Assembly: GCA_022376465.1 (NCBI GenBank)
Contig: JACDTU010000014.1
Location: 248,001 to 312,000, forward strand
Direction: 5' to 3'
DNA length: 64,000 bases
Source of the DNA: Cubamyces lactineus
Lineage: Eukaryota > Basidiomycota > Agaricomycetes > Polyporales > Polyporaceae
Shown here: piece by piece, positions 1 to 64,000 of the stretch
How the letters are laid out: every line of letters starts with the position of its first letter
Numbering within the stretch: the stretch's first letter is position 1
The notes under the pieces: model-generated
What the model was told of the DNA's origin: nothing
Database searches by the model: none
The model's input: the letters and a program-made list of their open reading frames with translations, nothing else
Program-made: the position numbers and the translations under genes

Positions 1-1
1 G

Positions 2-249
2 ACGGAGCCATCGCGGGTGTCACAGACGACGAGCTCGCTCGATGACTCTGAGTATCTGTTCTCCCGTCTAGCGGAGGCTTCAAGTTGCACAGAACTACAC
101 GGAGGTAAGTCCCTAGATCCCCAAATTCAGGTCGAATACTCGCCTTGTTGATTTGGCAAGAGCTACTTGCAGGGTTGTTTGACTCCTCATCTAGGCGGCC
201 TGGGTCGATACCGAGGAAGTCTTGGATATGCTGGGATCTGCGATGTTGA
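2..249 (+). CDS. possible 3' end of an unrecognised gene (partial, left edge)
   Basis: An open frame starts at base 2 and runs to a strong donor (GTAAGT) at 105. Joining to the acceptor TTGCAG ending at 172 keeps the frame for about 25 more codons, to TGA at 247-249. This would be the last two exons, about 60 residues, of a gene that starts left of the window. No domain is recognisable. The support is only one good intron and an open frame, so it may be chance. Confidence 0.2.
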
Positions 250-1386
250 GGACCGCTGCACGACGTACGTTTATATGGAGCCTGCAGCGTTTGTGCTGAC
301 GTGGTAGGTTTTCAGGTAATGTCGGAAAATATCAGTTGACTCGGGAGGTCTGCGCCCTCGGAGAGTTCCAGCCGTTTTCGACACGGCAGGCCCTTTTTTC
401 AAATCCTTACACAGCGAGTTGTATCGGCGAGGGCCCCCTCCTGATGCCACACACGGCGTGAGCACCGGGTGCCGTGTATACTGGTTATTGATTGACTGTC
501 ATCAATACCTTATACAGTCAGCTACGGAGACTACGGGTGCCGCTATCCTAGCGTCACAGCGCCCATTTCGGACTCCATCTGAGGGTTAAACGGCTCTGTA
601 GGATTGTTCTGAAAAGGGGCCCCATCGTTGTGAAGACGGCTGTTGCAGCCACCCTCGACTAGCCTCGAGTACATTCCTAATGATCTCAGCAGGTAGCCGA
701 TGGGTCCGAGAATGAGTCGATACTCGCGAAATCAGGCTGGCCTTCGAGACCGTAGGTAATTTCCGACATACAGACATCCTGAAACACCAGTATTCTGCTC
801 GGAGCCACGTTGAACGAACACGCGTCCTGGTTGATGGACACTAGCTGCGCTGTTGCGAGCGCACATGGAGCCCTTCGTGAGTCAAAGTCACCACGATAGT
901 ATCCTCCTCGGGGCCGTGAACCAGAAATGAGATTACCGCACGAAGAAGCCGCTGGAGGCGCACACCAAGCGCGCGCTTTGTGACCCGAGGGCGGCGAAAC
1001 GTTGGAGCCAGGCCGGGTTGTAGGATCGTCCAAACGGGCTTCGCGCGAGCCCGAGTCCTTCACCGCATGACTCATGAGGGCACTGCCCGGCAACCGAAGG
1101 TTAGCTTCCATGTCTCGATCGGACACCGTAGGTCTGTGGCGCTCCAAAACGAGCCCTGGAGGACTTTGCGCGCTGGTGGAGAAGCAACGGCGCTGGAAAG
1201 TGATGCACCGCAAATAGCTGCTCCCTAGTCCGGCGAGCGTCTCCATGATCGAAAGCAAGTTGGTTCAGGACATTGTACATGCTATCATGCCCTCTACATA
1301 CATATGACGTGTGGCCGCGAGGCTTCTGCTGATACAGAGACGTACCGGCATTGATAATGGTACAAGTCTGGGCGATCCCCGCTCCG
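250..1386. other. intergenic, nothing convincing
   Basis: No gene could be supported on either strand. A 190-codon minus-strand frame (686-1258) and an overlapping frame with an F-box-like LPAEII stretch (586-777) lack flanking splice structure and family similarity. Confidence 0.4.
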
Positions 1387-2549
1387 TTACATCAGAAGAT
1401 CCCCCAAACGGTATCTCCTAGCGCGGAAGTGGAACTCCAGGTATCCCTACAATAGGCATCCGTCATTCATCCCATCCCCTCTTACATGTGGGGCATGTTG
1501 TACTCACCATCAAGTAGCTACGCAGGATGGAGGATAGCTCGGAGTCTGAAGCGGTAAGTTCTTGCACCTGGCCTATCGTCTCCAGCGTCTCCTCCGTGAG
1601 TTCGCGAAGCACGACCAGGGGAGCCTTCCGTTCAGCCGCGGCGCGAAGGTGGACGTAGTTATCTGTCTCGCCAGCGAGCCACTCTTTGTAGAATGAGAGC
1701 CTGCGGTTAGGTTCAGTATCAACGTTCGCCGCATGACAGCCTGCCGTGATCGACTCACACATCGCTGTATCCCAACACAAGGTGTCCATGACATGGTGAG
1801 AATGCGCGTCAAAGCCGGATGCAAGTCAGTACTCACTTGATTGCGTTTGTATATCGTTCGATCGCTCTGAATGGGAAAGGGAAGCATAAGATGTCGCGCC
1901 ATGCAAACTCTGCGAATGACACTAACGGTATGAGCTGCAAATAGAAGTTGTCCGAAGGATCTCGCCATCCCTTTACGAAGATGAAGAGGGCATATGCAGC
2001 TCCAATCCCTGTCTTCAGACGCAGGAAGGAAGGGTACATGGTCGCTCCGGGGGCGATAGACATGTCCTTGGCCGTGAATTCGATGTACATTCCGATGATG
2101 GCCTCGACGCTCTTCGAGTTGATCGTATCGGCACTGAGGAGCGGATAGTACTCGTACATGGCTTGGAATTGCTGCACGATGCGCGTGAGGACCGTGTCCT
2201 GCAGATCTTGTCGGGCGACAAATCTGCGCACGAATTCTCCCAAGGCCTCCAGATCGCGATGCCCGAGGTCGTCGACGTAGACCATGTACGTCGTGTAGAC
2301 AGCGATGAGGAGCTGATGTTCGTAAGAAGTATGTGCGTAGGCGGACTCCGCGATGGTGCAGCATGTGTCGTTTAGAGCATCGATATATGCGGCGCTGAGG
2401 TTGGCGTCCCAGGACACGATCTCGTCTCTGCACTCCTTCCTAAGCCGAGCATTGACTGGCGTATGGAGAGATCGGTAACGCAGACGCGCCACAAAGTCGC
2501 GCAGGATGCGCTTGACCTCGACGATGGATTCCTCCGATGCGCCTCCCAT
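1387..2549 (-). CDS. TRI5-like terpene (sesquiterpene) synthase, copy 1
   Basis: Class I terpene cyclase of the trichodiene synthase-like family (TRI5 type). Such enzymes ionise a prenyl diphosphate, usually farnesyl diphosphate, with Mg2+ and cyclise it in the cytosol; the product cannot be read from sequence. Exons on the minus strand: 2549-1927, 1866-1837, microexon 1764-1759, 1700-1508, 1446-1387, giving 303 residues. The first metal-binding motif is YVDDLGHRD (Asp 93-94). The second, N-D-x-x-S-x-x-x-E (Asn218, Ser222, Glu226), exists only if the 6-nt microexon is included. The C-terminus has the basic RRYR motif typical of TRI5 proteins. The start is the ATG of MGGAS, where the frame aligns with copies 3 and 4; an upstream exon is possible. 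It is the first of three same-strand paralogues. Product and native function are unknown. Confidence 0.85.
1759..1764 (-). other. 6-nt microexon of terpene synthase copy 1
   Basis: Minus-strand CGATGT lies between an acceptor (GGGATACAG) and a donor (GTGAGTCG). The introns on either side are 72 and 58 nt. It encodes the rest of Asn, Asp and two bases of Val in the NSE motif, keeping phase 2 to phase 2. Confidence 0.85.
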
Positions 2550-4161
2550 GTCGTCCAGAGGTACCGTCTGAGAGATCGGGGAGACAGGGGAATCGCATAC
2601 ATTCCCTGAGCGAATGGGAGTTACGCTGAGTGCAAAAAAGGATAAGTTGACAAGTCTCAAACCAGGGAAGGTCAAGATATTTCACCTATCGGGGCTCATC
2701 AACGGCCGCAGAGACCCTTTCGCAGTGGTGACGTTAAGCATCGGAAGGAGTGATAGGAAGTGGGAAGTACGGTGAGTATTAGCCAAAAGCGACACACGAC
2801 TGCGGCCTTATAGGGCCGCTAGCGTCTCTGCTCCGCCACGCTACCCTCGCTTCAACCGCGATTACACACGGCAATGTGCCCATGCAAGGTTATGGGACGT
2901 ATTGCTATCGGAGGTTGCAGAGTAGCAGGGAAGGTCATAGCCAACGCGCAGGGATGGTTCATGACGAGAGACGCCGCGAGCTGAGTAAATTCTTCGCCGT
3001 CACGGTCCTCAGTCGGTACGAAGAGGGTGGTGGTGCCATAAGCTAGTGGAAGGTTTGCATACTTGATGTGCTTCTACAGTTCGGAAGGGTGTGAAGATAC
3101 AATTTCTGCAAGTATTTTCACCACCATGTGGTACGAGCTTCGTTCAGTGAATCGACCATACGCATACCGCGAAGATAACGTACCGACTCCGCAGTGTCAT
3201 CCATGGTACTGGAGATGAACCCAGCAATGAGCGCTGAAGGACACCGGACGACGTATTCCCGGTTTGGATTTTCAACTGTACAGCTCGGAGTCAGCAGGTC
3301 GGACAAGATGAAAGTCTGGATCGCCGGGGCTAGCGGTGAATGGAACAGAGAACTTCCATAACAGGCGCAGGAAGTACTACTCCTGCAAATACGTCAAAAT
3401 ACGGTGATGACATACCCGTTACCGCGAGCCTAGCGCCCGTGTCAGTTTGGGCTCAGGCGCCAGGGCCCAGCATTGGTCTTTCAGTCTCTCAGGCTTGTCT
3501 TCTGTTCGGCTACTTCTGCGCGTATCGTATCCTTCAATGTCCTGACGCACACCGATATCGCGACATGGAACCTGCATTGACCGGCGTACACGCGCATTCA
3601 CTCCCGCGAATACGCCTATCATTGTCATGAAATCGATCTAAGAGTCCGTTCAGCGGGGAGAATCAATTCGCATCTGGGACTCGCTGTTTTCTCTACAGCG
3701 GAGTATCTGACTTCAACTGCTCATTGCATTCGCTCAGATACTCACATAAGAAAACATCCGATTCCCACAGTCGGGCGATTCCTCCCGCTCACTGGATCCC
3801 AAGTGAACTCAGATCAATGCTGGAAGGACCCGAATGAGAAGACTCGTGCCAGCCTAGGATAGGAGGAAGAATGCTGAAGTCGTACGTGCAAAGACAACGT
3901 GCTAGCATGACGCCACACCTGGCCGCCAGTGTAGATCTCAAATTCGAAGCGCCATCGGGCTCAATTCAATCCCAAGGACTTCGGACCGGTTATACGACAC
4001 TTCAAATACAGCCAAAGTACATCTGGTTGCCCATCTACGTGTTCTTCGTTTTGTGGTTCAATCTCTTGGGCCATCGGGGGACGGCCCCAGATTCGGCAAC
4101 CCTAACGGAAGCCATACTCGGTATGATTTGATGATTTCAACTCTTTGGGCCGCTTGACGCT
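2550..4161. other. intergenic, nothing recognised
   Basis: Spacer between terpene synthase copies 1 and 2. Several short frames (3118-3306 minus, 3871-4131 plus with a hydrophobic stretch) have no recognisable family or splice partners. Decayed gene remnants cannot be excluded. Confidence 0.4.
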
Positions 4162-5527
4162 TCAGGCACAGAAGCCCAGCTCCGCCAGGCGGTAGCGCGG
4201 AGTCCTCAGGTGGAATTCCAAGTAAGACTGAAACACGGGTGAGTGGACAGGTACGACGGGCTATTTGAGGATTCAGGGGGGTTCGAACGGAACACCTACC
4301 TGCATGTACTTGTCCCAGAACGCCAGCAGCTCCGGGTCTTCGGCGAGAACCACGTTGATCCTCCTCGCAGTGTCTGATGCCTCATCGACGAGGTCCCGGA
4401 GGACGTGCTCGGTGGACTTTTGTTCAGCAGACGCGCGGATGTGCACGTAGTTGTTCTTTTCGCCCGCTAATTCTTCTTTGTAGAACGAGAGGCTAGCACG
4501 GGGTCAGCATTGGATGCCGGCTGCAATAAGGCGACCTCAATGAAGCACGTACATGTCGCTAGAGGATGAGAAGAGTGTCACCAGTCAATACAACATATGA
4601 AGCAACGCTGAGTAAGAGGCACGTACTTTGCCCCCATCGTCCAATGGTCGAGCTCACTAATTCAGGTGCGATAAGCGTGTATGCCCCCCAGGCTTGAGAA
4701 GACAGATCACGTACGGTAGAATCTGGAGGTACGACTCCGGCGCGCACTTCCAGGTGTTGGGGAAGAGGAAGTGCGTAAAAGGGGCGCTGATGCCCGCACG
4801 AAGCCGCAGGTATATGGGGTAGCGCGTCGCTGCGGGCCTGATCTGCATCTCCTTGGTGCTGCACTCGATATAGTTCGCGGATAGCGCGTCGAGGGTGCCC
4901 GTGATGATCGAGTCCGCGCTGAACGGGGGCCAGTACTCGTACGCGCGCCGGAGGAGCCCAGCGAGGCATTCGAATATCTCCCCCGGTTGTTTCTCGCCTC
5001 GGACAAAGCGGCGGGTGAACTCCATCAAGGCGCCCGGGTCGTACTCGCCGACGTCCTCGGCATAGAACATGCAGGCCGCGTAGAGCGCAATGTACTGGCG
5101 ATGTTCCGGAGGTGCGTGCGCGTACACGGTCTCGACGTAGATTGAGCTGGCGTTGATAGCCTTGTCGAGGAATTTCGGGCTGAAATTGACATCGAGGTCG
5201 GCCTTCCACTTGGCCATTTGCACGTGAAGCCAATCACGGAGTCCACCGTCGTGTACGCTTTGGGGAGCCTGGTATCCGCACTGGCTCAAGAGGGTGTCCA
5301 CGCAGTCTTGCACCACGTGCAGCGGGGTAGCCTGGAACATATATATCCTTACTCGTGTCATATATCCAAAGAGTACATTACTCACATCTTGGAGTAGGTC
5401 TTCGTTGTGGTAGTACTTCAATAAGCTATGCTGCAGACTTGCGCTAAGTTCGTAATCAGGCGGGTGAACATCAGCTCAGCATATCGTGCAAGCAGCATGA
5501 ATCAATGAGAAGGGCATACCTCAACAT
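4162..5527 (-). CDS. TRI5-like terpene (sesquiterpene) synthase, copy 2
   Basis: Second TRI5-type class I terpene synthase. Minus-strand exons: 5527-5520, 5443-5386, 5331-4715, 4656-4627, microexon 4558-4553, 4492-4300, 4227-4162, for 325 residues. The first metal motif is YAEDVGEYD (Glu114-Asp115, with Glu in place of the first Asp). The NSE motif (Asn238, Ser242, Glu246) is completed by the microexon. The C-terminus has PRYR before the stop. The internal exons of 30, 6 and 193 nt match the other copies exactly in length. The first two small exons (8 and 58 nt) are inferred from splice sites and an open frame, so the N-terminus is less certain than the rest. Substrate is probably farnesyl diphosphate by family; product unknown. 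Confidence 0.85.
4553..4558 (-). other. 6-nt microexon of terpene synthase copy 2
   Basis: Minus-strand CGACAT between acceptor CCTCTAG and donor GTACGTGC, with introns of 68 and 60 nt. It encodes the Asn-Asp of the NSE motif plus two bases of Ile. Confidence 0.85.
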
Positions 5528-7131
5528 TGCTGATACACCGTAGCTGTTCACGAGCTCCAGTGTCAGGGTAGGAGCGGTGGTAGATACGACGGTCCCAGTG
5601 TCGAAATGGTAGGATGCTGTTAATGTGTTGGGAGGTACGAAGCTGGTTTTATATCTTGCAGCAGACACATGCTAACGTACATACACGTCGTTCAAGATCC
5701 TCCCCACGCCGAATCCAGTATAGAGAAGTGGCATACCAAACAGTTGCCCCGACGCATTCATACAATCCGTCATCGCGTCATCACCGCGGGTCTCTCAATG
5801 CGATCAAGGCTATACAGACAGACACCAAACCTACGGCGCTATAATGACAGCAGACACCCAGGGATCATCCTCACAGCGAGTGGCATGCGACCAGTGACAC
5901 TGTATGAGATACCAATGCTCGCTGTTCCTGAGCAGCCTCATAAGGTAGGGGATCTACTTACAAAGGTTTTGGGGTGCGTGTCTACGCATGGCACGGCGCA
6001 CGTATTCGTGTATTGCCCTGAGGTGGTTGCTGACGGCGGGGTCACCATCCAGGCGAAATTGTCAGCCTTTAGTGACTAAAACAGGGCATTCTGTTTCCCT
6101 GAATCGCGCATGGACCATTGTCTCTTCTTCCTGTTCGGTGCGATCAGGTACATTTCCTGCGGACTGTACTGCACCGGTGCAGCACGAGGTGGACTCGGCG
6201 GCGACTACCGATCACACTTGACGGCGTTCCGTAGCGCGAAGGCAACCTGCAGTACAAGTTGCACAGCTCGAATGGAGTTAGGCATCAGATCTTAGCCACT
6301 TGTCTGCGGTATGGTGAGCGTAGGAATGGACTAGCATCCAAACCGGTACTTGTGTGGCCGATGGCTAACGCCAGTGTATCGCTACGTAGACTCCGGGTCT
6401 TTGTGTCGTCCAGTATGTGTGGCACCGTGACTTGAACCGCGCGCCTGCCGACAGACAACATGGTTCATCATTGGTAGTACCCGACTCCAGCGGGCTCTCG
6501 CGCCTAGCGGTTCATCGGTCAGCGGCACCGGCCCGCAAACAGATAGTAGAAGCAGCTTCACCTCCGACTTGGATGCACGGCCTTCTGGGAGGTTGACTGA
6601 ACCATGTACGCTTCGCCTTCAAGCTTCACCACCGTGCCCGGAGCATGGGCTCGCCAATTGGCCAGACACGACCCGGGCGCCAGCGACACGCCACGAGGAC
6701 CTATCGTCCATAGGCAACTCCGCATACCGCAACGTCGATGTCGGGAAGATGCACGGCGCCGGGTTGCATAGGTTGAACGTGCGAGCGCTCCGGGCGCATT
6801 CCAACTCCGATAATCACGCAATGCGGATCCCTAGGTAGCAGGCAGCGCACGGCGACTGACGGCGGTATTAGGCAGCCAGCACGTCTTCCGACTCCGGTAG
6901 TCGCGATATGTGCAGAGGTGCACACGAGCGTTTATTCGGTGCGGTAATCGATGAGACATTGGTACTTCTGTTCGGTGCGACGCAGGCAACATTTCGTTTC
7001 TAGCGGACCCGAACTACAATAGCCGCGCGGAGCTCAAGATGCCCATCCCCGACTTCTTCTCTACCATGACGCCCACTGGCATAGTGGGAGATCCCAGCGA
7101 GAAGCCCATGGCGTACCTGGGCAACCCGCGC
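5528..7131. other. intergenic, nothing recognised
   Basis: Spacer between terpene synthase copies 2 and 3. Only short frames without family similarity. Two short stretches near 6130 and 6968 share a CTGTTCGGTGCGA core, too little to call a repeat. Confidence 0.4.
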
Positions 7132-8451
7132 CTAATCCGTCAGGCCGAGCTCCGAAAGCCGGTAGCGCGGGGCCTTCACCGAAAACTCCAAGAAGCGCTG
7201 TCCCGCGGCGTCCATTCATGAGTACTGAGCACTTGGCGATATGCATACGCCGAATGAGCCGGAACGACGCTCACCTGCACGTACCCGCGCCACAATGCCG
7301 CGAGCTCGACGTCGTCGTCCACCAGCCTGTCGAGGCGTTGTGTAGTCTCCACGATTTCGTCAGCGAGCTTCCGGAGGATGACTAGAGGCGGGAGGCGTTC
7401 CGCTGCTGCCCGGAGATGCACGTAGTTTGTAAATTCCTGCTCCTTCTCTTCCTTGTAGAACGATAGCCTGGAATGTCATATGAGCGCTTGGGGTTAGAGC
7501 ATGAGGATCGTGTATTTTGTGTAAACATGCTTACACGTCACTGTAGACAAATGAATGCATCCGTTAAGAATGATGTGAGAAGCGAGGGCCGGGCGGCTAC
7601 TTACTTGACGGCTCCAATCCAGTATTCCATATCACTTGAAGAACATCAAGATCAGCCGACATAGAGGCTATTCAAACTCGTGCTCACGGAATCAGTTGCA
7701 AGTACGACTCCGCCGTGTTGCGCCATCCCCGCATGAAGACGAAGGCGATGAAAGGGGGATCGATGCCCGACCGCAGACGCAGATAGTCTGGGTAGCGCAC
7801 CGCGCCGGGCTTGACGACCATGTCGCGCGTCGAGTATTCGAGATAAAAGGCCGAGATGGCCTCGAGGGTCCCGATGATAATAGCATCCGTGCCGACGTCC
7901 GTCCATAGCTCGTGTGCGCACTTGACCAGGTTCACGAGGCGGTCCAGGATGGGGTTGAGCTGGGGTTCTCCATTCATGAAGCGACGTGGAAACTGCTTGA
8001 GCGCCTCAACGTGGTGCTGACCAATGTCGTCGGCGTAGAGGAAGTACGCGGTGTACCGAGCAGCGAAGAACCGGTGCTCCGGAGAAGTGTGCCTGTAGGC
8101 GGTCTCTGCGAAATGAGAGCCTGTCTCGATGAAGCACTCTGCGTGCTTGGGGGACAGTTCGACCTCCCAGGACTCAATTTCCATGAGCATCCTGTGCCGT
8201 AACTCTTCGTCAGGCGGGGTCGTGGGGTTCTCGTATCGGCAACCGTGAAGGAAGTCCAACATGATCGACCGTATCTCCTGGTCGGTATCTATAGTCATCT
8301 GTCAACAACGTCAGAATGCATACAGTTGTCTGACATGAAGAAGACGCCATCTTACCGCTGCATTGTTGGTCAGGGAAGAATGTTCAGTGACGCCTTGGCT
8401 TTTGCCGCCGTAGTAGCTGCTGGTCCTGGCGCACAGTGAGCATGAGAACAT
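7132..8451 (-). CDS. TRI5-like terpene (sesquiterpene) synthase, copy 3
   Basis: Third TRI5-type class I terpene synthase. Minus-strand exons: 8451-8356, 8298-7688, 7634-7605, microexon 7540-7535, 7467-7275, 7197-7132, for 333 residues. The 96-nt first exon is optional: it joins in frame at a good donor (GTAAGATGG) and adds 32 residues, but translation could also start at the ATG right after that intron (8298), giving 301 residues, close to copies 1 and 4. Metal motifs: LYADDIGQHH (Asp122-123 in the long form) and an NSE motif (Asn246, Ser250, Glu254) completed by the microexon. The C-terminus has PRYR. Catalytic role as for the family; product unknown. Confidence 0.85.
7535..7540 (-). other. 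6-nt microexon of terpene synthase copy 3
   Basis: Minus-strand TGACGT between acceptor GTCTACAG and donor GTAAGC, with introns of 64 and 67 nt. It encodes the Asn-Asp of the NSE motif plus two bases of Val. Confidence 0.85.
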
Positions 8452-10361
8452 GTCGCGGGAGATGGGCGATACAGCGACTCACCCTGGCGTGGGTGGGACC
8501 ACAACGTTGCTAGAGTCGATAGGGTGCAAGATTTGTACGAAGGGAGGGGGCTGGGGATATCCAGAGGTGAGCATGTTGTCGAGTGATCTGGGAAGAGGAA
8601 GAGGTGGGTGAATGGGGGCAAATTCCCATCCTACGCGAGCCTTTCATACTCCTAGAGCCATGGGCGTGTAGCCGTGAAGATTGGTCGGGGGTTTCATTGG
8701 CAGCCCAGTCCACCACTATCAACCAAAGGAGAAAGCCTGCGTCATATCTCTGTTACGTATACTTAGGATGTGGCGACGGTCACCCTACCACATCCACTGC
8801 GCAATCATGCGTACCCAAGTTGAGCGTGAGCTGCAACCAGGTTCTCGGACAGCTTCAGGGTCTCGTGGACAGCCCCCTTCTCATCATCGGAGCAGTGCGC
8901 CGTGCGGTCAGGTTCAGGCGCGACTTGACTTAGACGGGGGGACTCACCCAGCCTGAGACAACGTACAAAATGTATACGATTTTTGTCGGGGGACGCGTAC
9001 GGGGAAGGATGCCTCCCCTACGCGTGATCGTCCTTGGATTACCATAACCTCGAAGCGTGCAACGAGCTGCAACAGGAAGCGACGTGCGGTAGGGAAGCAG
9101 GACGCATTCTGCGCCATAGATGGCCACATTGGTCACATGCGCGCACACGAGCAAAGAACTCTGACTCTGCAGTCAACATTGGGGGCCTGCGATCCAAGTT
9201 CAATGCGACATCGCGCGCCGCCCGCCATTGCCACCGCTGTATGGCAAACAAGTACTGCCAGGCAGGATGTCACCGCAGACAGCAATATTACAATACAGCG
9301 AGTCAGAGTGTGGCAAACAAAGCCGAACTGGTCTTTCGATGCAGACTGACGACAGAGCTGGAGTGAGTGTTGTCCGTGGCCGTCGCTCAGATCTCAGACC
9401 GCAGCCTATGAGTCTACGGTTCAGTATAGCGTCAAACAAAGGTCAACAACGCGTCTCCCGACTTGGACGAGGTGGCGGCTCCTGGCGACAGTCGCAGCGC
9501 GCGGATGACCACTTTCTTATCATCGAGCCACCCTCGTCGGCCGATTATAAATTGCCGACGCTGCGCTCCCAGTCGAATTCAGGGCTCTCGAGCCAGCGAA
9601 ACCTTACACTTCCATGATCAAGCGCAGTTCAAGTTTCTGTGGCGAGAAGCCACTGACACTCGTCTCCACCGTGAGCGCCGTTTCCGGGCACACACTTGTA
9701 GGCCGAGACGCTCGCTATTCGTGTCTCTGGTGGTGGCATTCGCCGTACGTAGGCTATCACCGCAGGTGTGGTGAGCATGTGGTGCGCTGCGCCGCTCGCG
9801 ATCTTCCTACAACGGAAAACCCTCGCGCGAGCAATGTCCGTCGTCCCAGTGGGCTAGCTCAACCTCCAACTCGAAGCGTCCGGATTTCGGCATCCCTTCA
9901 TGCGCCTCACATCTTCGACGTGAGCTCTTGGAACACCACGATCATTGAAATATCAAATATCGAAGTTTAATCATATAGCAACGCACTTGACCACGCTACG
10001 GCGCCCCGTCGACGAGGAGGGGGACCTGAGCGCCCGCCGGTCTACAGCGCCTCACGTCTAGCATGGACGACGTCTATCCATTGGGTGTGGCCAGTCATGA
10101 TGTACGGAGGCAAGATGTCATCGTCGAACCTTCGCTGACGGACGCAGTGCAATACTATTCGATAGAACCCCGCGACACAAGCGCGCACAAGTCCGCTTCT
10201 GCGTAAACCAAATCCATACCAACAGCGTCCTTCCCGTCGCTGCGTAGCGCGCGTCGACGCGCGCCAGCGAACGCCTCCATCCGAAGACCAACGGCATCTC
10301 CCTCTACGAGACGTGGTGGCAGTCACTGTGCGCCAGCTCCAAATGCCTGTCCGTCTAGACT
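8452..10361. other. intergenic, nothing recognised
   Basis: About 1.9 kb between terpene synthase copy 3 and the phosphate carrier. Short overlapping frames on both strands show no recognisable domain and no consistent exon chain. It may hold old transposon remnants, but no terminal repeats were found by eye. Confidence 0.4.
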
Positions 10362-12011
10362 TCATGTCTTGACCGCCGAGTCCTCCTTGTGTATCTCCAA
10401 GCCCGGCGGCGCGCCCAACGCTACGTGAACGACAAACACGTACGTGCACGTCAGTACCTCCTCCCCAACTTTGCTGCCTCCTTCACGCCGGTGCGGCCAG
10501 ACGCAGCGGCGGAAGGGGTAGCAGCAGCACACGAACACGACAAACGCCACTCACCATCCTTGACCGCGCCGTACAGCAAGAACTGTCCGGAAACCAGGCC
10601 GGCGGTCATGATCATACGCGGGCCCAGCCCCGCGAAGAGCCCCCGGAAGCCCGCTTGTTGGGCGAGGACGCGCAGGCGGTGCGGCATCGAGCCTTGTGGG
10701 CCATGGCCCTTGTTGATCTGTGAGAGCAGCGTGTCCGCCGGCTTCGCGATACGATGCGCACCGAGGCGTCAGCGCCAAATGAACCTCCAGGCTTCACCCG
10801 ACCACCCGCGACGCGACGCAAGCGAGATGGGCCGAAACAGCGTCGATGGATGTACATACCTGGCTCAGAATCGCAGCCGCGAACCCGGCGATGATGCCGC
10901 TTCCCAGCGAGATGCCGAACTTGGCAGGCCCGCTGAGCGAGCGCTTCGTCTCCTCCGACATCGTGCGGAATGCGAGCTCGTGGCAAAACTCGTTCACCGT
11001 GAACTGTCCGATCGCGTACGGGATCTGTCTGTCGTCGCAGTGCGCGCGCGCTCGCGTCAGTGGCGGAGTTGACAGAATACACACCGGCGCACTCCGGGCT
11101 CCCAAGGGCCCGGCGACGATGGAGCGGGAGATGCTGACTTACTTGCAGAGGATGGGCAGGAACCCCGCGTAAAGCCCCGCGACGCCCTCTTCGCGGGCGA
11201 GCCGCGCGAACCCGGTCATGAGGCCGGTTGCGTACCCGCGCTGAGATACCAGGCGTATCCGCGTCGCCTCGAGCGGCGTGAGGAGGATGTCTGCGAAGAA
11301 CCTGTCACGAAAGCGAGCGAGTAAGCACGCGGTCCCGCAGTGTGTTCCAGGCATCGCGAATGGGCCCACTCTGCTACGCTAGACGCGCCAAGGTAGATGG
11401 CGGTGCGGTACTTGACGGCGGATTCCTGGTCTCCCGCGATCTCGACGAACGTCTTCTTCCAGAACTCGTACCCTGCGAACTTCGCGCCTCCCTACCACGA
11501 TGTTGCGTGCAAGATGAGTGCCCCGCAAGATTGCTATTCGTGCCATCGCCAAGTGACGCACCTGCACGAGATAGCCCACTGCTGTGGGCCCGAAGCCTGT
11601 GAGTAGCGCGGCAGGCCCTTCTTGTGCAACGATCCGCCGCCCTCCGGAGAGCAGGGACATGCGAGCCATCGCCGGGTCGACCTGTATTCGAGTCTTCACC
11701 ACATCGATAGCTGCCATCCATTCCCGTATCAGCACCGTGCTCGTACGTCCCTCGCAATAGCAGTACGTACGCGTCATGCCTCCATGGGTGAGTCTTGCAA
11801 ACGCGCGTTAATTGCAGTCCTTACTTGGCCTTCGAGCTCATGTAGTGACTTACGTGCAACATATTGCGCCTTGCGATCGTGTAAGTTCAAGTACCATTCG
11901 AAGGGGACATCACAAACTCTCACCTGCAAAGAAGAACGAAGTGTAGTCCTTGGACGTAAATTGCGGGACATGGAAGGGTAACCTCGGCGCGTCCTTCGTC
12001 GTCTCTGCCAT
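10362..12011 (-). CDS. mitochondrial phosphate carrier protein
   Basis: Inner-membrane carrier of the SLC25 family, phosphate carrier type (Mir1/PIC), which imports inorganic phosphate with protons for ATP synthesis. Nine minus-strand exons: 12011-11924, 11869-11854, 11793-11771, 11710-11562, 11491-11370, 11301-11143, 11028-10860, 10741-10555, 10420-10362, giving 323 residues, normal for the family. Three carrier repeats are visible, with signature starts [16 protein letters not shown] and PADTLLSQ. The N-terminus has the FFFAGAICC and THGGMTP stretches typical of phosphate carriers. Exons 2 and 3 are only 16 and 23 nt but are required by frame and conservation. There is no sign of co-regulation with the flanking terpene synthase and glycosyltransferase genes. 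Confidence 0.9.
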
Positions 12012-12639
12012 TTCTCACACGTATCGTTCTTTGATATCGAATCCTAGCGTGTCGCGATCGTGCAGCGTCGTGTGACGTCCGGAGTAGATTCGCAAGTGCA
12101 AGATACGGGTATCTGAGTATGGTGGTAGGATGCTGAGTATGCGCTAGTTCCAGGTCGCCTGCGGTCTTATAGCCAAGCTCCAACCCACTAAACGGCCGAC
12201 GGGGGAAGTCCGAGTCGGACGAAGTGTCGATGCGCACGGACGGAAGAGCGATCGCAGCAGGAGCGTAGGTGGGTGTGCGTCCGAGTGCTCCCTATAGGCT
12301 ATACGCCGTCGCCCGCGTCCGTGTCTGATGACGCAGGGTAGATTGCCTCACCGACCGAGGGCGTGCATGCATGTTACGGCTTGTGGCGGGAACCGTGGAC
12401 GGTGGCCCCACCAGGCGTCCTGTCCCCCTCACTGACGTCATGGACGTTCGTAGCTCGCCTTCTTCGGGGGCTCCCTGATTGGCTCGGCTATCGGTCCGTC
12501 GAGCGCTTACCCACTGCCCTGCCTTTCAGGACCTTTCGCCATGAGACCGTCCCGGTTCCGTCGCGCTACGACTTGGCTAATGCACTGTGCATGCAACGAT
12601 GCCACTGGGTGCTAAACTATGTACGTAGTCTGTGGTGTG

Positions 12640-13100
12640 AAGGCACAGCTGCTAACCACGGCGCCCTGCTATCTATAGATACTCCGTCCGTCCACCATGC
12701 AGCTAGTAACAGGCCGCACGGTGGTCTTGACGCAATGGCTTGCATCGCTATCAGGGTCTCAATTTTGACCATGAAGCGTCCATTAAGGCATAAATGCGTA
12801 CAGGTGTCGGTACAGTACAACAACGCACGGCGCGCACGAACCACATCGGAATTACAAGTAGAACAACGTGTTACATAAAGAGTCTCAACAGCGACCTGAT
12901 GGACGGTGATAAGGGGTAGCAGCTCGTCGCCCGTAGGAAGGAAGGCGCGCGGCAAGGGGACAAGGGATTGTCTCGATGTTCGTGCGGATGTATGAAGGAT
13001 CCTACTTGAGCAGATCTAGAAACGTGAAAGCGGGACGGTGAAGCGGACACCCTCGGTGCTGGCTCTTGTAATCGTGCATGCCGTGAGGGGTCGTCGCGCG
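12640..13100. repeat. dispersed repeat, copy 1
   Basis: This stretch resembles 18940-19430 in the same orientation. Shared blocks include CATTAAGG followed by ATAAATGCGTAC (ATAAATACGTAC in copy 2), and GGATTGTCTCGATG followed by GTGCGGATGTATG. Spacing is roughly kept with indels, so the copies are old. No terminal inverted repeats or target duplications were recognised. Boundaries are approximate. Confidence 0.6.
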
Positions 13101-13628
13101 CAAACCTCCCGGCCTGCTTGTATAGCTTGCTCTGCTTATGACGACACATCTTCATTCGTGGTTGCATCACAATAGCTGACCAAAGCACATAGAACAGAGA
13201 ACAGATATATCAGAGTCGACTACGCTACAACAGGTAGCTCAGGTAACGAGGCGCTAACCTAATACCTCGTCGGCCCGAAATTACTGCAGTAAAGACAGTC
13301 ATCGACGTGATGGTGAATCAAAGACGGCGAAAAGATGACAAGCTTCGTGTCAATGATGGCTACGAATCTATTCTCAGAGATTATGCAAATGCGGGGGATT
13401 CGGGTGTATCAGAAGTAAGGAATCCGCGCGAATTGATACGATGGCTGCGTCTCTTGTATTCACCCCACATACGGCTTGGGTGGATGACGGCGAGATGCCA
13501 TACATTGGGGATACGAAGGAGGGTGCGCTGCGCAGAGACGGTATGTGGATAGAGGAGGTAGAATCGGCTGGTGTGTTAGTGGCGCTAACCACACCGTCCA
13601 ATCGCGTATACCCGCTGCAACGTTGTGA

Positions 13629-13692
13629 GCGCTTGAAGGGGTTAGCGCCTGAAGGGGTTTGCGCTTGAAGGAGTTAGCGCTTGAAGGAATTA
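13629..13692. repeat. 16-bp minisatellite, four units
   Basis: Four head-to-tail units of the form GCGCTTGAAGGGGTTA, with a few substitutions per unit, plus a partial fifth unit (GCGCC). Direct reading of the sequence. Confidence 0.85.
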
Positions 13693-14467
13693 GCGCCTAT
13701 CGTTTTGAGCCACTCCCCAAGTTCAACGCGGCCGCTTCAAGTCTACAACCAGCAGCCACCACGTTTCTCACTTGGTTCGTTGTCTGCATGCTCAATTGAT
13801 AGTGTCATACCAGACAGGGCGTATCTTCCACCAGAAATACAAACGCATGGCCGGAATCATCGGCCATTTTCTTCAGAAGCTCAAGGATGCCTCATTACAG
13901 GCCTCTCACCCTTTTCGTTACACGGCACCGCACTCCTATCTCTTGATGAGACCAACCTGCACAGCCGCAATGGTAAGTTGCCGTTGGGATTATGCGACGC
14001 TCATCGCCCTTCATCCGCTCTGGGTACGCATCACTAGCAAAACCGAACGATCCATCGGCGTGATCTCCCCAGCTAACAGTCAATGCAGATGCTGGTTCCT
14101 TTTCCAATAGCACAACCACATGCAGTGCCTGTTTCAGCTCTAGATGTAACTTCACTTGGCGCGCACGGCCCATGCTGCCTCGCGATCGAAGTCTCATACC
14201 ACAACTTCTGCGACAATCTTGCTACTTAGTAGACGAAACCGCAAGCGAAACAGGATGTCTCGGGGTAACGTCCCAACTACTAGATGGGGATTCTTTGCGG
14301 CCTCTGCGCTCACCATATACCCGGTTAGTCGGGACATCCTGAGCAACGATTTCTGGGTCGGGGAATATCATTCTTCTCAAGTACGGATGACCTGAGAGCA
14401 CAAAAAGAGGGCCGCTGTAATCTGCTTGTATCGCCCCAGAACACCCAGTCCAGAGCTCCACTATATA

Positions 14468-16712
14468 ATGACCGTGGCCACCACCCGTAGGCATATTCTT
14501 ATGTGCCCTGTGCACATGTGGGGTACGTTTCCTCGACATTGCACACTTTCCATTGTGACTGACCACTCGCCTCTGCAGGGCATGCCCGCGCGCTGGGTGT
14601 CCTCGCTGCCAGGTTCGTTCAAATGTCTCCAGTCACTGTGACATTCTGCATTGGTTCGAAGAATTACGACAAGATGAAAGCCGAGATCGCGAGCGACTTC
14701 GTCACGGGCCAAGATGAGCCAATGACTCGTATACGGTATGCAAGATCACTACAAGTGAGAGATGACGGTCCAGCTAATCTGTCCACAGGCTGCTACGGAT
14801 GGAACAGGGCCACGATCCGTTGGATCCCACGGTATATAACAACAGCGTCTTGCAATCGTGGGAGAAGCTTCGTTTGGCACAGCCCGTAGAGTGCGAGACC
14901 GCTGCGGGGACTCCTTACAGACTCAATCTCCAAGCCGAGCCTTTGTCTGCGATAATCGTGGATGTGCGTCCATCATCTCTCATCCTGCTGTGACTGCTCG
15001 GAGTCGGACGCTCATGTTTTGCGCTGCACGCAGAATCTAGCTATCACCATCGCCAACGTGCTGTTCAGGCAACGTCAGGACGGGGACGTCCCAGCCAATC
15101 TGAGGATATACGGCTGGTCGCCAGTCACAACGAGCTACATCCTCTCTACGTATCGCGAAGACCTCATCCCACGCGTCGAGGAGATGGTGGCGCGTGAGGG
15201 CGTCACGTTCAACGAGGCTGCTCTCAAGGTCTGTCGCGCTCGTTCATCCTCCTCTCTACGTGGAACACAAGCTGATGTGAGACGTAGTTGTTCGCTGAAC
15301 CTACGGGGCGTGTGGTACACAGTCCGGCCCTCCCCCCGATGTATGACTATGAACTCGAGCCGCAGGGGTTGGTCCTCATAGTATGTTCCCGCAACGTCAT
15401 TGTGCACCTCCAGAGCCATTCTTGACCATCTCGCGGACAGGTTCCGACTGGGCCGGAAATGTGTGGCAACATATTCATTAGATTGGCGAGGTACGTTCAT
15501 GCCTCATCACGGAGGCTACTACAGTATGGTAATTGATCACTACGTTATTTCCCTAGGTTTTTGACGCAGGTGGATGGCCTGCTTACTTTCGATGCTTCCG
15601 CATACAATCACAAGGCGACGAAGGCGATGCGGGATTGGTTCGGGGAAACCGGGCGGAAGGTATACTATGCCGGACCGCTCATTCCCAGTGCGACGCGCCC
15701 GATATCGCGTACGTCGCAAGCACACGGTGAAGGCGACGAAGGAAGGACAGTCATGGCGTTCCTGGACAAACAGCTGGCGGCGCGTGGGGAGAAGTCGGTC
15801 ATCTACGTATGTCATCCCTCGCGCCCAACATCTCGATTTCGCTAACGCAAACGTTTGTCCTAGATTTCGTTCGGCTCGATGTTCTGGCCTATGGATCCTG
15901 CAAAGCTCCTCGCTGCGCTGGAGGTGCTCATGCAAAAGAACATCCCATTCGTATGTGACCCACCTTCGTGTCGAACATCCCGACGTGTATCATCGATAGT
16001 TCTGACACGGAAGTCTTGTAGCTTATGACGCGCCCCAGTCCATTTGCGCACATTCCCGACGAGTTCATGAACAAGTTGGCGACGTATCCGGGCGCGCATG
16101 TCGCGAACTGGGTCCCCCAGCTCGCCGTTCTGGAACATCATGTACGTACCCTCACCGCGACTCGCGCCTACAGCAAGCTCGAAGGCGGACTGACGGCCTA
16201 TCTCTAGGCGACGGGCTGGTGCTTCTCACACGGCGGGCACAACACTGTGCTCGAATGCATCCATACGGGTATCCCCATGTACGTCTAATTCGGCTCCATC
16301 TGCTTGGTCTCTTCGCGATGTCGTGCTGACGCCCCACGCTCCCGATCCCAGGATCCTCTGGCCCATCGCCGCCGACCAAGAGCCGAACGCCGCGCACCTC
16401 ACGGACCAGCTCGACGTTGCGTACGAGCTGCTCGAAGTCCGGCACGGCGCCGGCTTCGGGCCCATCTACCGCACGGGCAGGAAGCTCGTCGGGACCGTCG
16501 ACGCGGTCCGCGACGAGCTCGAGGACGTGCTCGTGCGCGCGTTCGGTGCGGATGGGGAGGCGAAGCGCCAGCGGCTGCTGGGCGTGCGTGCGGAGCTGGA
16601 GCAGGCGTGGGCGGAAGCGGGGGCCGAGGGGGCTGAGGGGGGTGAGTTGAGAGGGATCGCGAGGACAGAGGTGCGCGGCTTTTTGGACGATGTGTATTTG
16701 CATAGCGCGTAA
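14468..16712 (+). CDS. UDP-glycosyltransferase (GT1 family)
   Basis: Cytosolic or membrane-associated GT1 enzyme that would move a sugar from a UDP-sugar to a small acceptor. Eleven exons: 14468-14522, 14579-14735, 14789-14963, 15034-15228, 15288-15380, 15441-15490, 15557-15806, 15864-15950, 16022-16141, 16208-16278, 16352-16712, giving 537 residues, a normal length. The N-terminal HILMCPVHMWGHAR contains the expected catalytic His region. The donor-binding PSPG-like box runs from WVPQLAVLEHH (about 384) through FSHGGHNTVLE to ADQEPNA (about 433). The fold spans two Rossmann-like domains; no membrane segment is obvious. It lies 6 kb from the terpene synthase trio, with the phosphate carrier in between, so a role in terpenoid glycosylation is only a hypothesis. 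Confidence 0.88.
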
Positions 16713-17214
16713 GTGGCCCGCATGCGCTGCGTGAGATTGTACGCACTTGGGATGATTGAACTGCTTATGCTGCTCAAACAGCTGTGAATTCGAGTCCGAC
16801 GCATGATGGATCGGCATCCCAAGAGCATTCCATCGGACTACTATCAATCGGACATGGGTGACCCTCTTGGGTCACAGTCTTAGGGAACCCCACGTTTGAA
16901 TAGCAGTCTCGGGGGTCAGTGCGGCTCCTCGGGGCAGAGGGTAGACGAGGAAGATGATGATGATATACTCGGACACGGAGTCTAAAGATCTAACCCACGA
17001 AATAACGCCACCGTGGAGGCGCTCGTGACGGGGCTGCTACTGAACGTCCACTGTTATCTCTCTCTCTCTCTCTCTTCCCGACCACACTCTGTACCACTCA
17101 AACGATTGTTGTAGGCTCCTCCGCGCTGCCGCTGCGCCCGAAGGATATCTTGTACCCAAGATATGGATGAAACCGTGAAGTGAGGCGATAACGAGCGTAG
17201 CGACGTTCCAAAAG
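16713..17214. other. intergenic with a CT microsatellite
   Basis: Spacer and probable promoter of the F-box gene. Contains a run of about nine CT dinucleotides near 17057-17075. Nothing else recognised. Confidence 0.5.
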
Positions 17215-18679
17215 ATGAGCGCTGATAGAGTCCTTCACAGTCCCGGGCCCGGGAAAGCTGGCCCCTCTCTCGGCCTTGAGGGTCTCCCTCTCGAGCTTTC
17301 AAACGTCGTCTTCGAACACATGGCCACAGAAAAAGCCTCATTAGCGACATGCACGCTCGTATCTCGGGGCTGGAGAGATATCGCTCTGCCCCACCTCTTT
17401 CGCTCAGTCGAGGGCGTGCAGCAAACGGCACTCAGCGATTTCGTCCATTTTCTCGACGCACGTCCACGAATTCCTCGGTTGATAAGGACACTCAGGATTA
17501 ATGGAATATCTGGAATATCGAACAACTACCTTCCGGGCGTCGTGAGCCTCGAGACCCTGACGGCTCTGACAGCGAAGCTTCCCAGCCTGCAAAAGCTATT
17601 CCTCCACAAGGTGTTTTTCGCCGACACACCAGCGGATCCATCCAATGGTACGGTGACGGGTGCGGTAGCGTCGGCCAGGCGTCTGGATCAACTTGTCGTC
17701 CACGGCTGCTTCGACGAGTCGAAGCCAGAGCGAGCCGTGAGCCTCCCAGCATTGCTCGGGATGCTGGACGCTTTCCCTGCCGATTCCACCTCCTTGCACT
17801 CCCTGATGGTCGCGGACGTGCCCCCCTCCGACCCTCTGATGGCCAGAGTGCTCAACCCCCCCGAGCGGCTGCGCGTCTGCGAGCTGACGCTGAGCCGCCT
17901 GACCAGCCGTCGCCGGCCGCATCACGACGAGATGGGGCATCTGTACGATGCGCTCCGACACGTCGTCGCTCCAGGGTGCCTACGGTCGCTCAGGGCGCGC
18001 GTCGAGAGGGACACTGCGCCGGAATCCGAGTCCATGCAGCCGTTCGGCAGCCTGGTGCATTACGCCGCACGGACACTGCTCCCATTTGCTCTGCGACACC
18101 CTGTCTTGTCTTCGGAAGACAATCCTGGTATGCACCGTGCAGTATATCGCCCGGTCCGCTGGGCGTGTACGGAATGCTGACTCCGTCTGGCTGCTAGAAT
18201 ACTGGTGTGCGCTGCACCTGCGCGAGTGCCGACACCTACGTTCATTCACGCTGTGGATCGAGCCTCCCCTGCTACGCTCCCTCTCTACCGCCCGGGGCAC
18301 CCCCAACCGCCAGCACATACCGCTGAGCGCGATGATCGTCGCGATTCTGTCCCACCTACCGCCGACCCTCCACACATTGACGCTAGCACTGTGCGATGCA
18401 GTCGAGCCGGCACACATCAGGAGCGCGAAGCTTGGCCTAAGGGTGCTCGACGACGCGCTATCAGACGCCCGCCGCTTTCCGTCGTTGGCGACAGTCAGGG
18501 TGCTGCTTGGAGACTCGCAGGATGAGCAGGATGAGCAGGACGACGACGATGAGCCGCCGATCGACCTGCACAAGGTCTCGCAGGCTGTGCGCGAGGAGAT
18601 GCCTAGCTGCGCACGGCGGGGGGTGCTCGTCGTCGAATTAGAGTCAAAGTACCAACTTGTGACTCCGTCGTGCTGCTGA
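17215..18679 (+). CDS. F-box protein
   Basis: Probable substrate-recognition subunit of an SCF ubiquitin ligase. Two exons, 17215-18127 and 18198-18679, give 464 residues. An F-box is visible near residues 22-68 (GLPLELSNVVFEHM, then LVSRGWRDIALPHLF). The remainder is leucine-rich, in the manner of the large, fast-evolving F-box families of Agaricomycetes. A short acidic tract of Asp, Glu and Gln lies near the C-terminus. The intron (70 nt) is supported by donor GTATGC, acceptor TGCTAG and an in-frame continuation. Target unknown. The repeat copy at 18.9 kb lies just downstream. Confidence 0.8.
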
Positions 18680-18939
18680 CGGGAAGTCCAATTCAGGCGG
18701 TCTTCAGTCACCTCACATTGCGAACAGCAGTGCGCAGTGCGACATTGCCTCCGCTCTTGACATGATGGCATGCATCGCGGTCTGATCCCACTGACCACCG
18801 ACCCTCCGCATCTTCACGCTCGCGATGCGATGAAGTCGTATAGACAATGTATCCCCGGACCCGCTGCGCTACGACTGAAGTTCTGCGATGACAGCGGGCT
18901 GCCTGCCTGCACGCGGCGACGCCAGTAACCGTGGTGGTA

Positions 18940-19430
18940 TGCACATAGAGTGCACAGCTACTAACCACCATGCCGTGCTATTTGCATGTTGCTCCATGCA
19001 CCTACCTACCGTCCACCATGCTGCTGGCGTCGCTATCATACCCGGCGACGCTCTCGCAACTCTACGGGACCTCTCGTATTTCGAAAGCGAAGTGTTCATT
19101 AAGGTATAAATACGTACAAGTATCAGGTAGAGTACAACAACACGCGGGCTCGCAAGGAGCCCCGCCGGGAACACAAGTACAACAACGGAAACAGTCTCGA
19201 CAGCAAACTACCAGAAAGCACGGAAGGGTTGAAAGGGTTGAGAGGGTTGAGAGGGTAACGGCTCGTCGCGCGCAGGGGAGAATGGCACGCGGCGAGGGAA
19301 GGAGAAGGGATTGTCTCGATGTCCGTGCGGATGTATGGAGGACCCTACCAAGGCAGAGAAAACGTGCAAGCGAGACGACAACCCGGGCACTCCGGGCGTT
19401 GACTCTTGTATGCGGTCGTGCAAACCGTGA
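18940..19430. repeat. dispersed repeat, copy 2
   Basis: Diverged direct copy of 12640-13100; shared blocks are described there. This copy carries an extra tandem array near 19223-19258. Boundaries are approximate. Confidence 0.6.
19223..19258. repeat. 9-bp tandem repeat, four units
   Basis: Four units close to GAGAGGGTT, the first and last imperfect, inside dispersed repeat copy 2 and absent from copy 1. Confidence 0.75.
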
Positions 19431-19580
19431 GGCCTTAGGGATCGTCGCGATGAGCACTGAGTAGCGAGCAGCGCGATCGGCAGGCGAGTTCCCTCCTCGT
19501 AGAACAAGCAAGCAGGTTTGCGCATGGGTGGTCGAACGCCAAGCCAGGTCCCAGGGGTAGAGGGCCACGCTGCACGCCGA

Positions 19581-20887
19581 TCACAGCTCCTCCTGGATCG
19601 ACCCAAGCCACCGCGCGCTCGTATCCTCCTCGTCGAACTCGCGCTGCCCCTCCACGCCGACCATCTTCTCGCCCCGCGCGCGCCCACGCTCCTCCTCGTC
19701 CTCCGCCCACCGCATCTCCGCCTCGAGCTCCTCGAGCGGCTCCTCCCACCCATGCCACCACCATTCCTCGTCCTCGCTGTTCGCGTCGACGCCGCCGTCT
19801 TCGCTCTGGGCCTCCGCCCAGCGCTCGTGGAACTCGCCCTTGAACGCCTCGACGAGCTCCTCAGACGGATAGCGGAACACGACCTGCGGCCGCTCCTCGG
19901 ACGGGAAGACGACAGACTTGCGGGCGCCGGAACCGGGCCGCGCGCTCTCCTGCGAGGACGATAGCCCGCCCTTCTCTACCGTGCCCGGCTGCCCGCGGTA
20001 TACGCCTGGTTCCGCGAGCAGCGCGCGGCCGCGCGCACTGCTTTGCTCGGGCGGGGACTGCGGCGAGTCGGGGTCGTCCGAGTCTGAGCTGCAGTCGTCG
20101 TATGCGCTCGGGTTTGCGTAGTAGTCGCCGTAGCGGACCCGCGCGGCGAAGGGGATGCAGCGGGCGTGGACGTGCGCGATAGCGGGCTCCGATGTGAATG
20201 TGTGGTGGCCGCTCTCGGTGCTGGTGTGCATCGCGGACGACTCGCTGAAGCGTCGGCGGAGCGTGTGAGCTTCGGCTGGGCATGTCGCCTACATGAGAAC
20301 CCAACAGTCAGTCGTTGCGTTACTACTGACGCGGATAACACCAAGGTACGTACAGCCTCGTTGAACGCCGTGTTGATTCTTGTCAGCCTATCCAACGCGC
20401 CTTCGGTGTTCCACGCTGGAATTAGACCGACGTTGCCGGTTCTCAACACACGTACACGCACGGCATACTCGTCTACCTCTTCCAGGAGCTCAACGCGATC
20501 TCCCGCCTTCACTTGCACAGGCTCCCGGGAGAATGGCGGGGGAAGGAAACCGGACGACGACGACGGGAATTCGTCCTTGGTGTAGTATATGCCGGCCTTT
20601 GCGTCCTGGGCCGCAGTGCGCCATGTGAGTGGGGGTGCAACGTACTCTACTACGGGCGCAGCCGTAGGTGCCGGTGCCGACGTCGACGCGGACGTCGATG
20701 CAGACGAAGCATTGTTCGCCTGCCCGGCGGAGGCGCGCGAGCGGACGGGAGACAGCGAGCGTCCGCGCGGCTTCTCGACTTCGAATCTAGGTGCAGGGGA
20801 TCCGCGCTGGAGATCCTGAGTTGCGATGCGACGGAGGGTGGGCGCCGCTGGGTGCGCGGGCGAAACTTCGGTGGTCGCGATCGGCAT
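19581..20887 (-). CDS. SH3-domain protein, possibly Bud14/Tea4-like
   Basis: Two minus-strand exons, 20887-20354 and 20288-19581, give 413 residues. The N-terminus is rich in Ser, Ala and Pro. An SH3 domain spans about residues 124-165 (QVKAGDRVELLEE ... GNVGLIPAW), followed by a helical TEGALDRLTRINTAFNEA. The tail after the SH3 (a domain ending LIPAWN, then an ALDRLTRIN helix) resembles Bud14/Tea4-type cell-polarity proteins; this is a weak family guess. The C-terminal half is strongly acidic (SEDEE, EDEEE) with predicted coiled segments. The intron is 65 nt with donor GTACGT. It would act at the cell cortex if the guess is right. Confidence 0.6.
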
Positions 20888-22782
20888 GTTGTCTATCTCG
20901 GTGGTCGCGGCTGGAATGTTCGAACGAGGTACGGAATGCGGAAGTGCGGGGTCGTTGGAAAGCGGTGAAACGGTTAAACGCTTCTTGAGGGCGCGGAAAT
21001 GGACGTCGGAGGTGGAGGGAGAGGAATGCGCGGGCGTGGTTCAATGCGTGGTTTATAAAGGCGGACGCAGTTGGCAAGTGCGTTGAAGGCCGACGAAGGA
21101 GGTCGAATGGGCGAGTGTGCTGTGGGTGCGGGCGGCAAGGGAGGCGCGGTCGGTATATGCGTAATCAAGAGAGCGGGGCCGGCCGACGAGACTGACCTAA
21201 GCCGGTCGGACAGAGAGCGCGTTTTGCACAGTTAGCTCTTTTTGGCGAGCTTGCGAATGTGCTAATTCCGGAGACCGGGTGGGTTACACTGGGTCCTCAG
21301 AAGGTCGTACAGAGGACGTTGGGAGTGATGAGGAGACGGAGGAGGGTGGACGGAAGGAGGCTATGTGGTAGGAGGTAGTGGATGCGGATGGGAGGAAGGA
21401 AGTGGGAGGCAACTGTGGCCAAGTGAGAGAGGGCGAGGGCGAGTAGAGGCCTATTTGAGTACCTGGGATGCGAAGAAGGGTCCGATAGTGTGATTGGCGC
21501 GGGTACGTCAGCAGGGGACGGTGTACGCGCGAGAAGCAGAGCAAGCTGGGGAATGCGGGGTAGGCTTACATGGCTTCCTCGCCGCGGGGCACCAATCCGC
21601 CTGATCGTGGCACCCGTCCTGCTCTCCGCAGTCCCTCTACGGCCCTCGCCACCACCACCCTTTCCCACCCCAGGCCATCGACCCGCGACAGATCCAGCAA
21701 CCCGTCAGTCGTGCCCCGCGCGAGGTGGGAGCCCGGCCAGAACGAGGGCGAGAACGCTCCCCATCCGACGGCGACCCCACTCTGGCAAACGCGCACGACC
21801 GGCGCATCCTCCCGGACAATCCGAAGGGATGTGTCGACGGTGTGTCAAGCCATCGCGCGTCCGAGGTCAGCTGAAGACCCGCCTCTCACCCCACCCACGG
21901 GCGCGCCAGCCAGATTGCCTAGAAAGGCGACGGAGGGCGAGTGCCCGTCTCCCAGGCAGTTCCCCGTTGGCGTCGCATCTTCCATCCTCGAACTGCCTCT
22001 GTACGTCAACATCAGTCCTCTTAATTGAATACCGAGGCCCGAGGTTCCGATGCCTAGTCGCCGAAGACGTTGTGGTCAAGACGACCATCCGACGCACACG
22101 ACCTCGGTGTGCCCTGGTGTGCCTTTATGGGCGTTTCCCCGCCTCTTTGAGCGCGCCACGAGGCTACGAACCTCCGCTTTTGATGCGCTCTTCGCCTAAA
22201 CGGGCTGTCGCGGGAGCGCCTTCTCGCCACTCCCCCGCACAAACGCCCAAGAACAGCGAATTGGCCACACTGGAAGCGGTAGTGTTATGGTCCATCCGGT
22301 GGACGTCAATTCTCCGATATCGCCATGGTCCGAGTGGTTCTAGCCCTTCTTGACCACCACGCGTGCGTTATCCCCGCCTCCTTGCCATCCACACTTCGAA
22401 CCCGTAAGATCCGGCGTCAGGTCTTCTACGAGGCTCTCCTCGCGCGATAACCTTCATGAAGGCACACCTTTATACTCTATGTTCTAAAGTGCGACGAGCG
22501 CATTCCCCCCGCTCTTGGCGTGCTTCGGCGAAGTCCCAACATAAACGCTGTTCCATCCACATTCGCTCACTACTCCCGACCATTCACAGGTACAATCAAT
22601 GCGGGGAATTGGCATCGTCAATCCGGTCCGATATGTGTTCCTAGCCAACTAGCAAAACTGCTATGAATACGAATATCGAAAGGGACAGAGAGACTAACGA
22701 ACAGATCATCATCATGATACAAATACACGACTCCAGGAACCGGCCACCGCTGGATGCGCAACGTGCCACTCGAGCGCTGGCA
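20888..22782. other. intergenic, low-complexity, no gene supported
   Basis: GC-rich and pyrimidine-skewed DNA upstream of the SH3 gene. Long but low-complexity frames, such as 21490-22353, are rich in Pro, Arg and Ser and overlap one another in several frames, which suggests composition rather than coding. Confidence 0.4.
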
Positions 22783-23382
22783 TCAGCACCAGTGCTCAAC
22801 CGTCCTGGGCGAATCACCCGTAATGCGCCCGGGCTCAGAGCCCCTCACGAACACGACGAACACAGGGAGCGTCTCCGTCTTGCACTCCGTCTTGCACTCC
22901 GTCGTCGTCGTGTTCGCACGCGACCGCGACCGCGCCTCCACCGCCTTGATCGCTTCGAGCGCGGCCGGGCGCAACGCCTCGTCCACGATGCGCCAGACGA
23001 TCTCGTCTCGTCCGCCGCCTGCAGTCTCCGCACCGGCAGTTCCATCTGCACCATTCTCCTCGGACCGTGCAGCTAGCTCAGAGTCCATGCACGGAATCCC
23101 AGCAAGCTTCCACAGCTCCCGCGCGCGCCGCGCCACGTCCTCAATGATCACCAACCGAGCCCACCCATCGCTTTCGCCCCCACCCTCGCCCCCCGCCCTC
23201 GCCCTTGCCCAGGGTGACGCTCCAGATCCGCTCGCGCGACACCGCCCGCGCGCCGTACGCCCGGAGCGGCCACCGCGCGTCTTTGTAGGAAGGGGGGGGG
23301 GTGGATGGCCCTCGTGAAGGCCTCGGGCTCCCCGGATTCGGGGACGACGTGCGCGAGCGCGAACGCGTGGGCCGGGGTGCCG

Positions 23383-23387
23383 ATCAT
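23383..23387. repeat. target-site duplication, left
   Basis: ATCAT directly before the left LTR; matches 29271-29275 after the right LTR. Confidence 0.9.
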
Positions 23388-23685
23388 TGTTGAACTAGAC
23401 GCGCATTAGGCGCTGACTAATAGCAGGCTAGTAAGCGGGAATGGACACGAGGCTACCAGTCTCCTGGAGAAAGTTCCAGATACTGTGGCTGAGGTACTAC
23501 GTAGTATGACATCGTACTATACAGTATTACATCATAGCCTCCGTGTACATGTATATAAGGCTGCTCTTTAGGAGCAGTACAACAAGTCGCTCTTAACCTT
23601 CAATCCCTACGTGTGCCTCTATTCAGAGCTCTACAGGTAAGTGAGCTAGTGGGGCTTTCCACTGCGTAACAAGCCCTGCTCAACA
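23388..23685 (+). repeat. left LTR (298 bp)
   Basis: Begins TGTTGAACTAG and ends CTGCTCAACA. A TATA-like TATATAAGG at 23552-23560 is followed by a small hairpin (CTGCTC, loop, GAGCAG). A strong splice donor CAG|GTAAGT lies at 23634-23642. Confidence 0.95.
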
Positions 23686-23982
23686 GGTTATGAGCCCTGG
23701 TTGATGCTCGGATCTGCGCCTGGCAAGGCTGCGATCCTGATGCTCCCAGCTCAGCTCAGCTGGTTGATGCCAAAGCTTGTGCCTGGCAAGGCCTTGCTTT
23801 TGTGCGCCCAGCAATACCTGGACGTCGCCCTAGTGGGGCTAGACGTTGCGGCCCTTAGTGTGCGCCATGTAGGCTGCACCTATGCCGCTAGAGCTTAGGG
23901 AGTGTTCAGCATTGCTGCCCTTGGCGCCGTTATGGCTGCCTTGTTGTGCGCATGGACAAATGCTGACATTCTGTCTCTACAG
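23637..23982 (+). other. putative intron in the retrotransposon leader
   Basis: Donor CTACAG|GTAAGTGAG inside the LTR and acceptor TCTCTACAG just 14 nt before the gag ATG would remove 346 nt, including the end of the LTR and the primer binding site. Based on splice consensus only. Confidence 0.4.
23686..23697 (+). other. primer binding site matching initiator tRNA-Met anticodon stem-loop
   Basis: GGTTATGAGCCC follows the left LTR directly. Its complement GGGCTCATAACC is the conserved anticodon stem and loop of initiator tRNA-Met, not the 3' end of a tRNA. Drosophila copia and yeast Ty5 use such a half-tRNA primer. Confidence 0.75.
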
Positions 23983-23996
23983 ACTCCCTTAACGCC

Positions 23997-24704
23997 ATGT
24001 CCAACTCGCTCACTCAGCTCGTTCCTGTCCTTGACGGTTCGAACTACCCTCAGTGGGTCGACCTGATGAAGGCTTACCTTCAGCAGCAGGAGGTTTGGCT
24101 CGTCGTTGAGCCTCCTGAGGGCATCGCTGCCCCTACCCTTGAGGAAGACGGTAGAAACCGGAGCGAAGTCGTCGCCTGGAATCAGATGATGATGAAGGCG
24201 ATGGGCTGTATTCGCCTCCGGCTCAGCCCCGAGGTGAGTAGCCTTGTGAAAGACAAGGCGACTCCCAAGAAGCTGTGGAGCGCCCTTAAGAGCCTCTACG
24301 GGACTACCTCGTCGATGGGTGCCTATAGTTTCTATAAGGCCGCCACCAGTGTGCGCATCCCGTCGAATGAGCATCCCGGCCCTGCGATCGCTAAGATCCA
24401 AGGGAACCTCGACCAACTGAGCGGTGCGGGGATTAACATCCCTATGAACCTGCGTGCCTTGATGATCCTGGATGCAGCGCCGCTGCGGTATGAGACCGCA
24501 ATTCAGCTCTGTCTTAACGACAATGAGCTAGCAGACCTGACCACTTCTGATGCTCGGGAAGCACTTGTGGCTTCTTGGGAGGCGTCGGTGACAAAGGGTA
24601 ACCGCAAAGTTGGCGAGGCAAAGAAGCTCAGCGCTGTCAAGCGCAAGGGCAAAGATCCTGCCTTCAAGCAGCAGCAGCAGCAACACCGCAACGGTGACTC
24701 GTAG
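23997..24704 (+). CDS. gag: copia Gag polyprotein part
   Basis: Structural part of the element, 235 residues to a TAG at 24702-24704. It begins with the LTR-copia Gag pattern (LDGSNYPQWVDLMKAYL, a UBN2/DUF4219-like region) and ends in a basic, Gln-rich tract coded by CAG repeats. No CCHC zinc knuckle is seen, unlike most copia Gags. The frame continues past the TAG, without shift, into pol, so either read-through or a CAG-to-TAG mutation applies. Gag would assemble virus-like particles in the cytoplasm. Confidence 0.85.
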   Translation: MSNSLTQLVPVLDGSNYPQWVDLMKAYLQQQEVWLVVEPPEGIAAPTLEEDGRNRSEVVAWNQMMMKAMGCIRLRLSPEVSSLVKDKATPKKLWSALKSLYGTTSSMGAYSFYKAATSVRIPSNEHPGPAIAKIQGNLDQLSGAGINIPMNLRALMILDAAPLRYETAIQLCLNDNELADLTTSDAREALVASWEASVTKGNRKVGEAKKLSAVKRKGKDPAFKQQQQQHRNGDS

Positions 24705-27700
24705 CAGCAGCAGCAGAAGGGCAAGGGCAAAGCTCGGCGAGGGAAGCGTAAGGGTCAGAAGTCTTCAGACCATGACCACGCCCACCTTGCTTCCACCGCG
24801 GTCATCTCTGACGGTCCTACCACGACTGTCGATCCGCGTGCGCTTCTGCGCAAGCCTGTCCGGGCTAACAGCCCTGAGGGTGAGTCGAAGTATCCTACCC
24901 TCAAGCGTGCCTTCAACCTTGCTCGCGACCTCGACATCACGCCCAGTCCTGAGCGCATTCGCACTTTGGAAAGCGTAATTAAGGTCAGCGACAAGGGGGA
25001 GGGTTCTAGCCAGATCGTCGAGATCGACTCGGACAGCGCGGACAGTCACTCGTCGAAGCGGACTCGCCTTACCTTGGCTGAGCGCATCGACTGGACTGAA
25101 AGGGATGACGATGCGGAATCCACTGTCTCCTTCGGCTATGAAGATGACGACGTGGACATGGAGATCGCCAATGCGGCTGGTCTCTATGAGCAGTATGACG
25201 AGCAAGTGCGGTCAGTACTTCTCACTCTGCCCTACAGACAACACGCTGATGCGCTTCTTTCAGCAGCAACATGTAACAGCGTGGATGGATCTGCGGTAGT
25301 TAGATTGCGGAATCCTGTCTGTATTTCATTTGAACAATGTAGTCATTCTGTTTTATTCGCGGAATGTGCTCGTTGCAAGGGCAAGAGTAAGGCTGACCAA
25401 AATCCTCAATGGATGCTTGACTCGGGCGCGTCTCTCCATTTCACCAATGATATGGACGATTACATTGAGTATGCGCCGCTAAGTGAAGACATTGTCGTCC
25501 ATACTGCGAATGGCGTTGCCTTTGTCAAGGGATCTGGGACTGTTCTTCTGAACTGTCCATTACCATCCGGCGGTCACACGACAGTGCGCATTGCACCTGT
25601 CTACTTTATGCCAGACCTATCTATCCGCCTTCTCTCTATGGGAGAATTCCTTCAGAAAGGAATGCGAGTAAGCGGAAATGCTGAGAGAGTCAGCATCTTG
25701 CAAAGATCAGGAAAGCCATTCCTGGTTTTTCATCCACGCACTCCCAATGACACTGTCTACTGTGTCGAGTCGCTTCACGCGAGGGATGCGTTGTATATCT
25801 TTCCAACAGTCTGTAACCTTGATTACCAGACCATGCACCGTCGCTTGGGTCATCCTTCCAAGGATGTGCTAAGGCATGCAAGGGAACACACTGCAGATTT
25901 CCCTACCATTGAGTTCCCTAAGGAGGAACCTCTATGCCGTGGATGCGCAGAAGGGAAGATGCCCTTACGGTCCTTCCCGCCATCCGTTCGACGCGCTTCT
26001 CGTCCTTTTGAGATTATTCACTCGGACTTGAAGTCATTCCCCATCGACTCCTACCACAAATACAAGTATGCGATCATGTTTCTCGATGATCATACATCGT
26101 ATGCTTGGGCTGTGTGTCTGCGCTCCAAGGATGCTGCGCTCACAGCGACAAAACACTTCCTTGCCAACGTCGAGAATCAATTCAAGACGAAGGTACAGAA
26201 GTGGATGTCTGACGGTGGAGGAGAGTACAAGTCCAAAGCATTTGATGCATTGCTTAAGGACAAAGGCATAGAGATACTCCAGAGTGTTCCGCACCAGCCT
26301 CAGCAGAATGGCCGTGCTGAACGACTCATGCGAACTCTTTCAGACAAGGCTGAAGCTATGCGCTTTGACGCCTGTCTACCACAATCATGGTGGGAATTTG
26401 CGATTGAGCACGCTGTTCATGTGTATAACCGCACGCCTTTACGCCGCTTGAAGTGGCGAACCCCCTATGAGGCGTTGAATGGTGAAGCTCCATCTATCAA
26501 ACACTTACGTGTGTTTGGGTGTGGTGCCTATGTGCACTTACCGCCTGCAGTACGAACCAATAAGCTCTCGCCTAAGTCAGAACTTATGGTGTACATTGGG
26601 GTCGCCCCCGGTAGTCATGGCTTTCGGTTCATGCGGTCACCCAATAACGTTATATTCACGTCAGCACATGCATTGTTTGACGAGAATATGTTCCCTAAAT
26701 GTCCCACCAACCAGCGACGTCGTACCTCTCGAATTGATGATCCAGAGGACGAAAACCCATCTGACCATGAACCAACCGTTCCTTCGGGCCCTGATGATGA
26801 CGATGAGCCACGTCATCCTCCCCACCAACCTCTTGAAAGGAGACAGGAGCAGGAGCATGACGATGCACCTGAGATGCCACCCCGTGTGCGCACTCCTAGT
26901 CCGCCGCCCCGTGTGCCGGAATTGCCGCCTACGCCTCAGAAGCCTAGGCGTGCAACACGTGAGCGGAAAGTACCAGTTCGCCCAGGCAATGTGTACGGAG
27001 AGTCACGGCATCCCGTACAACAGTTCAAGGAGATTGAGAAGCAGGGGGAGTGGAAAAAGATTGTTGGTGAGCAGTCGGGTCGCTCCCGTGCCACTGGCAA
27101 GTCTCGGTCAGAATCTGTTCCCGGCAGTAGTTCTGCACCACCCGCTCCAAGCGACATACCTGCTCCATCCGCCTCGGGAGAAGCGTCTGGCAGCGCACCT
27201 GATAATGGCTCGGGTCACTCTTCAGACGAGGTCGAAGATGCCCTGCGCGCCATGCATGATGAACTGGCCCTGGCACAACTATGCCGGGAAGGGGGAGTAG
27301 GACTTATCAACTATCTGCTCATGAAAGCAGTGCCACCAGTTGATGAGAATCTGCCCGATACGTCCAACGTTAGAGAGTGGACTTACCGTGACATCGCTCG
27401 CCTACCACCGGCTGAGCAGAAGGAATGGAAGGCTGCTTGCCGTGAGGAGCTAGAGGCACTCCGACGGCGAAAAGTCTTTGAGTTGGTTGATCGCCCTAAA
27501 GGGCGCAAGGTCATAAAGAACCGATGGGTATTCGACGTCAAATCTGACGGTCGAAAGAAGGCCAGGCTTGTAGCCAAGGGTTTCTCCCAGGTCGAAGGTG
27601 TCGACTACGACCAGATCTTCTCACCAGTTGTTCGCTTTGAGACTGTGCGGCTTTTGCTTGCACTCTCAGCACTTGAAGACTGGTACATCACTGGACTCGA

Positions 27701-28913
27701 CGTCCGTAATGCTTACCTTTACGGAAAGCTTGACGAGGAGATCTACATGGAACAACCCGAAGGCTTTGCAGCCAAAGGCCAGGAGCACAAAGTCCTCCGA
27801 CTACTACGTGCTCTATATGGACTTAAGCAAGCAGGTCTTGCGTGGTGGCGCACCCTGAATGAGTCCATGAAAGAGCTAGGCTTCAAACGCTTAGTCTCTG
27901 ATGCCGGTATCTTCGTCTTTAGGGACGAGAACGGCAGCATGGTCATCGTCATTGTGTATGTCGATGACGCCCTCTTCTGTGGACGGAACAAGGCACTTGT
28001 CAATAAGATGAAGGCCAAGTTCATGGAGAAGTGGGAATGCAGAGACCTTGGCGAAGTCAAGGAATTCCTGCGTATGCGCATCCAGCGTAGAGGTCGAACG
28101 ATCCGTATTGATCAGTGCGCCTACCTGGAGAAAGTGCTTCTGCGATGCGGTATGCAGAACGCGAAGCCTGCGCCTACTCCACTGCCGGCAGGGTATCACC
28201 CAGAGCCAAATAGTCAACCAGTGGATCCCATTCTCCGCTCCAGGTTCCAAACCGTCATTGGATCCTTGCTGTATATCATGCTAGGCACTCGACCTGACAT
28301 CGCTTTTGCCGTGACCAAACTATCACAGTTTGCTGCGAATCCTTCGCAAGAGCACCTCACTAAAGCGCTGTATATCTGTCGCTATCTTCTCGGGACCAGG
28401 TCTTACTCTTTGGTCTACGATGGTGCTAGTGGTCTCGGCCTGTGCGCATGTACCGACTCTGATTGGGGATCTGACCCATTCACTCGACGGTCACAAACAG
28501 GATATTTCCTGAAGTTGGCTGGAGGGATTTTCAGCTGGCAATCTCGTGCTCAGAAGACAGTTGCACACTCGTCAACTGAAGCCGAGTACATGGCAATCAG
28601 CGATTGCTCTCGCCAAGTAGTCTGGATCCGCAACCTTATGAGCGAGATCGGCTACAAGCTAGCTCCCATCCCAATTGCGGGAGACAGCCAGGGATCGCTC
28701 TTTATGAGCTCGAACCCTGTGACTGAGAGCCGGTCGAAACACATCGATATTCGCTACCATGCTATTCGAGAGTATATCGAGAATAAGCAGGTCGAAGTGT
28801 TCTTTGTTGACGGCTCGGATAATCCAGCTGACCTCTTCACCAAGAACCTGGGACATGTCAAGTTCACCAAGTTCAGAGGGCAACTTGGCCTTGAGTTCTA
28901 TGACTTGGCCTAA
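24705..28913 (+). CDS. pol: copia Pol polyprotein (protease, integrase, RT, RNase H)
   Basis: Continuous frame after the gag TAG, about 1400 codons, no internal stop. The aspartic protease motif LDSGAS is near 25417. The integrase has an HHCC zinc region (HRRLGHPS to CRGCAEGK, about 25840-25960) and a D-D-E core (HSDLK near 26020, SDGGGEY near 26205, NGRAERLMR near 26310). Reverse transcriptase starts near 27440, with GLDVRNAYLYG, LYGLKQA and the YVDD catalytic box near 27957. RNase H covers about 28450-28620 (CTDSDWGSDP, SSTEAEYMA). The first conventional ATG lies well inside, so expression needs read-through of the TAG or an intact gag-pol in a sister copy. No chromodomain. Confidence 0.92.
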   Translation, partial: QQQQKGKGKARRGKRKGQKSSDHDHAHLASTAVISDGPTTTVDPRALLRKPVRANSPEGESKYPTLKRAFNLARDLDITPSPERIRTLESVIKVSDKGEGSSQIVEIDSDSADSHSSKRTRLTLAERIDWTERDDDAESTVSFGYEDDDVDMEIANAAGLYEQYDEQVRSVLLTLPYRQHADALLSAATCNSVDGSAVVRLRNPVCISFEQCSHSVLFAECARCKGKSKADQNPQWMLDSGASLHFTNDMDDYIEYAPLSEDIVVHTANGVAFVKGSGTVLLNCPLPSGGHTTVRIAPVYFMPDLSIRLLSMGEFLQKGMRVSGNAERVSILQRSGKPFLVFHPRTPNDTVYCVESLHARDALYIFPTVCNLDYQTMHRRLGHPSKDVLRHAREHTADFPTIEFPKEEPLCRGCAEGKMPLRSFPPSVRRASRPFEIIHSDLKSFPIDSYHKYKYAIMFLDDHTSYAWAVCLRSKDAALTATKHFLANVENQFKTKVQKWMSDGGGEYKSKAFDALLKDKGIEILQSVPHQPQQNGRAERLMRTLSDKAEAMRFDACLPQSWWEFAIEHAVHVYNRTPLRRLKWRTPYEALNGEAPSIKHLRVFGCGAYVHLPPAVRTNKLSPKSELMVYIGVAPGSHGFRFMRSPNNVIFTSAHALFDENMFPKCPTNQRRRTSRIDDPEDENPSDHEPTVPSGPDDDDEPRHPPHQPLERRQEQEHDDAPEMPPRVRTPSPPPRVPELPPTPQKPRRATRERKVPVRPGNVYGESRHPVQQFKEIEKQGEWKKIVGEQSGRSRATGKSRSESVPGSSSAPPAPSDIPAPSASGEASGSAPDNGSGHSSDEVEDALRAMHDELALAQLCREGGVGLINYLLMKAVPPVDENLPDTSNVREWTYRDIARLPPAEQKEWKAACREELEALRRRKVFELVDRPKGRKVIKNRWVFDVKSDGRKKARLVAKGFSQVEGVDYDQIFSPVVRFETVRLLLALSALEDWYITGLDVRNAYLYGKLDEEIYMEQPEGFAAKGQEHKVLRLLRALYGLKQAGLAWWRTLNESMKELGFKRLVSDAGIFVFRDENGSMVIVIVYVDDALFCGRNKALVNKMKAKFMEKWECRDLGEVKEFLRMRIQRRGRTIRIDQCAYLEKVLLRCGMQNAKPAPTPLPAGYHPEPNSQPVDPILRSRFQTVIGSLLYIMLGTRPDIAFAVTKLSQFAANPSQEHLTKALYICRYLLGTRSYSLVYDGASGLGLCACTDSDWGSDPFTRRSQTGYFLKLAGGIFSWQSRAQKTVAHSSTEAEYMAISDCSRQVVWIRNLMSEIGYKLAPIPIAGDSQGSLFMSSNPVTESRSKHIDIRYHAIREYIENKQVEVFFVDGSDNPADLFTKNLGHVKFTKFRGQLGLEFYDLA

Positions 28914-28963
28914 ATCCGCTACATTCAGCCTGCGCGCTCGCGCACACTACCGTGGTGCTTAGC

Positions 28964-28972
28964 GAGGGGGAG
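28964..28972 (+). other. polypurine tract
   Basis: GAGGGGGAG directly before the right LTR, the expected plus-strand primer for LTR retrotransposons. Confidence 0.8.
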
Positions 28973-29270
28973 TGTTGAACTAGACGCGCATTAGGCGCTG
29001 ACTAATAGCAGGCTAGTAAGCGGGAATGGACACGAGGCTACCAGTCTCCTGGAGAAAGTTCCAGATACTGTGGCTGAGGTACTACGTAGTATGACATCGT
29101 ACTATACAGTATTACATCATAGCCTCCGTGTACATGTATATAAGGCTGCTCTTTAGGAGCAGTACAACAAGTCGCTCTTAACCTTCAATCCCTACGTGTG
29201 CCTCTATTCAGAGCTCTACAGGTAAGTGAGCTAGTGGGGCTTTCCACTGCGTAACAAGCCCTGCTCAACA
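28973..29270 (+). repeat. right LTR (298 bp)
   Basis: Same 298-base sequence as the left LTR by eye comparison, from TGTTGAAC to CTCAACA. Confidence 0.95.
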
Positions 29271-29275
29271 ATCAT
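29271..29275. repeat. target-site duplication, right
   Basis: ATCAT directly after the right LTR; pairs with 23383-23387. Confidence 0.9.
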
Positions 29276-29338
29276 AATCACTGCGGAGGGGTACGTGGGG
29301 CGGGTGCCAGTGAAGAGGCTTGTTAGGGCGGAGAGCAT

Positions 29339-29893
29339 GTTCGCGCTGGTATTGGTCTGCGCGGGTGGACTGGGGCGTGAGTGACGTCCTGGTGACCGCG
29401 TGCGTGAATGCTCAGAGCTGAGATCTGAGATGGCGCTCACCGTTGGAAGGATCCTTCGTTAAATTGGGAGGTGTGTCCTCGGAGAGTTCTTCTGACTGCA
29501 GTGACTGGCGCTTGGGGATTATATGCTATATTAACAAGAGCTAGCCGACGGATCGCACCTTGAGCGCGGTCTCGGTGAAGTGAATTTGTCGTGTGCGGCT
29601 GCGTTTGTAGGTCCCATCTGTGACCGCCCCTCAGGACCTCAGGGCTACATACCCTCGCCCAAGAAGCAAATACGAGGTGCGTGATGCTTGATGCGCGCGA
29701 TATCCGCATACCGAGGAGATAGAGAAGCTTCTACCGCTTACTTCCAGCGCGCACCCGAATACGCACCGGCTTGGATGCTATTGGTCTTTAGCGGTAAGGA
29801 AACATGACCGACGTAGTATATCCGTCCTTCCCGCAGCCGCCCACAATTCACACGTCCAATACCTATATCATTCGAGCGGATCCAACCGACGCC
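29339..29893. other. spacer upstream of the decayed gene
   Basis: Holds a minus-strand frame (29437-29709) that may include an earlier exon of the decayed gene, but no donor joins it in frame. Also the 3' flank of the NCA2-like gene. Confidence 0.35.
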
Positions 29894-32209
29894 TCAAGCC
29901 GCGACGCGGTTCCATCCCAACGGCTCGCCCCACGACCGCCACATCCTATCCACCACACGCAGCTTATCCTGGCGCCCAAGCTTCGGGTCCTCGAGATCGG
30001 CGACGTCCTCCAAGAAGCCCTCGCGCAGGCGCGAGTTCGGCGGCAGCGTCGTCTCCGCGTACTTGCGCAGGTGCGTCACCGACAGCAGCAGCAGCCCCGA
30101 CGTCAAGGGCGACACGGCCGCGGACGATCTCTGGCTGAGAGCCGTCGTGTGTGTGCGGTGGTGGTGCGCGTGCGAGTCCGGCTGGGCGATAAGGAGGCGC
30201 TCGATCCGCCTATTGCCGTCAGGACGTGGTTAGAATAATGCTCCCCGTCATGTCAGGAAAATGCGAAGACATATGTACCTGACGGTGAGCCATACGCTGC
30301 CGCGTTTCACCCTGCCACCATAACGGCCTCGGCCGCGTCCGCCGGTCCACAGATTGCGGGCGTAGCCGGCGAACGCATACACTATCGCGAGAGCCGGCGC
30401 GACGCCGACAAACGCAAAAGTCAATTCCTGAGACTTCAGGAGCTTGTCGATGCCGGAGAGCGCCTGGTTGATGTCGACCTGCGGCAGAACATCTCAGTCA
30501 ACAGCCCCGCACTAAACCCGCAGTATGGGGTTCAAAAGGGATGTACGGACCTTGGCCTTCTGCACCTGGATGAACAAGGATCGCAGGAGCGTGCCGTGCA
30601 GGGCAGACCGGACAGGGTTCTTGATGTCCTCCTCGTAGATCTGCATCACCGCCGTTAGGTCGCCCATCTGCACCTGCTGCGAGAGCGCAGCGAGCTCTGG
30701 TTGGCCGTAGTGCAGCTTCTCCTGCGCCAATGCTAGGGTCATCCGTTCTAAAGACTAAACTCATCATCAGGATGACTTCAAATGCATGTGGTAAGATGAT
30801 CTTACGTCGAGGTCAGCGCGGACGCTCTCTTTAGTCACGATGACACCGTCATCATGGCCCGCACGCACAGTCTTTACGATGCCGCGCAACGGCTCCAGGA
30901 TCCAGCCCTCCCAGAAGCTCTTGATAGTCTCCACTGCCTCTTTCGTGAGTTCCTCTAGCGATGCTCGCGACGCATACGCCGTACGGATGGCGTACAAGGC
31001 TAATGGTGGCAAGAATACAAGCCGCGGCCAGATAAGGGTGAGGCGCGACGGCCTACGGAGCTGTCCTGACTTCATTTCCGCACTATGGAGGGACTTGTGA
31101 GACGGCAGCGAGCAATTGGCCAACTCAGACAAAGCCTCCACGGCACGTCCTGGAGAGATGGCATCGACATCCTGCAACTGCGCGACCTCCTCCCCTTCCA
31201 TTATGGATTGTAAATGGGTAGTAAAGGTGGCGAAATGGGCAATGGCTAGGTCGTTGGCACTGTCTTCGAGGGCAGATGCGAGTCGGTCGCGCATCTCGGC
31301 CAAAGCACCGAGGACTTCGGCGCGTTCGTCGCGGATACGTTCAAGTTCTTTCTGTTTGTATTTGCATTCACCTCGCGCCAGCTCTACAGGAAGTGTTGCA
31401 ACGGTGCTGCATGCCCGCGCAACGTTTGAACAGGTGTCGAGGAAGGCGTCGTACGCAGAGGTGACCGTCTGGGTGGGAGAAGAGGTGAGCGCGAACTTGC
31501 GTGAACCTCGCGCAGAGGTAAGAGCAATACTGTATGGCTGATGGTGTAGGTGGGGGAAGAGCGCGAGTGTAAGCGTGTTCGGGCGGAGGGTGCTGGTTGA
31601 AGGGAACAGCCTGCGGAGAGAAGACGGTTTGAGGATGGAGGGATGGAATGGGATATTATGGGATCTGAGGGTCGACAGCAGGACCTTGGAGAGATTCGCG
31701 ATTCGCAAGGGAAGTGCTGGACAACACTATTAGTATATGCAGCAAAGTCATGATCGCGACTACCGAGCAGCGCGAAGGCCGTGTCACGTACTTTGCAGGA
31801 GATAATACGCGGTATATCGCCGAGAACGTCCCAGCTCGCTCCACCACTCGAGCTCTGACTCTGCCTCACTCGCCTCGTCCAAGTACATTGTTAGAGCTTG
31901 GGCATACAGCCCGAGCGCGAGCCTCCCGATGATGGCGCGCCGAAGGGTTTGCTCCTCTTCGTCTGTGGCCTGCGCGGACAGTAGTTTCTCGTGATGTTCG
32001 AGCGTCTGTAACGCGTCGATGCATTCTCTGAGAGACTCAGGCGACGAAGATTGGTCGAGCTTCACGTATAGACTGCGCAAGGTTTCCTTGGTCTGAGATT
32101 CAGCGGATGCAGCCTGGGCGTGGAGTTGGTCGCCGGGCGTCGTAGCAGCGGTCGGAGGAAGAGTCTTCTGGGAGAGGTCCGCGACGATGTGGGAGACGAA
32201 GGTCGACAT
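29894..32209 (-). CDS. NCA2-like mitochondrial protein
   Basis: Member of the NCA2 family. Yeast Nca2 is a mitochondrial protein needed, with Nca3, for proper expression of the mitochondrially encoded ATP synthase subunits 6 and 8. Five minus-strand exons: 32209-31792, 31716-30806, 30754-30551, 30478-30279, 30209-29894, giving 682 residues. The diagnostic C-terminal block is present: LRSLFIQVQKAKVDINQAL, then GIDKLLKSQELTFAFVG. Two probable membrane segments lie near residues 366-385 and 531-550, and a coiled-coil-like, charged region near 255-300. A His-rich loop occurs near the C-terminus. The start ATG opens exon 1 with no upstream in-frame ATG. It lies convergent with no clear partner; the AA9 genes downstream of its start are unrelated. 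Confidence 0.88.
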
Positions 32210-32487
32210 GATAGCAGAGCGCGATTGTATTAGACAGATGGATAGCTTAGTCTAGTGCATAGTACGGAGGATGGAAGACGTTGAGGAAATGGAGGCGCTC
32301 GAGCCGCTGGGAGTGAGTGAGCGCATTCGCCGCTTGCGTCATAGACGCGCTTGTTTCTTTCCCAAGATGGCATGTATTCAAGAACGACTCCCAACAACCA
32401 CTGCTAACTACCAAACGTACGGTACTTCCAACGATCACTCCAGTCTCATCAAGCATATAATGGAGCATTTTTGTACTATTAGCCCGC

Positions 32488-33771
32488 TCAGCATGTGAAG
32501 ACCGCCGGTCCTATACAGCATCAATATTAGCACGCAAATTGGCAGAATTACGTGGTATGCACGACTTGCGACTTACCGGGGCAGGTGTAGCTCGTGTCCC
32601 CGTAGATGTTGGCAGTGATACCAGGGCTCGTCGCTAGCACAAGGTGTCAGCACTACTTCATGTTGTTGTAAATCGCAGGCGTACGGGTGTATGCTCCCGG
32701 GAAGCTCACGGTCTCGGGCTTCGCATCACCGCCATTGGTGACCTCCAGCTGCGCGCAGCTCATCTACGACAGTGTCAGTCTGTGTTGCTTTGTAAGAAGG
32801 ATATTTTCTCTTACGTAGAACTCGGCACCGGGGTAAGAAGTCGCGGAAGCCAAAGCTAGCAGGCCCGGTAGTGAGTACACCCGCAGCCTCAATGACACCT
32901 TCTCAACGACAAACTCACAGATGGATTCAACGCGGAGAAGGTACTGCCCGGCTTGGACACAAGATGGGATCGTGATGTTCACATAGCCGCCGTTGATGAA
33001 GAGTAGGTCAGATCCCCACTGGTGAGTCGTGGGATTGAGGCCTTCCTCGAAAATCTGTGTTTCATGATCACAGCAGGTCAAGCTACTATCTCCGAGCGGA
33101 CTTCACTGCGGAAGCCTCGTACGGACCTTGAACCATTGCAGGCCGGTGACGTCCGATTGAGTAGCGTCCGGAATTGCGGCGCTAGTATAATGGCTCATTA
33201 ACTTCGCAATTTACATCAGAACCTAAGATGGACTCACAGGTATGCGAGCACTGGCCCTAAAATTCGACATATTTGTGTTAGTGGGCGAAGTGAGAACGGC
33301 TGAGTGGGACAGATGCTTTCTCCCAGACTTACCCTTCTCAGTAGGGTCCAACGGGTCCGACGGGTCGGGCCCAACGTAACCAGCCGGCGTGTGGTGGAAC
33401 TCGGCGGCGACGACGCCTCCCGCGGGTACGGAAGCGACGACTGTCGAAACGGGCTGGATGAAGTCGGTGTTGCAAATGATGTCGTTTGAGGTGATGTCTT
33501 TGACGGGCTGTGTCAAGCATAACATCATTTCCACAGTCAATGCCCTACTGAGGCTGCAATGCGTACGTTGTTCGTCGAGGGTACGCGGACCGCGACACCG
33601 TGGCCCTCCTCAACGCCGTTGACAGCGAAGGCCTATCGTGAAGCATAGTGAGCAACCATAGGGGCACCGATACCCACGGTGTGGGATGTGACTGACCGAA
33701 AAGACCGTCCGCGCCTTGACGGAGGAGATTGCCAGGACGAGAGAAGCGAGCGACAGGAACGATGCCTTCAT
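32488..33771 (-). CDS. AA9-family protein with N-terminal Arg in place of the copper His
   Basis: Secreted AA9 (GH61) fold protein, 241 residues. Ten minus-strand exons: 33771-33697, 33632-33567, 33507-33333, 33256-33238, 33181-33127, 33054-32919, 32855-32815, 32763-32685, 32633-32577, 32510-32488. The signal peptide should be cut after SSVKA, leaving ARG-Thr-Val-Phe as the mature start. In active LPMOs residue 1 is His, one half of the copper-binding histidine brace. The second brace region (EFHHTPAGY), the axial Tyr (GAEFYMSC) and the typical FPGAY and PGPAVFTC ends are kept. AA9 proteins with Arg at this position are known from Polyporales, such as Lentinus similis LsAA9B, and lack LPMO-type copper chemistry. 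No CBM. Exon sizes of 19, 55, 41 and 79 nt match the neighbouring AA9 gene, so the two are tandem duplicates. Confidence 0.9.
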
Positions 33772-33834
33772 TTCAGCTCTTTTGCTGCACGAAACAGTGG
33801 AGGGTCTGAATGACCACGGCCATGGGTCTGGCTC

Positions 33835-33841
33835 TTTTATA
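33835..33841 (-). promoter_or_regulatory. TATA box of the Arg-type AA9 gene
   Basis: Minus-strand TATAAAA about 64 nt before the ATG, at the same distance as in the paralogue. Confidence 0.6.
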
Positions 33842-34369
33842 CGGTGCGCGGCGCGCCAACGCGAGCGTTGACAGGTCCAGCACCATCCTGCGGGTTTGCT
33901 GGCACCTGGAACGAGTGGCAGGAGACGACGTTGAAGCCGAACAATCGTCAGTGCCAGCATATCGGTGACTGGAAGCTGCGACTTCTTGTCATATGATGCA
34001 CCGAGGTTTCGCTGCGGGTTCCCTATTGAGGTACTCAGGCTCTCACCAGACGGGCGTCACAAATTCCGGGAAGCACGATCCTGCATGGCCACTACGGATG
34101 ACGCTCTTGCAACGGTCATGGGCAGTAGGAAGGTGACAGTACTTTGACGTCCTACACGCTGCACGATTCGTCGTGCGAGATTCTTCCGGACTCTTCCTCG
34201 GATATAACGCGCGTTGTGGCAGATATCGGTAGGCTCATGACTTGATTTACACTTCGAAGGCCATGAGACGGAACATACTGGACGAGAGAGGGAGAACGAC
34301 ATGACGCAGATACGAAACAAAGATGCCGATCCACCAATCCTGCAGAGTGCGGGACACATGCACTCCTCT

Positions 34370-36012
34370 TTACAGGCACTGGCTGTACTGCACGCGGACA
34401 TCAGCACGGAATATACGATACGCAGGCGTCATGCATACTCACGTATTCGTTTGAGACAACACAGCTGTAAGGAGACTCGCAGGCAGTCGGACCAGTGTAC
34501 CTATCAGGGCATATGTCACGTAAGTCAATGTTTCTGCGACGACGACTGTTACTCACGTCAAGCCTCCGCATTGACCATAGTGAGGAACGGTCCCGACCGG
34601 ACTTGTAGGAGTCGAGGAGGGACTCGACGGGGTCGAGACAGGCGTCGACGACGGAGGGACCGGGGTGGTGGAAATGGGAGATGTCGGAGACGAAGGAGCA
34701 TCACACGAGAAGACCGAGGGACCTGGCGCGGTATTGTCGGTTAGTGAATCGCGTGGTACGGGTACACTACGGAAGATGGCTCACCAGGGATGGTGTACGA
34801 AGACAGTTTTTGGTAGATGTTGATCGTGATACCGGGGTCGGTGCCTACGAGGCACGAGGACGCGTCCTCCGCGTAAATAACGTCCTATCAAGCTGACGCC
34901 GTCGTGAGTTGACTTACCGTGGTATGCGCCAGGGAAGCTAACAGTAGCAGGCTGCTTGCTGCCACCGCCCGTGATCTGGATCTGGGCACACTCCATCTAC
35001 ACGTGCTTGTAAGACGCAATGTTGTTCATCTCAGTGTTCTGAACAGACTTACATAGAATTGGGCACCGGGGTAGCTTTCCGCTCCGTGAAGGGCTGCATC
35101 ACGCGGTGAGCTATTGCTGACTGCTAAAACTGGTCAAAACTCACCGATCATCTCAACGCGCAGGAGGTATTGGCCCGCCTCGATACAGTCAGGGATTTGG
35201 AAGGTGACCTTGCCCTTGTTGGCGATCATACGGTCGACACCCCACACTTGGCTACTATCCATTCCATCTTCCCAGATCTGGTTTCATAGTCAGTCTACTT
35301 TGTACTGGCCTGTCGTGTTACAGCGCAACGAACCTTGAACCACCCGAGGCCGGTCACATCTAAACTAGTAGCGTTGCTGACCTTGGCGCTGAGCGGGAGG
35401 TTAGTAACTAACGAGTGTTGCACGCTAGATTGAAGGAGACGGACAGATAAGCCATTACAGGTCCTAGCAGCAAGTGTTAGCACATGAAGGTACAAATCAC
35501 TATAACACGATTTACCCTTGTGGCTAGGATCGACCGGATCCGCGGGGTCACTCGGGTCCGCGCCGGCGAGTGCTGTGCGCAAATAAATCTTAACGCCACA
35601 GTCTCGAGTGTGCACAGGTAGCATGAGCACTCACTGTGGTGCCATTCCGCGGTGACCGAGGCTCCAGCGGGAACGGGGATAACGGCTTGCGAGATCGGTT
35701 GGTGGTAAGGGTTGATGCCTCCGTTGCAAATGATGTCGTTGGACGTTACGTCCATAATCGGCTGGAACGCACGAATATCGGTTCGAGTTCGCATGTTGAA
35801 ACATAAACATTGTAAACATACACCATCATAGTCCGGCACGCGGATACCAGTAAGATGGCCTTGGTCCACGCCATTCACGTACAATTCCTGTAGGGAGCGT
35901 TATTGTCGGGTACGGGAGGATGGCCTGTGGATGAACATACCTGGAAGATGGTGTGTGCGAAGGCTGGGGCAGCCAATGCAGAAGCGGCAACGAGAGAAGC
36001 AAGGGTCTTCAT
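34370..36012 (-). CDS. AA9 lytic polysaccharide monooxygenase with CBM1
   Basis: Secreted copper enzyme that cleaves cellulose oxidatively. Thirteen minus-strand exons: 36012-35941, 35887-35822, 35761-35635, 35572-35516, 35463-35445, 35388-35334, 35277-35145, 35093-35053, 34996-34918, 34844-34785, 34722-34557, 34500-34443, 34387-34370, giving 316 residues. The signal peptide ends APAFA, so the mature protein starts with His-Thr-Ile-Phe, the N-terminal copper ligand. The second brace His lies in AEWHH and the axial Tyr in GAQFYMEC. After the catalytic domain come a Ser/Thr/Pro linker (about residues 245-278) and a C-terminal family 1 carbohydrate-binding module (HYGQCGGL to YYSQCL) split over three exons. 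This is a standard white-rot cellulose-decay design. The tandem neighbour is its Arg-type paralogue. Confidence 0.93.
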
Positions 36013-36614
36013 GATACTCCACGCGCGATTCGATGGCGGATTTCACCAAAGAGCCCAGGCTGCTCAGCCCGAGCTTTTATATCCGCAGAGTCTCCTGAAA
36101 TGAATTCGTGGTATGTCATGACTACCGAGATTATGTCTCGTGGACAACCACTGTGAGCAATTTGACCAGGTTGAATACTCGTCCCGTCAGGCACAGACAC
36201 AACACGAGTTACTCGAGCTTGCTAGATCAATGCTTGGACCGTCCTCGAGAGATACGCGGGGAAAGAGGAAGGTCGTTAAGCTCTGCTCTCGGTAGCGAAG
36301 TTGTTGCAGAGCTCCTCCGAGAAGGGGTCAGGCGGGACGGCAATTGGCTTATATTCCGAGAAACTTCCTCGGCCATTCTGAAAGCGGTACTTCGTACACA
36401 CTGACCTCACGACTTCATATTCAACGGAAAGATTGAGACCGACGGCACCCTGGTCCAGGACGTCGCTGTTCCTGAGGACGATCCGGGACGATTGAATGAA
36501 AGTCGCGCCTCCCCGTGGGGTATGTAGAATGTTACAGTCCTATGCTACAACAGACAGATAAGTAAGCCTCCGATGAGAACAAAGTCCAACTGATCACGAC
36601 ACGGTTTATCCGAG
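36013..36614. other. intergenic, AA9 promoter
   Basis: Contains the TATA box of the AA9-CBM1 gene at 36075-36081. No gene supported in the rest. Confidence 0.5.
36075..36081 (-). promoter_or_regulatory. TATA box of the AA9-CBM1 gene
   Basis: Minus-strand TATAAAA (within GATATAAAAGC) 63 nt before the ATG. Confidence 0.65.
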
Positions 36615-37369
36615 TCAGTCGTCACGCCAGACAACGTCGCCTGTCGTCCACCTTTCTCCCCACATCACCCTCTTGTGGTAGGTCTTGCGGAGCTCCCGGA
36701 ATTCTTTCACGAAGTCATCGATGTCTTTGCCGCTGAGTGTTGCGGGCCCCGGATCCGACGGTGATCCCTGTACGAAGGCGTTTGCGCGTGCTTCGGATAA
36801 ATCGTCCTGTGCTATCGTTGCATGCCTCAAACGCATGAGCAGGAACTGTGGGTCAAAGCGCTGTTGTGAATAGCATGGAGCGTGTCAATATGACGTGCGC
36901 TGGCAAGAAATGGGGACAGAAACGGACCTGATAGACTTCGCGTTGCTCTTTCTCGATCTCCTTCCATCGGGCTTCCAGGCTTTTTGCTCTCTCAAACGCT
37001 TCCTGTGTTTCACTTCTTAACTTGTATAGATCATCCTGATATGTGAGATTGCGTCCTGTACAAGCGATCAGGATCGAGGTCAAGTGAATGATCGTGGACT
37101 TCATACTCACTCGCAATGCTTTCATTTGCTGAGCCAAGCTCAGCTTGACCTTGATACAGTAATTTCACCTGTGGTAGGGTGTAAAACACCGCCTGAAAGT
37201 ATGCAGGGTCCGCTAGAAGGTCTTCGAGATCCTCTCGTCTGCCAGAATACAACCACGGTCAAGGCATTGCAGAGTCGGAGAGCTCTGGGCGACCTCACGA
37301 TAGATGTGCGAGCTCGGGAAATTCAGTTGTTAACCTAGTCTGCACATTGTTCTGTGTTGCATGTTCCAT
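36615..37369 (-). CDS. VPS37: ESCRT-I subunit VPS37 (Mod(r) domain)
   Basis: Component of the ESCRT-I complex, which sorts ubiquitinated cargo at endosomes. Four minus-strand exons, 37369-37299, 37238-37111, 37055-36928 and 36860-36615, give 190 residues, typical of short fungal VPS37. The Mod(r) domain shows the pattern EFPELAHLSREDLEDLL, then TLPQVKLLYQGQAEL, a coiled-coil middle and a C-terminal FRELRKTYHKR. The start ATG gives the shortest N-terminus before the domain. It is divergent from the exosome gene RRP40 with only 120 bp between the start codons. Confidence 0.88.
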
Positions 37370-37489
37370 CATGCGCACGACCAGACAGTAGATTGCGAGG
37401 CAAATGCAGAGGCAAGATGGAAGTAGTCGATCAAGAAGGTGCCGTCTGTGGCGCGCCTGCTACTGCACGCGTCTTCTCGTTACACCACC
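37370..37489. promoter_or_regulatory. compact bidirectional promoter VPS37/RRP40
   Basis: Only 120 bp separate the divergent start codons of VPS37 (minus) and RRP40 (plus). No TATA box is seen. The two genes must share promoter DNA. Confidence 0.6.
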
Positions 37490-38348
37490 ATGTCCCTCGT
37501 GCTTCCTGGCGAACAGGTCCCTGCTCAACATGTAAATCTCAAACTAGGCCCTGGTCTTTTGCAAGTCTCTACTGTGAACGGACAGGCGGCCATTGTCTCT
37601 ACTCGTGCTGGCGAAGTTAAGCATTCGGCCAATGGAAAGAAATGGTGGATAGAGGGCAATTCGCGCCGGGTGTGTGCTCTCATCCTCAGAGTGGGGTTCG
37701 GGACATTTGCTCAACAGACATAAGGCAGTATGTTCCAGCTCCCCAGGAATCTGTAATTGGAGTCGTCGTCGCTCGCAGCGGTGAGAATTGGCGAGTAGAT
37801 ATTGGCTCTGCGCACATGGCAACTTTGGACGGACTCGCCTTTGAGGGTGCAACAAAACGGAATCGACCAAATTTGAAGGTACGAACACCCTCTACAGCAT
37901 TCTCTTGTGCAAGACTGATGATCTGATTCACTAGGTCGGCTCACTACTATACGCGCGGGTATCACTCGCACACAAGGACATGGAGCCAGAACTCGAGTGT
38001 TTCGATGCGCAGACGCGAAAAGCGGAAGGATTTGGAGAACTGAAGGGAGGGTTTTTGGTATCGTGCAGTTTGAAGATGTGCAGATTGTGAGTATCGGTGC
38101 CCTGTGTCGTGAACTAGCCTCTGACCACTTGGGCTAGGCTGCTTGATCCTCAACATTTCCTATTCCCATTACTTGGTTCGCGATTCCCGCTCGAGACCGC
38201 GGTGGGGATCAACGGACGAGTATGGATTAACTGTAAGGAACCCCGACAAACCATTGCTGTCGCTCGATGTATCGAAGCTGTCGATCCTGACGGAGGTGGT
38301 TTGGACGAGACTGCACTTAAGAAGTTCTTTGGCACATTAGATGTATAG
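37490..38348 (+). CDS. RRP40: RNA exosome cap subunit RRP40
   Basis: Cap subunit of the RNA exosome (S1 and KH domains), which guides RNA into the nuclease core in nucleus and cytoplasm. Four exons, 37490-37669, 37729-37878, 37935-38086 and 38138-38348, give 230 residues, the usual size. Diagnostic stretches are YVPAPQESVIGVV, WRVDIGSAHMATLDGLAFEG (S1 region) and a KH region with GINGRVWIN and CIEAVDPDG near the C-terminus. The first junction is placed so that RR joins directly to YVPAPQ, as in homologues. It is convergent with EAF6 (167 bp between stops) and divergent from VPS37. Confidence 0.92.
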
Positions 38349-38514
38349 ATGTATGGTGTAGGTCTGATAGAGGGTATATGATACAGTATAATACATACAA
38401 TCAATCAGCGAATGGCATAGTAATACAGATGCACGCTGAAGGTTCTCGTGAGGCTTTCTCCACGTCGATGCTGAGTTCGGATACGCACCATAGCAAGCCT
38501 GTACTCCCGGCACC

Positions 38515-39198
38515 CTAGTCATCCTCGGTCATTCGTGCTCTCTTGCTCGGCTTTCGACCTGATACACTCTCGTCATCGCTGACGGGTGTCTCGCCTTGCT
38601 TGCGGTTTAACGCTGCGTTCGCCCGCTTCTTCCGCTGGTACTCTCTGTCTCTGTTCTTCTTTTGCTGGGCAGCGGTGAGCACCTCCGGCCTCGGTGCTGG
38701 GGGGACAATCACAGTGGTGAGGCCTGGGGTGGACATTCTTGACTGGTCGTCGCCCGTGGCGGTAGACTCCTCCCCCTCCCCAAACAACTCCAGGGACTGC
38801 ACGGGGTGAGCAACGAGTTTAAACAAGCATGACGCTAGCAGACTGACCTTTTTGAATGTGGTACTGCTTGTTGAGAATATACGGTCAGCCTCACTGATTT
38901 CGTACTTGCGTCTACCACTAGGCTGGTTCTTGAGATAGCCTTCAAACCCGTGGATGATGTTGCCGCCACTATGAGCAGCGGTCTCGGTCAAGTACGAGGA
39001 TTCCAGATTGTAAATCTGAACCTCTAGTTGTGCCTATAGCCCACGATGCCGTTGAAGGGGCACGACATGGTGGCAGGCAAGGATGGAACTTACAAGTTGC
39101 TTGTCTAGTGCTCGTTTCTTAGTGAGTGCACTCAGCAACTCCTTCTTAGCCGCGTCATATTTCGCCTTGTCTTCTGCTGTTGGTGTATCGTTTGACAT
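38515..39198 (-). CDS. EAF6: chromatin modification protein EAF6 (NuA4 subunit)
   Basis: Small subunit of NuA4 and related histone acetyltransferases, in the nucleus. Three minus-strand exons, 39198-39094, 39033-38848 and 38796-38515, give 190 residues. The conserved N-terminal part has an [20 protein letters not shown] coiled coil, then IYNLESSYL and [12 protein letters not shown], the EAF6 signature. The C-terminal half is a basic, disordered tail with [13 protein letters not shown] and a final [10 protein letters not shown], possibly a nuclear localisation signal. Confidence 0.9.
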
Positions 39199-40975
39199 TA
39201 CAATGAAATGAGGCCACTGAATCCTCAGGAGAGACGCGGCAATGCAAAGCTTAAGACTATGAGGAGTACGCGGTTGGAGGTCGAGATACGCAGGGTGCGG
39301 GCGGCTAACGATTATGCCCAGGAGGCGCGCACGTGATGAACGCGTCGCGACCAGAACGCGTCTGTGGCACGACCTGAGCGTTCAACAAGCTATTGAGCGA
39401 TTAGTGCTTGATTACACCTAGCCTTGCAACGAATATGTTTTAGCAGCACCAATGGCCTAAGATAGTAGAATAAGAGATACCCTCTAACATGGTTGTAAAC
39501 TCTCGCCGGATGCCAACTGCCCTCCCGCGACCCATGCCCGAGTTCGGCGCGGCAAGGTAGACGTGGATACAAGCACTGCAGTCCGATACACTTCGCCACT
39601 GAATCATTAAGTACCGACATAATCGGCAAAAGGAAGACAACAATCCCTGATGAGCACAGGCTCCGCTCCTGCACATCACGGTACAGAATTGAGCGTCTCG
39701 TCGTCCAAGACATGGCCAAGTCATGATGTATGGTGCAATAGCGAGGAGCGTCTGACGTTTGAAACGGAGGAGCTTCTCCTAGGTTACCACGAAGGACTAT
39801 ATGTTGAGGCCATCGGAACACCTTAACTCTGAGGTTCCTTACACCCTGATGGCCGGCGGTACGTACGTCTCAAAGTGAGTGGACTCGACCGGGTGAACAT
39901 CGCCTATCATGTGATATACGAGATCCGTGGACCTCGGTACCATCATTATACCACGTACAATGAGATCAGCCGCCAGATTGACTGTGCCTCTGAGTTCCGT
40001 CGTGGTCGGTCCGGGTAGTGCTCATTGCTACGACGCATGACCATGACACCACAAGAGGTGTTGTAGTCCTGAATGCTATCCCATCAGCATTCAACCTGCA
40101 CATGGAAAACTGTAGTCCCACAAGGATTGAAATATTGACAGACAGGTGGTTTGGTCCATAGTAATAGTATCGCTCCGGACTCGGCTCAGCTGAAACGCTG
40201 ATCATCGATGGCCTGTCATTCGCATAGCGCTGCCACGGCAGCCAGGGAATACCCCGGGTTGAACCACCCTTGGCAATGCATCAACCGAGGTTCCAGGACA
40301 CGGTCCGCATACCAGTCCAGCGACGAGAACGTTCTGTCAATGGCATGCGGATGAAAAACCTTCTGTGCCACGCTGCAAGTGATGCCGGGACATAGGGCCA
40401 ATGATGAATGGGGGATAGGATGTTCGAGCCTGCTGGGCGTCCCGACTCGAGATCAGTGCCTGTTGTGAACTTAGCTGGGAGCCTGAGAGAAAACGGTGCA
40501 CCCTTGTTAAGATGCTATATAGCCTCTACGGACATGTCGATGGTTTTACGGCGTCAGCGATCGGCTATTCGTTCCAGTAACGTCCATGAGGGCATGTCGC
40601 ATGTTGATCTCCTACAGGCACCGAGAGAGTGAAAGTGGCTCGTCCAACCTGTGCAAATACGATGTTAGTCGCATCTGAGCGATCTAATAGGAGTTGCAGA
40701 TGTTGGTTCGTTCCGTCGCAACGTATCTTGCCGCCGAAGAGACAATACGGCAGCTTGTATGGTCAAGTGGGCGCCGTGCTCCGTCCGATGATCACCGCGT
40801 GCTGCCAGCATTGGAATGGGTAGTGGACATCGCAGTCAGGGACAGCGCTCCTGCATTGCCCCGGGTGATCCAGGCTCCCGATGAGTAGATAAAAGAGCTC
40901 GGGGACGTACGGACTGCATGCTATCCCTAGCATGCTTCTGCGCCTCTCCATCCTGACCGCGCCCTGCCGTAGTCC
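39199..40975. other. intergenic, nothing recognised
   Basis: Short frames on both strands, the longest 143 codons at 39390-39821 minus, with no recognisable domain or splice chain. Confidence 0.4.
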
Positions 40976-41625
40976 ATGGAGATAGCCTTCCTCTCCAACG
41001 ACCCTCTGGAGTCTGTGGTCGTAGACGCGGAGACGGGAGATATCCTCTACACCATCAGCACACCTCCAAGCACCGGTGCTCGCAAGACGAGCATCTACGA
41101 CTCGCGTGGCCAGAAGATCGCCCATTACAAGCGGCGGGCAGTATGGGAGCATGACCAAATCATGCTTCATGGAGAGACCAAGGACGTATCTGACTGGCTC
41201 CGTCGTGATGGGCTATTCACGAGGTAAGTAGTCAGTGTATCCGGAGGGCTTACCCTTCACTGACCAATATCATGGTATGCCAGTGCCAGAAAATTTATTG
41301 CAGACGATGGCAGATGGTATGTCTGGAAGCACCTATGGGGCACAAGTAGAATGGAGGTAAGGTCCATCTTCACCATTTGCCGCGTCATGAAACTTACAAT
41401 TTGGAGTAAATGTAGCTGGTTGATTACCAGACCAACCAAGTTGTTGCAAAATCTCATGGCTCCCGCATTGGATGCTCATCATCGTCACGCAGGATGGGCA
41501 TCTGGGTCTCTCCAAAGGCGGCGCCATTCTTGGACGCTATTCTACTGTCCTTCGTCATCTGCGAGAAGAAGCGCAGAGAGGATGCAACCACGGCGGCTAT
41601 AGCCGGCACATCGCCCCAGGCATGA
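40976..41625 (+). CDS. DUF6593 family protein
   Basis: Three exons, 40976-41223, 41284-41356 and 41416-41625, give 176 residues. The pattern of a beta-rich N-terminus (SNDPLESVVVDAETGDILY), a central DWLRRDG and ADDGRWYVWK, and a hydrophobic C-terminal helix ending FVICEKKRRED matches the fungal DUF6593 family, which is abundant in basidiomycetes and of unknown function. No signal peptide. Intron sites are canonical. Confidence 0.75.
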
Positions 41626-43171
41626 CTGGAGCCGTAACGAGTTCGCGTTCGCGTCATTCACGTTGTGTAGCAGACGGTTCTGGTAACTTAGTATGTCAGC
41701 ATCCTGTGCATAGACCAGGTTTCGTATTCATATATATATATATACTTACGGGGTAATGGGGGCCGCTTGTACGTGACAATATGTATGAGATTGCCGCTGC
41801 AGTTAGTGTGTCGTGCGACGAGCTTCACATGGGGGAATGGATCACATGTACAGACAAACGCTCATATCAGTTGTGCCAATGGCACTATTGGATGCGGCGG
41901 ACACGCCTGAGTGTCACCGCGGGGTATGATTGGCTACATATCTACCGTCAGCCTGGCATAGAGAGTCGCATACCGGATATTTCGGAGGCCATCTGCGTAT
42001 CGCATCGCCATTGGCGCTTTTACAGACCTTCCGTTCTCTCTAGCCGTCGTTCAGATTTCCAATGGCGCCAGACACTCATCATGACCCGGGGCCTATTGGC
42101 CGCATAAATCTTCGACAAGGTCGCGTCGGATCGTACCCTCTATAGGACCTCGGGACGGTCAAGTATGGCCTGCATCTTCGGGACTCGGCAGCAACCCGCC
42201 GTAATTTCTGCAGGTGTCTCTGTCAACGGAGTAATCAGCCAGGTTCTCAACAAGATGAATCCTGGCATATGTGTACCGCTATCGGGTCCGGCCTAAATGG
42301 TAAGAGTAAGGAGCACGCTACAAGTGCGGTGCACTGGCAGCGCGACGGAACGCTCAGTACTAGTCGGCCGTTGATGGATCGGAGCATATGGACCTGCGCG
42401 GAATGAGGCGAGCGAGACAGCATGCGGAGCGATCTTCAGGTTGCGAATGTCTGTGCTAACGAATTTGGCACGCTGGCACCGAGATAAGAGCGCATGCTCG
42501 TCGTTGTGCAAGTTCGGAGACGTCGCCGGCGGCTGAGGCTGTTGAACTCACCTGCTTATTGCGAAGCGCCCGGCAGTTGCCGTAGCTAGCTTAACTCGTC
42601 CTCAGCACGACCAATGCGACTTGTTCTACCAATCTCAATGCATCCTATTACGCTGACGGCCATGTAAAAGTATGCATGTCGTACAAGCGGGCTGCCTATG
42701 CATATAGATGTATCTTGTTTGGCACGAGCACTGGTGAATACGAGCGAACTGGACGTCCACATTGGTGTTTCCAGACATGCACATATGGTCCTGACAGACC
42801 GACTGGATACCATGGGCAGGTATATCGCTTCCCGGCAACTCAACACTACAGGAAAAACATACCTGTGTCCGAGCGTTTCTTGGGAAATATTAATCCATGA
42901 TGCGACATCTCACGACCATCCAACCCACGCATAAGACGACCTCCACCAACAGCGTATACCATATAGTGCCGCAACAACTACTATCACAAGACAAGTTTCG
43001 CAGCACGCAACGTACAGTCACAATGCAAACAACGCGAGCAGACCATATGAGAGGGACGCTAAGATATGCGACGCGGGTATTGTCTCTGCGGGGGTAAGTA
43101 CCATGTCCGTATGAAGTCCCAGTGTCCAGGAAGTACTGTTCTCTCAATCAAAAGTCCGGATGCACGGCTCT
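41626..43171. other. intergenic, nothing recognised
   Basis: Holds a short TA microsatellite near 41731-41742. The frames present have no family similarity. Confidence 0.4.
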
Positions 43172-43828
43172 TTAGGAAGAGGTGGCGTTGTAGACGACGG
43201 GGATGTAAGTCAAGCTCATCGACACGCCGAGCGGCCCCTAACATACCCGTCAGCGTCAACACCAGGACACAAGTCGATATGTTTACTCACGTCGATCTCG
43301 CAGCCCGCCCATTCCTCGAGGACTGCGAGCTGCACGGTCTTGTTGGTGGCGGTCTGGGAAGGCCCGAACCCACCGGGTGAGACCGAGAAGTCGGGCATGG
43401 TCAGCTGCGGCGGCGCAGGGTTCTTCGGGTACGGCACCGCTGGAAACGAACCGCAGCGGCATCAGTATCATAAGTGGTACGTCACAACGCAGCGCGCCCA
43501 TCGGCCGCGTCTGCGCAAGGTAACGCTGCTCACCGGGGTAGTTCGGAAGGTCGTAACGCCCGAAGAAGTGGCCAGCAGTGAACACGTCGACTGGCGCGAA
43601 CGACGTCGGCATGTCGGTGATGAGCCAGACGGAGTACGCGTACGAGGAGCGGCAGTAGTCTCCGCTCCCCTGGTACGAAAAGTTGAACGCCGCACCGGGC
43701 GCGATGTGCGCGCCCGCTACGGGCTCGATGATCTTGCCATGTGCGGGGTCGCTGTCGTCCCTAGCAACGGCGCGGGCGGCGACGAGGGTGAGAGAGGCGG
43801 CGAGCGCGGAGAAGAAAGTAAGCTTCAT
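43172..43828 (-). CDS. secreted protein of unknown function
   Basis: Three minus-strand exons, 43828-43534, 43439-43291 and 43237-43172, give 169 residues. The N-terminus is a clear signal peptide (MKLTFFSALAASLTLVAARA). The mature part is beta-rich with few Cys (DYCRSSY, WAGCEID) and several N-glycosylation sequons, such as NFS near the N-terminus and NAT near the end. There is no catalytic motif I recognise. It resembles small conserved secreted proteins of Agaricomycetes, with FNFSYQGSGDYC and PAPPQLTMPDFSVS stretches. The last exon is inferred from the acceptor GTTAG and an open frame to TAA. Likely extracellular or wall-associated. Confidence 0.7.
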
Positions 43829-44916
43829 GGCGGTGGTGTGGGTGGTGAGGAGGTCTCGCGGCGATTAGGCTGCTTTACGGTTCAAAGGAGGAGGGCAAGG
43901 AGAGGAAGAGGAAAAGGCGACAGGGGTGTCGGTGGGAAGAAGCTGAGGCAAGGGCGCCACCACTGTTGCTCCACCTTTATACACACGAGGACATGCGAGG
44001 GCGTGCCGCCGTGGCACGAACTGCATCCTGTGTGGTTTGGTGTGTTGGATTGACTGAATTAGGGAAGATCAGGCTTGCATCAGGCCAAATGAGTGACCGG
44101 ATGAACGACGTACGACTGGGATCAGGAACCCAGATCACCCTACAGTTGGGGTTGGAAATCATCGCGCGCGTGCGGGTCGCGGACGCCGTGAGTTCGCGGA
44201 AGGAATCCTGGCAATGACAGTCTGAGACTGCGCACGCCGTCGAAGGCGCGGCGCGGCGACCTCCACGGAAGAAGGCTCTAGGCACGGCGAGTTCGTCCGT
44301 AACTTACCACTTGCCGCCATGCATGGTTCAGGACCTAGATGAAACAGCGAGGTCCCAGTGTCGGAAACGTGCACATGCGAGTCTCCACCAGGCGTTACTC
44401 GGCCTAGTGGCTGTACCGATGAGGTCCGAGGTATGGCCACGGCCTACCACCGCCCAAACATGTACGCAAGTGAGACCAGACGCGTAACAATGGAAGGCGG
44501 GCGATGAATACCGGCAAGTACAGGTTAGCCAATCACTGCTGGCTAAAGACATGTCGCCTTGTGCACATATTCAACTAGGTCGGACTCGGACTCCGCATCC
44601 CCAGCTGGCAATGGGCCGGCATCGTAAACCGTGAAGGGCAAGAACTGCAGTAGCCAGATTCAACAGAAGGTCATGAGGCCAAAGGAGAACTCACATCCGC
44701 GAACCCATGGGGGAATGTCTTCTGTGCTTCCTTGGCCAGTGCTCACACGGAAAGCGTTTCTAGTCACAACTTTATCCACCATCACGAGGTCATTCACGTT
44801 GCACCTTCGTACAACATCCGAAGAAGTCCGGGCATCGGCATACAAGAAAGTCCACGATGCGAATTGCGAAAAGCTAAAACACAGTACATTGCACGAACCG
44901 AATGCCAAGATGAAGC
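43829..44916. other. intergenic, nothing recognised
   Basis: Promoter region of the secreted-protein gene and 3' flank of RPT5. No gene supported. Confidence 0.45.
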
Positions 44917-46574
44917 CTAGGTGAAGTAGTTGAGCGGGTTCTTCTTCTTGCTCTGCACTGTTGATCAGAGAATGCATCAGCGAACCGTCAGAATTCAAGA
45001 CAGGTAAGACACTGACCCTCCGCGATACCACTGAGGAAATGCTCATGGCTGAGCTTCGTCGCGCCCTCCCTCAATGCAATCATACCAGCCTCAACACACA
45101 CTGCCTTGAGCTGTGCACCGTTGAACTCGTCGGTACTGCGAGCCAACTCCTCGAAGTTGACATCCGCGGCGACCGCCATCTTCCTTGAATGGATCTCGAG
45201 GATGCGCGCACGCGCGGTCTCATTTGGCAGGGGGAACTCGATCTTCCTATCCAGACGACCTGATCGAAGGAGGGCAGGGTCAAGAATGTCGATACGATTG
45301 GTCGCAGCAATGACCTGTGAAGATGCGGGGATCTATAAGAGACCGGATATCGCGCCGACTACGTAACACTACGCACCTTGATTCGCTCATCACTGCTGAA
45401 GCCATCCAGCTGGTTGAGCAACTCAAGCATCGTCCGCTGCACCTCGCGGTCACCGCTCTTCTCTGAGTCGAAACGTTTGGTACCGATGGCGTCCAACTCG
45501 TCAATGAAGATGATGGCAGGTGCCTTCTCTTTTGCGAGCTCGAACGCGTCACGGACAAGTTTGGCACCGTCACCAATGAACATCTGGACTAATGATGGGC
45601 CGGCGAGCTTGAGATAGCAAGCCTTGGTCTGCGCCGCGCACGCTCGCGCCATTAGTGTCTTTCCAGTACCTGGAAATCATAGGTAAGCAATTGTGCGAAC
45701 TTTCATAGTGTTATAGCTTACCTGGAGGCCCATACATCAGACACCCCTTGGGAGGCTTAATCCCCAAGGTCTTGAACTTGTCTGCCTGTTCCATAGGCAA
45801 AACGATTGCTTCAACCAGTTCTTCGATTTGCTTCTCGAGACCTCCGATATCGGTGTAGGTCTCCGTCGGCCTCTCGTCGACCTCCATAGCCTTAACTCGG
45901 GAGTCAAACTCGGCGGGCAGTGTGTCGAGAACGAGGTATGAGTCCTTGTTGACACCAACGAGATCACCGGGCTTGAGCTTCTCAGCAGGGACGAGACCTA
46001 TCATGGGTAGGAAGACGGTTTGTCGTGTTGAAGTCTTGATGACCGCGCACTTGCCCTTGCGCATGGAGTCGAGGTCACGGTTCGCACCATCCTCCTCGCC
46101 TTCGGGATCCACATCCAAAATCTAGGGCCCATTGGTTACTTTGGACATATATATAATATGCTGGAGAGATGCCCACCTCGACAACGTTTCCGACGAGATA
46201 AGGCAAGACTTTGTTCTGCTTGACCTTCTCACCATTCTCCCGGATCTTCTCCTTCATTACATTCTGTTCGTGTTGGAGGCGGAGAGTCTCCGAACGCATG
46301 ACCTACAGGCCGTTTTATATCAACTACATACAAATGCAGGGTGTACACGTACCTTGAGGTCATTGTCGATGAGACGTATCCGTGTCAGAATCTCATCGGT
46401 CGAAAGGGACATGATTTCCTCCGGAATGTCCTCCCAGGTTTCCTCCGGAGGTCGTTCTGAGGTGCCGTCCATAGACACATCTTGGGTGGTGGGTGCGGAC
46501 GAGGAAGTAGCGGCATTGTCAGTGGACTTGCCGCTATTGTTTGTGGGCGGGTTCGGAGGTGGTGCTGAGGACAT
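44917..46574 (-). CDS. RPT5: 26S proteasome regulatory ATPase RPT5
   Basis: AAA ATPase of the 19S base, which unfolds substrates and opens the 20S gate. Six minus-strand exons, 46574-46353, 46302-46177, 46121-45722, 45669-45377, 45314-45017 and 44957-44917, give 459 residues, slightly longer than yeast or human because of a Ser/Thr/Pro-rich N-terminus. The RPT5 N-terminal signature [19 protein letters not shown] is present, then Walker A GPPGTGKT (split by an intron near residue 250), Walker [12 protein letters not shown] and the SRH region [17 protein letters not shown]. The C-terminus ends NYFT rather than the canonical hydrophobic-Tyr-X. Divergent from the DPP5 gene. Confidence 0.94.
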
Positions 46575-47092
46575 GGTGGACGATGAGGAGGGAGGCGTTG
46601 CCGGTAGCAGCCCGAGCTCGCGCGTTGTGCTGGGTCATCCTGCGCGTACGCGTCGCCGTGACGAGCAGTCACGCGATCTGTCACAGGCACTATGTCATCG
46701 TTTAGACGCTCAAATCGGGGGGCCGGCTTGCCGCGAAACATATCCATCAGTCGCATATATGATATAATGAGAGCTCTGACTGAGTACGCCGGTCGCCATA
46801 CGACCACAGGATGGAAATATAACCCGCGTTGAAGGAGAGAAGGAATGGAGGACACGTCCTGGACGTGTTTGAATAGGTGAGAACGCGTTGTGGAAGCGGG
46901 AATGAACGCGTCATATGGCGTACGTGCACGCGAGAACGCCAACGACTGGGAGGACTGGGAGGGTGACCATCTGCAGCCATCTGCAGGGCCTCTGGACCTC
47001 TGACTGAGACCCGCCCGCTGACGCATCGCTGATCCCACCGTCTTGCAAGCCATCGATTCGTCGTCCACGTTGTCTCTTCGTACTGTCGCACG
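46575..47092. promoter_or_regulatory. divergent promoter region RPT5/DPP5
   Basis: 518 bp between divergent starts. No motif I can name with confidence; frames inside lack splice structure. Confidence 0.4.
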
Positions 47093-50000
47093 ATGCGGGT
47101 GCCTCCAGGCTTTCCCGCGTCCGTCCTCGGGCTCGTTTCTCAGGTTCCTCTACAACCACCGTCGAACTTGACCAGTATGGCTGCGCCCGACTTCGTGTTT
47201 GAAGAAGGTCCTCATATCTTCTCGCCGAAGGACCTAGTCCAACTCCCTAGAGCTCTTGAGGGGGTCGCGAACGCCGTTGGAGATCTCGTCTTTGTGCCCG
47301 TGAGCGAGTATTCGCTCAAGGACAAGAAGTGCGTATGCGCGAGTACAGAGTAGATGTTGCAGCAGTATCTGATATCGGAGCAGGAACTCAAAGTCGATTC
47401 ATGTTGCGGCGGTCGAGTCCACCATTCTACCCTTGGATATCCCCTTAGCTAACGGTGGCGAAGCCTTCTGGCTCGACTCTCGCACCCTGGCGCACGCCGT
47501 TGTCGAAGGCTCTGACAAGGACAAGGTAGTCAACCTCTACGCAATGTCCCTCAAGGTCGATACAGGTTCGCCCGCCATTACGACCTTCCCCGAGTCCCCT
47601 GTGCACATCGGCAAGTTCCCGACGTCGACTGCGACCAACTTCCGGTACTCCGCCGAGGCAGGTGTCCTCGTCTTCTCTGATTACGTCCACGCGGACGGCG
47701 ACCTCAAGAAGGTCAAAGAGAACGATGAAGCATGGGAGAACCGAGGTGACACCGCCTTCGTGTACGATGAGACGTTCGAACGGCACTGGGACACATGGGT
47801 CGGGCCGAAGAGAACGTCTCTGTTCAGTGTCAAGCTCACTAAACAACCTGCGGGCAAATGGGCCCTCGGAGATGAATATGTCAACCTCCTCAAGGGCACT
47901 GGACATGTAAGTTTACGCTACTTGCGATGCAGCCGTATGGAGAACTGAACCGGCCCATCAGCACGCCCCGGTGGAACCGTTCGGAGGCACAGATGACTTC
48001 GATGTATCGGAGACTCATGTCATCTATACTGCCAAGGATCCTAAGCTACCGAAGGCGTGGCACACCAAACAGAATGTCAGGTCATCTAGCACGCCGTATG
48101 CTATCCAGGGCTGACATCTGTGCACTTGTTCGACAGATCTACATTGTGGACATCAATGGCAAGTCTACCCCGAAGGAGCTCACCTCGGGCAAACAGGGAG
48201 CTACCCACAACCCAGTGTTCAACACTGCAGGGGACAAAGTAGCCTGGATTGAGTTGGACCAAGATGGCCATGAATCCGACCGGTAAGAGCAGCATATATG
48301 CGTGAAAACCTTTTGTTCACAGGATCGGCAGCGGAAAGCTTGTCATCTATGATCTTGAGAAGGACGTCCGCTTCACGGTCACCCAACATTGGGATCGCAC
48401 CGTCAGTTCCATCGCGGTATGTGTCGATGTATGTGTGTCCACCCACATACTGAATCAACTGTATCTTAGTTCGCCCACGACGATAAGACGGTATTCTTCA
48501 CTGCCGGGGATATTGCACGCATCAAGATATTCTCCCTTCCCGTTCCCGAAACGCCCGCGGAGAGCACGACCGACCCAGACCTCCCTTCGGCTTTCCGTCA
48601 GCCCCGCGAGCTCACTTCCACTGGTGCCGCGTCCGGCATTCAGCCACTCCCCAATGGCCGTCTCGTATTCACGCGCTCGTCCCTCACTGCTCCCAACGAC
48701 GTCTACGTCCTGCGTCAGTTGAACGAGAGCGGGACGCCGAAGATCGACCAGCTCACCCAGTTCTCCGCGACGGGCCTGAAGGGCAAGAACCTTTCCGAGG
48801 GCGAGGAGTTCTGGTTTGAGGGTGCGGAAGGCAAGAAGATACACGGCTGGGTCATTAAGCCTCCGGGCTTCAAGGAGGGTGAGAAGAAAAAGTGGCCTAT
48901 CTTGTTGGCCATCCATGGTGGTACGTACCAAGGAGTTTAGTGGCTGGGTTGATGGACTGATCATCTTTACAGGTCCCGAGGGTGCTTGGGAAGACCAGTG
49001 GTCCAACCGGTGGAACTTGAATGGTATGCATTCCCATGGGTGCTTCTTGATCTAATGTTCTAAAACGTAGCTCTATAGCGTTCGCTCAGCAGGGTTACGC
49101 TGTAGTTGCTATCAACCCGACCGGTTCCACATCCTACGGTCAAGGTGCGTGGGATTCGCTAATCAGTCAGGGTTAGACACAGACTGAATGTTCTACAGAA
49201 TTGACAAACGCGATCAAGGAGGATTGGGGTGGCAAGCCCTTCGTTGGTGCGTTCACTTCCCTGCATATTTGCGAAGTCAGGATGTGTATGTCAATGTACG
49301 CTGTGAAGACTTGCAGAAGGGCTGGAAGCATGTCCTTGAGCACTACCCTGAGGTTAGTCTATCAGTTATTCGAAATGCGGCATCCTATCTCAATTATACC
49401 AGCTTGACCCTGACCGTGCTGTCGCTGCCGGTGCAAGCTACGGTGGTTACGCCATTAAGTATGTACTTTGTTACCATTCCGGAACGTTGTCGATATTAAC
49501 TCTGCCCAAGCTGGATTCAAGGCCACCCCGAGTTTGGCTTCAACTTTAAAGCGCTTGTCTGCCACGATGGAGTAAGCGTGTTTCATGTTTTAGGAAGGCC
49601 TGAAACTCACCCTGCCCACAGGCATTCGGCGCCCAGTACCACGGCTACTCTACCGACGAGCTGTTCTTCGTGAGTGGCTAAGCTAACAACGTACTTGCGA
49701 TAGTTCTGATCGGTCGTCCAGTTCAACTATGAATGGGGAGGACGCCCTTGGGAGCCCCGTGCGCAGGAGGTTATTAAGAAGTACGCTCCTCATTTCTCGA
49801 CGATAAACCAAGCGCTCACACTCGCTCTTTGTAGATATGACCCTATCAACTTCGTAGACAAGTGGTCTACCCCGATGCTTATCATCCACGGCAGCAAGGA
49901 CTACCGCTTGCCGGAAACGGACGGCATCGGCGCCTTCCACGCCCTCCAGCAGTAAGTGACTGAGAGCCTTGTCACAGAAGGCCTTCCTTTCTGACTCAAT

Positions 50001-50193
50001 GGGTGCCATAGGCGAGGTGTTCCGAGCCGCCTGGTCATCTTCCCTGACGAGAACCACTGGGTCTTGAACCATCAGAACAGGTCCGTGATCTCTTGCGTCT
50101 CCGACCCGCTGTGTATTGACTCAGGCCGACAGCTTGAAGTGGCACTACGAGGTGTTCCGCTGGCTCGGCAAGTATGCAAAGAAGAGTGATTGA
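47093..50193 (+). CDS. dipeptidyl-peptidase 5 (prolyl oligopeptidase family S9)
   Basis: Serine peptidase of family S9 (S9C, DPP5 or acylaminoacyl-peptidase like). Seventeen exons from 47093-47328 and 47384-47906 to 50012-50080 and 50133-50193; all introns GT-AG. The product is 747 residues, or 719 if translation starts at the next in-frame ATG (47177). Start choice is open, since neither N-terminus has a convincing signal peptide, which leaves cytosolic versus secreted undecided. After a beta-propeller region (about residues 50-480) comes an alpha/beta hydrolase with nucleophile Ser603 (GASYGGY), Asp688 (HGSKDYRLP) and His720 (DENHWV). Oxyanion region AIHGGPEG. Confidence 0.9.
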
Positions 50194-50565
50194 AGTAAGC
50201 AGAGATATAGCGGAGCATGCAGGGCCGAATGACTCTTCGTGTAATCCGGTCCCGATCGATGTGCAAGCGGAACGTTGCCTGGAATGTAACAGTATTTTAC
50301 CCGTTGCGCGCTTGACTGGCAGCGTTGAAACTTCTTGTCACGACGGTGCGTCCGGCCTACGTTGTTCATGCGCACAGTTCGCCGTCGCCGCTCAGGGTCG
50401 CGAGACGCCTCGTGGTACCACGACGGTGTATATGAGGGACGGGGTACTTGCAACGTCGTTTTGGTTAGCCCTCACTCTCGCTCGACTGTACAGCAGTAAG
50501 TGATCCTACCTACGATACCCATCATTGCAACCCATACTAACCACTCTCACAATATCAGCTGTGAC
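50194..50565. other. intergenic, nothing recognised
   Basis: 3' flank of the DPP5 gene and promoter of the KOW gene. Confidence 0.5.
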
Positions 50566-51715
50566 ATGAATAAGGACCGTTCGTCCGCTGCAGGTTCTTC
50601 TGGAACGCAACCTTCTCTAAAGGTAGAAGATGTAGATCCCGTGTATGTGAGGAACACTCGAAATCAACGCGGAGGGGCAGTTGGCCCGAACCTACTTGCG
50701 ACGTCGAACAACAGTGAGTGCTTTCTATAGATTCGATTTGATCCAGAGGTCATTGATTTTACTACTGCGCAGATAGTTGGGGAGTAAGCCAATCCTACGA
50801 GCACCGAACCACCACGACCTCGGAGGCGGTGGCGGAGGACCTAGATGGAACGGTGACGCAGATACCACGCAAGCGATCCCCCTCACCCTTTCCCGACTTG
50901 TATCCGCGGATCGCGGAGAAAAGAGACCGCAACAAGCGTCTTGACGCGAAGCAAGCGAAGAGAGACCTCACCTGCACTATCGTAGACACCGGCATGTCAA
51001 ACGTCATGGATACCACCGTGAGTGCCGGCGCCGCACGTGTGCCACCGGCGCCTTTGACCTTGGTGTTGACAGGAGGCATTCTCAATTTATCATAATCAAG
51101 CACAGGAGGAGATCTACCAGGTAACGCCCTACCGTTTGATGCAACCACTTCTCTCACAGCGTATTAGGCTAACAATAGTGTTGCACCACCTGCTGCCAAG
51201 GGTGCAGAGCCCGGCGTGCGTAAGTCAAACCGCCCATTACCTCATGTCCATGCGGACCCATTGCTGACAACGGGGCAGAGATCGCATCCGCAGAGTGGCT
51301 CCTGGATCCTGCGATCAGCTCATGCCCCGGCATGCTCGTCGTGGTGCTAGGATCGAGCGCGCTTCATGGTGCTACTGCTTGGCACGGCGGAGATTATGAA
51401 GGCGCGCAAGGTATCGTCCTCTCCGTGCACAACACCGGGGCGGACACTGAATTCTTCCCGTCCACCGCGCGCGTCAAGTTCTTGAAGCCCCTCCACCCTC
51501 CTCTTGACACATTCGCCGTGCCGGTGTCGCTGTTGTGTCCAGTTGCACCGGGCGCTACTGGACAGCAAGCATTGATCATACGCGGCCCGCACAAGGGGAA
51601 GAGGGCGAAGCTGTGGGAAGAGGTGAGCCAGGGCTGGTATGTCTGTGCGGCGTACGATTACTTCGAAGTGGCGCATGAGGACCTAGTACGACTGCTCCCG
51701 TGCGCTGAGAGCTGA
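50566..51715 (+). CDS. stand-alone KOW-domain protein, Spt5-like fragment
   Basis: Five exons, 50566-50713, 50773-51017, 51073-51120, 51168-51219 and 51279-51715, give 309 residues. The C-terminal part has a KOW-like stretch (GQQALIIRGPHKGKRAKLWE) followed by a conserved-looking tail (AYDYFEVAHEDLVRLLP), as in Spt5-type and related proteins. The N-terminal half is charged and disordered (RKRSPSPFPDLYPR, RDRNKRLDAKQAKRD). No NGN domain is seen, so this is not a full Spt5. Such short KOW proteins occur in multiple copies in Agaricomycetes; function unknown. The two short middle exons are the least certain part. Confidence 0.55.
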
Positions 51716-52715
51716 GCTAGAAGTTACCCCTGCCTGTGCTGGAGACACTTTACCCATCAAACTGGAGACCGGCCTTGCGCCGGTCCGTTGTGTATCGGCA
51801 GGTCATCGGTCGCAATTTGTCACTACGCTGATATGTCCGATGCCATGAGAATGACTACTTTGATGGACGATCCCCTCGTCCATGAACAATCCTTGTTATG
51901 CGCTCAGATATTGCAGTTCACTGAGGCTTGTACGATATACCTCTAACCAAACAGCTAACCTCTGACACTCAGGCATATCTTGATCCCATTAGCCATGCGA
52001 CATCTGTCACTTCTCGTGTACGCCTCTGGAACGTGCATTTCCGGGCCTCGAATCTCTCGATCGACACCTAGGCTTGATCGTACACAAGTTTGGCGGTGAA
52101 CCAGCTCCCACTGCCACTACGGGGAGGCACTGCACCGGAAAAACGCCACCATCCGATGTCAATATCGAGGTACGAGTATCATCCTCGTAAATCGGATACG
52201 CGGCTTCCAAGCGCCACCAGGGCGCGGAGCTCAGATAACACAACCTCCGGTGGCGGGGTTATCCCCCTCGGCTCCTCTGGGGACGCTCATCCTCGCTCGA
52301 GGCTTGACGTGCTGGTGTGCGGCTCGGGATCATCCTGCCTCTTAGCGACAGAGCGCAGAGTCGGGGTTTCCGTCAACTTACTGCGGCCGCTGTTTATATC
52401 GCCCAAAGCCGGGCCCTCAGACCGACATGGGGTGCGTACATATAAATACCATGCTGCTGAGCGAGGAATAGCTCAACGCGGCGTCTCGACTTTCAGAGCA
52501 TCCTCATGGCCAGCTACACCCATCTTCCTATGCACCCAAAACTCGAGCTCATGCGGGACGGCCCAAGGCTGCCCGACCCTTACAGGTCAGCCCGCAACCA
52601 TTGTAGCGCGTGCACTCGTGAACCGCAGGCTGACACGTATAATCATAGTGACCAACGCTCAGATGCTTCCTCTCCTGATGACACCTTGACTCAACTCACT
52701 CTACTCACTACGAAG
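51716..52715. other. intergenic, nothing recognised
   Basis: Spacer and promoter upstream of terpene synthase copy 4. No gene supported; a TATA-like TATAAATA occurs near 52440. Confidence 0.45.
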
Positions 52716-53915
52716 ATGGTGTGTGCTACATACCGTCAACTTGAATGTTCGCGTACCGTGGGCCTGACCGAATTCACCAGGATAATCTCGCTTTACAACG
52801 CGAGCAGATCAGCCTTCTCGTTACGGACTTTCTGAAACGTAGCGACTTCCGTGCTATGCAGTCCCCACGGGACGTCGAGCTTCGTGACAAGCTCAGCGTC
52901 GACGTGAACAACTGGGGTGTCGACATTAACCCTTCCATGCTCGAGAAGATGGTGGAGACAAGCTGCTCCTACGCCGAAACCGCTTTCGGGCACACCTCGT
53001 TCGAGCACCGGTACTACATCGCGCTCTACACCGCATGCATGCTCTACGGCGAGGACCTCGGCGAGCACGACCCAGACGCGGTGACTCAATTTGCGCGCCG
53101 GCTTGTCAGGGGTGATAAGCAAGTCAGCCCGATATTCGACTGCCTCGCGGAGCTTCTCAAGCAGGCCCACCTGTACTGGAGCGATGTCGGCGCAGACGCC
53201 ATCATCACAGGGACGGTGGACGCGCTCACTGCAACTGCTATCGAGTTCGCCACCACAGGCACGCCAGTGGCTCCGTCCGCGTTGCGATACCCGTACTATC
53301 TTCGGACGCGGGCGGGCGGTGGCCCGCAGTACACGCACTTCATGTTCATGCGGAGCTGGCGAGAGAGGGCGGACTCGTACCTTCAAATTCTCCCGTGAGA
53401 TCATTCCTCGGTAGTCAATGCGCCTTGGAAGCTGATCTTGAGCTCTCGCAGAGAGATCGAACATTGGACGCTAGGAACCAAGTGAGTTCTCTGCGAATGA
53501 TGCACTGAGAAGTACTCGAATTGACGCCATATCTATAGTGATATGTACGTCGTTGGCATGCTAGCCATCTGATTGCTAGGCACTGATGTCGAGAACCAGC
53601 CTCTCGTTCTACAAGGAAGAACTTGCCGGCGAGACGAGCAACTACGTGCACTTGCGCGCCGACGCGGAAAGCATCTCGCCGTGGGATGTACTACGGCATC
53701 TGACCGAAGAAGTTCTCGATACCGCTCGCAGGATAGATGATATCACTGCCAACGATCCAGAACTGTTTGCCTTGTGGAATCGTTATCTGCAGGTACGCGG
53801 ACTGCAACGCGTTATCGTGATTGAAGTACTAACGATACTTCAGTGTTACCTGGAGTTCTCGGTGAGAACACCAAGATATCGTTTGCGCGAACTCGGCATA
53901 GGGTACGGTCTGTAA
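52716..53915 (+). CDS. TRI5-like terpene (sesquiterpene) synthase, copy 4
   Basis: Fourth TRI5-type class I terpene synthase, 45 kb from the others and on the opposite strand. Exons: 52716-52718 (only the ATG), 52781-53394, 53452-53481, microexon 53539-53544, 53600-53792 and 53844-53915, giving 305 residues. The single-codon first exon is inferred because the acceptor CACCAG at 52780 and the donor GTGTGTGC after the ATG keep frame; an alternative is to start at the in-frame ATG 52745 with a different N-terminus. Metal motifs: LYGEDLGEHD (Glu92-Asp93) and an NSE motif (Asn216, Ser220, Glu224) completed by the microexon. The C-terminus has TPRYR. Product unknown. Confidence 0.85.
53539..53544 (+). 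other. 6-nt microexon of terpene synthase copy 4
   Basis: TGATAT between acceptor ATCTATAG and donor GTACGTCG, with introns of 57 and 55 nt. It encodes the Asn-Asp of the NSE motif plus two bases of Ile. Confidence 0.85.
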
Positions 53916-54145
53916 GAAAGGGCCGTCGTCTCACGCCGAAGTCACAAAAGACGATCTAATACGTTGGGATACTCGAGCTGTGTTGTACTATAAACGATTT
54001 CCGTGGCCTCTCTAGATTCGCGCAACTATTTTGTAGATTGTAGACACCCTTAGAGACAATTATTACACATTATCATGTCCACATAGACATCCGGCAGAAT
54101 CTCCAGGTCTCTCAGGCGAATGGCTGTAATTACTGCAGAGATTCC

Positions 54146-57100
54146 TACGCAGCTCTCCCTAGGACCTCCGTTAGAACTTCCCGAACCGACGCGCCCTTGT
54201 CGCGTCCTTCAAAAGAGAGGTCCCAGGCGAGGAATCTGCGGCAGACTTCCTCTGCCTCTTCAAGTTCACGACGTTCTCCGTCAGACATGTCTTCGTCCAA
54301 CAGCTGGCAGATTTCGTGCTTGTGGAGGAGCTCGCTGACGTTGTGTGTTGAGGTTAAGGGAACATCGAATGATAAGTGAATTGTGACATACCTGACATAT
54401 CGAGCACGGTCTGTGACGCGGCGCGGTACTCCGAAAATCTCTGCGCATGTAATGGCATGGGAGTGAAGCGAGTATCCTGTCGCTACCCTATTGGCCAGTT
54501 AGCGAGTTCGCGTAGTGTTTCATGCCGTGCTTCCCTTACTTATAGAGGTAGGTAATCTTGTCGCTTCGGGGCACTAGCATTCTGCCTTCGTCTTCACCGT
54601 CAACTGCCTCTTCGGCAACGATGCTATCGTCTGTACTACTAGTCAGGAGCACCTCCATGTGGAGGTAGGTGACCGGCAGCTTATAAGGACTGAAGAGGTC
54701 GTCATGAAAGATCTCGTGAAAGTGGGTCGTGGCAATGACTTTGGGACAAGAGGAGCCGCTGCCGAGAAGGTGCTTCAAGACCCCACAAAATAGACCGGCG
54801 CCGTCTTCAAGAGGCCATCAGCAGTAACCGAGGCAGAAAAGCACCGAGATGTCAGTACGCGGCAATGGAGTCTCTAGTGATGGCACGAGCCTGTGGGGAG
54901 TGTACCCTTCCCAAATTCGTCCAGTAGAACCAAGGAGCGGGCGGTAGCATTTCGCAAGGCAAGAGAGACTTGGTTGAGGTCAATCATGAACGCCGACTGA
55001 ACCTGGGGCGGCGGTTGATGTAGGTTCATGACATAGCGCGAATAGACATACTCGAGACACAGACTCCCGTGTCTGGATCCGGGTGAAGACTTGACGCCGC
55101 AAAGGGAGGAGAGTGAGCCTCATGACTAAGATGAAGAATTGAAACCAAACTTTTATCTACGACACCTAACGTCGCAGATTCCGCGGGCACGAAGCTTTCA
55201 CTACAGTCAGCACGAATCCACACTCAAGCAGAAGTGACCGTAGCCCACCACCCGATCTGGCGTATGTCAATTGCTACCCCACAGACGAAGATACTCTACA
55301 TACCTGCGCCATGTATTGTATCAAAGCGATCTGTTTAAATTCAGCACTAGCACTTGCAGTGCCTCTCTAAACGCGCGTCCTCACCTGTTTCAGATAAACA
55401 CTCTAAATTGCGCCTTGTCAGTGATAGCGCGTGAACGAAATCCGCTAACGACAATACTACCTTGCCACAGGCATTTGCACCTGTGCATACTACGACGCTA
55501 TTCTTGGAATGATGTACGTTTTCGCGCGAGGATTCCTCGTCGTCACTGCTAATGTCTTCTGGGGAAACTCCTAGACCTGCTCCGCCGACGATGAACGCGT
55601 CGTTTGGAACAAACGTATCGACCACGAGTTCCTGCAATGGGTGTCTAAGGTCTGTATGAGCCTACGATTGGATTACCATCTCCAACGAATGCGTGCTACC
55701 TTCCTTGTTTGATGTCAATGATGTTCTGTTCAGTCATCTGTGGCCGTCTGTAGTCATAAGAACGAGATGCAGCTGCAAAGGAGAGCAAGCAATCCAGCTC
55801 TGCACAAATGTCGCACACGCGAGCTATGTCTTCAGCGTATACAAGGAGGCTCTCTTGCAGAGCCTGTACAATTTCTATCTCACGATCTGTTCATTGTCAG
55901 TATTGCCTACAGTGTTTCGGTTCGACTCAGACTTGCCGACTATGGCGGGATGAAGGTCGCCTATGTGCATGTCCATATCTGCTATTTCGTTAGGAGTGTA
56001 ACGTGAAGATAATGATTTGAACGTACCGCGCATCTCTTGGGATTTGAAGTAGACGTGTGAGCTACGTTACCTTCAGCAGTCAGATATAATAGGCGTGTAC
56101 ATTTAGATACTCACTCGGACGAAAACTGACGACGGCAGCGCATTCAGCATCATAGTCCAGGTCACAGTCTGGTGCACAGTACCTGAAACGTCCACCCATC
56201 CAGAACTTCAACGCCTGCCTCTCCTTGCCACGCTTCCTGCATTGGAACGCAAACAAGGAACCCTATGGCGCATGCGTGAGGTGGAATACATACCCCGATC
56301 AGAGAGAATTTCTACCAAGTTGCGGGAAGTACACCACATTCAGAGACGAAGCATAATCCGCAGGTATGGTCGCGGAAATCTGCATTGCTACCTTCGACTG
56401 GGAATGTGCGGAGTCGATTAGCCTGCATAGATGCAACCCCCTGATCGCTAGACGTACAAGAACCGAATCGATCCCATGATATATGTGTTTGAGGTTATCA
56501 AGTTCGTCGTCAACATGAGGTCGGACACAGACTCGCGCAGCATTAGTACTCTCCTCCCAGTCGATCTGAATCCGCGTGTCATACACCGCGAACGATGAGA
56601 GGGTATACTCTTACCGTTCCATTCACATTCTTGGCAATCTCGCGGAAACTAGCGACATCAAGAGCTTGGAGAAGCTGCCAATGTCGTTAATTAGATTGTG
56701 CTTTATGGATATAGCGACAGTCTCTACCTTCCGGACGACTGCAACACCGGCACCATGGTTTAGCTCAGCGAGTGAATCGCGCAATAGTAGCGCATGGTAT
56801 GCGAACTGAGCGATATGTTAGTCAAACCGCAGCCAAGTTCGCTAGCCCTTCTAGTATTGCACACCTTGACGAGCCCTTGCCAGTCAGATACCTTTGCCTT
56901 TCCTGCCTTCATCGAGACGAGTATCTTCGGAATATTCTTCATGCCTTGCAAATGTCCGTGCATCGACATCGCGGTAGTCGTATTATCGGGACGAATGAAG
57001 CATTCTACGGCATCGTGCCTGTTTTTGATGATAGTGAGCGACAACGAGGGCCGAAGGAACCACTCGCGCATGAGCGAACGGCCCAGCCTCGTCTTAGTAG

Positions 57101-58296
57101 CGTTCAGAATGCCAAATAGCGACAGGCCTTCCTTCGTCTTGTCGGAGTGAATCGAAGCATGATGCTCATCTTCGAACACTTGCAGCGAGAACAGGGCGTC
57201 TGCATTGATTTGCATGACGTCTAGCAGGGGCAAAGGTTCAAGGTTTCGAACTTCTAATCCCCCGATGCCGTCATCGTCCAGCTCGGCGACGGCGCGAGCA
57301 CGCACAAGATACTCTAGCAGAGCCCCAATGGAACCGAGCTGTGCATCACCCGTCAATCATACATTTACGCACGGAGAAGATGGGCATTGAGACGCACACA
57401 TAGGGGAGAGGTCTCAACGGAAGCGAAGTTCGCAAGTCTGACGGAGGCATTCCACTTCTGGATGAGAGGGTCGTTCCCAGTTTCCCGCCGGCGACGCATG
57501 AAGTCGTATGCATTCCTCGGTTCAGTGACGGAATCTGAGCCTGTAGTATTGTCTGGTTGGTCTTGATCGACGGGCAATTCTGAGAGCAGCCGCAGAGACA
57601 GTAGACGGTCGCGACCTCGGAGTGGGAGGAAGTCTTTGTGGGGGCGTATTTGAAACGTCCCGCCAGATCCGTCCACTGGCTCCGAGGTGAGTATATGCGG
57701 CTGAATGCCCGGCATGAAACTCGTAGGACGCTTACTATGGTCTCGACAAACGTCCATGAAGTTATCGTCTGCCTTCGAGCTGGTGATGACGACATCTGGA
57801 GATGACTGTTCCAGTACTGAGTGTATGCGCATAGTTAGCTCCTCGCTGGCTTCGGGACCGACGACGCTTACAAGCGCGAGTCAAGTCGAAGTGCCCGTTT
57901 TCCGGAGTGTCCTCAAAGAAGAACACAGCACATTTCAGCGGGTCATAGTAGGCGCAAGCTACACGACCACTGTTGATATGGTGAGACAACGGTTCTTCTG
58001 GACAGGGAAGGGCGCATACAACTGGCATGTGGCCGCTAAGCATATCTGCGTAGACTTTCAGAACGAGTACTTTACCACGCCTTGTATGCGCATACCTTTT
58101 CAGTTGCAGCACTGGATGAGTCTTCCGGGCTCTCCTCTTCTTCTGTACTCTCCAAATTGCCCTCCCACCTGACCCTTTTGCGCGACTGAACGGTGTCGGT
58201 ATCTTCTGGGTCTGCGACGTACTGAGTAATTCCTTCATCGTCATCCTCCGTTACGGAGGGTACGTTAGACGAAGACGGGTGCTTCCTCCGAGGCAT
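54146..58296 (-). CDS. MSH5: meiotic MutS homologue MSH5
   Basis: MutS-family ATPase that works with MSH4 in meiotic crossover formation, in the nucleus. About 25 minus-strand exons can be chained in frame from the ATG at 58296 to TAG at 54146. MSH5 hallmarks in order: an acidic N-terminus, [21 protein letters not shown]-type core with [16 protein letters not shown] and [26 protein letters not shown], Walker [25 protein letters not shown], Walker [12 protein letters not shown] and TTHFHEIF. Oddities: a 5-nt microexon (55252-55256), two GC-AG introns (55887-55936 and 54805-54890) and a Walker A with Ala and Cys where Pro and Ser are usual. Only the chain as a whole is well supported; single small exons are inferred. 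Confidence 0.85.
55252..55256 (-). other. putative 5-nt microexon of MSH5
   Basis: Minus-strand ATCGG lies between acceptor CGCCAG and donor GTGGTGGG. It supplies the conserved Ile-Gly between MAQ and FVPAES and repairs the reading phase. Flanking introns are 47 and about 57 nt. Confidence 0.55.
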
Positions 58297-58645
58297 TCCA
58301 GTCTTCAGGGGATAGCTGCAAGAGACAGCAGTTGCGCGTCAGCTGTGGTGAGAGGTCAAATCGCAAGCTCTCGATATAATGCTCTCAGTGTCGAAGACAC
58401 GACACGCGTTGCTGGTCACGTGCTCGTGTCGCGCATTAAGGTTTGGCTGCTCCTCCCTCAGGTTTATGTGGCTATTGGCCTTAACGAGCAGAACACGCAT
58501 GTGGTCCCTGAAGGTAAGGGGCTATGACCTATCACACTGGCTTTGAGAGCTGGGCGAAATATATGAGCGGAAACATGGTAATAGAGCGGCTCCTTGTGTG
58601 AACGAAGGGGAAATATGCCTTGCATACGAGGTCGACGCGTCGCTA
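58297..58645. other. intergenic, MSH5 promoter
   Basis: 349 bp between the MSH5 start and the prohibitin stop codon. Nothing specific recognised. Confidence 0.5.
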
Positions 58646-60047
58646 TTACTTTTTAACGAACGAAAGCAAATCCTTATCCTCCGTCACTGGAAGCGTGTGA
58701 GTGTTCGCGTACATCTCAAGATTGCTAAGAGACTGACCGTTGAGCAGAAGACTCTGCGAGTCGAGCATCACACGGTTGTCGGAAGCAGCCAATAGAGTGG
58801 CAATGTCTCGGGCCGCCTCGAGCCTCCGAAGCTGCAAGAAGCCCTTGTTCTGGCGCACGGCTTCACCAATAAGCTCCGCACTCCGTGCCTCACCCTGAGC
58901 CCTAACAATGATGGACTACACGCCAGCATCAGTGCGTGGCAATATATATGAAGACACCGCTGCCACGTACCTGCTTCTCTTGGATGGCCTGGTCGACCAG
59001 GAAAGCAGCGCGCAAGGCGGTTTGTTGGGCGACCTGCGGAGGACGTAAGGTGAGATCTCACAAGGCAGTCTAGACCTGATACAGACCTGCTTCGCCTCAA
59101 CAGCATGGGTGAACTCAGGAGAGAACGCGACGTGCGTGATCGAAACGTCATCGAGAACGATGTTGAAGCGCAGCGCGCGCCGGGTGAGATTCTCTCGGAC
59201 CAGCCTTGACACCTATAGCCGTCCCCCACAGCAAGGTTTCAAGTTGAGTAAGTTCATCGTGCTTCTGAAACGAGCATGCGTGGGACCGACCTGTTCACGC
59301 TGAGTGATGATTTGGCTCGCGTTGAATTGCGCGACGACGCTCTTCAGGACCTCATTCACAATAGATGGCAACACGCGCTCATCGTAATCTGTACCCAGTT
59401 CCCGGTAAATGGAGGGCAGCGCAGAGATGTTCGGCCTCGAGAGGACACGGCACGTAATGTTGACCATCTGCAGGTCTGAACGAGTCGAAGAATGAGATAC
59501 TGAGCGGCAAACTGCAACGTTCCAACTGGCTATCACACGCACCCTTAGTACCCGTCAGCGAGGCAATGCTTCGAGGCTTTGCGCGGATGTCATAGACGAT
59601 TGGTGTCTCGAACCAGGGAATCTACACGGACATCAACAAGCCGGTGCTGGTTCGTTCATGCCGAGTACTCGCCATGAGATGTGTGCCTTCTGGGTAGACC
59701 TCATCCTTCACACCATGCAGCCTGCATACAAAGCCTCGCTTGAGAAGTTGAACGAGTACAGTTTGCCTGTATGTCACTCACCTGGTGTACTTGATTGCAC
59801 GGTGACCACCATCAACTGCATGCCATCAAAGATATCTTAGCCCCATACATAAGGCTTTGTTTGCGAATGAGTGCATACCGTTGAAAAGACTCGCATTCAG
59901 AGCGACGCCACCACCAATGAGAGCCAAAAGCAAACCAGTGCCTGTGAAGAACCCCTTGACGGGCATCCGAGGGCCTCCTCCACCTCCGCCTGAGCTGGCA
60001 CGTTGCAGCTGCTGAGAAAGCCGCCTCCAAGCGTCCTGAGTATTCAT
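58646..60047 (-). CDS. PHB2: prohibitin-2
   Basis: Subunit of the ring-shaped prohibitin complex of the mitochondrial inner membrane, which chaperones new membrane proteins and modulates m-AAA protease. Nine minus-strand exons: 60047-59879, 59815-59782, 59721-59673, 59621-59552, 59475-59291, 59212-59087, 59033-58971, 58915-58738, 58686-58646, giving 304 residues. An N-terminal membrane anchor lies near residues 30-55 ([16 protein letters not shown]). The PHB (SPFH) domain shows [35 protein letters not shown] and [20 protein letters not shown], and the C-terminal coiled coil [16 protein letters not shown]. The intron 59622-59672 has a GC donor (ATG|GCGAGT). A longer in-frame N-terminus upstream is unlikely. 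Confidence 0.93.
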
Positions 60048-60361
60048 AGCGATAGTCGGAGGTCGAGCCGCAAGATGACAGGTGTTGCAGAACGACTTTG
60101 AGGGCGACTTCGCTGAGAGCTCAGAGTTACTGACGACAGGCCGAGCCGCGACGCCCCTCCGGCCTGGGTTCGGCATTCCCCGGCCATACTTCCCACCCCG
60201 GCGCTTCTGTCCTCCAATTGCAAAGGCTATCTTTGCTCCTTCATCTCATTACCCTCCCCCACACGCTATCTCCTTCACGCTTGAGGACTTGGCGGTTTGC
60301 ACGCTTTTCTGTTTGTTGACTCTCACAAAACGGTTCTGCCGGTTTCATTAAACTTCTGAAC
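60048..60361. promoter_or_regulatory. divergent promoter PHB2/PQ-loop transporter
   Basis: 314 bp between the divergent starts; pyrimidine-rich on the plus strand near 60180-60260. No named motif. Confidence 0.4.
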
Positions 60362-61625
60362 ATGTTCTATGAGGGCAACCAAGAGCTTAGCAACTTCGTA
60401 TGCATGCTTCCTGGACAATCCCGCGAAGTGCAATAGGTTAACATTCAATTCATCTAGCTCGGATGGGTTTCAATAGCATGCTGGTACGCTTCCTTCATCC
60501 TTAGTCATGAGCAGAGCGCTGATGCGATGCCTCGCAGGCTCGTGGTGTACTCGCCGCAGATTATCGAAAATTATCTGTTGCAGTCCGGCGAAGGGCTCAG
60601 TGTGAGCTTCGTCGCGATCTGGCTGGTCGGAGATTTATGCAATCTGTCTGGGGCCATGTTGGCTAACCTCATACCCACAATCATTATACTCGGCACCTAC
60701 GTGAGGCTTTCCTGGCAATGCGGTACGTCATAACAGCTCGCTGAAGCACGGGGGTCCGTCATGCAGTACTCCGTATGCGATGCCATACTGCTATTTCAAA
60801 TCTACTACTACCGGAGGAAAAAGACGCAACGCGCTGCGAGGCTCCTCATCGCCGATGAAGCGGAGGAAACTACTCTCTATAATGAAGAAAGTCCGCTCCT
60901 ATCGGGGGGCAGTCGTGCCGAGGTGTCAACGAAGAAGTCAATGTCGAAGGACACCCTGAAATTCGCCTCCGCGCTCCTTTTCGTCTTCGGCGTGGGCTTA
61001 GCTGCCTGGGCCGTGGACAGATACATTCACAGGGGCACGCCTCGGACGAAGCCCGAAGAAGTCATCGAATGGCGAAGCCAGCTCCTGGGGTGGATTAGTG
61101 CGGCCCTGTTCCGTAAGTACATGCGCAGGATGGGATTTCTCGACGCTCACTCTTGTCTGCGAAGTCGGCGCGCGAATCCCGCAGATAGGTGCGTGGTTTT
61201 CATAAAGACGGAGTTCAGGGACTGATTGCCCTGTATGAGTAGTCAAAAATTTGAGCACCAGGTGCGAAGGGTTGTCGCCTTTCCTCTTTGTCTATGCCAT
61301 CTCAGGCAATACGACGTATGTGCTGTCCATCCTCGCGGCGTCGCTGAACATCAAACATTTGGCGGCGAACGCGCCGTGGATCGCCGGTACGTGGCTCTCG
61401 GACTGGTTCAGAAACACGACTGATCAGCCGCTTCGGTTGTACGGGATGGATCAGGGAGCGCGTTGACCGTTTTTCTGGACCTGTTTGTAAGCTCGCCGTC
61501 CGGACTTTGAGCCGTGTGGAGGGGACATGTGCTGACAGGGTCTATGCCGGCAGGTGCTGTACCAGTTTTTCTGCTTCCGACTGGAAGACGACCGACGTGC
61601 AGACGAAGTGGAACGCTCAGAATAG
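60362..61625 (+). CDS. PQ-loop vacuolar amino-acid transporter (Ypq-like)
   Basis: Seven-helix PQ-loop protein; yeast Ypq1-3 and mammalian PQLC2 move basic amino acids across the vacuole or lysosome membrane. Eight exons, 60362-60397, 60458-60483, 60538-60700, 60767-61112, 61165-61188, 61243-61386, 61455-61486 and 61554-61625, give 280 residues. Two PQ motifs are seen, VVYSPQIIENY and GARIPQIVKN, each opening a membrane repeat, with SGEGLS and CEGLSPFLF after them as usual. A hydrophilic cytosolic loop of about 60 residues separates the two repeats. All introns are GT-AG. The C-terminus is short and acidic. Confidence 0.85.
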
Positions 61626-62631
61626 ACGGCGGTAGACGATAGAGAGCGAAAGTGGCTGATGAGCGTGAGAGGCGACATTGCACGGTCGGGGGTGATTTGT
61701 CGGGGCGAGTGATGTATGGTCGGATAGAGTGTAATGAAGACCATTTGTCGCAGCGTGCAGGCTTCTGATGGAGAGTGCGCGGCTGGGGACTGGGAGAGGC
61801 GATAAGGGGAATAAGGAGGGGAGGCCCGGGGAGGAGGGGACGGGAGGGCCGTGTTCGAGGGGAAGGAAGGGGCGAAGCGAGCGTTTGTGCGCGCAGGGCC
61901 TCGCATCGCGGCCTCGTTCCCTCCCTCGTGTCGCTCGCTCGTATTCGACCTCCCACGTTGCAGGTCACCCACAAACTCTTCTCTATGGCACGTACCGCTC
62001 GGGCAGACATGCACCCAGCCTCGTGTCTCCTCCATCATCCTCCCCGCCCAGAAAAAAACGCTTTATCAATGTCAGATCGCAAGCCCGTCTCATATTTTCT
62101 CCCAGTGGGCCGTCTGCCTCACCGACCCGCCCTCCGTCTCGCGACACACCCGCCTGGTTCTCCTTAGTCCGCCGTTCCTAGTCTGACGTCGTCCTCTGCG
62201 TTCCCCGTCCTCCCTCTTCTCCCCCGCACCCCCTCCGGACGAGCTCGTCCTCTGAGCTTTCCAAACCTCGTTGGTCAGTCCCTGCCCCCTCCGACTCCCG
62301 CGCCGGCTTCCGTGCACGCCCGCGCTAGCCCCCCTCGCTGCTTTGTGTCTCGCCTTTGCGCAGTGAAGACATCCTCCATTCCACTCTACTCGCCTAATCC
62401 AGCGAAACAATCCAACGGGCAGTGCGCGCGCCAGCAGCGCCGTGCTCGACGCAACGAGGATTGGAAACCGACCGATTGTCTTCGGAATCCGCATTCGCAC
62501 GCCGCTGACTCCTTCTGCGCCGCGAAACACACAGAGCCAAGTCCAACAGCGGCAGCAGCCATCTCAGTCCAGGCGCGTTCGGGTAGTTTCCGGCGCGTGC
62601 TACTACAAGTACAACGATATAAGTATCTAGC
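61626..62631. other. intergenic, low-complexity
   Basis: GC-rich with pyrimidine-rich stretches on the plus strand, probably the promoter and 5' UTR region of the F-box gene. Overlapping low-complexity frames in all phases are not supported as genes. Confidence 0.45.
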
Positions 62632-64000
62632 ATGCACCGCACCCCTCTCCTTCACCCTACCCCCAGGCTGCACCCCTCCGCTATGGCCTACGTCTCGCTC
62701 GAGGCTCCTCTCGCCCGTGCACCGACGACCATGTCCTGGACTTCCGAGTACTCCGAGCCGCCTCCTTACGAGATGTGCGATCCGCCCACCCTCATGAACG
62801 CCACATATCCCGACAAGCCTTCCCCTTTCCCCCGTCCCCAGGACGTACCATCCACATCTGCTGGCTTCTCGCGCACACCATGGCTCTCCAGCCCAAGACG
62901 AAACGCAGCCAACTTGTCAATACCGCATTTGCGCGAAGCGCTGCATTCGCTAGAGTCCAAGATGGCGACCCTGCTGAGCGAGAGGGACCTCCTGGAGTCG
63001 AGGCTGGAGCAAGCGGTTCGTCTTCAATCACCCGTGCAACGCGTCCCAAATGACCTGCTATCGTCCATCTTCTCAATTGCCGTACTAGACGGGGAAGAGG
63101 AGGACTCGATAACGCTCTCCAATCTCATGCTCGTTTGCCGATACTGGAGGGAGGTGGCGATCCACACACCGATGCTCTGGACACGGATCGTGATGGGCAC
63201 GCATCGGTCTGTGGACAGGGCGCTGCTGAAACTCGACCGGTCAAGAAGTGCGCCGCTCTACATCTGCCTAGACTTTAGCCCACGGATGGAGCACGGCACG
63301 GTTTCGACAGAGAGCATAGTCACGGCGATGGATCTAATCCGCCCAGCGATATGGCGCTGGAAGACGTTCCACCTCACCGTTCCCAGTCGACCACAGGCTC
63401 ACGTCGCGCTCACGCGATGCAGAGAGCAGGCGCCCCTGCTCGAGGTCCTCTCCATCCGGGTCGCCCACTCGATGCAGGAGGATCACTACTCGACGCCACC
63501 GCTCCCGCTGTTTGAACGACATACACCGCGATTACGTTCCTCGTCGTTCACATCGTTCAATTTCGGATGGGACATCGCGCTCCTGAGCAACCTCCGGGTG
63601 CTGAAATTGGGCGGCTACTGGAACGGGTTCTCACCATCGGTCGACGTCATCCTGAAGACGCTCCGTGCGTGCCCCCAACTCGAGGAACTCGTTTTGCGCA
63701 ATATGTCCGACGTGGACCCGGAGAGCTGCGCCTCGCTCATCTCGGAGTCTTCTGAGCAGCAGGACGATTTCGCCCTGGCGCGCGTCTCAGACACGCGCAC
63801 GATCCAGCTGCCCCGTCTTCGCAAGGCCTCGTTCTACTACTCCGGCAACTTGCGGACGCGCACCGTCTTTAGCCTCTTGTCGTTCCCGGCTCTGGAACGA
63901 ATTGAGTTGTGCTATCTCGACAACGTATCGCCGATCCTCGAGTGCTTGCGAAAACAGTCGCTCACGGTCCTGCCCTTGCGCCACCTTCGTATCGAGTCGT
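62632..64000 (+). CDS. F-box protein (partial, right edge)
   Basis: Probable SCF ubiquitin-ligase adaptor. One frame stays open from the ATG at 62632 to the window end, 456 codons without a stop, so the gene continues to the right. A disordered Pro-rich N-terminus is followed by a coiled coil (LESKMATLLSERDLLESRLE) and an F-box near residues 138-185 (VQRVPNDLLSSIFSIAV, then LMLVCRYWREVAIHTPMLWTRI). The rest is leucine-rich with LLSNLRVLKLGGYW and CPQLEELVLRNM segments, the typical layout of expanded polypore F-box families. The first of several in-frame ATGs was chosen. Confidence 0.8.
   Translation, partial: MHRTPLLHPTPRLHPSAMAYVSLEAPLARAPTTMSWTSEYSEPPPYEMCDPPTLMNATYPDKPSPFPRPQDVPSTSAGFSRTPWLSSPRRNAANLSIPHLREALHSLESKMATLLSERDLLESRLEQAVRLQSPVQRVPNDLLSSIFSIAVLDGEEEDSITLSNLMLVCRYWREVAIHTPMLWTRIVMGTHRSVDRALLKLDRSRSAPLYICLDFSPRMEHGTVSTESIVTAMDLIRPAIWRWKTFHLTVPSRPQAHVALTRCREQAPLLEVLSIRVAHSMQEDHYSTPPLPLFERHTPRLRSSSFTSFNFGWDIALLSNLRVLKLGGYWNGFSPSVDVILKTLRACPQLEELVLRNMSDVDPESCASLISESSEQQDDFALARVSDTRTIQLPRLRKASFYYSGNLRTRTVFSLLSFPALERIELCYLDNVSPILECLRKQSLTVLPLRHLRIES

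Follow-up and report, generated by a model that had tools for sequence, protein, structure and literature searches.

A probable 6-nt coding microexon at the NSE motif of TRI5-like terpene synthase genes of Cubamyces lactineus

TRI5-like genes and their exon structure

The analyzed DNA of Cubamyces lactineus, a stretch of 64,000 nt referred to as the window, contains four TRI5-like terpene synthase genes, all of which possess a 6-nt exon:

1387..1446, minus strand: copy 1, last exon (RYRL), up to the stop codon
1508..1700, minus strand: copy 1, 193-nt exon, starting with the Leu that precedes SFYKE of the motif
1759..1764, minus strand: copy 1, microexon CGATGT (third base of Asn, the whole Asp codon, first two bases of Val)
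1837..1866, minus strand: copy 1, 30-nt exon, phase 2
1927..2549, minus strand: copy 1, main exon with the Asp-rich VDDLGHRD, 5′ end uncertain
4162..4227, minus strand: copy 2, last exon
4300..4492, minus strand: copy 2, 193-nt exon
4553..4558, minus strand: copy 2, microexon CGACAT (Asn-Asp-Ile)
4627..4656, minus strand: copy 2, 30-nt exon
4715..5331, minus strand: copy 2, main exon; further upstream exons tentative
7132..7197, minus strand: copy 3, last exon
7275..7467, minus strand: copy 3, 193-nt exon
7535..7540, minus strand: copy 3, microexon TGACGT (Asn-Asp-Val)
7605..7634, minus strand: copy 3, 30-nt exon
7688..8298, minus strand: copy 3, main exon
8574-8483 and 8425-8356, minus strand: copy 3, two tentative upstream coding exons
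52506-52585 and 52649-52718, plus strand: copy 4, tentative upstream exons
52781..53394, plus strand: copy 4, main exon
53452..53481, plus strand: copy 4, 30-nt exon
53539..53544, plus strand: copy 4, microexon TGATAT (Asn-Asp-Ile)
53600..53792, plus strand: copy 4, 193-nt exon
53844..53915, plus strand: copy 4, last exon

Compared with the main exon of copy 1, P0121, a relative from T. cubensis, extends farther at the N terminus.

Sequences and positions of the four hexamers were exactly those of the original prediction, as were their neighbors: the exon before each hexamer measures exactly 30 nt and the exon after it exactly 193 nt, and all of these exons start in phase 2. All four copies were confirmed but did not make up the full set. 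Two more paralogues reside on the same contig (C6), L026 (C6:246500-248600) with the hexamer CGACAT and L027 (C6:230600-232800) with TGACCT encoding Leu, both of the same 30/6/193 anatomy. At least six TRI5-like genes, all on C6 and all (6/6) with exons of 30, 6 and 193 nt in the same phase, are thus present in the genome, a lower bound because the genome search scores the best candidates only. A seventh gene was not found by genome searches with the proteins of copy 4 and L027. A six-frame PF06330 search of the genome yielded two main exons only. Copies 4 and 3 scored 57.9 and 48.7 bits, respectively, against the curated cut-off of 25.2, which the main exons of copies 1 (29 bits) and 2 (26.1 bits) passed on their own. 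At the Asp-rich position, copies 1 to 4 read VDDLGHRD, AEDVGEYD, ADDIGQHH and GEDLGEHD, an acidic pair without a strict DDxxD.

Each hexamer is set between AG and a donor of the type GT(G/A)NG(T/C). Preceded by AA and completed by the first base of the 193-nt exon, the hexamer YGAYNT encodes Asn-Asp-(Ile/Val/Leu), after which (Leu/Phe)-Ser-Phe-Tyr-Lys-Glu follows, giving the NSE Mg2+-binding motif. In all six copies NDxxSxxxE is present solely by way of the microexon. The hexamer had been supposed to spell Asn-Asp plus two further bases; it indeed contains the whole Asp codon and two bases of Val or Ile, but merely the third base of Asn. In the alignment, this Asn corresponds to residue 225 (counted by hand) of trichodiene synthase and belongs to the NSE metal-binding motif, which agrees with the predicted location at the catalytic heart. 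Trichodiene synthase (TRI5, PDB 1jfa/1jfg) shares fold and family, and its motif NDLMSFYKE aligns gap-free, but it is a remote relative with 17-19% identity in structural alignments. The model of P0001, a T. cubensis protein with an intact motif and 92% identity to copy 4, matched chains of SydA, CLM1 and trichodiene synthase with TM values of 0.71-0.88.

Splice paths through the motif

As microexons we regarded internal coding exons of at most 15-30 nt between canonical introns; the exon described here has 6 nt and GT-AG introns on either side at six loci. In the six copies these introns are 54-72 nt long. Branch-point-like sequences were inconsistent, intron B of L026 and L027 lacking a match to YTRAY, and were therefore left out of the evidence.

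GT-AG paths were enumerated with the first donor fixed, introns of at least 40 nt and up to three introns, which gave 74-278 paths per locus. The motif [ND][DE]xxSFYKE was restored by 13 paths in the six loci, all of which (13/13) used the hexamer as an exon, and at every locus one motif-restoring path contained the 30-nt exon preceding it. With introns from 30 nt the ratio was still 13/13, with GC donors allowed 14/14, and seeking the motif over the whole product instead of a part did not change the result. We rejected a location of the motif at the edge of a neighboring exon, as no such path was among those enumerated, and also a twin intron, as each of the two introns is canonical GT-AG by itself and the intervening six bases code for protein.

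An AG-N6-GT spelling the motif might have arisen by accident in each intron. When the sequence separating the 30-nt exon from the 193-nt exon was dinucleotide-shuffled, a restoring 6-nt exon appeared in 17, 8, 6, 22, 9 and 6 of 3000 sequences at the six loci, so that such a hexamer does turn up in 0.2-0.7% of shuffles per locus. Against this stand the occurrence at 6/6 loci in the same phase and with identical flanking exon lengths, and a matching deletion signature in 27 annotated relatives (see below). Chance is thereby practically excluded, as had been claimed. For introns A, B and C, alignments among the six copies were no better than those of shuffled sequences (z -2.0 to 2.2), and the six proteins are 31-57% identical. 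Recent gene conversion or copying was rejected on these grounds, and both the claimed difference of the intron sequences and the argument against recent copying held.

Judged from DNA and homologous proteins, we consider it highly probable (roughly 94%) that the hexamer is a real, protein-coding microexon, most likely spliced in constitutively, which a clade of class I terpene synthases of the TRI5-like type (PF06330) has inherited; the encoded residues are plausibly under selection. The two flanking introns would be removed one after the other, and the joined AA, YGAYNT and first base of the 193-nt exon would place the NSE motif within one long helix. The hexamer would be included constitutively, and its skipping would abolish activity. 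The microexon may have originated when a second intron was gained six bases beyond an older one at the Asn of the motif. The 30-nt, 6-nt and combined 36-nt units are symmetric in phase 2, so that their omission keeps the reading frame and automated models skipping them look sound; in such models the Asp of the motif is gone and its Asn shifted by two residues.

Annotated relatives and inclusion of the microexon

We collected 199 proteins, one homologue set being the best 120 of 168 matches. We removed 21 proteins for want of the SFYK anchor, and a further one because its 169 aa fell short of the length limit of 225; of the remaining 177, 110 belong to the clade and 67 lie outside. This division and the non-NCBI rows were assigned by hand from listings and a tree, which was calculated by a quick method with SH-aLRT support only and in which several branches outside the clade were long. 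The clade itself (SH-aLRT 99) consists of Tulasnella and Polyporales, the latter mostly Polyporaceae judging by their names.

Among the 110 clade members, 23 lacked exactly the two microexon residues, four the 12 residues of the 30-nt and 6-nt exons, and ten were otherwise broken at the motif site, altogether 37/110 versus 0/67 outside. The NCBI-annotated rows alone, which are not independent, gave 35/105 versus 0/45 (Fisher p 9e-7). Compared with the nearest intact relative, each of the 23 two-residue gaps sits exactly at Asp-Ile/Val/Leu; exon borders in other species were deduced from such gaps in annotated proteins. One of the 23 is P0048, which represents window copy 2 in the public database and skips the hexamer present in its DNA. 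The expectation that gene callers would miss the exon was thus borne out, and about a third of the clade models are most likely broken by annotation error. For each of the six copies there is an intact relative (P0121, P0043, P0047, P0001, P0135 and P0161; 55-92% identical). Fifty aligned relatives were hand-picked among intact proteins; the motif's invariance there is partly due to this choice and did not serve as evidence.

The 114-row clade has two main subclades of 48 and 66 rows, and the deletion signature occurred in each of them, in line with the supposed ancient origin. Outside the clade 67/67 proteins were intact; therefore, the microexon does not characterize the TRI5-like family as a whole.

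Conversely, the public models could be right and the hexamer skipped, always or in the main form, yielding proteins without Asp-Ile/Val. The 23 proteins lacking exactly these residues stem from 17 species by name, and some of those genomes may carry RNA-based annotation. Yet hexamer and both splice sites are kept in the DNA of 6/6 paralogues, including the one annotated without it, and the skipped proteins retained RYxL-like (23/23 versus 63/73 intact ones) and Asp-rich-like sequences (22/23 versus 66/73). Moreover, P0121 is intact and P0122 skipped although they are close (end branches 0.03 each). We regard general skipping as very improbable.

A frame-neutral cassette is conceivable, too, whose inclusion gives an active enzyme and whose skipping, or retention of a flanking intron, an inactive or altered one. 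The exons are symmetric, skip products are open in 6/6 loci, and the intron preceding the microexon of L026, open and in frame, is retained in the database model P0141. A report on Xlr2 of Trichoderma virens (PMC11121469) also puts a regulated fungal microexon on record, which has 20 nt, responds to glucose and affects a transcription factor. But skipped proteins lose the register of the motif and have no known role, so that we consider such regulation unlikely and constitutive inclusion most likely. In favor of a real coding microexon, AlphaFold2 predicted a single helix (242-266) spanning the motif in intact P0001, and a helix broken into 213-226 and 230-235 in P0007 without the microexon; this comparison is only suggestive because they are different proteins.

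The motif was intact in the Trametes versicolor sesquiterpene synthase entries P0127 and P0038, which are without a contig, and in the Ganoderma sinense linalool synthase entry P0021. We infer that the T. versicolor entries are cDNAs of PMC9948225. According to that paper, 11 T. versicolor synthases were obtained by RT-PCR as full-length cDNAs, and 44/46 cDNAs from five species had the NSE/DTE motif. In TvSTS-13 of T. versicolor neither the Asp-rich nor the NSE/DTE motif was present, and for several candidates the cDNAs were incorrectly spliced and contained introns; inclusion may therefore be leaky.

Other microexons and the PF19086 synthases

Microexons as such are already known, among them exons of 6 bp predicted for Phanerochaete P450 genes; a report of a microexon in terpene synthases was not found among the open-licence PMC papers searched. 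Plant microexons, according to PMC8831610, are likewise very short, conserved, often missing from reference models and, when omitted, the cause of wrong proteins; that work was RNA-based and genome-wide, whereas ours concerns one fungal enzyme family and draws on DNA and homologous proteins. In Phanerochaete chrysosporium, also a white-rot basidiomycete, exons down to 6 bp (2 aa) with short introns were predicted in P450 genes and, in PMC1184071, are described as spread over families and restricted to none. Here, by contrast, one corresponding hexamer lies at a metal-binding motif across paralogues and, as the deletions suggest, species. Xlr2 resembles our case as a filamentous-fungus microexon affecting the protein, but it has 20 nt, is regulated by glucose and lies in a transcription factor, as against 6 nt in an enzyme.

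Genome mining for terpene synthases can select on a complete NSE motif (PMC11122449). With 37/110 clade models broken at the motif, working enzymes may be discarded or synthesized in a probably inactive form. For Lignosus rhinocerotis, PMC5468996 mentions sesquiterpene synthases whose coding sequences needed RNA-seq revision, but names no exon. AG-YGAYNT-GT between a 30-nt and a 193-nt exon is a simple rule that could flag broken models, and the genes offer a clean case for how a fungus splices a 6-nt exon.

We also examined 16 PF19086 loci of the same genome (L003-L010, L030-L037). As in the TRI5-like genes, an intron is situated at the Asn of the NSE motif; it was found in 16/16 loci, but here it separates the codons of Asn and Asp (phase 0) and thus lies one base farther downstream than in the TRI5-like genes. 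L035 and L036 contain an 18-nt microexon carrying D-L-C-S-F-N of the motif, and no microexon was detected at the motif in the other 14/16. This raises the question why two gene families have introns at one catalytic residue. It is a speculative idea, to which we give little credence, that the Asn of NSE is an ancient intron site of both mushroom class I families, where microexons have arisen repeatedly when a second intron was gained, one of 6 nt in the TRI5-like genes and one of 18 nt in the PF19086 pair, and that the microexon, being frame-neutral, acts as a splicing checkpoint between active and dead enzyme. Unsplit scans miss the PF19086 motif because the intron splits it; a split-aware scan recovered it in 11/16 loci, and the other five were settled by reading.

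Exon anatomy of the TRI5-like genes

The original prediction assigned a 6-nt exon to each of the four TRI5-like (PF06330) terpene synthase genes of the window (copies 1-4), and all four hexamers were found at their predicted coordinates (1759-1764, 4553-4558, 7535-7540 and 53539-53544) and strands. In hand-built gene models, whose start codons and upstream exons are tentative, each main exon ends with (I/L)P and is followed by exons of exactly 30 nt, 6 nt and 193 nt and by a short last exon encoding RYRL close to its end. All introns of these models are of the GT-AG type and the 30-, 6- and 193-nt exons begin in phase 2, so that the claimed lengths and the shared phase held. The hexamer was also supposed to spell Asn-Asp plus two bases of Val or Ile. 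It indeed encodes the complete Asp and the two following bases, but contributes only the last base of the Asn codon. Splicing would thus yield the NSE metal-binding motif as Asn-Asp-x-Leu-Ser-Phe-Tyr-Lys-Glu.

The predicted microexon was present in all four paralogues, but the family is larger than assumed. When the 36.3-Mb genome (43 contigs) was queried with copy 4 and L027 as proteins, at least two additional TRI5-like genes emerged on the contig of the window, L026 (C6:246500-248600) and L027 (C6:230600-232800), while a seventh was not found with these queries. Both share the 30/6/193 anatomy, with the hexamers CGACAT (L026) and TGACCT (L027), the latter encoding Leu. Identities among the six proteins range from 31 to 57%.

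GT-AG paths were enumerated for each of the six loci, starting at the main-exon donor, which was kept fixed, and ending at the SFYKE codons, with no more than three introns and a minimum intron length of 40 nt. Among the 74 to 278 paths per locus, one to three restored [ND][DE]xxSFYKE in an open frame, and all 13 of them employed the same hexamer as exon. The result was the same when the intron minimum was lowered to 30 nt (13/13) or GC donors were allowed (14/14). Out of 3000 dinucleotide shuffles per locus of the stretch separating the 30-nt from the 193-nt exon, 6 to 22 contained a motif-restoring 6-nt exon. As had been stated, the intron sequences differ: those of the six copies aligned no better than shuffled ones (z -2.0 to 2.2), whereas the 193-nt exons gave z values of 1.1 to 4.7.

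Probable traces of the microexon in database proteins

The expectation that gene callers would miss the microexon was borne out by P0048, the public model of copy 2 (98.9% identity over 265 residues), which omits the hexamer present in its DNA. In P0141, a database model of L026, the intron preceding the microexon was retained; this 63-nt intron is a multiple of three and happens to be stop-free in frame. Models of copies 1, 3, 4 and L027 were not found among the relatives listed. Since the 30- and 6-nt exons are symmetric, both singly and taken together (36 nt), skip products stay open at all six loci, which would explain why such annotation errors pass unnoticed.

Relatives among the matches listed in three protein searches (199 proteins) were classified by the SFYK anchor. 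The motif was intact in 140 of them, while exactly two residues were missing in 23, 12 residues in four, and another 11 were otherwise broken at this site; 21 lacked the anchor. In all 23 cases (17 species by entry names), comparison with the nearest intact relative located the gap exactly at the microexon-encoded Asp-Ile, Asp-Val or Asp-Leu. The 12 residues correspond to the 30- and 6-nt exons jointly and are missing in proteins of Epithele typhae (two), Trametes sanguinea and Tulasnella (one each).

When 181 rows were placed in a maximum-likelihood tree, every one of the 37 broken models with at least 225 residues fell into a single clade (SH-aLRT 99). This clade comprises 110 database proteins and the four window copies (114 rows), and the broken models occurred in both of its main subclades. 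Intact models made up 73/110 within the clade vs 67/67 outside. Restricted to NCBI-annotated rows, which are not independent of each other, broken models amounted to 35/105 vs 0/45 (Fisher p 9e-7). On the simplest reading, the 30/6 exon pair already existed at the base of the clade, and annotation pipelines often skip it.

Judging by their names, the clade members are presumably mostly Polyporaceae, a placement confirmed by look-up for Cubamyces and Ganoderma; Grifola belongs to the Grifolaceae, Epithele to the Epitheliaceae and Tulasnella to the Cantharellales. Four Tulasnella proteins (P0042, P0052, P0065, P0039), one of them with the 12-residue signature, nest inside the clade with Grifola and other Polyporales, which may reflect horizontal transfer or a deep origin.

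PMC9948225 describes 46 basidiomycete sesquiterpene synthase cDNAs, including 11 of Trametes versicolor, that were obtained by RT-PCR. The NSE/DTE motif was reported for 44; PoSTS-09 and TvSTS-13 lacked both this motif and the Asp-rich region, and several candidates yielded incorrectly spliced cDNAs. Two T. versicolor entries named sesquiterpene synthase (P0127, P0038), neither linked to a genome contig, have an intact motif and were placed by the tree in the subclades that contain copies 1 and 3. We infer that they are cDNAs of that study.

The catalytic motif and a possible origin of the microexon

The motif of the copies aligned without gaps to NDLMSFYKE of trichodiene synthase, its Asn corresponding to residue 225 (counted along the alignment), which according to the titles of 2ps4-2ps6 was changed in solved mutants. 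Binding of Mg2+ by N, S and E of the NSE motif is established, a point also made in PMC10608071 and PMC9948225. For P0001, a relative with the motif intact, AlphaFold2 predicted a single helix (242-266; mean pLDDT 89.9) spanning the motif, whereas the microexon-less model P0007 (pLDDT 93.2) was predicted to have two helices, interrupted at residues 227-229. P0001 and P0007 are different proteins, and for deletions of this kind structure models can be no more than suggestive.

Sixteen PF19086 terpene synthase loci of this genome (L003-L010, L030-L037; covering the 26 genome matches listed, a lower bound) all possess a phase-0 intron directly after the motif Asn, at a site one base farther downstream than in the TRI5-like genes. 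In L033, Asn is replaced by Thr and the motif is degenerate (T-D-V-A-A). The neighbouring genes L035 and L036 (contig C14) carry another intron after a further 18 nt, leaving a microexon that encodes D-L-C-S-F-N and was the sole motif-restoring path among 19 (L035) and seven (L036) tried:

L035, 1554-1571: 18-nt microexon, flanked by introns measuring 58 and 67 nt
L036, 1593-1610: 18-nt microexon, flanked by introns measuring 57 and 61 nt

These data suggest that an old intron may have resided at the NSE-motif Asn in both families and that microexons would have arisen twice, each by gain of a second intron nearby. Alternatively, introns were inserted independently at the same kind of site in the two families.

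Known microexons and other features of the window

Microexons are already known. PMC8831610 reports their omission from plant annotations, PMC1184071 predicted exons down to 6 bp in P450 genes of Phanerochaete chrysosporium, and PMC11121469 a regulated microexon of 20 nt in Trichoderma virens. Searches of open-licence PMC papers combining microexon with terpene or sesquiterpene synthase yielded no report of the present exon. The 6-nt case is unusual in being conserved at a catalytic motif and in the share of database models that it seemingly spoils.

Two other features were observed in the window:

23997-28913: frames of a Copia-type retrotransposon (gag, integrase and reverse transcriptase domains), between terpene synthase copies
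56760-57356, minus strand: frame with MutS domain III, probably an MSH family gene
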